Origin: a virus
Virus record (IMG/VR): IMGVR_UViG_3300018421_005763
Coordinates: 1-22,635 of that record
Direction: 5' to 3' (one strand)
Length of the DNA: 22,635 nucleotides
In this document: one piece after another, positions 1 to 22,635 of the stretch
Layout: each line of letters begins with the position of its first letter
Position numbering within the stretch: position 1 is the first letter of the stretch
The notes under the pieces: generated by a model
Told to the model about the DNA's origin: nothing
What the model saw: only the letters and a program-made list of their open reading frames with translations
Databases searched by the model: none
Translations under genes and position numbers: made by a program

Positions 1-71
1 GTCGACTCGGCGCAGTCCACGACGATCATGGAGTTGTCGGTGAAGTAAATGTTTCTCGTGATGTGATTCAT
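1..71 (-). CDS. Partial leaderless ORF, unknown function
   Basis: The minus frame opens at ATG 71-69 and stays open to the window edge, reading MNHITRNIYFTDNSMIVVDC and on. Its -10 box TATACT ends 6 nt before the ATG, so the mRNA should start at the start codon. It is the left half of a divergent pair with the gene at 225. The protein is cut off by the window, so no family can be given. Confidence rests on the promoter geometry, which matches a dozen other genes here. Confidence 0.6.
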   Translation of the reverse strand, partial: MNHITRNIYFTDNSMIVVDCAES

Positions 72-77
72 GATGTC

Positions 78-105
78 AGTATATCGGCCCAAACGACGGA
101 ACCAA
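78..105 (-). promoter_or_regulatory. Minus promoter of the partial gene (left half of divergent pair)
   Basis: On the minus strand TTGGTT (105-100), a 16-nt spacer and TATACT (83-78) are followed after 6 nt by ATG. GAGG precedes the -35, as in the other promoters of this arm. Confidence 0.75.
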
Positions 106-160
106 CCTCGGGCGTGATATATCACCGAAAATATCGGTCGGGAAAATCTCACCTCCGAGG

Positions 161-188
161 TTGGCGTTCGCCGTGCGCCCGCTATACT
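161..188 (+). promoter_or_regulatory. Plus promoter of the acidic microprotein
   Basis: GAGG-TTGGCG (161-166), a 16-nt spacer and TATACT (183-188). It is back-to-back with the promoter at 78-105, separated by an AT-rich stretch of about 55 nt with ATAT-containing near-palindromes. Confidence 0.75.
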
Positions 189-224
189 GGACCCCGTAAG
201 GAACACCGACCAAAGGAGCCAGCA

Positions 225-359
225 ATGGACGAAGATATCTTTGACAACGACTACGACGACGACTACGAGCCCTACGAGCCCGCCGTCTGGTACGAGGAGG
301 ACTACGGGGTTCAGGCCTACGAGCCCAGCCCGTACGACGGCACCTACTCGGAGTGCTGA
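225..359 (+). CDS. Small highly acidic Tyr/Asp-rich protein, unknown function
   Basis: Forty-four codons starting MDEDIFDNDYDDDYEPYEP and ending TYSEC. AAGGAG lies 6 nt before ATG 225, and the promoter at 161-188 gives a leader of about 30 nt, so this is a Shine-Dalgarno gene rather than a leaderless one. About half the residues are D, E or Y and almost none are basic, which would suit an unfolded protein or a DNA mimic, but that is inference. A GC-rich hairpin follows 7 nt after the stop. No family recognised. Confidence 0.72.
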   Translation: MDEDIFDNDYDDDYEPYEPAVWYEEDYGVQAYEPSPYDGTYSEC

Positions 360-364
360 GCCCG

Positions 365-478
365 ACGGGGGAGGGGCAACCCTCCCCCAGCGGGGCTCTC
401 CGGCCACCAAAGAGCGGGAGGGGCGACCCGCCCCGCTACGCTATTTCGGCGGGGCTAGCAAAGCTCCCCAGCTCCACC
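365..478 (-). ncRNA. Candidate GC-rich structured ncRNA
   Basis: A strong promoter (485-513) fires leftward here, but no ATG lies on the minus strand between 478 and the neighbouring gene. The predicted transcript folds: GCCCCGC pairs with GCGGGGC around the 430s, and GAGCCC / GGGCUC closes the 9-bp hairpin at 367-388. It would run antisense towards the 3' end of the gene at 225-359. A GTG-started frame stops after about 13 codons. The promoter is well supported; the RNA itself is inferred. Confidence 0.45.
367..388. terminator. GC-rich hairpin after the acidic gene
   Basis: Perfect 9-bp stem GGGGGAGGG / CCCTCCCCC with a GCAA loop, 7 nt after the stop at 359. There is no T-run, so it could be a U-less terminator for the plus gene or part of the minus-strand RNA proposed at 365-478. 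Confidence 0.55.
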
Positions 479-484
479 CTTCGG

Positions 485-526
485 AGTATATAGGGTGCGG
501 AGGCCATCCACAACCTCCGCACCCTA
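485..526 (-). promoter_or_regulatory. Inverted-repeat promoter driving the ncRNA at 365-478
   Basis: Minus strand: TAGGGTGCGGAGG, then TTGTGG, 17 nt, TATACT (490-485). The last 13 nt of the spacer (plus 491-503) are the exact complement of the arm before the -35 (plus 514-526). Read on the plus strand, the same 13-bp hairpin is followed by CTTTTT, so it can also terminate rightward transcription from 225-359. Confidence 0.8.
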
Positions 527-531
527 CTTTT

Positions 532-693
532 TCAGGCGGCTTCCGAATCCCAGCCGCACTCCCAGCACTCCCAGCAGGCGTAGCCCTTGACTCGGTGGAA
601 GAAGAGGTATCCGTCCTCACACTTCGGACAGTCAGGAGCGTCCTCTTCGGTGTTGGTGGTTTTCCATGTATCGTATGATGGGTTCATGTTCAT
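532..693 (-). CDS. 53-aa zinc-ribbon microprotein
   Basis: Starts MNMNPSYDTWKTTNTEE. CPKC at residues 22-25 and CWEC-WEC near 40-46 give two Cys pairs about 15 residues apart, the layout of a small zinc ribbon. ATG 693 sits 7 nt after the -10 TACACT, so it is probably leaderless; a second ATG lies two codons on. The stop is immediately followed by the inverted-repeat promoter at 485-526. Function unknown; such ribbons often bind nucleic acid or protein. Confidence 0.75.
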   Translation of the reverse strand: MNMNPSYDTWKTTNTEEDAPDCPKCEDGYLFFHRVKGYACWECWECGWDSEAA

Positions 694-700
694 GTCTATG

Positions 701-742
701 AGTGTACCCTGCCCGAGAGGCTATGCCAACCTCTCAGGCAGG
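701..742 (-). promoter_or_regulatory. Inverted-repeat promoter of the 53-aa zinc protein
   Basis: Minus strand: CCTGCCTGAGAGG, TTGGCA (729-724), 17 nt, TACACT (706-701). The arms at plus 707-719 and 730-742 pair with one mismatch. Confidence 0.8.
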
Positions 743-748
743 ATTTTC

Positions 749-1048
749 TCAGGGACGGAAAAGATGCCCGCCGATGGACCGGTAGCCCTCAGTCTCCATG
801 TCAATAGCGATGAGGTCTACGTCGACGTACATGCGGAGCCAGTCATCATGTCCACAATGCTCGTCTACGACCTCACAAGCGTAGTCTCGGACGCTAGCCT
901 CTCCGACGTAATGCTCGTCTAGGTGGCCCTCGTCCACCTCGTCTGCGGACAGACCCGTGAACTCCATGAGGGCGACGATAACCTCGCCGTCGACTCCACA
1001 GTCGCTAGCGAGGTCGTAGATGGTTTCTTCTTCTGTTTTGGTTCTCAT
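749..1048 (-). CDS. ArdA-like antirestriction protein (C-terminal-domain size)
   Basis: Ninety-nine residues from the leaderless ATG at 1048 (7 nt after TAGAAT). The order HYVGEASVRDYACEVVDEH, then WLRMYVDVDLIAIDMETEGY, then a closing GGHLFRP matches the last domain of ArdA proteins (Y-x-G-x(4)-D/E, YIDY-x-A-x-D, GHVFR end). Known ArdA are acidic B-DNA mimics of about 160-180 aa that inhibit type I restriction enzymes. This protein is acidic but roughly half that length, so it may be a minimal ArdA or a derived mimic. Family call made from memory of the motif pattern. Confidence 0.6.
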   Translation of the reverse strand: MRTKTEEETIYDLASDCGVDGEVIVALMEFTGLSADEVDEGHLDEHYVGEASVRDYACEVVDEHCGHDDWLRMYVDVDLIAIDMETEGYRSIGGHLFRP

Positions 1049-1055
1049 GGGTGAG

Positions 1056-1084
1056 ATTCTAGTGGCGGTTTTTCGCAGAACCAA
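1056..1084 (-). promoter_or_regulatory. Promoter of the ArdA-like gene (divergent pair)
   Basis: Minus strand TTGGTT (1084-1079), 17-nt spacer, TAGAAT (1061-1056), then 7 nt to ATG 1048. CCGAGG precedes the -35. Confidence 0.78.
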
Positions 1085-1108
1085 CCTCGGAAAAAAGAAA
1101 ATCCGAGG

Positions 1109-1137
1109 TTGTGTATCGGGGTCGACGCTGGTACACT
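1109..1137 (+). promoter_or_regulatory. Promoter of the gene at 1145 (divergent pair)
   Basis: TTGTGT (1109-1114), 17-nt spacer, TACACT (1132-1137), then 7 nt to ATG 1145. The two back-to-back -35 elements are flanked by CCTCGG (1085-1090) and CCGAGG around an A-rich centre, forming a shared inverted repeat. Confidence 0.8.
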
Positions 1138-1144
1138 TAGAGCC

Positions 1145-1339
1145 ATGAGAACACCGAAAGAGGTACAGACCCTAGTGAGGGGGTACGTTTCGGCACGCCG
1201 AGGCCATCAGGCATACAGCCGGATGTCACGGCGGGACGCATACACCCTCGCTCTGCTGGCCGATGTCATCACCGAACGTGAGTTCGGGGCGGCACGGGAG
1301 GCTCTCGCATCCAACGGTCACTGGTACCGGCGGGTGTGA
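1145..1339 (+). CDS. Small basic protein, unknown function
   Basis: Sixty-four residues, starting MRTPKEVQTLVRGYVSAR and ending GHWYRRV. ATG 1145 is leaderless (7 nt after the -10). Arg-rich with predicted helices (DAYTLALLADVITEREFGAA). Divergent from the ArdA-like gene, with which it shares one promoter region. No family recognised. A copy of the 25-bp ATGGTGTACCTA element follows about 50 nt after the stop. Confidence 0.7.
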   Translation: MRTPKEVQTLVRGYVSARRGHQAYSRMSRRDAYTLALLADVITEREFGAAREALASNGHWYRRV

Positions 1340-1390
1340 GGCCCGACAGCCCCGCTGCCGCGAAGGGAAAAACCCACCAAAATAGACAGC

Positions 1391-1416
1391 CCTAAAACAC
1401 CCCTATGGTGTACCTA
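1391..1416 (+). repeat. 25-bp element, copy 1
   Basis: CCTAAAACACCCC followed by TATGGTGTACCTA. Lies between the 3' end of the gene at 1145-1339 and the leftward RNA unit. Read on the minus strand, ACACC-ATAG-GGGTGT-TTTA is a plausible small terminator. A GCTCC/GGAGC hairpin with TTTT follows on the plus strand. Confidence 0.75.
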
Positions 1417-1637
1417 GCAGCTCCGTAGGGGAGCAGTTTTACTACATGCTCAGGTAGGGAGTTTAGTATCACACCACCAAGACCTTGCCTTGCCTTGATG
1501 GCGGCTCATAGTGAGTAGTTTAGCGACTTGCTCAGGTCGTCCTCTGACACAACGCCACGGGGGTACAGAGGACCAACCAGTCCCGTGGCTCCTACAGATT
1601 CCATATCGATAACGACGCTGTAGGGTTTCGCCGGTAA
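1396..1637 (-). ncRNA. Candidate structured ncRNA with an H-type pseudoknot
   Basis: The inverted-repeat promoter at 1642-1670 fires leftward into about 240 nt with no convincing gene. Two perfect 8-bp stems interleave: GTCCTCTG (1539-1546) with CAGAGGAC (1566-1573), and GCCACGGG (1554-1561) with CCCGTGGC (1582-1589), which is an H-type pseudoknot. Further helices pair 1591-1597 with 1618-1624 (7 bp) and 1473-1481 with 1494-1502 (9 bp with wobbles). The end may be the ACACC/GGGTGT-TTTA hairpin in the 25-bp element. A 32-codon frame from ATG 1602 without a ribosome-binding site is the alternative. No known RNA family recognised. Confidence 0.6.
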
Positions 1638-1641
1638 GGTA

Positions 1642-1679
1642 AGTATAGCGGAGAGGCTGGACAGAACCAACCCCTCCGC
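1642..1679 (-). promoter_or_regulatory. Inverted-repeat promoter of the pseudoknot RNA
   Basis: Minus strand: GCGGAGGGG, TTGGTT (1670-1665), 17 nt, TATACT (1647-1642). The right arm CCTCTCCGC pairs imperfectly with the left arm. It lies directly after the stop of the gene at 1689-2093. Confidence 0.8.
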
Positions 1680-1688
1680 CAACTTTTC

Positions 1689-2093
1689 TTAGACCATCTC
1701 AGAGACTACGAACTCCTCGTAGGCCTCAGTCATAGCCTGTACGACGTGCTGGATAGCAACGTACTGACCAGCAGAGACGATTTTCGCTATCTCCATCTCA
1801 CCGATGGAAACAAAGCCCTCTTGGATAGCCTCATCGCAGTAGGAGCGACGACTAATGTCGTCCGCCAACCACTGGAAAAGGTCGGTGTAGTAGATATCGA
1901 TAAGGCTGTCGACAGTCTCGTCGGTATCGAACCCCTCAACCAGACTATCCCAGACAGCCCCACAGACTCGCCAACGCCAGTCGTTGGGCGGCTCGCCGTC
2001 GTGGGCCTGCCTAACGTAGTCGATCATGCCCTCGGGGGCATCCTCGCAGAGCAGGGTTTTGTTGTTGTCTTTTCTCGTGATGAAGTATCTCAT
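1689..2093 (-). CDS. 134-aa protein, unknown function
   Basis: Begins MRYFITRKDNNKTLLCEDA at ATG 2093, 7 nt after the -10 TATCGT, so leaderless; longer in-frame starts lie upstream of the promoter and are excluded. Acidic and probably helical, with DWRWRVCGAVWDSLVEGF and a C-terminal helix ending VVSEMV. No domain recognised. Divergent partner of the transcript starting near 2188, and followed directly by the promoter of the pseudoknot RNA. Confidence 0.75.
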   Translation of the reverse strand: MRYFITRKDNNKTLLCEDAPEGMIDYVRQAHDGEPPNDWRWRVCGAVWDSLVEGFDTDETVDSLIDIYYTDLFQWLADDISRRSYCDEAIQEGFVSIGEMEIAKIVSAGQYVAIQHVVQAMTEAYEEFVVSEMV

Positions 2094-2100
2094 GAGGTAA

Positions 2101-2129
2101 ACGATACCGGCAGAAACGACGAAACACAA
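2101..2129 (-). promoter_or_regulatory. Promoter of the 134-aa gene (divergent pair)
   Basis: Minus strand TTGTGT (2129-2124), 17 nt, TATCGT (2106-2101), then 7 nt to ATG 2093. Confidence 0.75.
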
Positions 2130-2152
2130 CCTCGGGGGAAAATATTCTCAGG

Positions 2153-2181
2153 TTGTGTTTGGTGAGAGCCTCCGGTATACT
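2153..2181 (+). promoter_or_regulatory. Plus promoter without a clear gene (divergent pair)
   Basis: GAGG-like CAGG then TTGTGT (2153-2158), 17 nt, TATACT (2176-2181). Mirror of the promoter at 2101-2129 around GGAAAATATTCTC. Confidence 0.78.
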
Positions 2182-2187
2182 GTGAGC

Positions 2188-2262
2188 ATACAGGGAAAGC
2201 TGCGGGAGAAGAGGGTGGAACCGTCCCGCAAAAACAAAGAAAGAGAGGGGTTTCCCCCTCCC
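2188..2262 (+). ncRNA. Candidate small RNA of about 75 nt
   Basis: The promoter at 2153-2181 predicts a transcript from about 2188, but no ATG occurs before the GGGG/CCCC hairpin at 2245-2260. A GTG at 2182 overlaps the promoter and its frame runs through the hairpin. GCGGGA (2202-2207) pairs with TCCCGC (2224-2229). A small RNA is the simplest reading; a peptide with a non-standard start cannot be excluded. Confidence 0.42.
2243..2262. terminator. Bidirectional terminator hairpin
   Basis: GAGGGG-tt-CCCCCTC-type stem. On the minus strand it is followed by TCTTTCTTTGTTTTT, so it ends the three-gene leftward operon from 2681; on the plus strand it can end the small RNA. Confidence 0.65.
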
Positions 2263-2266
2263 TCCC

Positions 2267-2344
2267 TTAGTCTCTACGCCAGAGGGCCCACTCAAAGAAG
2301 GCCACCGTGGCGAGAGCGATGGTTACCATGATGGCGGTAATCAC
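2267..2344 (-). CDS. Tiny single-span membrane peptide (25 aa)
   Basis: GTG start 2344 overlaps the TGA of the zinc gene (GTGA), with GAGGAG just upstream. The peptide is VITAIMVTIALATVAFFEWA then LWRRD: one hydrophobic span of about 19 residues with a basic C-terminal end, so it should insert as a single helix. An internal ATG at 2329 would give 20 residues. Last gene of the operon 2681-2267, ending at a terminator. Role unknown. Confidence 0.6.
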   Translation of the reverse strand: MITAIMVTIALATVAFFEWALWRRD

Positions 2345-2451
2345 TGCTCCTCGCAATCGTGGCCGTAGTGATACTCTTCTGCTTGCTCTTCATCAAGCAT
2401 GTCGAATACCCTGTGGCACTCGGGACAGCGGATTAGGCATCCGAGACTCAT
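2341..2451 (-). CDS. 36-aa zinc microprotein
   Basis: ATG 2451 overlaps the TGA of the upstream gene (ATGA). The product starts MSLGCLIRCPECHRVFDMLD and ends with YHYGHDCEEQ. C-P-E-C plus a late H-x-C could bind one zinc ion; CPECHRVF resembles the first knuckle of zinc ribbons. Middle gene of a three-gene operon with the 77-aa protein before it and the membrane peptide after it. No function known. Confidence 0.65.
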   Translation of the reverse strand: MSLGCLIRCPECHRVFDMLDEEQAEEYHYGHDCEEQ

Positions 2452-2681
2452 GAGTATGCTCCTTGTCTGTAATAGGCGGACAGAGCGGGCTGTGCCTGTT
2501 CGTTCCACCAAGTAGCGAGGGGAGAACCCTCGGTGATGATAATACCATCCATCCGCAACGCCTGCGCCATAGCATCAAGAGTGTCTGCGATGCGATGGAG
2601 GTCTGTCTGTGACATTGTGACCAAGAATGTAGTCTCTTCTTCACAGTAGTAGCGAATAATGTCTGCTTGTGTCATGTTCAT
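2448..2681 (-). CDS. 77-aa protein, unknown function
   Basis: Starts MNMTQADIIRYYCEEETTFL at the leaderless ATG 2681, 6 nt after the -10; a second ATG is two codons in. Helical middle (LHRIADTLDAMAQALRMDG), followed by ATWWNEQAQPALSAYYRQ. First gene of the operon to 2267. The frame is open further upstream, but that part crosses the promoter and its inverted repeat. Confidence 0.72.
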   Translation of the reverse strand: MNMTQADIIRYYCEEETTFLVTMSQTDLHRIADTLDAMAQALRMDGIIITEGSPLATWWNEQAQPALSAYYRQGAYS

Positions 2682-2687
2682 GGGGCC

Positions 2688-2726
2688 AGTATAGCGGAGG
2701 GGCCATCCCAAGACAACCCCTCCGCT
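2688..2726 (-). promoter_or_regulatory. Inverted-repeat promoter of the 2681-2267 operon
   Basis: Minus strand: AGCGGAGGGG, TTGTCT (2716-2711), 17 nt ending CCCCTCCGC, TATACT (2693-2688). The 9-10 bp arms pair perfectly. Confidence 0.82.
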
Positions 2727-2733
2727 AAGATTT

Positions 2734-3024
2734 TCAGGAACGGCCCGTGACGTACCGCTCCCTAATCGACCAAGAGTCGTGATGGTTGCCACGCTGTGGG
2801 CGACGGGAGACCTTAGTCTGCCACCGACGCTGTGTCACAGTGTCGTAGGTCAGACGGTCCCTGCGCCGAGCGAGGGCCATGCCGATAACCTCGGCGTAGG
2901 TCTCATCCCCCATGCTCTTAGCGAGCCGGAGAGTGAGGGCGGTGCGGGCGGCACTAGCGGGAATGTCAATCGACCATGCCCCGTCAATCATGCTGGCCCA
3001 TGCTTGCTTCTCTGTGTTGTTCAT
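2734..3024 (-). CDS. 96-aa basic protein, unknown function
   Basis: ATG 3024 lies 6 nt after TACACT, so leaderless, and gives MNNTEKQAWASMIDGAWSID. The second half is strongly basic (MALARRRDRLTYDTVTQRRW, then KVSRRPQRGNHH), which would suit nucleic-acid binding, though no motif is recognised. Divergent from the gene at 3119. The stop is followed directly by the inverted-repeat promoter at 2688-2726. Confidence 0.72.
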   Translation of the reverse strand: MNNTEKQAWASMIDGAWSIDIPASAARTALTLRLAKSMGDETYAEVIGMALARRRDRLTYDTVTQRRWQTKVSRRPQRGNHHDSWSIRERYVTGRS

Positions 3025-3030
3025 GCCATC

Positions 3031-3058
3031 AGTGTATCGGCCCCTCCCCAAAAACCAA
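3031..3058 (-). promoter_or_regulatory. Promoter of the 96-aa gene (divergent pair)
   Basis: Minus strand TTGGTT (3058-3053), 16 nt, TACACT (3036-3031). Confidence 0.75.
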
Positions 3059-3082
3059 CCTCGGAAAAAAGAAAATCGTAGG

Positions 3083-3111
3083 TTGTGTTTCTCCCCAATA
3101 GCCGATATAGT
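3083..3111 (+). promoter_or_regulatory. Promoter of the gene at 3119 (divergent pair)
   Basis: TTGTGT (3083-3088), 17 nt, TATAGT (3106-3111), 7 nt to ATG. The centre AACCTCGGAAAAAAGAAAAT is almost identical to that of the pair at 1056-1137. Confidence 0.78.
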
Positions 3112-3118
3112 TGTATTC

Positions 3119-3397
3119 ATGAACAGCACAGAGAGAAAAGTACCAACAGCGTTCAACCATATGCCGAACTACATGGACCCCCGTGTTCTCAATGCCGTAC
3201 AGGCTAGCGAATACATCGGATGGTTCTGCGAGGTAACGTGGCAGGACGACGACCGCTGGGCGCACGTCGATGGTACCGTAATGTCCGTTGAGGACGGACG
3301 TATGTCCATTGAGGCGTACGAATACGGTAGCTTTGAGGTGGAACTCCGCATGGTTTCGGACGTAACTCCGCTTGTCTGCGAGTTCACGCCCGAGTGA
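3119..3397 (+). CDS. 92-aa protein, unknown function
   Basis: The leaderless ATG 3119 gives MNSTERKVPTAFNHMPNYMD. The core EYIGWFCEVTWQDDDRWAHVDG followed by alternating strands (RMSIEAYEYGSFEVELRMV) suggests a small beta-barrel fold, by inference only. A strong terminator follows at once, then copy 2 of the 25-bp element. Divergent partner of the basic protein at 2734-3024. Confidence 0.75.
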   Translation: MNSTERKVPTAFNHMPNYMDPRVLNAVQASEYIGWFCEVTWQDDDRWAHVDGTVMSVEDGRMSIEAYEYGSFEVELRMVSDVTPLVCEFTPE

Positions 3398-3421
3398 GTG
3401 AGAGGGGGGAAACCCCCTCAC
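3398..3421 (+). terminator. Intrinsic terminator
   Basis: GTGAGaGGGGG / CCCCCTCAC with an AAA-type loop, directly after the stop of 3119-3397, followed by ACCCATTTTT. Confidence 0.7.
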
Positions 3422-3475
3422 ACCCATTTTTGCGGGGCGGTTCGACCCTGCGGGTAGGGCACCCTAGGTAGTGAC

Positions 3476-3500
3476 CCTAAAGCGTCCTATGGTGTACCTA
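3476..3500 (+). repeat. 25-bp element, copy 2
   Basis: CCTAAAGCGTCC then TATGGTGTACCTA. On the minus strand it supplies the last codons (V-G-T-P-stop) of the small ORF at 3487-3636. Confidence 0.75.
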
Positions 3501-3636
3501 CGGGGTAGAGCATATCAACGTCAAGGACTATATCCAATCCTTCTTTGAGCTCCTCCGATATCCAGTACCACGCACACTGCGCATCACAGGACCGCGTTGT
3601 GTATGTAGCGAGAATCATACGGGTTATATTCCTCAT
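3487..3636 (-). CDS. 49-aa small protein, unknown function
   Basis: MRNITRMILATYTTRSCDAQ, then CAWYWISEELKEGLDIVLDV, ending MLYPVGTP. Its stop lies inside copy 2 of the 25-bp element. ATG 3636 sits 8 nt after TATAGC, so it may be leaderless, but no good -35 is visible. Composition is protein-like, and a Cys pair (C-x3-C) is present. No family recognised. It fills an otherwise empty gap between converging and diverging units. Confidence 0.5.
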   Translation of the reverse strand: MRNITRMILATYTTRSCDAQCAWYWISEELKEGLDIVLDVDMLYPVGTP

Positions 3637-3704
3637 ACGATTATGCTATATTCGGTTTATTCCCTCGTTTTTACTTTAGTTGCTAGAATATGCTCCGTCA
3701 CTCG

Positions 3705-3733
3705 TTGACAAGTCTAGCAATATACGATAGGAA
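3705..3733 (+). promoter_or_regulatory. Promoter of the gene pair 3742-4006
   Basis: Consensus TTGACA (3705-3710), 17 nt, TAGGAA (3728-3733). Unlike the others here it lacks the GAGGTTG context, so this unit may be regulated differently. Confidence 0.5.
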
Positions 3734-3741
3734 TAACGACC

Positions 3742-3885
3742 ATGACTACCGACAGTAAAGAGCACAGCAAGATGATCATCTTCACTTGCGACGTTTGTAA
3801 CGTCAAGATTGAGACCTTCTCAAGTGCTGCTGTATGGTGCCAGCAAGGTCACAAGATGAACCCTAAGGAGTCCCGCCGTGGCTAA
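3742..3885 (+). CDS. 47-aa zinc-ribbon protein
   Basis: MTTDSKEHSKMIIFTCDVCN, then VKIETFSSAAVWCQQGHKM and a basic tail ESRRG. CDVC plus WC-x3-H gives a CxxC...C-x3-H zinc site. ATG 3742 lies 8 nt after TAGGAA. There is no convincing Shine-Dalgarno, so it may be leaderless or short-leadered. Its stop overlaps the GTG start of the next gene, so the two are co-translated. Codon use is AT-richer than its neighbours. Confidence 0.72.
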   Translation: MTTDSKEHSKMIIFTCDVCNVKIETFSSAAVWCQQGHKMNPKESRRG

Positions 3886-4006
3886 GTTGACCCAGAGCTA
3901 CACCTCTGCTTCCAAGAAGCGTCCCGGAGTTCACGCCAAGAGCAAGAACTCCAACCAACCTAACTCTAAAGTTTACAAGAAGAAGTATAGAGGGCAGGGA
4001 CGCTAA
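3878..4006 (+). CDS. 42-aa basic conserved phage protein
   Basis: GTG 3878 with AAGGAG 7 nt upstream, overlapping the previous stop. Product VAKLTQSYTSASKKRPGVHA, then KSKNS, ending KKKYRGQGR. The RPGVHAKSKxS...YKKxYRGQGR pattern is familiar from small proteins of many tailed phages, for which I know no proven role; the charge suggests nucleic-acid binding. It is paired with the zinc ribbon at 3742. Recognition is from memory of the pattern. Confidence 0.72.
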   Translation: MAKLTQSYTSASKKRPGVHAKSKNSNQPNSKVYKKKYRGQGR

Positions 4007-4015
4007 TCCCTACCC
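3992..4015. terminator. Hairpin at a convergent junction
   Basis: GGGcAGGGA / TCCCTaCCC around the converging stops at 4003-4006, followed on the plus strand by a T-rich stretch (CCTTCTTTTG). Confidence 0.5.
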
Positions 4016-4179
4016 TCAACCTTCTTTTGCTTCCTTGAGTCATTCAACTTTGACAACCAAGCACGCTCCTTCCGCTCTTCTGCGTAGAGAGCTTCGTGCT
4101 TCACCTTCTGGTCACGGATGTGACCCGACGAAGTGTTGTTGTTGTATCGCAATGACTCCTCCTGTTCTGTTGGGTACAT
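4003..4179 (-). CDS. 58-aa charged protein, unknown function
   Basis: ATG 4179 gives MYPTEQEESLRYNNNTSSGH, then a long charged helix ending SRKQKKVEGRD. Only the C-terminal 60 residues of the longer open frame look like protein, and the upstream gene in another frame ends at 4190, so the short start is chosen. No Shine-Dalgarno is seen, so it may depend on coupling to the upstream gene. Stop codons overlap those of the convergent gene at 3878-4006. Confidence 0.5.
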   Translation of the reverse strand: MYPTEQEESLRYNNNTSSGHIRDQKVKHEALYAEERKERAWLSKLNDSRKQKKVEGRD

Positions 4180-4189
4180 CACTATTCTA

Positions 4190-4447
4190 TCACCACTCTC
4201 GCCACGTTCCACCCCATCTCGGGGAAGTTGAGCGAAGATAACAGGCCCACATGGGATGCTTCTCTTCCAGCATCTCGGGGAGCACAATGTGTACGGCGTA
4301 GTCCAGTCCACGAACGAACCGACACGGCGAGCCGAAGAAGAACCTGCTCTTGGGAGCCTGCTCGTAGGCGATGGCGTGGGATGCGCACCTAGCGAGGCAC
4401 ACATCCCACGGGTCGATACCGATGCTGTCAGCAAGTCGCCTCACCAT
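4190..4447 (-). CDS. 85-aa protein, unknown function
   Basis: ATG 4447 starts inside the last codons of the 47-aa gene upstream, with GAGGAGG about 10 nt before it. It reads MVRRLADSIGIDPWDVCLAR, then CASHAIAYEQAPKSRFFFGS, and ends RWGGTWREW. Mixed, foldable composition with four Cys. No family recognised. Middle gene of the operon 4584-4003. Confidence 0.62.
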   Translation of the reverse strand: MVRRLADSIGIDPWDVCLARCASHAIAYEQAPKSRFFFGSPCRFVRGLDYAVHIVLPEMLEEKHPMWACYLRSTSPRWGGTWREW

Positions 4448-4584
4448 TCCGAACCAACCTCCTCAAGATGGTAGTAGTAGCCACCAACCTCCTCAAGAGG
4501 GCAGTAGTAGCCGTGGTATCCATCGCAGACCCAACAAGCTTCCGGCTCTTCGTATTCTTCAGTTGTTTCTGTGTTGTTGTTCAT
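4441..4584 (-). CDS. 47-aa acidic protein with an internal 10-residue tandem repeat
   Basis: Leaderless ATG 4584 (7 nt after TATACT). Starts MNNNTETTEEYEEPEACWVC and carries CWVC...C plus two consecutive copies of GYY(C/Y)(P/H)LEEVG, encoded by a 30-bp direct duplication. The second copy lost the Cys and gained Tyr/His. Its end overlaps the start of the 85-aa gene. A single zinc site (CxxC...H...C) is possible. Function unknown. Confidence 0.68.
   Translation of the reverse strand: MNNNTETTEEYEEPEACWVCDGYHGYYCPLEEVGGYYYHLEEVGSEW
4453..4512 (-). repeat. 30-bp in-frame tandem duplication
   Basis: Units 4453-4482 and 4483-4512 both begin ACCAACCTCCTCAAGA/GA and end AGTAGTAGCC, differing at two or three positions. 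On the coding strand each ends GAGGAGGTTGGT, which also resembles the -35 motif and a Shine-Dalgarno. Confidence 0.85.
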
Positions 4585-4591
4585 GTGTACC

Positions 4592-4619
4592 AGTATAGCC
4601 TTCCTGCTGTAAAAAGCAA
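4592..4619 (-). promoter_or_regulatory. Promoter of the 4584-4003 operon
   Basis: Minus strand AGG-TTGCTT (4619-4614), 16 nt, TATACT (4597-4592), 7 nt to ATG 4584. It has no long inverted repeat of its own; a separate terminator stands just upstream. Confidence 0.75.
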
Positions 4620-4628
4620 CCTGAAAAA

Positions 4629-4668
4629 CAGAAAATCCCCACCCTCGTCAGAGAGCGGGGATTTTCTG
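4629..4668 (-). terminator. Intrinsic terminator of the gene at 4679-4912
   Basis: Perfect 12-bp stem CAGAAAATCCCC / GGGGATTTTCTG, followed on the minus strand by TTTTTC. It is 11 nt after the stop at 4679. Confidence 0.8.
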
Positions 4669-4678
4669 CCATGGAAAA

Positions 4679-4912
4679 TCAAGCGATGAAGAGAAAACCG
4701 GGTCCGTTGCCCTCCTCGTCCTGCGAGACCTCAACCTTGACCGTGTTACCAGTCTTGTGATGAGTCAGCGTGAACGTGGGCCAGAGGTAGGTGTCCAATG
4801 GGTCTTCAGTGTCCTCCACGAGATCAAAACTCGTGATGGTCCAGCCAACCAGTTGGCCGTAGTAGTCGTTATAAAACTTGGTCTCTTGCTTCTTCAGTTC
4901 TGCCAGTTCCAT
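4679..4912 (-). CDS. 77-aa conserved-type phage protein, unknown function
   Basis: ATG 4912 with GAAGGAGA 6 nt upstream gives MELAELKKQETKFYNDYYGQ, then LVGWTITSFDLVEDTEDPLD, LWPTFTLTHHKTGNTVKVEV and a GPGFLFIA end. An N-terminal helix followed by a beta-rich domain. The layout resembles hypothetical proteins of actinophages. The start codon sits in the cassette AAGGAGAAAGACATGG, shared with three other genes. A single-gene unit bounded by an inverted-repeat promoter and a terminator. Confidence 0.78.
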   Translation of the reverse strand: MELAELKKQETKFYNDYYGQLVGWTITSFDLVEDTEDPLDTYLWPTFTLTHHKTGNTVKVEVSQDEEGNGPGFLFIA

Positions 4913-4941
4913 GTCTTTCTCCTTCTGTCTGTGTGGTAGAG

Positions 4942-4983
4942 AGTGTATCACCCCGCGAGGCCCACCACAACCTCGCGGGGTGA
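4942..4983 (-). promoter_or_regulatory. Inverted-repeat promoter, perfect 13-bp arms
   Basis: Minus strand: TCACCCCGCGAGG, TTGTGG (4970-4965), 17 nt ending CCTCGCGGGGTGA, TACACT (4947-4942). The clearest example of the architecture. Confidence 0.88.
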
Positions 4984-4990
4984 TTGTTGC

Positions 4991-5287
4991 TCAATCCTCG
5001 TAAGCAAAGGAGAGCATGACCTCACAGTAATAAAATTGTTCGATCCTGTTGATGAGGTCAATTGCGGCCCGAGACTGTCGACGGAACTCCTCAGCCATGC
5101 GCTCGGCTGCGATAGCACCGCTCTCTCCGTCGGCCCACATAGGCAGGGAGTTACCCTTGCGCAGTTCGACAGCCATGTTGTCGAAAAGGTAGGATGACTC
5201 CTCACGAGAGTCAGAAATATGATTGAGCGCGTCGATGATCTCGGACATCTCCGAACCGCTCAGATGAACCTTTGTCGCTGTTTCCAT
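4991..5287 (-). CDS. 98-aa helical protein, unknown function
   Basis: ATG 5287 with AAGGAG 6 nt upstream. Starts METATKVHLSGSEMSEIIDA and continues as long amphipathic helices (SGAIAAERMAEEFRRQSRAA, DLINRIEQFYY). No membrane span or metal motif. Transcribed alone from the promoter at 5311-5339 and followed by the promoter at 4942-4983. No family recognised. Confidence 0.75.
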   Translation of the reverse strand: METATKVHLSGSEMSEIIDALNHISDSREESSYLFDNMAVELRKGNSLPMWADGESGAIAAERMAEEFRRQSRAAIDLINRIEQFYYCEVMLSFAYED

Positions 5288-5310
5288 GTTTTCTCCTTAG
5301 TGTTGGTGTC

Positions 5311-5339
5311 AGTATACAGGAAGCTGTCCTGTACGCCAA
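5311..5339 (-). promoter_or_regulatory. Promoter of the 98-aa gene
   Basis: Minus strand GAGG-TTGGCG (5339-5334), 17 nt, TATACT (5316-5311). Here the inverted repeat (TACAGGA / TCCTGTA) lies wholly inside the spacer. Confidence 0.8.
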
Positions 5340-5349
5340 CCTCACCGAA

Positions 5350-5636
5350 CAGAAATCCTTGTCGTGAGGCTCCGCATGGAGTCCGTCGACTCACTTCACC
5401 AATCCAGCATTCCGGACTGCTGGTGACTCAACCGACGGCAGAGCATTTCGCAAGAGGAGGGCGGGATCGAATAGCCAGAGCCCATGTCGCACGGTCTATG
5501 TCAGTCCTAGGCCTGACACCGTGGAGTGATGAGAGTAACTATGAGAGCCTTATCGTTGGAGTGATGTTACCCGAGGGTCTGTTGTCCAAGTGAAGCCGAA
5601 GCCCCACGACAAGGATTTCTATTCAGTTGTCAATGT
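5350..5636 (-). ncRNA. Candidate large structured ncRNA (about 280 nt)
   Basis: A gene-free 330-nt gap transcribed from the promoter at 5647-5675. Its ends pair: AGAAATCCTTGTCGTG (5350-5365) is the exact complement of CACGACAAGGATTTCT (5606-5621), and one mismatch further in another 4 bp pair (GGCT/AGCC), giving a closing helix of about 20 bp. Inside are CCGTCG/CGACGG enclosing a CCAGCA/TGCTGG hairpin (5391-5437 region), and CACGG-TGTCAG/CTGACA-CCGTG near 5490-5525. No ATG follows the promoter. I see no hallmarks of tmRNA, RNase P, SRP or 6S RNA. The family is unknown to me. Confidence 0.68.
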
Positions 5637-5646
5637 TCTGTGGTAG

Positions 5647-5675
5647 AGTGTACCGGCTCGGAAGCCGATCACCAA
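5647..5675 (-). promoter_or_regulatory. Promoter of the large structured RNA
   Basis: Minus strand GAGG-TTGGTG (5675-5670), 17 nt, TACACT (5652-5647). The spacer contains CGGCTTCCGAGCCG, a 5-bp inverted repeat. The TGA of the 16-codon ORF overlaps the -35. Confidence 0.78.
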
Positions 5676-5719
5676 CCTCTGTTCTGAGATTGTTGGGCCG
5701 CTCGGCCCGCCTCTCTCAT
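5669..5719 (-). CDS. Possible leaderless 16-codon peptide
   Basis: ATG 5719 lies exactly 7 nt after the -10 TATATT, as in the leaderless genes. It reads MREAGRAAQQSQNRGW and stops inside the next promoter. It has no recognisable feature beyond being basic and Gln-rich. The RNA also contains a GGGCC/GGCCC hairpin, so the transcript might act as RNA or as a feeder into the structured RNA downstream. Confidence 0.35.
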   Translation of the reverse strand: MREAGRAAQQSQNRGW

Positions 5720-5726
5720 GAACACC

Positions 5727-5755
5727 AATATATCGGGTCCAACCCGAAACAACAA
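5727..5755 (-). promoter_or_regulatory. Minus promoter of the micro-ORF (divergent pair)
   Basis: Minus strand TTGTTG (5755-5750), 17 nt, TATATT (5732-5727). The spacer holds TCGGG-ttgga-CCCGA. Confidence 0.75.
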
Positions 5756-5779
5756 CCTCGGAGAAAGATTTTTCTGAGG

Positions 5780-5808
5780 TTGTGTTTGTTGGTCGTTACC
5801 TGTATACT
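5780..5808 (+). promoter_or_regulatory. Plus promoter of the 59-aa gene (divergent pair)
   Basis: GAGG-TTGTGT (5780-5785), 17 nt, TATACT (5803-5808). The centre of the pair reads CTCGGAGAAAGATTTTTCTGAG, a near-palindrome. Confidence 0.8.
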
Positions 5809-5837
5809 GATGCCATCAACAACAACAAGGAGATGAA

Positions 5838-6017
5838 ATGAACTACGCAGTGATCTACGCATCTGCTGGGTGTATCCCTGACTCAGAGTACCCTGAGTTT
5901 GTGGGAACGCTCCTAGAGTGCGAGGATTTCATCCAAGAGTACGCTAGCGAGTACGAGCGTCCTGAGGTGGAGCACGATCTCTACTCTCTGGACATCGTAG
6001 AAATCGAAAGCGAGTGA
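5838..6017 (+). CDS. 59-aa acidic protein, unknown function
   Basis: AAGGAGAT lies just upstream of ATG 5838, and the leader is about 25 nt. Starts MNYAVIYASAGCIPDSEYPE, then FVGTLLECEDFIQEYASEYE, with an acidic end. The AVIYxSAGCxPDSEYPEFVGT opening looks like a conserved small phage family, but I know no function. A textbook terminator follows directly. Confidence 0.75.
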   Translation: MNYAVIYASAGCIPDSEYPEFVGTLLECEDFIQEYASEYERPEVEHDLYSLDIVEIESE

Positions 6018-6043
6018 GAGGGGGCCCTTCGGGGCCCTCTTTT
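6018..6043 (+). terminator. Intrinsic terminator of the 59-aa gene
   Basis: GAGGGGGCCC-TTCG-GGGCCCTC followed by TTTT, starting at the base after the stop codon. Confidence 0.85.
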
Positions 6044-6110
6044 GCGTGCCCTTCGGGGCTTGTTGACCCACGGTAGCACCACAGGGGCCTAGAGCTCAAC
6101 ACTATCGACT

Positions 6111-6134
6111 CTAAAGCACCCTATGGTGTACCTA
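6111..6134 (+). repeat. 25-bp element, copy 3
   Basis: CTAAAGCACCC then TATGGTGTACCTA, between the converging genes ending at 6017 and 6140. Confidence 0.78.
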
Positions 6135-6139
6135 AGGAA

Positions 6140-6490
6140 TCAGTCGTGCCATCCTTGGTTGTATGCGATTCCAAGAACGTCTCTGGGAACCATAGCGATA
6201 GGCTCTTCGTCCTCGCCTCTGAAGATGGCGCAGGTCTGAACACCGAACTCATCGGCACCAAAGACCATCTTGACACGACCATAGTCGTCCTCCCAGTTCA
6301 GGATAGGGCCTGACTCGCACTCCCAATGGATGCCAGTCTCGGGGTTGTGGTCTGCCTCAGAGCCAAGCAGGTATGGCATGTCGCAGATATCGCAAAGACC
6401 ATAAGAGTCTTTAGGCAGAAGGTAGCACTCACTACCATCCATAGTGGTCTGAGTTCCTTCGTGAACGATATAACAGTCTGTAATATCCAT
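6140..6490 (-). CDS. 116-aa protein with CxxC, unknown function
   Basis: ATG 6490 in the cassette AGGAGAAAGACATGG. Starts MDITDCYIVHEGTQTTMDGS. CDICDMPY (residues 33-40) and a later H-x4-H-x2-C (HNPETGIHWEC) could form one zinc site; the second half is beta-rich (GRVKMVFGADEF, CAIFRGEDEEP). No family recognised. Single-gene unit with an inverted-repeat promoter upstream and the 25-bp element after the stop. Confidence 0.75.
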   Translation of the reverse strand: MDITDCYIVHEGTQTTMDGSECYLLPKDSYGLCDICDMPYLLGSEADHNPETGIHWECESGPILNWEDDYGRVKMVFGADEFGVQTCAIFRGEDEEPIAMVPRDVLGIAYNQGWHD

Positions 6491-6520
6491 GTCTTTCTCC
6501 TCTCGTTGTTGTTGGTAGAA

Positions 6521-6558
6521 AGTGTACTAGGGAGGCCGCTGAATAGCAACCTCCCTAG
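6521..6558 (-). promoter_or_regulatory. Inverted-repeat promoter of the 116-aa gene
   Basis: Minus strand: CTAGGGAGG, TTGCTA (6549-6544), 17 nt ending CCTCCCTAG, TACACT (6526-6521). Perfect 9-bp arms. Confidence 0.85.
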
Positions 6559-6587
6559 CGTGATTTGTTGGTAATGGATAGCGCGGG

Positions 6588-6908
6588 TTACAGGCCCGCG
6601 AGGAAGTCCCGCCCTTGCTGCATGAGCTCTTCAAGGTCGTCAGCAATTGCTTGCTTGATCTCCTCTTCGCTGGCATCAGCCAAGACTACGGGATTATAGA
6701 TTGCGGTCTTGAAAGACTCGGAGGTGGCGTCGACTGCGTAGTGGAAGGCTGTTTGCCAACCATACTGGGTCCACAAGTCAACTCGTCCGTACGACCCACG
6801 GTGATCGTAACCGTGATCGATACTAACTGTTGCCTTGATTGGGCCATCAACCTGCCACCCACTCCAAGAGTCCTTGTAGGGCAATCTATTGATTGTAGTT
6901 TTTACCAA
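6588..6908 (-). CDS. 106-aa protein, paralogous to the C-terminal half of 7644-8228
   Basis: The start is TTG 6908, chosen because GGGAGGTG stands about 6 nt upstream and no ATG fits. After MVKTTINRLPYKDSWSGWQV comes YGRVDLWTQYGWQTAFHYAV, then a C-terminal helical DASEEEIKQAIADDLEELMQ. YGxxxxWTxxGW plus a terminal acidic helix also occurs near the end of the 194-aa gene at 7644-8228, so the two share a domain. Unknown function. The leader is long (about 45 nt). Confidence 0.72.
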   Translation of the reverse strand: MVKTTINRLPYKDSWSGWQVDGPIKATVSIDHGYDHRGSYGRVDLWTQYGWQTAFHYAVDATSESFKTAIYNPVVLADASEEEIKQAIADDLEELMQQGRDFLAGL

Positions 6909-6960
6909 GTGTTCACCTCCCTTCTATTGTTTCCATTTTCCATTTCCAGTTGTTGGGGTC

Positions 6961-6989
6961 AGTGTACCAGCAATTTGCCGGTACACCAA
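6961..6989 (-). promoter_or_regulatory. Promoter of the TTG-start gene
   Basis: Minus strand TTGGTG (6989-6984), 17 nt, TACACT (6966-6961). GTACCgGCAAATTGCtGGTAC is a 21-nt inverted repeat spanning the spacer. Confidence 0.78.
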
Positions 6990-7005
6990 CCCCTAGATGG
7001 ATTAT

Positions 7006-7563
7006 TTACCAGTCTTCGTCTTCGTCTTCGTCTTCGTCCTCGTCCTCGTACTCGTCCTCGTACTCGTCTTCCTCCTCCTCGTAGTCAAGGAAGTGGATGG
7101 TCAGCCCCTCTACGGGGTACGAGCCATCACCAAGACCAGATGTGGTAACGAACATTCCGGTATCACCGATGTTACCGTACCCTTGCGAGGAAAGCGAGAC
7201 CTGACAGGCGGAGCCGTACTCCCCCTCACCATGGTCATCGAACTCGCCACGAAGAACGTAGCATGGGTCGACAAAAATGAGCTCGTCGGAAACGATAGTC
7301 ACATAATCATGGTCACTATCAGTTCTATACTTGCTTACGCCGACAGAGGCAATGCGGTCGCCCCAAATACTCCTGTTCCATTGCTCAGGGTCAACCGAGT
7401 AGTTTCCGGGCTCAAGATTGTGCCGAACTACTACTCCGTTGCGGTGTAATTCCTTTTTGTCGCAGTCTGAATATTTGGCAAGGATGTCCACGTCAGCAAT
7501 CATAATTTGACCGCTGTCGACATCGGCCATCCCCGATACGTCTTCACTAGCTATAGTTACCAT
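7006..7563 (-). CDS. 185-aa protein with a poly-Asp/Glu tail
   Basis: ATG 7563 with GGGAG upstream. A beta-rich body (VTIVSDELIFVDPCYVLRGE near residues 88-107, then DTGMFVTTSGLGDGSYPVEG) is followed from about residue 160 by a tail of only E, D and Y ending in W. The VDPCYV...GDGxYPV pattern recalls DUF4241-type small-domain proteins, a weak match. The tail is coded by a GAC/GAG microsatellite, so its length may vary between relatives. Acidic tails often mimic DNA or act as charge clamps; that is inference. Confidence 0.75.
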   Translation of the reverse strand: MVTIASEDVSGMADVDSGQIMIADVDILAKYSDCDKKELHRNGVVVRHNLEPGNYSVDPEQWNRSIWGDRIASVGVSKYRTDSDHDYVTIVSDELIFVDPCYVLRGEFDDHGEGEYGSACQVSLSSQGYGNIGDTGMFVTTSGLGDGSYPVEGLTIHFLDYEEEEDEYEDEYEDEDEDEDEDEDW

Positions 7564-7595
7564 AATTTATCTCCCTTTCGTTGTTGTTGGTATTG

Positions 7596-7637
7596 AGTTT
7601 ATCCCTCGGGTCAGACTAATCCAACCCGAGGGATAAA
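7596..7637 (-). promoter_or_regulatory. Inverted-repeat promoter with 14-bp arms
   Basis: Minus strand: TTTATCCCTCGGGT, TTGGAT (7624-7619; the arm's last T is shared with the -35), 17 nt, TAAACT (7601-7596). The right arm ACCCGAGGGATAAA extends into the -10 box. Confidence 0.82.
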
Positions 7638-7643
7638 TCTTTA

Positions 7644-8228
7644 TCACACTTTTCGTGTGTGTAGAATGTGGTTGTGGGCGTATTCGACTAGGGCGATCAA
7701 GTCCTCCTCCATAATCGCCTCCCATTCGCCATCCTTACTCACGTATGACTTGGACGAAATGGAGAGTCGGTTGATTGGGAACCGCTGAATGTCGGCCCAC
7801 CCGTTCGCTGTCCACACCTGAGCGATACCGTATGACTGGGAGTCATAAGCATCACGGCTGACGACTGACCGAACCGGAACCGCTCGGGTATAATCGGTCC
7901 GTCGCCCCTCAAGTGACTGCTGGCCCTTGTAAATGAGCTGATTATCCAAGTTATACGTTTCTTGGATGGCGGTCTCCTCATGGATGGGGCAAGTGTCGCC
8001 CTGATGATCGTTGGGGTCATCTGACGTACAGACGATCTCATCTTCCTCGTAGGTGTCAAAGCCTTCTAGGGCTTCCATGAACTCTTGATCGTTGTCTTTG
8101 AGCATCTGGAGGCGACGCTCCAAAGCCCCGATGATCTTGTCTTTCTCGTTGGCGAGGGCGTCCATCCAGTCCTCGTACTCTGAGGCTGGGACGGCGAACG
8201 CCACGGTGAAAGCGTGGTTGTAGGTCAT
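7644..8228 (-). CDS. 194-aa two-part protein, unknown function
   Basis: ATG 8228 lies 1 nt after the upstream stop in the cassette AGGAGAACAACTGACATG. Starts MTYNHAFTVAFAVPASEYED. The N-terminal half is a charged coiled-coil-like helix (EKDKIIGALERRLQMLKDND), followed by a Cys/His stretch (CTSDDPNDHQGDTCPIH). The C-terminal half has SYGIAQVWTANGWADIQRFP and an acidic helix, matching the 106-aa protein at 6588. Last gene of the three-gene operon from 8893. Confidence 0.75.
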   Translation of the reverse strand: MTYNHAFTVAFAVPASEYEDWMDALANEKDKIIGALERRLQMLKDNDQEFMEALEGFDTYEEDEIVCTSDDPNDHQGDTCPIHEETAIQETYNLDNQLIYKGQQSLEGRRTDYTRAVPVRSVVSRDAYDSQSYGIAQVWTANGWADIQRFPINRLSISSKSYVSKDGEWEAIMEEDLIALVEYAHNHILHTRKV

Positions 8229-8229
8229 G

Positions 8230-8553
8230 TCAGTTGTTCTCCTGTTCTAGTTGGTCGTGGATGGCTGTGTTGATGACTTCCCAGCCTTGCTCGGTCATCC
8301 AGTCGGGGAGCCACTTGCTCCAATCCCGACTGCCGATGATGGTGTCAACGGCTTCGTCCAGTTCGTCGTCGCTCAACGGCTCTTTGTCGTCCGCCTGTCG
8401 ACGTTCGTTGATGGTGACGGCTACGTCGTCACGGGTGAAGAACGTGCCTGCCCAATGGAACTCTCGGGCGAGGGCGTGGTACAAGTTCATCGCCATGTCC
8501 TCGTTGAGAATGTGGCTGGTACCGTTGGCTTCGACTGTGATGTAGTCACTCAT
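8230..8553 (-). CDS. 107-aa acidic protein, unknown function
   Basis: ATG 8553 in AGGAGGACAACCGACATG, gives MSDYITVEANGTSHILNEDM. Helical (AMNLYHALAREFHWAGTFFT, DDELDEAVDTIIGSRDWSKW) with the C-terminal end GWEVINTAIHDQLEQENN. The longer open frame upstream reads through the previous gene and is rejected. Middle gene of the operon. No family recognised. Confidence 0.73.
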   Translation of the reverse strand: MSDYITVEANGTSHILNEDMAMNLYHALAREFHWAGTFFTRDDVAVTINERRQADDKEPLSDDELDEAVDTIIGSRDWSKWLPDWMTEQGWEVINTAIHDQLEQENN

Positions 8554-8566
8554 GTCGGTTGTCCTC

Positions 8567-8893
8567 CTAGTTTGTGTAGAGTGTTTCGTTGACAAGAGCC
8601 AGTATACCGGAACGCTCGCTTGCTTCCAACTCGTCTATCTCAAAGTAGCCAGCATTTTCTACGTGGTACAGAACCTCTCGCTCAAAGGCGGTAACGCAGT
8701 CTGAGCAGATAATCCTTTCCCCGTGGCCCGTGGCCCGACGCTCGTAGTAGTCCCAATGACCAATGCTGTTACTGATAATCTCAGGGAAAGTATCCTTACA
8801 CCTAACGCAAGTGATATCCTCCCCCTCCTCTGCTGCCAGACCGCAGTCAGGGCAGTAAGAGTCATACTCATGGTCGCAATACTTAGCACGCAT
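8567..8893 (-). CDS. 108-aa protein with three CxxC zinc knuckles
   Basis: ATG 8893 with GAAGGAG upstream. Starts MRAKYCDHEYDSYCPDCGLA. CPDC (14-17), CVRC (about 29-32) and CSDC (about 63-66), with two early Cys/His, give two likely zinc sites, rubredoxin/ribbon style; then comes an acidic helical C-terminus. First gene of the operon 8893-7644. Such proteins often bind nucleic acid, but nothing here proves it. Confidence 0.75.
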   Translation of the reverse strand: MRAKYCDHEYDSYCPDCGLAAEEGEDITCVRCKDTFPEIISNSIGHWDYYERRATGHGERIICSDCVTAFEREVLYHVENAGYFEIDELEASERSGILALVNETLYTN

Positions 8894-8925
8894 GTTCTTC
8901 TCCTTCGTGGTTGTTGATATGGTGA

Positions 8926-8954
8926 AGTGTATCAGCAGTTTCTGCTAATCACAA
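8926..8954 (-). promoter_or_regulatory. Promoter of the 8893-7644 operon
   Basis: Minus strand TTGTGA (8954-8949), 17 nt, TACACT (8931-8926). The inverted repeat TTAGCAG-aaa-CTGCTGA lies inside the spacer. The -35 starts 2 nt after the stop of the gene at 8957. Confidence 0.8.
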
Positions 8955-8956
8955 CA

Positions 8957-9166
8957 TCACCACACAGAAAATGACTCAACGTAATCAGCGAGTTCTTGGA
9001 ACGTGTTGGCGAATGTGCCGACAAGTTCCCCGACCCCATCGTCGTAAACGTCGATGATCAGACCCTCGTGGGTGACCGTGATGGTTAGTTGTTGACCGTC
9101 GATGTCGATGAACCCACGGTGATGGTCGTCGTGTTCGGATGGGTCAACAATGATGTAGTCATTCAT
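8957..9166 (-). CDS. 69-aa acidic protein, unknown function
   Basis: ATG 9166 (GAAGGAAACTGACATG cassette) gives MNDYIIVDPSEHDDHHRGFI, then alternating strands (QQLTITVTHEGLIIDVYDDG) and a final helix FQELADYVESFSVW. One short stop-start gap (1 nt) to the gene before. Last gene of the operon from 10075. No family recognised. Confidence 0.73.
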   Translation of the reverse strand: MNDYIIVDPSEHDDHHRGFIDIDGQQLTITVTHEGLIIDVYDDGVGELVGTFANTFQELADYVESFSVW

Positions 9167-9167
9167 G

Positions 9168-9485
9168 TCAGTTTCCTTCCTCAAACCACGCAGGACTCAT
9201 CCACGACAAGCCCTCCAAGGCACGCTTAGGGTTGAGGTCTACGACCGCATTGAGATCGGCAACGATCAACTCCAAAGCCCGCAGAAGAATGTTGTCGGGT
9301 GTATCGACCGGCATTGCCGTACAGTACGAGCCGTCGTCAATAGGCTCCCACTCGTCACCGTTCTTGCGATAGGTATCGAACCTGAGGAGTGGGGTGTCGT
9401 CGGGGTTGCTCGGGTTGTAGTCCCCGTCCCACCCTTCACCAATGTCCACCCACTCGGCCATAAACTGTCCGCTTGTCACGTTCAT
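9168..9485 (-). CDS. 105-aa conserved phage-type protein, unknown function
   Basis: ATG 9485 in GGAGGACAACTGACATG. Starts MNVTSGQFMAEWVDIGEGWD, followed by GDYNPSNPDDTPLLRFDTYR, GDEWEPIDDGSYCTAMPVDT and a helix LLRALELIVADLNAVV. The WVDIGEGxxGDYxPxxPxDxxLLRFD...YCTxMP layout is one I associate with a widespread hypothetical family of phages and actinobacteria; no activity is known to me. Third gene of the operon 10075-8957. Confidence 0.78.
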   Translation of the reverse strand: MNVTSGQFMAEWVDIGEGWDGDYNPSNPDDTPLLRFDTYRKNGDEWEPIDDGSYCTAMPVDTPDNILLRALELIVADLNAVVDLNPKRALEGLSWMSPAWFEEGN

Positions 9486-9486
9486 G

Positions 9487-9648
9487 TCAGTTGTCCTCCT
9501 GCCATTCTCCCTCCAAGGGAAGCCGTACGGTGTTCTTCTCGTCGCCTGTGAATCGGGTAGCCGATTCTTTGTCGGCATAGCCAAAGTCGTTTGACCAGTA
9601 GAGGGTTTCGGTAAAAAACCCGTCCTTGGATTTGATGAGCCATGTCAT
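9487..9648 (-). CDS. 53-aa protein, unknown function
   Basis: ATG 9648 (second of two overlapping CATs) in GGAGGACAACTGACATG. Starts MTWLIKSKDGFFTETLYWSN and ends PLEGEWQEDN. Beta-rich and compact. Its last codons E-D-N-stop are written by the start cassette of the next gene. Second gene of the operon. No family recognised. Confidence 0.72.
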   Translation of the reverse strand: MTWLIKSKDGFFTETLYWSNDFGYADKESATRFTGDEKNTVRLPLEGEWQEDN

Positions 9649-9649
9649 G

Positions 9650-10075
9650 TCAGTTGTCCTCCGTAATAATGTCAGTAATACGCTTGCCCCAATAGACAGC
9701 GATCTCATGGCCCTCATCATCCATAAGCTCCGCGTCGATATACTCAGTTACCTCGGCGGTGTCGATGACAACTACGTCGTCGTCAAGGCCAAAGTAGGTG
9801 TCAGTACCAAGATGGTAAAGAAGTTTGGCTGTGTTCTTCTTGATAAACCGGACCACCACGCTTCCGTCGGTGTCCGCCTCATCGGCGCACTTGCCGCAGA
9901 CGGGAGCGACCTCAATAGTGTTAGGCAACACGGGCGAGTCATCTCCCGATACGTCGATTCTTACACCGACAGTCTCTTTCGTGATGATGCCGTTGATGTG
10001 GCAGATGGAACACAAGCCACCGGTCCTCCACCTAGCCCACTCGTAGTCGCCTGAAAACTCAAATGTGTTTCTCAT
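9650..10075 (-). CDS. 141-aa zinc-site protein, unknown function
   Basis: ATG 10075 with AAGGAGGACAACTGACATG. Starts MRNTFEFSGDYEWARWRTGG. CSIC (about 22-25) and CGKC (about 60-63) bracket a beta-rich insert, so one treble-clef or ribbon-type zinc site is likely; HNH-like His residues are not evident apart from one after CSIC. The second half is acidic and beta-rich. First gene of the four-gene operon 10075-8957. It ends in E-D-N-stop. Confidence 0.75.
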   Translation of the reverse strand: MRNTFEFSGDYEWARWRTGGLCSICHINGIITKETVGVRIDVSGDDSPVLPNTIEVAPVCGKCADEADTDGSVVVRFIKKNTAKLLYHLGTDTYFGLDDDVVVIDTAEVTEYIDAELMDDEGHEIAVYWGKRITDIITEDN

Positions 10076-10108
10076 GTCAGTTGTCCTCCTTGTTGTTGTT
10101 GTGTTGTC

Positions 10109-10146
10109 AGTATACTGGCGGGGTCAGTCGAAACCAACCCCGCCAG
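10109..10146 (-). promoter_or_regulatory. Inverted-repeat promoter of the 10075-8957 operon
   Basis: Minus strand: CTGGCGGGGT, TTGGTT (10137-10132; the arm's last T is shared with the -35), 17 nt ending ACCCCGCCAG, TATACT (10114-10109). Ten-bp arms. Confidence 0.85.
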
Positions 10147-10156
10147 CAACATTCAT

Positions 10157-10219
10157 CTACTTTTTCATGAACAGCAGGATTGCCATTGTAAACAGTAGGT
10201 AGAAGAATAGGAAATCCAT
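10157..10219 (-). CDS. Tiny membrane peptide (20 aa)
   Basis: ATG 10219 starts 1 nt after the TAA of the 132-aa gene. The whole product is MDFLFFYLLFTMAILLFMKK: a single hydrophobic helix with a Lys-Lys end, as expected for a membrane micropeptide. It needs coupling to the upstream gene because no clear Shine-Dalgarno is present. Compare the peptides at 2267-2344 and 19508-19591. Confidence 0.6.
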   Translation of the reverse strand: MDFLFFYLLFTMAILLFMKK

Positions 10220-10220
10220 C

Positions 10221-10619
10221 TTAGTAGATAATCATTTCCGGCTCGGCAGGAACGTACTCATCCCACCACGCAGTCTTTGAGAAGTAGGTGATGGTCGGGT
10301 GACCATCACGCTGACCACGGAATTCAATAGGCTGAAACGACTCGTTCCAGTCAATAAGGACAGGCTCCCAGTTGGAGTCTGGAAGTTCCGTTCCGATCAT
10401 GATACCAAACCCAATCTCACGGCTACTGCCAAGCTCAGTCAGGGTATCGAAGATGATTCGTGTGGCGTAAGCGTAGTCGGTGATTCGACCAGCCATATCA
10501 CAGCGAGTAATGGCTTCCTTTACCGTGTGTGGCAACAGGTCACCATGCCAATGCGTGTAGAACCAGATTGGCTCCTCCGATGACGGGTGGGTGATTCGGA
10601 TGCTTGCTCTTTCTCCCAT
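10221..10619 (-). CDS. 132-aa conserved-type protein, unknown function
   Basis: ATG 10619 in AAGGAGAAAGACATGG. Starts MGERASIRITHPSSEEPIWF. WFYTHWHGDLLPHTVKEAIT, TDYAYATRIIFDTLTE and EIGFGIMIG follow the order of a hypothetical family (YTHWGG...LP...AL.R...D..Y..RIIF) found in phages and bacteria, as I remember it. No catalytic motif is visible. Operon with the 20-aa membrane peptide. Confidence 0.78.
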   Translation of the reverse strand: MGERASIRITHPSSEEPIWFYTHWHGDLLPHTVKEAITRCDMAGRITDYAYATRIIFDTLTELGSSREIGFGIMIGTELPDSNWEPVLIDWNESFQPIEFRGQRDGHPTITYFSKTAWWDEYVPAEPEMIIY

Positions 10620-10649
10620 GTCTTTCTCCTTTCGTTTGGGGTGATGTGA

Positions 10650-10691
10650 AGTGTATCGGGTGGGTAGGCCAACACCAACCTACCCACCCGA
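10650..10691 (-). promoter_or_regulatory. Inverted-repeat promoter with 13-bp arms
   Basis: Minus strand: TCGGGTGGGTAGG, TTGGTG (10678-10673), 17 nt ending CCTACCCACCCGA, TACACT (10655-10650). Perfect arms. Confidence 0.87.
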
Positions 10692-10696
10692 AAATA

Positions 10697-11389
10697 TCAG
10701 GCTAACCTAGCCAAGTTGTGGAACTTGTCCATGTAGTCCCATTTCCAGTCATCGAACATCTCGAAAGCATCGTCGCTATCCCAGTCGATTTCAGGCATGG
10801 TGTCGTGCATCGCTCCATCGTGATGCTCCACCACATTCTCGCCGTTCCGGTAACGGAGCATCCCAGCGAAGCCCATACCCTCCTCAGAATAGACAATGCT
10901 GAAAGTGAGCGACGGGAAAAGTTCGCTAACCCCTGCGATGAGCGCATCGGGTGGGGACCACGCAGAGTCACCACGGATTTCCGTGAGAGTCTCCGTGTGA
11001 GCCTGAACGAAGAACTCGGGAGCCCATTTGGTTCCCCAGTTGTCCAACCGCCAGTTCCACCAGCCCGAGTAGCCATACTCGGCCAAGAGCCGTTGAGTGA
11101 CCTCGTACTCCTTGCGCTTGTCCTCGCAGAGTTTGTCGTGCCACTCCTGCGTAATCTCGCCGTTGGCGAGCAGGTTGGCCCAGTTGGGATGAGGGTCCGG
11201 AGAGTCAATCGACGTAATGCCAGACACCTCCTCCAAAGCCTGAGGCATGGGGACAGAGAGGGTCAGGTCAAGACGAGTACCGTCTTGATAGTCGCTGTCC
11301 TCCCCAACGACGGTATGCTCGGCAACGAGGCGGTTACGCTCGTCGCTCGGACCCGTGATGTAGATTGTATTGTCACACCAGTTCGGCAT
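10697..11389 (-). CDS. DUF1281/YubB-like (api92-type) protein
   Basis: 230 residues from ATG 11389 (AAAGGAGAACAACATG). The opening MPNWCDNTIYITGPSDE, the middle YGYSGWWNWRLDNWGTKWAP, then SAWSPPDALIAGVSELFPSL and EEGMGFAGMLRYRNG match the DUF1281/ferredoxin-like (YubB) family in order: MPNWC-x-N, YG-x-x-x-WYxW-x-x-x-NWGTKW, (T/S)AWSPP, FP, E-x-G-x-x-FxG. Such proteins are common on phages and plasmids, function unproven. The acidic C-terminal third is an addition. Divergent from 11548. Confidence 0.85.
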   Translation of the reverse strand: MPNWCDNTIYITGPSDERNRLVAEHTVVGEDSDYQDGTRLDLTLSVPMPQALEEVSGITSIDSPDPHPNWANLLANGEITQEWHDKLCEDKRKEYEVTQRLLAEYGYSGWWNWRLDNWGTKWAPEFFVQAHTETLTEIRGDSAWSPPDALIAGVSELFPSLTFSIVYSEEGMGFAGMLRYRNGENVVEHHDGAMHDTMPEIDWDSDDAFEMFDDWKWDYMDKFHNLARLA

Positions 11390-11422
11390 GTTGTTCTCCT
11401 TTCGTGGTAGTTGTCGGCATCT

Positions 11423-11451
11423 ACTGTATCGGCTGTTTGCGACTATGACAA
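11423..11451 (-). promoter_or_regulatory. Promoter of the DUF1281-like gene (divergent pair)
   Basis: Minus strand AGG-TTGTCA (11451-11446), 17 nt, TACAGT (11428-11423). Confidence 0.75.
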
Positions 11452-11475
11452 CCTAGAAGAAAACATTTTCTGAGG

Positions 11476-11504
11476 TTGTGTTTGCTGCTAGAGGCCGGTA
11501 GTAT
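11476..11504 (+). promoter_or_regulatory. Promoter of the pair 11548-11981 (divergent pair)
   Basis: GAGG-TTGTGT (11476-11481), 17 nt, TAGTAT (11499-11504). The centre AGAAGAAAACATTTTCT is a near-palindrome. The leader contains GTAC-cacgag-GTAC. Confidence 0.75.
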
Positions 11505-11547
11505 TGAGGCCGTACCACGAGGTACAATAAAACAACTAGGAGATACT

Positions 11548-11727
11548 ATGTCAAAGCGCAAAGTAAAGACAGACCTAAACATCGACTTAGACAAGGCCAT
11601 GCGACGCATCGCTTGGGAGCGTTCTGTGTCGGAGATGCGAGACGGGCGCAAGAACCGTGCCGTAACCTTCACCGACCGCCGCAAGGAGGCGAACAAGAAG
11701 GCCTGCCGAAAGAAGGTGGACTGGTGA
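11548..11727 (+). CDS. 59-aa basic protein, possibly DNA-binding
   Basis: ATG 11548 with CTAGGAG about 6 nt upstream. Starts MSKRKVKTDLNIDLDKAMRR, then IAWERSVSEMRDGRKNRAVT and a basic end KKACRKKVDW. About a third of residues are K or R. The KVKTDLNIDLDKAMRRIAW stretch could be a strand plus helix, as in ribbon-helix-helix proteins, but this is weak. GTGA overlap with the next gene. Confidence 0.7.
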   Translation: MSKRKVKTDLNIDLDKAMRRIAWERSVSEMRDGRKNRAVTFTDRRKEANKKACRKKVDW

Positions 11728-11981
11728 CAGAGAGACACGACGCTGAACCTCTGCCCATCCTAGACCGTTATGAGCTGGTCAAGACTGCCATCGGCATGAT
11801 TGACGACGGGATTGACGTTCTCGTCTCAGAGGCTCTTGAGGACGGCCTAGAGGCTACTCCAGAGTTCCTAGAGGGCATGGAGGATATGCGGGCAGATGCT
11901 TACATCGCAATGCTCTACAGCATGGTCAACAGCCACACCGAGGGTGTGGAGATGCTGGCCCTGCTCAAGGCTGATTCGTAG
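11724..11981 (+). CDS. 85-aa acidic helical protein, unknown function
   Basis: GTG 11724 overlaps the previous stop. Starts VTERHDAEPLPILDRYELVK and is all-helical and acidic (AIGMIDDGIDVLVSEALEDG, DMRADAYIAMLYSMVNSHTE). Co-translated with a basic partner, so the two may form an opposite-charge pair; this is inference. An AGGAGGC-like GGAGG lies about 35 nt upstream only. Terminator directly after. Confidence 0.72.
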   Translation: MTERHDAEPLPILDRYELVKTAIGMIDDGIDVLVSEALEDGLEATPEFLEGMEDMRADAYIAMLYSMVNSHTEGVEMLALLKADS

Positions 11982-11987
11982 GTGGAG

Positions 11988-12008
11988 GGCCGGGGCTACC
12001 CGGCCTTT
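11988..12008 (+). terminator. Intrinsic terminator
   Basis: GGCCGGG-GCTA-CCCGGCC followed by TTTC, 7 nt after the stop at 11981. Confidence 0.75.
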
Positions 12009-12055
12009 CATCACGTCCAAAAATTCACGTAGGGCGGTATAGTCCCGCCACTCAC

Positions 12056-12080
12056 TCTAAAGCACTCAATGGTGTACCTA
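12056..12080 (+). repeat. 25-bp element, copy 4
   Basis: TCTAAAGCACTC then AATGGTGTACCTA. Its last bases form the left arm of the terminator at 12074-12114. Confidence 0.78.
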
Positions 12081-12114
12081 CCGGACTGGTTTCCCAATCC
12101 GGTAGGTACTTTTT
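12074..12114 (+). terminator. Terminator fused to the 25-bp element
   Basis: Perfect 12-bp stem GTACCTACCGGA / TCCGGTAGGTAC followed by TTTTT. It overlaps copy 4 of the repeat and ends 1 nt before the stop of the minus gene at 12116. Confidence 0.82.
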
Positions 12115-12115
12115 G

Positions 12116-12466
12116 CTACGCCGTAGCGAGTCTGGCTTGCCACCTCTGGAACTCACCGACGATCTCGAAATCACGATAAACGTCGGTAGGGTCATCGCCC
12201 CAAGACATTCCACCGGTGAGAGCGTACTGAGTGATGCCTCCGTCGGGGGACCACCAACCGATCTCTCGGCTGTCACCGTAGACGACCTGAAAGGCCTCAT
12301 CGATGCGTTCGACAATCTCCTGCTCGGTCATCTCCTCAAAGATGTACAGCTCGGTGTCGTCCGAGAAGTGCTGAGCCTCCCCGTCGTTGAGCTCCCCGAG
12401 GATCTCCTGCCAGTATTTGAGTGGCTGATTCACCTCAACAATCTCGTAGATGAAATCTGCTCCCAT
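12116..12466 (-). CDS. 116-aa conserved-type protein, unknown function
   Basis: ATG 12466 in AAAGGAGAAAGACATG. Starts MGADFIYEIVEVNQPLKYWQ; acidic helices (MTEQEIVERIDEAFQVVYGD) lead to SREIGWWSPDGGITQYALTG and GMSWGDDPTDVYRDFEIVGE. The LTGGMSWGDDPT segment is the most conserved-looking part, and I recall similar segments in phage hypothetical proteins. No catalytic residues can be assigned. Confidence 0.77.
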   Translation of the reverse strand: MGADFIYEIVEVNQPLKYWQEILGELNDGEAQHFSDDTELYIFEEMTEQEIVERIDEAFQVVYGDSREIGWWSPDGGITQYALTGGMSWGDDPTDVYRDFEIVGEFQRWQARLATA

Positions 12467-12498
12467 GTCTTTCTCCTTTCGTTGTGGTTTGAGATGTC

Positions 12499-12527
12499 AG
12501 TATATCGTCCCCTTTCGGGAAAAGCTA
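12499..12527 (-). promoter_or_regulatory. Atypical promoter of the 116-aa gene
   Basis: TATACT (12504-12499) is clear, but 17 nt upstream only TAGCTT is found. The usual AGGTTGAGA motif is present 28 nt upstream of the -10, inside the end of the preceding gene. The spacer holds TCCC-gaaa-GGGGA. Confidence 0.6.
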
Positions 12528-12863
12528 CCCTATCTCAACCTTTTTGTTGATAAGTCTCGCGTAGTCCGCGTTATGGACTGGACGCAGTGTATCACACTCC
12601 ACGAAGGTGCTGTGAACCCGTGGGTTATAGGTCACCTTGGTTGGGGTGTCGGGAATCTCGTCCGCCAGCGTGCCCATGACAAAGGCATGGACATTCTTCT
12701 TGCCCTCTCTGAGGACGCGCTGTCGGCCAGCCCCGCTGACCTTGAAGGTTGCGTCCCTGAGGAGCACTTCGTCCGCGTAGCCAGTCACCAGCCATCGTCC
12801 ATCGACGCGCTGCTGGATGCTGAACGTGTGTTTGTGTAGGTTGTAGTAAGCTCGTACTTGCAT
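12525..12863 (-). CDS. 112-aa conserved phage-type protein, unknown function
   Basis: ATG 12863 with GAAGGAGGAG upstream; longer in-frame starts fall in the promoter. Starts MQVRAYYNLHKHTFSIQQRV; then VTGYADEVLLRDATFKVSGA and GRQRVLREGKKNVHAFVMGT. The YYNLHKxxFSVQ...H/YAxxVxLxxxxFxVxxxGRQRVLRExxKNVHAFVxG order is a pattern I associate with many phage hypothetical proteins. The GRQRVLRExxKN stretch is rich in Arg/Lys and may bind nucleic acid (inference). Confidence 0.8.
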   Translation of the reverse strand: MQVRAYYNLHKHTFSIQQRVDGRWLVTGYADEVLLRDATFKVSGAGRQRVLREGKKNVHAFVMGTLADEIPDTPTKVTYNPRVHSTFVECDTLRPVHNADYARLINKKVEIG

Positions 12864-12885
12864 GTCTCCTCCTTCGTTAGATACA

Positions 12886-12925
12886 AGTGTACCGAGGCCA
12901 TCTATGAAAGACAACCTCGGTACAC
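12886..12925 (-). promoter_or_regulatory. Inverted-repeat promoter with 11-bp arms
   Basis: Minus strand: GTGTACCGAGG, TTGTCT (12914-12909), 17 nt ending CCTCGG, TACACT (12891-12886). The right arm CCTCGGTACAC includes the -10. Confidence 0.85.
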
Positions 12926-12935
12926 AAATTTTGGC

Positions 12936-13226
12936 TTAGTTTGAGAAGCCCTGTACGGACTCTAGCAAGTCCCACCGAGCGTCACTCCAGAGAGCTGAGT
13001 CACCGCGATAGCGGTAGATATCGTCTCCGAACTTGACGTACTTGGGCAGCTTCTTGTTCTTGTAGGCCTTTAGCAGCGGGGCAGCGTACTTGTCGTACAG
13101 CCTGTTGTTGCGCTTGTAGCCCTCGTCGGTAAGCGGGTGAGGCTTGTATAGAAACTTCAACCGTCCGACAGTCCCGAGGTCGGGATGCTCCTCCTCCTCG
13201 GTGATTCCGTAGATGTAAACTCCCAT
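12936..13226 (-). CDS. 96-aa protein, unknown function
   Basis: ATG 13226 with AAAGGAGACACTT upstream. Starts MGVYIYGITEEEEHPDLGTV; a basic middle (KAYKNKKLPKYVKFGDDIYR) and an aromatic end (SALWSDARWDLLESVQGFSN). Mixed alpha/beta by eye. No family recognised. Single-gene unit between two inverted-repeat promoters. Confidence 0.73.
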   Translation of the reverse strand: MGVYIYGITEEEEHPDLGTVGRLKFLYKPHPLTDEGYKRNNRLYDKYAAPLLKAYKNKKLPKYVKFGDDIYRYRGDSALWSDARWDLLESVQGFSN

Positions 13227-13254
13227 AAGTGTCTCCTTTCGTTGTTGTGATGAC

Positions 13255-13296
13255 AGCCTATCGTGAGGGGAGAGGCCTCACAACCTCTCCCCTCAC
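13255..13296 (-). promoter_or_regulatory. Inverted-repeat promoter with 13-bp arms
   Basis: Minus strand: GTGAGGGGAGAGG, TTGTGA (13283-13278), 17 nt, TAGGCT (13260-13255). Read on the plus strand the hairpin is followed by TTTTTCTC, so it could also stop antisense transcription into 13303-14196. Confidence 0.82.
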
Positions 13297-13302
13297 TTTT
13301 TC

Positions 13303-14196
13303 TCAGGCCAGCGACATGAGAAGATCACGGGCCTTGAGGGTAAGGCCTTGCTTCTTCTCAGGCTGACGGATGACCTCCGCCTGCTTTTCCACCTTGTCCT
13401 TGGTGACATCGTGGAACTCGTAGGACTGAACGGCGTTGTAGAACGACCACGCATTGGCACCGAACTTGTCGGACTCCTCTGCGAAGTAGAACCGGATGCC
13501 ATCACGACGCTTTTGAGCGTGGTTGACAGCCTTGGGAGCCGCATCCTCATCGGTGATGAGGGGAGCAACCTCGTCCAGCAGTCGACGCAGGCCAGCCTCG
13601 CTGATCTGAACGCTCTTGAGCATGGTCACGTCGCCCATGAACCGGTCGAAGGCGTCGATGCTCTTGGCGAGCACCTGAGACTTCTGGAACAGGAGCGTGT
13701 CGTGGTTACGGGTACGCTTCTGGCTCAACTGAACCAGACCGTTGGGAATCTGGTTAGAGCAGATTGGGCGGAACGAGAATCCGTAGATCGCCGTCGACCA
13801 AGTGCTGTTGAGCGAGGCCGTATACATGAGGTTGTTGATGAGCGAGTCACCGTCCTCAAAGACATGCTCCTCGCTGATCTGCTGGGTGAACATGAGGCGT
13901 GCGCCCCTGTCCAGCAGAGCAAGAGAGGTACATGAGTTCTCAAACATAGCGTCAGCGGTGGTCACCAACTGAGCATACGACCCAGCGTGGTAGCCAGCCT
14001 TGACACCGGCGTTGAGAACGACCTGACCGTTGTCAGTCTCACGGTAAACCGTGAAAGTCGACGTGTCCTCCGTACCATCGGGGAGAAGCGTGCCCGTGAC
14101 CTTGGGCTCAAAGAGAGCACCTGCGTCCAGAGCAGCATCCATGACCGAAGTTCCGGTATCGACCTGTTCGCTGTTAGTGATGATGTGATATGACAT
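13303..14196 (-). CDS. DUF932 (phage/plasmid-like) protein
   Basis: 297 residues from ATG 14196 (AAAGGAGACAACATG), the largest gene of the left arm. The order fits DUF932/TIGR03299: an early region with a beta-rich segment (FTVYRETDNGQVVLNAGVKA), a middle with GFSFRPICSNQIPNGL (the family's R-x-VCxNxxxxA/G region), and a late GANAWSFYNAVQSYEFHDV, corresponding to the family's GTxWxxxNAVxxYxxH. Family members are widespread on phages and plasmids; function unknown. Transcribed alone, divergent from 14347. Confidence 0.82.
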   Translation of the reverse strand: MSYHIITNSEQVDTGTSVMDAALDAGALFEPKVTGTLLPDGTEDTSTFTVYRETDNGQVVLNAGVKAGYHAGSYAQLVTTADAMFENSCTSLALLDRGARLMFTQQISEEHVFEDGDSLINNLMYTASLNSTWSTAIYGFSFRPICSNQIPNGLVQLSQKRTRNHDTLLFQKSQVLAKSIDAFDRFMGDVTMLKSVQISEAGLRRLLDEVAPLITDEDAAPKAVNHAQKRRDGIRFYFAEESDKFGANAWSFYNAVQSYEFHDVTKDKVEKQAEVIRQPEKKQGLTLKARDLLMSLA

Positions 14197-14229
14197 GTTG
14201 TCTCCTTTCGGTTGTTGATTACGAGAGTA

Positions 14230-14258
14230 ACTCTATCGGAGTTTTTCGACCGTGACAA
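14230..14258 (-). promoter_or_regulatory. Promoter of the DUF932 gene (divergent pair)
   Basis: Minus strand TTGTCA (14258-14253), 17 nt, TAGAGT (14235-14230). Confidence 0.75.
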
Positions 14259-14266
14259 CCCCTGAG

Positions 14267-14280
14267 CGGAAATATTTCCG
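14267..14280. repeat. Perfect palindrome at the centre of a divergent promoter
   Basis: CGGAAATATTTCCG, 14 bp, midway between the two -35 boxes. Other divergent pairs carry degenerate versions (GGAAAATATTCTC, AGAAAACATTTTCT), so it is a candidate operator or UP element. Confidence 0.7.
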
Positions 14281-14291
14281 AAATTCCGAGG

Positions 14292-14320
14292 TTGTGTCCG
14301 CAGTATACACCCGATACACT
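14292..14320 (+). promoter_or_regulatory. Promoter of the gene at 14347 (divergent pair)
   Basis: GAGG-TTGTGT (14292-14297), 17 nt, TACACT (14315-14320). Confidence 0.8.
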
Positions 14321-14346
14321 GTGATCACACAACGAAAGGAAAGCAC

Positions 14347-14640
14347 ATGAAGATCACAACCAAGTACAGAGACGGCGGTAGCCAGCAAGTTGAGGTGACC
14401 TACCTGATGGACTTTGAGATAGAGATGCTGCCACACGTAGCGTTCATGGACATCATCGCAGGGTCCGATAAGTTCTTCACGAGCTCACGGCCCGAGTGGT
14501 CGGATGGTTTCATGACCATGCGTATCCTCACGGTCTGGCCCGGCGAAGGAAGCTACACAGCTGAGGTTATCGTGCCTGTGGAGTTCATCGATGAGATCAT
14601 CGTGTACTCGCGAGAGCCGACGCCCGTCGCGGGCGCCTGA
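14347..14640 (+). CDS. 97-aa protein, unknown function
   Basis: ATG 14347 with GAAAGGAAAG upstream. Starts MKITTKYRDGGSQQVEVTYL, then a beta-rich fold (DGFMTMRILTVWPGEGSYTA, EVIVPVEFIDEIIVYSREP). Probably a small beta-sandwich or barrel by inference. Divergent partner of the DUF932 gene; copy 5 of the 25-bp element lies 20 nt after the stop. Confidence 0.75.
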   Translation: MKITTKYRDGGSQQVEVTYLMDFEIEMLPHVAFMDIIAGSDKFFTSSRPEWSDGFMTMRILTVWPGEGSYTAEVIVPVEFIDEIIVYSREPTPVAGA

Positions 14641-14648
14641 CTCTGGTC

Positions 14649-14684
14649 TTGACAACCACTCTAAAACGCACTATGGTGTACCTA
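14649..14684 (+). promoter_or_regulatory. 25-bp element copy 5, acting as a consensus promoter
   Basis: TTGACA (14649-14654), 17 nt, TATGGT (14672-14677), then 6 nt to ATG 14684. The -10 and downstream bases are the element CTAAAACGCAC-TATGGTGTACCTA (14661-14684). Confidence 0.65.
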
Positions 14685-14767
14685 TGAGAGATTTTGCATC
14701 AAAGGAACAGCTGCTTTGTGGTTGGGGTAGCTGTCTTCCCATAATCCGGGGGAGTAGGTCTGGTTGA
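14684..14767 (+). CDS. Possible leaderless leader peptide (27 aa)
   Basis: ATG 14684 is 6 nt after the TATGGT -10. Reads MRDFASKEQLLCGWGSCLPI, then IRGSRSG, ending inside the loop of the 15-bp hairpin at 14744-14783. The left hairpin arm is within the coding part, so ribosome position could affect folding, as in attenuation. No family; it might be an accidental frame. Confidence 0.38.
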   Translation: MRDFASKEQLLCGWGSCLPIIRGSRSG

Positions 14768-14783
14768 GCCTACTCCCCCGGAT
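14744..14783. terminator. Perfect 15-bp hairpin, terminator- or attenuator-like
   Basis: ATCCGGGGGAGTAGG (14744-14758) / CCTACTCCCCCGGAT (14769-14783), 10-nt loop. No T-run on either side. Confidence 0.65.
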
Positions 14784-14795
14784 CTCCTTAACGCG

Positions 14796-14827
14796 GAGCG
14801 CCGGAGCCTGAACAAGCCCCGGCGCTC
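14796..14827. terminator. Second strong hairpin before the 14912 operon
   Basis: GAGCGCCGG (14796-14804) / CCGGCGCTC (14819-14827), with GC/GC extending towards the loop. It is 13 nt after the first hairpin. The rest of the 14641-14911 gap shows no other gene. Confidence 0.6.
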
Positions 14828-14911
14828 AACGCATTTATGCAACACTCGTGTACCCCGAAGGAGTGCGCAAGTTTTATCTTAGCGATTTGAACGACTACCC
14901 GGCGGAAGGAA

Positions 14912-15268
14912 ATGGAAGAGCTTAATCTATTTGGTCAAAAAACAGTCAATGGTGTACCTATGGAGACCATTGAGCTCGTTTTCGAGCACTGGAAATCAAC
15001 ATTCAACAAACGCAGCTCAACGATTCTTGATGAAGCGCGTCAGAAGAAACTCTCCGCAGCTATCAAAGCTTATGGCGTTGAGAGTTGTAAGAAGGCCATC
15101 GAAGGGTGTAGTATGTCCCCTTGGCATACCGGGCAAAACCCCGGAAACAAGAAGTACACAGATCTTACGCTGATTTTTCGTAACGCAGCTAAGGTCGAAA
15201 TGTTTCTAGACATCTACGAGCAAGAGAGCAAAGCTCACGACGATATGGAGGACTGGTTAAACTCATGA
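14912..15268 (+). CDS. Replisome-organizer/DnaD-type C-terminal-domain protein
   Basis: 118 residues from ATG 14912, with GGCGGAAGGA just upstream. EHWKSTFNKRSSTILDEARQ, KKLSAAIKAYGVESCKKAIE, then SPWHTGQN and KKYTDLTLIFRNAAKVEMFL follow the C-terminal domain of phage replication proteins (YW-x(n)-R-x-xL..Gyx-x-xxAI-x-g..S-x-x-hxG-x-N..YxDLxLIxRxxxxvExFl). The usual N-terminal winged helix is absent, so it would be a stand-alone tail domain. ATG 14960, right after copy 6 of the ATGGTGTACCTA motif, is an alternative start. ATGA overlap with the next gene. Confidence 0.7.
   Translation: MEELNLFGQKTVNGVPMETIELVFEHWKSTFNKRSSTILDEARQKKLSAAIKAYGVESCKKAIEGCSMSPWHTGQNPGNKKYTDLTLIFRNAAKVEMFLDIYEQESKAHDDMEDWLNS
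14937..14960 (+). repeat. 25-bp element, coding copy 6
   Basis: CAAAAAACAGTC then AATGGTGTACCTA, inside the start of 14912-15268, ending at an in-frame ATG. Confidence 0.6.
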
Positions 15269-15522
15269 CCCCTATGACACGTGAAGAGCTTCTGCTTGGA
15301 TACAGAGTATTCCACGAGCGCTGGCATGAGTTGCCGTCCTCTATTGATCTTGTAGATGACGCCGAGTTCCTAGCTCTGCCCGAAGAGGTCAAGATGGCTG
15401 TTGCCTATGACTATAACTTCGGACAAGGCCAGTATCGCGGCGAATCCTTCAGGGCACATTATAACCTGATGTATGCCAATTTGCAACTACAAATTAGGAA
15501 TGGAGGTGTTATTGAACCCTGA
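15265..15522 (+). CDS. 85-aa protein, unknown function
   Basis: ATG 15265 overlaps the previous stop. Starts MTPMTREELLLGYRVFHERW, then HELPSSIDLVDDAEFLALPE and an aromatic C-terminal half (AYDYNFGQGQYRGESFRAHY). Its last 14 nt overlap the 3' end of the convergent minus gene. Partner of the replication-type gene, so possibly a DNA-replication accessory, by context only. Confidence 0.72.
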   Translation: MTPMTREELLLGYRVFHERWHELPSSIDLVDDAEFLALPEEVKMAVAYDYNFGQGQYRGESFRAHYNLMYANLQLQIRNGGVIEP

Positions 15523-15865
15523 TACCGCAAGCTTTACAGAACTCCCAGTCACCGAGCTCCTCGGTGCCCTCGTCGTTGAGTAAACACGGCCACTTGGATC
15601 CACACGGACCAATCAGCTTAGTTTCTCCGTCGACGTAGGCCCGGAGCACGTCAGTGACGCTGGGAGGGGGTACTTTTGCCGGGGGTGGCTTTGGAAGCCC
15701 AATGGTGTCCCTAGAGTACTCACGTAAAGCGGCGAGACAGAACTGCTGGAGGCTGACGCCCAACTCATCAGCGCGTTCGATACAGAGCTCTCTGAGCTCC
15801 TGTGGGACCGCGATGTGCATCCGGACAGTAGATCCGGGCTTGTACCTCTTATAGTTGGTAGTCAT
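15509..15865 (-). CDS. RHH-like protein with a C-terminal zinc ribbon (118 aa)
   Basis: ATG 15865 lies inside the end of the gene before. MTTNYKRYKPGSTVRMHIAV, PQELRELCIERADELGVSLQ and QFCLAALREYS have the strand-helix-helix rhythm of ribbon-helix-helix proteins. A Pro-rich linker (LPKPPPAKVPPPS) leads to a Cys-rich end with CGSKWPC and FCKACGIRV, a likely zinc ribbon. The same build recurs at 16226-16552. Probably a sequence-specific DNA binder. The coding strand contains the motif variant AATGGTGTCCCTA. Confidence 0.68.
   Translation of the reverse strand: MTTNYKRYKPGSTVRMHIAVPQELRELCIERADELGVSLQQFCLAALREYSRDTIGLPKPPPAKVPPPSVTDVLRAYVDGETKLIGPCGSKWPCLLNDEGTEELGDWEFCKACGIRVQ
15701..15713 (+). 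repeat. Variant of the ATGGTGTACCTA motif inside a gene
   Basis: AATGGTGTCCCTA; identical 13-mer at 16216-16228, and AATGGTGTCCCCA at 16750-16762. Confidence 0.5.
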
Positions 15866-16067
15866 CCAGAGACTCCAGCCCAGCTTCCTTCAACGCCATG
15901 ACGTGAAGAAGCTCGGTCATTGTTATGTCATAACCATCCGCGATATCCAAAAGGAGGTTCTTCAAGCGCGGATCCAGTTTGAAAGAGACGCCGACACTCG
16001 CTTTCGTGATGTCGGCTCTCTTCGCTGGTCTCCCAGTCTTCATAGTTTGCATGTGATAATTGTTCAT
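15849..16067 (-). CDS. RHH-like small protein (72 aa)
   Basis: ATG 16067 with GAGGAG 6 nt upstream. Starts MNNYHMQTMKTGRPAKRADI; TKASVGVSFKLDPRLKNLLL, then DIADGYDITMTELLHVMALK. A basic N-terminal arm, a strand and two helices match ribbon-helix-helix repressors or antitoxins (MetJ/Arc type). No toxin partner is adjacent, so a transcriptional regulator is likelier. Overlaps the start of the 118-aa gene by 17 nt. Confidence 0.65.
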   Translation of the reverse strand: MNNYHMQTMKTGRPAKRADITKASVGVSFKLDPRLKNLLLDIADGYDITMTELLHVMALKEAGLESLDDYQL

Positions 16068-16092
16068 AATTTCTCCTCAGTTTACATTTCGA

Positions 16093-16169
16093 GGGGCCGG
16101 GTGCGGCACGGTTGCTGCAGCATGTCTTATAAACATGTGGTGCGGGTTCAAATCCCGACGGCCCTACCA
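16093..16169 (+). tRNA. tRNA-Ile(UAU)-like, CCA encoded
   Basis: Acceptor GGGGCCG / CGGCCCT (16093-16099 with 16159-16165), anticodon arm CATGT-CTTATAA-ACATG with anticodon TAT at 16128-16130, T arm CGGG-TTCAAAT-CCCG, then ACCA. The D arm is weak (TGC/GCA) and positions 8-9 are GG rather than TA. It is the only plus-strand tRNA, lying between minus genes. UAU would read AUA codons. Could be degenerate. Confidence 0.65.
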
Positions 16170-16203
16170 CTCCCCGGGGCTGGACGACTCCCCCCCGAAG
16201 GAG

Positions 16204-16228
16204 CTAAAAATAGCCAATGGTGTCCCTA
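16204..16228 (+). repeat. 25-bp element, copy 7 (variant)
   Basis: CTAAAAATAGCC then AATGGTGTCCCTA. It ends on the stop codon of the minus gene at 16226, again a 3' boundary. Confidence 0.55.
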
Positions 16229-16552
16229 CCGGAGCCGCGATCCGCACTTGTTGCAGAACTCGGCCCAAGGATAGCTGCGGCGCATCTCCAACGGGTGCGT
16301 ACATTCGAATATCTCACGGTATCTATTGTCCGCCATGTTACGGAGCCAATCAGACACGGAGGAGCCATCCGCGTGAGCAGCTGACTGCCATTGCTGACGC
16401 TGCTTCTCGGATACGCGGATCAGGACTTGCTTGTCCATGATCTCGTCTTCAGGGTTCTCCTCCTGCTCGTCGTCGGTGAGCGCGGCCTTTACCGCCTCAT
16501 CGACATCGATGCTCCTTGAAAAGAACTGGGAATTCTGGTAATTGCTTGACAT
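16226..16552 (-). CDS. RHH-like protein with a C-terminal zinc ribbon (108 aa)
   Basis: ATG 16552 lies 2 nt after the stop of the gene before. Starts MSSNYQNSQFFSRSIDVDEA with an acidic lead, then DKQVLIRVSEKQRQQWQSAA and SSVSDWLRNMADNRYREIFE (strand-helix-helix). The end CTHPLEMRRSYPWAEFCNKC-G is a four-Cys/His zinc site. Same architecture as 15509-15865 and adjacent to a terminase-like gene; a DNA binder that helps packaging or regulates late genes is possible. Confidence 0.68.
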   Translation of the reverse strand: MSSNYQNSQFFSRSIDVDEAVKAALTDDEQEENPEDEIMDKQVLIRVSEKQRQQWQSAAHADGSSVSDWLRNMADNRYREIFECTHPLEMRRSYPWAEFCNKCGSRLR

Positions 16553-16554
16553 TA

Positions 16555-17154
16555 TTACTCGCTTTCTTCTACGACTTCAGCGTCAATGATGTCATCTTCA
16601 TTAACGCCAGAAAGTATTCCGGTGACAATATTTTCATCTAAAACTCCGGATGAGGCCATCAGCTCCAAAAGCTGAAGTGATTCACCCTTAGAGTCTGACC
16701 CATCTGAGACAGCCCCGGCAGCTTGCCCAGCCAGCGAGCTAACTACCTCAATGGTGTCCCCAGCGCCCGTGATCGCAATATCAACGCGATCCACGTTCAT
16801 ACCAAGCAGCTTAGCTCTTCTATCCATAATGGAGAGTACGGTCTGTACTGCCTTCTGATCGGGCTCAATCATAACTGAGCTGCCATCTTCTAGCTCTTCT
16901 CGCCTGTACTGGGTCATAGGCCACAGAGACTTCTGCATCTCATCCAGACGCTCCAGCTCTAACCGCAATACTTCAGGGTAAGAAAGGAATGCCTCTCGGT
17001 TCAGCCTATCCAGCTGCCTACGTACAGCAGCAGCCACAGCTGAAGCAGTCATATCGAACCGCTTAGCTATTTCCGGATTCGACAGCCCACTCTTCTTCAA
17101 CTGGAAGATTCGTGAGTCCCGCTCCGCTAAGAACTCTTTTGACAGCTCTGACAT
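16555..17154 (-). CDS. HTH protein, terminase-small-subunit-like
   Basis: 199 residues from ATG 17154, 6 nt after TATACT. Starts MSELSKEFLAERDSRIFQLK; KSGLSNPEIAKRFDMTASAV is a clear helix-turn-helix (residues 21-45). LERLDEMQKSLWPMTQYRRE, then EPDQKAVQTVLSIMDRRAKL-LG resembles the small terminase pattern (LEALxxAxWPxAx...VxxVLxIxERRAxLLG). The last 60 residues are acidic. Small terminases bind packaging sites and recruit the ATPase; no large subunit lies in the window, so this is a family-level call. Confidence 0.65.
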   Translation of the reverse strand: MSELSKEFLAERDSRIFQLKKSGLSNPEIAKRFDMTASAVAAAVRRQLDRLNREAFLSYPEVLRLELERLDEMQKSLWPMTQYRREELEDGSSVMIEPDQKAVQTVLSIMDRRAKLLGMNVDRVDIAITGAGDTIEVVSSLAGQAAGAVSDGSDSKGESLQLLELMASSGVLDENIVTGILSGVNEDDIIDAEVVEESE

Positions 17155-17158
17155 ATCT

Positions 17159-17262
17159 TTAGTATATCAAATTATATACACTAGAATCTTGCAACACAAC
17201 ATATTGTGTCTGCAGTGAGTGTTTCCCCGTGTTTTTTGACACCCACCCACTACATATTGTGT
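17159..17262 (-). promoter_or_regulatory. Regulatory region of the terminase-like gene with direct repeats
   Basis: On the minus strand TTGTGT, 17 nt, TATAAT and a second -10 TATACT 6 nt before the ATG. The 11-mer ACATATTGTGT occurs at 17199-17209 and 17252-17262 (plus), the first being part of ACACAA-cata-TTGTGT. These are candidate operator sites. Confidence 0.55.
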
Positions 17263-17270
17263 TTCGTGCA

Positions 17271-17654
17271 TCAATTTGGCTTATTGTAGGCGCTCCAAAC
17301 CTGTGCAAGCGTGTATCTGGTAGGCTTCACCCCACGTCGTTGGGCCTCAGCGGCTAACTGTCTCGGTGTCAGACCTGCCCACACACCGTGCAAATCACTA
17401 GCTGGGAAGGTCAATGCGTAGTCCAAACACTCCTTACGGACTGGGCATCCCCGACAGATCTTACGTGCTTCGGTGATGTAGCTCAAGTCCTTATGGCCCT
17501 TAGGGAACATCTTGTTGTTCATGTCAGCACATGCTGCTCTTGTGGACCAATGGTGCTTATTGGTAGGGTTTGGTGAACTTTGGTGTGGTATATCACCACT
17601 GTCTGAATTGGTTAGGTGAGCTTTCTTAATTCCTCTAAGTCTATTATCCTCCAC
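17271..17654 (-). CDS. whiB: WhiB-family iron-sulfur transcriptional regulator
   Basis: 127 residues from GTG 17654, with AAGGAAGG about 11 nt upstream; no in-frame ATG is suitable. WSTRAACADMNNKMFP holds Cys42, and KICRGCPVRKECLDYALTFP holds Cys67, Cys70 and Cys76, the four ligands of the [4Fe-4S] cluster (C...CxxCxxxxxC). GVWAGLTPRQL is the family's G-[VI]-W-G-G turn with one Gly to Ala change, followed by a basic tail. WhiB proteins bind the host sigma factor; phage versions can repress host genes. It is restricted to Actinobacteria and their phages. Confidence 0.95.
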   Translation of the reverse strand: MEDNRLRGIKKAHLTNSDSGDIPHQSSPNPTNKHHWSTRAACADMNNKMFPKGHKDLSYITEARKICRGCPVRKECLDYALTFPASDLHGVWAGLTPRQLAAEAQRRGVKPTRYTLAQVWSAYNKPN

Positions 17655-17839
17655 TGGAGCATACCTTCCTTGTCTGTATAAAGTGAGAGTAGTGGAGTCT
17701 CTCTATATGAATATGTACTGTGTATAGGGATAATAGGTAATAGGGGTATATTTGTGTATTGTAGGTAGAGATAGAAGGGGGAGTCAAGTATCTCTAAGTG
17801 ACATGGGGTGCTAATTTGCCGCCCGTTAGCCCTGCATGG
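17655..17839. other. AT-rich intergenic region
   Basis: About 185 nt without a convincing gene, rich in TATA-like stretches. It presumably holds the WhiB promoter (TATACA at about 17677-17682) with no clear -35. Confidence 0.4.
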
Positions 17840-18421
17840 TTACGTCCAGCCATCCACATATGGGCTCATTTCCCGCCATACCTTACTCGCTACCTCAGGG
17901 GATACGAGGTCTCTGTGGTAGACATTCAGACACGAAGTCCAGAACTGAGTACCGTTCCTCTGGTCTACCTCATCCCGTTCACGGCGTATGCCGATAGAGT
18001 TCAGCTTGTTCTGGCCGATAGCACCTACGACATAGGCGGTTTCGAACCTTGAGATGTCAGCTGATTTATTAGTACGGTCGCGGTAGAGACTGATGAATAA
18101 GTAGTAGTCTGGTCTCTGGTGGTCGTGGTTATACAGGGGGACTGAAGCTTCGTAGTCCATACGTGGGGGTACAGTTCGGTCCTTAGTCTTGACATCTATT
18201 GTTCTGCCGCCCTCTACCATACGTAGGTCGTGCTGAGTGGTATTGGTAGGGGTGAAGTGTACGCCGCTAGATTTCAGCCACCTTCGGGCGATAACCTCCC
18301 CCAGAACACCGACTTCGTTGGCCTGCTCCTGCCGGTGAGAATACTCATAAACGGGTGTTTCAGCTAGGATTTCCTTAGCTAGAACGAGGTCATCTGGGGT
18401 TATTTGGGTTCGGGAGATCAT
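17840..18421 (-). CDS. PD-(D/E)xK-type nuclease
   Basis: 193 residues; ATG 18421 overlaps the stop of the gene before (ATGA). Starts MISRTQITPDDLVLAKEILA. GVLGEVIARRWLK (Glu42), THDL-type TQHDLRMVEGG (Asp65) and TIDVKTKDR (Asp76-x-Lys78) give the E...D...(D/E)xK core of restriction-endonuclease-like folds. DYEASVPLYNHDHQRPDYYL-F is a conserved-looking middle. It may resolve DNA junctions, trim ends or degrade host DNA; substrate unknown. Confidence 0.75.
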   Translation of the reverse strand: MISRTQITPDDLVLAKEILAETPVYEYSHRQEQANEVGVLGEVIARRWLKSSGVHFTPTNTTQHDLRMVEGGRTIDVKTKDRTVPPRMDYEASVPLYNHDHQRPDYYLFISLYRDRTNKSADISRFETAYVVGAIGQNKLNSIGIRRERDEVDQRNGTQFWTSCLNVYHRDLVSPEVASKVWREMSPYVDGWT

Positions 18422-18567
18422 CCCGCAGGTTCGATTTGCTTGGCCATATTCAGGAGGTCAAGCAGGTTATCTTGTAGCTCATCAGACGAGTACAGGCTAC
18501 GTGAGGCTGTCTCGGAGAGCATTGCTTCGATCTGTTCGATCATGTCGTGTACGATTTCTTGTGTCAT
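18418..18567 (-). CDS. 49-aa helical protein, unknown function
   Basis: ATG 18567 with AAAGGAG upstream. Starts MTQEIVHDMIEQIEAMLSET, then LYSSDELQDNLLDLLNMAKQ-IEPAG. An amphipathic two-helix protein. Its stop overlaps the start of the nuclease, so the two are translationally coupled; it might be a partner or leader of the nuclease. No family recognised. Confidence 0.68.
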   Translation of the reverse strand: MTQEIVHDMIEQIEAMLSETASRSLYSSDELQDNLLDLLNMAKQIEPAG

Positions 18568-18585
18568 TATTGCTCCTTTGTTTGT

Positions 18586-18599
18586 GAAAATCGGCTTTC
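18586..18599 (+). repeat. 14-bp direct repeat, copy A
   Basis: GAAAATCGGCTTTC, repeated at 18862-18875 with AGTCAG/GTCAG following both. On the minus strand it is a small GAAA-gccgaT-TTTC hairpin. Confidence 0.65.
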
Positions 18600-18813
18600 A
18601 GTCAGGGTAGTTCCGAAGTGGATTGCCTCTGGCTCTGTCTAGTATGCGGTCTCCCATACTCATATCACCGAGCTCGTAAGCTTCTGCGGCCTTCTTGAAC
18701 ATGCGTAGCCGTTCGATCTCATTTGCCGCCTCAGCGAACAGTGGGGAGTCATATCGACACCAGTCTGCTCTAAGGCGATCTAATATGTCTGGGCGTACGT
18801 CGTCGTCATTCAT
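18598..18813 (-). CDS. 71-aa protein, unknown function
   Basis: Leaderless ATG 18813, 6 nt after TAGAAT. Starts MNDDDVRPDILDRLRADWCR, then YDSPLFAEAANEIERLRMFK and RILDRARGNPLRNYPD. Short helical protein resembling the small DIxxRLR...AANEIERLR proteins found in many phages, a pattern I know without a function. Upstream of the 49-aa gene and nuclease. Confidence 0.75.
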   Translation of the reverse strand: MNDDDVRPDILDRLRADWCRYDSPLFAEAANEIERLRMFKKAAEAYELGDMSMGDRILDRARGNPLRNYPD

Positions 18814-18819
18814 GCTGCT

Positions 18820-18848
18820 ATTCTACAGGTATATTGGGGGTTACGCAA
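18820..18848 (-). promoter_or_regulatory. Promoter of the 71-aa gene
   Basis: Minus strand TTGCGT (18848-18843), 17 nt, TAGAAT (18825-18820), 6 nt to ATG. GGGTT-gcgt-AACCC surrounds the -35, so this right-arm promoter follows the left-arm style. Confidence 0.7.
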
Positions 18849-18861
18849 CCCTGCTATACGG

Positions 18862-18875
18862 GAAAATCGGCTTTC
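18862..18875 (+). repeat. 14-bp direct repeat, copy B
   Basis: GAAAATCGGCTTTC, second copy, about 40 nt after the stop of the deaminase gene. Confidence 0.65.
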
Positions 18876-18915
18876 GTCAGTACAGGTACGGGCGCTGGGA
18901 GTGCGCCGTGTTTTG

Positions 18916-19371
18916 CTATATACGCCTATCCCAAGTGATCATATCCGTATGGAACGATATACCGCCACCGTCGTTATCAGTGAAGACTACACGAGATATG
19001 CCCGCGTTAATGATATGCTCCATACACCATACACAGGGCTTAGCAAGCGCTGTATTACCCTCTGCGGAGAGTCTAGCGATGTATATAGTTGAACCTTGGG
19101 TGTTCTTCACGCCCTTGATAGTGCGTATCTCTGCGTGCGTAGAGACTCGCTTGGGCGGAGTATCTGGCGTAATCTTGGGGCTGTTTGTGTCTCCGCCAAG
19201 AACTCTACCTGACTTTACGATCAGGGAGGCCATTCTGAACCGATATTCGGATGTTTGTGCGATCTTTGCTGCTGCCGCCAAGAAAGAAGTATCTGAGTTT
19301 GACAGATCTTCGTCAATGAAGTCGTACTGCTTGTACGGATCCTTCAGTGGCATATTGAACTTTGTCTTCAT
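18916..19371 (-). CDS. Cytidine/deoxycytidylate-deaminase-like protein
   Basis: 151 residues from ATG 19371, MKTKFNMPLKDPYKQYDFID. His79-Ala-Glu81 (STHAEIRTIKG) and Pro112-Cys113-x-x-Cys116 (KPCVWCMEHIINAG) are the zinc and catalytic residues of the deaminase fold, in the right order and spacing. SRVVFTDNDGGG follows as in dCMP-deaminase relatives. The substrate (dCMP, cytidine or a modified base) cannot be fixed. A four-codon upstream ORF (M-Y-V-L-stop) with AAAGGAG overlaps its start. Confidence 0.85.
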   Translation of the reverse strand: MKTKFNMPLKDPYKQYDFIDEDLSNSDTSFLAAAAKIAQTSEYRFRMASLIVKSGRVLGGDTNSPKITPDTPPKRVSTHAEIRTIKGVKNTQGSTIYIARLSAEGNTALAKPCVWCMEHIINAGISRVVFTDNDGGGISFHTDMITWDRRI

Positions 19372-19411
19372 AGTACGTACATGATATCGGCTCCTTTCGC
19401 CGTTTCCAACA

Positions 19412-19501
19412 TGGCGGAGGGGGTGGGATTCGAACCCACGGAGGCTGCGACACCTCAACGGTTTTCAAGACCGGCCCATTCGTCCGCTCTGGCACCCCTC
19501 C
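19412..19501 (-). tRNA. tRNA-Ser(UGA), CCA encoded
   Basis: Ninety nt with a long variable arm. Acceptor GGAGGGG / CCCCTCC, D arm GCGGACGAATGGGC region, anticodon loop CTTGAAA (TGA), variable arm GTTGAGGTGTCGCAGCCTCC region, T arm GTGGG-TTCGAAT-CCCAC, then GCCA. Reads UCA. Confidence 0.93.
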
Positions 19502-19507
19502 ATCTCG

Positions 19508-19591
19508 TTAATCCTCAAAGAGCAATAGAACGAGTAGAAAAAATAAGATTATAATAGCTGAAAGAAATGCGGATTCTAGCGTGTCTTTCAA
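19508..19591 (-). CDS. Tiny membrane peptide (27 aa), TTG start
   Basis: TTG 19591 overlaps the TGA of the 83-aa gene (TTGA) and is the only possible start because a stop lies six codons upstream. LKDTLESAFLSAIIILFFLL, then VLLLFED: a polar N-terminal end, one helix of about 18 hydrophobic residues and an acidic C-terminus. Translation would depend on coupling. Third membrane micropeptide of the window. Confidence 0.58.
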   Translation of the reverse strand: MKDTLESAFLSAIIILFFLLVLLLFED

Positions 19592-19839
19592 ATCAGGCTT
19601 CGCCTACCCCGTGATCGTGGCTTACGGCTTGGCTTGAAGGTCTCCCAGCGACGATTCAGCTGTGCGTCCTGTGACTCAAAGATTCTCTTGTCTGCTAGGT
19701 AACGCTCAAATACGTTGTCTAGCGGAACAACAGGCTCAGTGATGAACGAAATTGGCACCTGAGCAATAATCTCTGTATCGCTCTCCTTGGGCTTATTGCT
19801 GCTGGTTGTCTTCTTCTTGAATATGTTTAGTATCTTCAT
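19588..19839 (-). CDS. 83-aa basic protein, unknown function
   Basis: ATG 19839 with AAAGGAAAC upstream; the longer frame would run into the tRNA-Thr gene. Starts MKILNIFKKKTTSSNKPKES and ends WETFKPSRKPRSRGRRSLI. Basic at both ends, with a neutral middle (EPVVPLDNVFERYLADKRIF). Probably disordered. Lies between the two minus-strand tRNA genes. No family recognised. Confidence 0.65.
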   Translation of the reverse strand: MKILNIFKKKTTSSNKPKESDTEIIAQVPISFITEPVVPLDNVFERYLADKRIFESQDAQLNRRWETFKPSRKPRSRGRRSLI

Positions 19840-19852
19840 TGTTTCCTTTCTT

Positions 19853-19927
19853 TGGAGCCCCCTCTGGGAATCGAACCCAGATCTCATGATTACAAGTCAA
19901 GTGTACTAGCCGTTGTACTAAAGGGGC
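19853..19927 (-). tRNA. tRNA-Thr(UGU), CCA encoded
   Basis: Acceptor GCCCCTT / AGGGGGC, anticodon arm CTTGA-CTTGTAA-TCATG (anticodon TGT, one T-T mismatch in the stem), T arm CTGGG-TTCGATT-CCCAG, then discriminator T and CCA. Reads ACA. Confidence 0.92.
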
Positions 19928-19934
19928 GAAACCT

Positions 19935-20477
19935 TCAGTTCTCTAGTACTGATATGAGGTCATCGATAAGTCTCCACAGTTCTGGATGGTTACGACGACT
20001 CAACTCTATCGTAGCACGAGTGTCTACATAATCAGAGTGGACGTAGCAAGCTAGAGTGAGAATTTTGCCACGTATCACATCAAGGCGGTCGTATGCGTCA
20101 TCCTGAGGAGTGCCTTGATTGTTGATCGATGGTAGGTAAACGTCCCACACATAAGTGAACAGCGCATCATCCGCATCGTCAGCCGCTATCTGTGAGCCCT
20201 TCCAGTCATTGGGGTCGAATGCTACCCGAGACTCTGCCCATCGCCTTAGAAGGCCTTCTAGGGTGGCATGAGGGGAGTCTGGCATGGTTGCGATGAGATC
20301 ATGCAAAAACATGTTTACCGACTTGCTGATGATCTGAGAAGCCTCGTCCGCGCTGAAAGTGGCAATAACGTCTCCGCTGCTGTCAACAAGGTCCATTGAG
20401 CCGTCATCGTCTTGCAACTCGGACAGCTCGCGCTTGAGGTCTTTAATCTGCTTCTTTAACTTCTTCTTGCTGCTCAT
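19935..20477 (-). CDS. 180-aa protein with an N-terminal coiled coil
   Basis: ATG 20477, inside the end of the 49-aa gene. MSSKKKLKKQIKDLKRELSE-LQ is a basic coiled coil, followed by a short strand pair (MDLVDSSGDVIATFSADEAS) and a helical domain with LEGLLRRWAESRVAF and YDRLDVIRGKILTLACYVHS. No family recognised. Sits between thioredoxin and tRNA-Thr in the minus operon. Confidence 0.72.
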   Translation of the reverse strand: MSSKKKLKKQIKDLKRELSELQDDDGSMDLVDSSGDVIATFSADEASQIISKSVNMFLHDLIATMPDSPHATLEGLLRRWAESRVAFDPNDWKGSQIAADDADDALFTYVWDVYLPSINNQGTPQDDAYDRLDVIRGKILTLACYVHSDYVDTRATIELSRRNHPELWRLIDDLISVLEN

Positions 20478-20592
20478 ACTCTTGTAGCGTAGCAGCAGCA
20501 CCTTTGTCCGTCAAGGGTTTCTTGAAGAAGGAAGACACATAATCTGAAATTCGCTCACCAAACATCTCTTCGGGCAAATCCCAGAAGTTCAT
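20443..20592 (-). CDS. 49-aa protein, unknown function
   Basis: ATG 20592 shares its A with the thioredoxin stop (TAATG). MNFWDLPEEMFGERISDYVS, then SFFKKPLTDKGAAATLQEYE and an acidic end. Overlaps the start of the 180-aa gene by 35 nt. Translational coupling on both sides supports it as real. No family recognised. Confidence 0.65.
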   Translation of the reverse strand: MNFWDLPEEMFGERISDYVSSFFKKPLTDKGAAATLQEYEQQEEVKEAD

Positions 20593-20957
20593 TACAGGTA
20601 TCCTTGCAAATCCTTAGTTAGTACTTGCTTGTCTCTGGCGCCTATGAGAGTCTTTACTGGCTTACCATCCACGAATACCATCAACGTGGGGATGTTGGTG
20701 ATGTCGAACCGCTCCTGTAGCATTGGGGCCTTGTCTACTTCGACCTTGTATACCTTCATCTCGTCTGCAAACTCCGAAGCAAACTCGTCAAGTTCTGGTG
20801 CCTGCATGTGGCAAGGGGAGCACCAGTCTGCCCAGAAGTCCACAAGAACTGGCTTGGAGCTAGAGTTTATGGCGTGGTCAAATGACTTCTCGTCAAGTGG
20901 GACTGCAAACCCGTCTGCCAATATTACTCGCTTTACGAAATTAGCATCTCTGTCCAT
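20592..20957 (-). CDS. trxA: Thioredoxin
   Basis: 121 residues, single thioredoxin fold. WADWCSPCHMQAPELD (active-site Cys46 and Cys49, WCSPC instead of the usual WCGPC), VYKVEVDKAPMLQERFDITN and IPTLMVF (cis-Pro90) are in the family order. The N-terminal 15 residues are an extension. It reduces disulfides and can supply ribonucleotide reductase or serve as a polymerase processivity factor, as in T7. ATG 20957 lies 6 nt after TATTAT, so probably leaderless. Confidence 0.93.
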   Translation of the reverse strand: MDRDANFVKRVILADGFAVPLDEKSFDHAINSSSKPVLVDFWADWCSPCHMQAPELDEFASEFADEMKVYKVEVDKAPMLQERFDITNIPTLMVFVDGKPVKTLIGARDKQVLTKDLQGYL

Positions 20958-20997
20958 GCTGGTATAATATCAAAGTTTGCAAGAGTTTGAAATCAGA

Positions 20998-21159
20998 CTA
21001 CCATTTCCCCAGAGGACAGTGCGAATCATTTAGTTTAACTTTAACCTTCATAAAGCACCCACACTCTTTGCAGTTGAATGTTGGCTTTAGCAGACGGTCG
21101 CATGATTTGCATATATCAAATCTTTTTTGGGCAACATCTTTTGGAACTATAATCATCAT
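20998..21159 (-). CDS. DUF6171-like zinc protein (53 aa)
   Basis: ATG 21159 overlaps the stop of the gene before (ATGA); a second ATG follows at once. KRFDICKSCDRLLKPTFNCK, then ECGCFMKVKVKLNDSHCPLG-KW: C-x2-C, C-x2-C-x-C and a final C-P-x-G-KW match small proteins of phages and bacteria of the DUF6171 kind. In my memory they sit next to virion or tail genes, as here. One or two zinc ions are likely. Function unknown. Confidence 0.8.
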   Translation of the reverse strand: MMIIVPKDVAQKRFDICKSCDRLLKPTFNCKECGCFMKVKVKLNDSHCPLGKW

Positions 21160-21566
21160 TCAACCTCATAGTGTAAGCTTTCTAGACTGGTCCACTCTAG
21201 AGTAAATTCATCCCAGAAGTAAATAATATCATCGTCTGGATTAAATGTAGGATACGGTGTTGGTGGTTCCCACTGGCATGTCTGTTCATTTAAACTCCAT
21301 GATTCAAAGGGTTTGGGCGGTATAAAAGCGTCACGCTCACTGTCGTAAGTGTCACCAATATTAGCATAATTTTTTCGGAAAGGAACGCCGTTATTGAGAT
21401 GCTCCCCGCTGTAAGTGTTGTATGAGGTTCTTTTGCATACTTGATTTCTCAAACTTCCGTAATACTCCTCCCAGTCCGAAATACCATCGACAACTTCGTC
21501 TTCGTCTCGGCCAACAATTACATCTACGACAATATTTGAGTCGTCCAAAAAAGCATAATGCGCCAT
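21156..21566 (-). CDS. Conserved phage structural-type protein (136 aa)
   Basis: ATG 21566; TTTAAA-type sequence upstream with AAAGGACGC about 10 nt before. Starts MAHYAFLDDSNIVVDVIVGR; CKRTSYNTYSGEHLNNGVPF, RKNYANIGDTYDSERDAFIP and PKPFESWSLNEQTCQWEPPT follow the order MAxFAxIDxxNxVxxVIVV..W..TSYNT...G..(P)FR.NYA.IG.xYD...D.FIxPxPxxSWxLN...WxPPxPxP, seen in many marine and actinophage proteins annotated as virion-associated. Exact role unknown. ATGA overlap with the zinc protein. Confidence 0.82.
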   Translation of the reverse strand: MAHYAFLDDSNIVVDVIVGRDEDEVVDGISDWEEYYGSLRNQVCKRTSYNTYSGEHLNNGVPFRKNYANIGDTYDSERDAFIPPKPFESWSLNEQTCQWEPPTPYPTFNPDDDIIYFWDEFTLEWTSLESLHYEVE

Positions 21567-21612
21567 TTTAAATCAATGCGTCCTTTCTTTAACTATGTAC
21601 ACGTTAATGACT

Positions 21613-22635
21613 TTACGCCCAAGAAACCGTTCCGGACCCGCCCGTAAATTCAAGAACTCTGTAAGCTCCTGAGTCATATGGGGTATTATACGTAAGACCT
21701 GCGCTGATTGTCGGATCAGATCCATCATATCTAATTATCACTATTCCAGAACCGCCTGCAACTCTAGAACCTCCTCCTTTGCCGGTGTTTGTGCCTCCAG
21801 CAGAGCCTGTATTGCCATATCCGCCAGACCCGCCTTGAGACCTAGTGACAGAAGAGCCAGTGATAGACGAAGCCCTTCCTGCGCCCCCACCACCTCCGGT
21901 GTTGCATCCGCCGCCGCCGCCATTACCAGCAGCACCGCCACCACCGCCTGAGCCGCCACCTCCACGACCTTGGCAAAATCCACCTAATCCGCCACTAAAG
22001 CCCTGACCGCTTGCTCCCCCACCGCCAGCCATTCTACCTGAACCGCAGCCGTATCCAGAAATTTCTCCTCCTCCACCGCCGCCAGAGCCACCAGAGTTTC
22101 CAGTCAAACCACTACCACATCCGGTTCTACCGCCACCGCCACCGCCAGAAGAAGAGACTGACCCAAACGTAGATGTGCCACCGTAACCGCCGCGACCGTT
22201 GCTGGAACCGCCCCCGCCTCCACCTACAGCAACTGAATAATTAGTTCCTGTAGAAATGCTCATAACTGACTCGGCTGCAGCGTTTCGTCCAGAAAGCTCA
22301 CCAACAACAGAAGATCTATAGCCACCGCCGCCACCGCCGCCACCGCCGTAGTTTGGCTCACCACCACCACCGCCGCCGCCAGCAACGATTACATACTCAA
22401 TAGACGCGGGGGCAGGTAGCGTTACGACTTTAGAAAAGCTTTTATCTATAGACCCAAGCACATTTGTTGCCGTAATTGTGAAAGAGTAGTTGCCACCAGT
22501 AGTGGGATTTCCTGAAACTTGGCCATTGGACGTATTTAAAGATAATCCCGGGGGTAGTGATCCAGAAGATATGGAATAGGTTGGCTCAGGTATCGCGTCA
22601 GCCTGAACGCTAGATAAATATGATTGGCCGCGAAC
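21613..22635 (-). CDS. Gly-rich tail/adhesin protein, partial
   Basis: The frame is open to the right edge, so the N-terminus is outside. From the edge it begins with an Ig-like putative He_PIG-type module (PTYSISSGSLPPGLSLNTSN, then a GNYSFTITATN strand), followed by IEYVIVAGGGGGGGE and about 190 residues of Gly-rich (GGGGGxx)n with Ser, Asn and Thr, then IVIIRYDGSDPTISAGLTYN and an end GTVSWA. Gly-rich lattices ending in IVIIRY are typical of phage tail tip adhesins that bind receptors. The DNA is a biased repeat, so length polymorphism is likely. Confidence 0.85.
   Translation of the reverse strand, partial: VRGQSYLSSVQADAIPEPTYSISSGSLPPGLSLNTSNGQVSGNPTTGGNYSFTITATNVLGSIDKSFSKVVTLPAPASIEYVIVAGGGGGGGEPNYGGGGGGGGGYRSSVVGELSGRNAAAESVMSISTGTNYSVAVGGGGGGSSNGRGGYGGTSTFGSVSSSGGGGGGRTGCGSGLTGNSGGSGGGGGGEISGYGCGSGRMAGGGGASGQGFSGGLGGFCQGRGGGGSGGGGGAAGNGGGGGCNTGGGGGAGRASSITGSSVTRSQGGSGGYGNTGSAGGTNTGKGGGSRVAGGSGIVIIRYDGSDPTISAGLTYNTPYDSGAYRVLEFTGGSGTVSWA

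What the first reader, a model, noticed from the sequence alone, without database searches (positions are those of the whole stretch)
485..13296. Promoters built inside covarying inverted repeats
About eleven minus-strand promoters (485, 701, 1642, 2688, 4942, 6521, 7596, 10109, 10650, 12886, 13255) share one design: a 9-14 nt arm, then the -35 TTGnnn, 17 nt whose end is the complementary arm, then the -10. The arm sequence differs at each site but still pairs, which is covariation within one genome. The arms lie upstream of the transcription start, so the gene's own mRNA cannot contain the hairpin; only read-through RNA from the preceding gene can. Each site may therefore be a combined terminator and promoter, insulating every gene. 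Alternatives are cruciform formation or a regulator that reads shape rather than sequence. It resembles in spirit the start-associated repeats of cluster K mycobacteriophages but differs in placement.
Basis: partly seen in the sequence, partly recalled or inferred. Interest (0 to 1): 0.88.

Follow-up and report, generated by a model that had tools for sequence, protein, structure and literature searches.

The report
Phage promoters fused to transcription terminators
In this uncultured actinobacterial virus, almost every gene that follows another on the same strand is switched on by a promoter sitting inside a hairpin that probably stops RNA synthesis from the gene before it, so one roughly 45-base element both ends one message and starts the next.

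Summary
All eleven minus-strand sites exist at the stated coordinates: an arm ends flush against a -35 (TTGnnn), the second arm ends at the -10 (TAYACT) after a 17-nt spacer, and the arms pair although their sequence differs from site to site. Swapping arms between sites destroys pairing (100,000 permutations, none as good), and shuffled DNA gives no such sites. Two syntenic IMG/VR relatives have the same design, and at orthologous junctions whole arms changed with compensation. Context identifies the likely job. Same-strand junctions carry the hairpin (25 of 33); back-to-back promoters with the same -35 motif do not (1 of 26, probably misclassified), and their arms pair no better than swapped ones. 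Five of the eight same-strand exceptions have a separate strong hairpin between stop codon and promoter. Best explanation: a fused terminator-promoter, with the -35 in the loop and the -10 where a U-tract would be. Termination itself is inferred: there is no U-tract beyond the -10, and the hairpins sit close to the stop codon. It differs from cluster K ESAS elements, whose arms are conserved and contain the -35. New variant of a known kind; a promising system for testing terminator-to-promoter polymerase recycling.

The parts
485..526 (-). Fused element: arm1 514-526, -35 508-513, arm2 491-503, -10 485-490; downstream region has no long ORF
   Evidence: dG -30.3
701..744 (-). Fused element: -35 724-729, -10 701-706, stem 15 bp with G-U; gene 532-693 predicted leaderless
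   Evidence: dG -30.9
1642..1681 (-). Fused element: arm1 1671-1681, -35 1665-1670, -10 1642-1647; no long ORF downstream
   Evidence: ortholog M7252 covaries
2688..2727 (-). Fused element: arm1 2717-2727, -35 2711-2716, arm2 2692-2702, -10 2688-2693
   Evidence: ortholog M8243 covaries
4942..4984 (-). Fused element: arm1 4971-4984, -35 4965-4970, arm2 4947-4960, -10 4942-4947
   Evidence: ortholog M9952 has six compensatory pairs around an identical loop
6521..6558 (-). Fused element: arm1 6550-6558, -35 6544-6549, -10 6521-6526
7596..7637 (-). Fused element: arm1 7624-7637, -35 7619-7624, arm2 7598-7611, -10 (TAAACT) 7596-7601
10109..10146 (-). Fused element: arm1 10137-10146, -35 10132-10137, arm2 10115-10124, -10 10109-10114
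10650..10691 (-). Fused element: arm1 10679-10691, -35 10673-10678, arm2 10656-10668, -10 10650-10655
   Evidence: ortholog M14231 covaries
12886..12925 (-). Fused element: arm1 12915-12925, -35 12909-12914, arm2 12887-12897, -10 12886-12891
13255..13296 (-). Fused element: arm1 13284-13296, -35 13278-13283, arm2 13263-13275, -10 (TAGGCT) 13255-13260
   Evidence: relative M17412/Q6295 has a different, partly shifted stem
5647..5675 (-). Promoter with a short hairpin inside the 17-nt spacer
   Evidence: B=7, dG -16.7
6961..6989 (-). Promoter with a short hairpin inside the spacer, including one G-U pair
   Evidence: B=7
8926..8954 (-). Promoter with a short hairpin inside the spacer
   Evidence: B=8
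4592..4668 (-). Exception: promoter (-10 4592-4597) preceded by a separate hairpin with T-run (4629-4668)
   Evidence: dG of stop to -35 region -33.5
1056..1137 (.). Example of a divergent promoter pair (1056- and 1132+): same GAGG-TTG motif, no fused hairpin
3031..3111 (.). Divergent promoter pair (3031- and 3106+), no fused hairpin
14230..14320 (.). Divergent promoter pair (14230- and 14315+), no fused hairpin

Best explanation
Each site is a fused transcription terminator and promoter at a boundary between two transcription units on the same strand. RNA polymerase leaving the upstream gene passes the stop codon and, a few bases later, transcribes arm 1, the -35 (which becomes the loop) and arm 2. 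The nascent hairpin forms in the RNA exit channel when polymerase stands on or just past the -10, and stops or stalls it there. The same DNA is a SigA-type promoter (UP-like A-tract, GAGG-TTGnnn, 17 bp, TAYACT) that starts the next mRNA downstream of the hairpin, often leaderless. The -35/-10 sequences and spacing are fixed by the promoter and pairing by the hairpin, so only the outer arm is free to drift, and it drifts in compensated pairs. Shown: promoter-like motifs, pairing, covariation, the same-strand-only rule, conserved placement after the stop codon. Inferred: that the hairpin terminates transcription, and that the promoters are active.
For: Own-arm vs swapped-arm folding -26.6 vs -13.2 kcal/mol, 0/100,000 permutations; all 31 tandem promoters unselected for hairpin also 0/100,000; divergent promoters own = swapped (p 0.46). 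Hairpin dG <= -15 at 25/33 tandem and 1/26 divergent GG-TTG promoters, Fisher p 1e-8, significant in window and relative M separately. Of the 8 tandem exceptions, W4592, M9592, M5387 and M1028 have a separate strong hairpin (dG -26 to -45) with a T-run between stop codon and -35; M3811 has a strong hairpin (-36) whose 3' arm abuts the -35; W6961 has a spacer hairpin and M6364 a weak 7-bp stem; W18820 lies in another gene block. Orthologous junctions: W4942/M9952 6 compensatory and 0 broken pairs; W2688/M8243 4 and 0; W1642/M7252 3 and 0; W10650/M14231 5 and 1. Ten equal-geometry sites: 7 of 9 pairs change on both sides, covariation score 0.664 vs 0.179 shuffled, 0/500 (sites selected for pairing). 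Most fused -35s lie 18-26 nt after the upstream stop codon, the stem usually starting 5-11 nt after it.
Against: No U-tract after the hairpin beyond what the -10 supplies: T fraction of the 8 nt starting at the -10 is 0.39 in hairpin promoters and 0.40 in divergent ones; most separate hairpins do have T-runs. U-tract need in mycobacteria is disputed (references in PMC12288462). In E. coli a terminator 5 bp from a stop codon lost most efficiency, attributed to ribosome occlusion (PMC4824070), and these hairpins start at comparable distances. Two relatives show uncompensated weakening: M6364 (dG -11.5, ortholog of W701) and M16044 vs Q7427 (two pairs broken). No expression data.
Confidence: 0.73

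Rival explanations
1. 3'-end stabiliser or processing site. Polymerase reads through and ends elsewhere; the hairpin protects the upstream mRNA from 3'-5' exonucleases or is cut by an RNase III-type enzyme.
For: Strong GC-rich stems (-18 to -32 kcal/mol) without U-tract near stop codons; predicts the same tandem-only rule and covariation.
Against: Gives no special reason to be flush with the -10, except economy of space; several unfused junctions have terminator-like hairpins with T-runs.
Confidence: 0.12
2. Terminator of antisense transcription. Read on the opposite strand the hairpin is followed by a T-tract, so it would stop antisense RNA from entering the upstream gene.
For: Sense-strand A-tract at about -18 to -15 before the -35 gives antisense T-runs after the hairpin, e.g. 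at 485 and 13255.
Against: The same A-tract is present at hairpin-less divergent promoters (A 0.42 vs 0.44) and is anchored to the -35, so it looks like an UP element; divergent promoters would need antisense blocking at least as much.
Confidence: 0.06
3. Cruciform or DNA shape recognised by a phage regulator that controls these promoters.
For: Inverted repeats overlap -35 and -10; arms vary, so a shape reader rather than a sequence reader would be needed.
Against: Divergent promoters with the same -35 motif lack it and show no arm pairing beyond swapped controls; long loops (about 8-17 nt) do not favour cruciforms (own knowledge); some junctions replace it with an upstream hairpin.
Confidence: 0.04
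4. Chance or motif artefact: the conserved GAGG before TTG finds CCTC in the spacer by chance.
For: GAGG/GGGG is conserved in all promoters of the family.
Against: Outer arm pairs covary; zero in shuffles; hairpin-less promoters with the same motif do not pair.
Confidence: 0.01

Closest known systems
Extended start-associated sequences (ESAS) of cluster K mycobacteriophages (Pope 2011 PMC3203893; Adephagia PMC11373665)
   Same: Repeated intergenic elements with a SigA-like promoter (17-18 bp spacing) inside an inverted repeat, upstream of many small genes of an actinophage
   Different: In Anaya and Pixie, read here, the -35 TTGACA lies in the left arm and the -10 overlaps the right arm; arms are conserved between sites; the element is often followed by a 13-bp SAS; several have a separate strong hairpin upstream. 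Here the -35 is in the loop, the -10 lies at or just outside the stem, outer arms differ at each site and no SAS was seen.
Early-region terminators without poly-U tails of actinophage phiC31 (Ingham 1995, title from the reference list of PMC8355165; content from own knowledge)
   Same: Hairpins without U-tail between early genes of an actinophage, reported as Rho-independent terminators
   Different: A scan of the phiC31 genome for SigA-like promoters fused to hairpins found none.
I-shaped, U-tract-less intrinsic terminators of mycobacteria (discussed in PMC12288462)
   Same: GC-rich hairpin near the stop codon without U-tract
   Different: Not described there as carrying a promoter within the hairpin; their activity is contested.
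Post-termination RNA polymerase retention and secondary initiation (PMC6978322, PMC6978380)
   Same: The authors propose that a sense promoter near a terminator could be served by the terminated polymerase
   Different: Shown on E. coli templates in vitro with separate elements; here the two are fused and repeated.
Hairpin promoters of phage N4 virion RNA polymerase (own knowledge)
   Same: Promoter with inverted repeat
   Different: N4: small hairpin with a short loop recognised by the phage enzyme; here standard -35/-10 and hairpins only at tandem junctions.

Membership tests
SigA/sigma-70 type promoter | -35 (TTGnnn) and -10 (TAnnnT) 16-18 bp apart upstream of genes | tested here: met
   mostly 17 bp; start codon 6-7 or about 22-33 nt after the -10 at most sites with a called gene
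SigA/sigma-70 type promoter | Transcription starts there | not testable with these tools
   No RNA data
Intrinsic terminator | Stable GC-rich RNA hairpin shortly after the stop codon, under pairing selection | tested here: met
Intrinsic terminator | U-tract directly after the hairpin (canonical form) | tested here: not met
   2-4 T in 8, same as promoters without hairpin; so a canonical L-shaped terminator is not claimed
Intrinsic terminator | RNA 3' ends at the site | not testable with these tools
   No RNA data
Cluster K ESAS | 17-bp arms with a conserved consensus between sites | tested here: not met
   Outer arms differ at each site; ESAS arms conserved (PMC3203893)
Cluster K ESAS | Inverted repeat containing a SigA-like promoter | tested here: met
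   Met in general form, but the geometry differs: -35 in the loop here, in the arm in ESAS
Cluster K ESAS | Associated 13-bp SAS at the start codon | tested here: not met
   No GGGATAGGAGCCC-like sequence seen between promoter and start codon on reading the downstream sequences; no dedicated motif scan was run

The most novel reading that the evidence does not exclude
The fusion is a polymerase relay: the hairpin releases the upstream transcript while RNA polymerase stands on or next to the next promoter, so that after binding sigma the same enzyme re-initiates there. A run of single-gene messages could then be made by polymerases handed from gene to gene, with transcription of one unit promoting the next.
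Probability: 0.12. Interest if true: 0.88.

Novelty: new variant of a known kind. Interest (0 to 1): 0.64.

Why it matters
A compact genetic part that ends one transcript and starts the next in about 45 bp, with the -35 in the terminator loop, is a strong case of two overlapping codes under separate constraint, and gives natural replicates (25 hairpin-bearing tandem sites in three phage contigs) with hairpin-free divergent controls. It bears on two open questions: whether actinobacterial polymerase terminates at hairpins without a U-tract, and whether polymerase retained after termination can re-initiate at an adjacent sense promoter. It is also a candidate insulator part for crowded synthetic constructs.

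Tried and rejected
Sequence-specific dimer operator: rejected because outer arms differ at each site and divergent promoters lack the repeat. Cruciform/shape reader and N4-like hairpin promoter: disfavoured by the same control. U-tract in sense: looked for, absent beyond the -10. Named relatives: megablast of the window and tblastn of four window proteins against the phage records gave no relative of the genome, only weak partial protein matches; a scan of genome contigs for relatives of the phrog_645-type protein found none. A wider class in unrelated viruses: fixed-geometry scans of IMG/VR gave some isolated fused sites elsewhere (L117/L180 two sites with different arms, L323 two, L130, L120, L345, L290), but such sites are rare outside this family and the same scan of bacterial and archaeal genomes gives near-background pairing; I make no claim of a universal class. 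L181 has a repeated-arm look-alike (ATAGGG/CCCTAT) that could be an ordinary operator. phiC31: no SigA-like fused sites.
Full report
WHAT THE WINDOW IS. The window is a 22.6-kb uncultured virus record, probably of an actinobacteriophage: a WhiB-family gene, a thioredoxin-domain protein, a deaminase-like protein, a phrog_645-type protein and a glycine-rich, possibly tail-related protein, three tRNAs. No close relative is in the named phage records. Two IMG/VR contigs are syntenic relatives with matching blocks of roughly 66-85% DNA identity: 3300006919_010067 (L001, called Q) and 3300010389_000088 (L003 and overlapping loci, called M, 29.7 kb). W denotes the window.

CHECKING THE OBSERVATION. 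All eleven sites are there. Reading on the minus strand: A-rich tract, arm 1 ending in GAGG or GGGG (TAGG and CGGG at single sites), TTGnnn, a 17-nt spacer whose 3' part is arm 2, then TAYACT (TAAACT and TAGGCT at two sites). Stems are 8-15 bp, dG about -19 to -32 kcal/mol. In 100 Markov-shuffled windows no site of this kind appears; the window has ten by the same strict rule. The strongest test is the swap: arm 1 of one site with the spacer of another keeps composition and the conserved GAGG. Own pairs average -26.6, swapped -13.2 kcal/mol, and none of 100,000 permutations is as good. Taking all 31 tandem promoters of window and M with no selection for hairpins gives -21.3 against -11.5, again 0 of 100,000.

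CONTEXT. Promoters were called by sequence rule and genes by a codon-usage caller. Among promoters with GG-TTG, 25 of 33 tandem ones (upstream gene on the same strand, within 90 nt) have a hairpin of -15 kcal/mol or better, against 1 of 26 divergent ones (Fisher p 1e-8; window alone 11/14 vs 1/12, M alone 12/17 vs 0/10). At divergent promoters own and swapped arms fold alike (p 0.46), although the GAGG-TTG motif and A-tract are the same. The one divergent hit (5647) appears, on reading the sequence, to be a same-strand promoter behind promoter 5727 and carries a short hairpin inside its spacer. So the hairpin is not part of the promoter as such; it accompanies promoters that have a same-strand gene behind them.

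THE EXCEPTIONS. [quoted passage not shown] M3811 has a strong hairpin whose 3' arm ends against the -35; W6961 has a hairpin within the spacer; M6364 has a weak 7-bp stem; W18820 lies in another gene block. A hairpin is therefore present in some form at nearly every early same-strand junction that has a promoter. In the fused cases the -35 mostly starts 18-26 nt after the stop codon, with a few at 32-84 nt, and the stem usually starts 5-11 nt after the stop. Start codons lie either 6-7 nt after the -10 (leaderless mRNA predicted) or about 22-33 nt after it.

COVARIATION IN RELATIVES. At orthologous junctions: W4942 against M9952 keeps the loop TTGTGGTGGG exactly while six stem pairs change on both sides and none breaks; W2688/M8243 4 compensated, 0 broken; W1642/M7252 3 and 0; W10650/M14231 5 and 1. 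W13255/M17412 has a shifted stem, W701/M6364 has lost most of its stem, and Q7427/M16044 (92% identical neighbourhood) shows two broken pairs without compensation. Ten sites of equal geometry: 7 of 9 pairs have changes on both sides, covariation score 0.664 against 0.179 (0 of 500 shuffles), and sliding the partner by one to three columns removes it; these sites were selected for pairing, so the unselected test carries the weight.

MECHANISM. The hairpin lies upstream of the start site, so only RNA from the preceding unit can contain it. A tandem-only, compensated hairpin right after the stop codon is what a terminator looks like. The RNA 3' end would be expected 7-9 nt past the stem base, i.e. 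at about -5 to +1 of the next unit (own knowledge). What is missing is the U-tract: the 8 nt from the start of the -10 hold 2-4 T, as in promoters without hairpins. Whether actinobacterial polymerase needs one is disputed: a review describes U-tract-less terminators as predominant in mycobacteria and cites work for and against (PMC12288462), and phiC31 early terminators are reported to lack the tail (title cited in PMC8355165). Ribosomes at a stop codon close upstream can suppress a terminator in E. coli (PMC4824070), so termination may be partial or depend on translation. I put 0.73 on terminator-promoter fusion, 0.12 on a stabiliser or processing hairpin, 0.06 on an antisense terminator (the antisense T-run follows from the A-tract, which divergent promoters also have), 0.04 on a DNA-shape regulator.

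COMPARISON WITH THE KNOWN. I read them in Anaya and Pixie. There the -35 is part of the left arm and the -10 overlaps the right arm, the arms are conserved between sites, and several ESAS are preceded by a separate strong hairpin. The junction as a whole (hairpin then promoter) is thus alike; the fusion, the -35 in the loop and the free arms are not. Not a member of ESAS.

BEYOND THE FAMILY. Exact-geometry scans of IMG/VR returned the family plus a few isolated contigs with full or nearly full pairing. Two unrelated contigs have two fused sites each with different arms (L180, L323). The same pattern in bacterial and archaeal genomes is close to background. The design therefore seems to arise occasionally elsewhere and to be systematic in this family; this was not tested rigorously because those loci were fetched by part of the pattern.

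VERDICT. Real, non-random, with a well-supported though unproven function; new variant of a known kind. The most novel reading left open is a relay in which the terminated polymerase re-initiates at the promoter it is parked on. The general idea was raised for separate elements in PMC6978322.

Noticed in passing
window 1404, 3488, 6122, 12068, 14672, 14948, 15701, 16216, 16750 (+): Dispersed asymmetric 13-mer WATGGTGTWCCTA, all nine copies on the + strand. Contig 3300010389_000088 has nine copies in one orientation too but mostly as GTGTTCCTA, a lineage-wide change suggesting a co-evolving binding protein (resembles stoperators in kind).
   Followed up: partly
window about 5330-5640 (-): Candidate structured non-coding RNA without ORF behind promoter 5647(-): dG -123, z about -6 against mononucleotide shuffles, CCTCCTC motif; a partner with duplicated motifs in contig 3300010389_000088 at 10830-11170; no Rfam family.
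   Followed up: partly
window 701, 1056, 2101, 2688, 3031 and many sites in the relative: Start codon 6-7 nt after the -10: many genes predicted to have leaderless mRNA.
   Followed up: partly
window 355-484 (-) and 1380-1641 (-): Fused promoters 485 and 1642 fire into regions without long ORFs; possible small RNAs or tiny ORFs.
   Followed up: partly
window about 10157-10217 (-): Possible 20-aa hydrophobic ORF (MDFLFFYLLFTMAILLFMKK) between gene 10221-10619 and the 10109 element; its stop would restore the usual stop-to-hairpin distance (read).
   Followed up: no
L181 (IMGVR 3300034684_000096), about nine sites: Unrelated phage with a repeated-sequence version of the layout, ATAGGG-TTGAC...CCCTAT-TATACT, at many promoters.
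   Followed up: no
L180 8282 and 9082; L323: Unrelated phages each with two fused sites with different arms flush with the -10; L180 keeps a loop of TTGACA followed by a TTGGGC core.
   Followed up: partly
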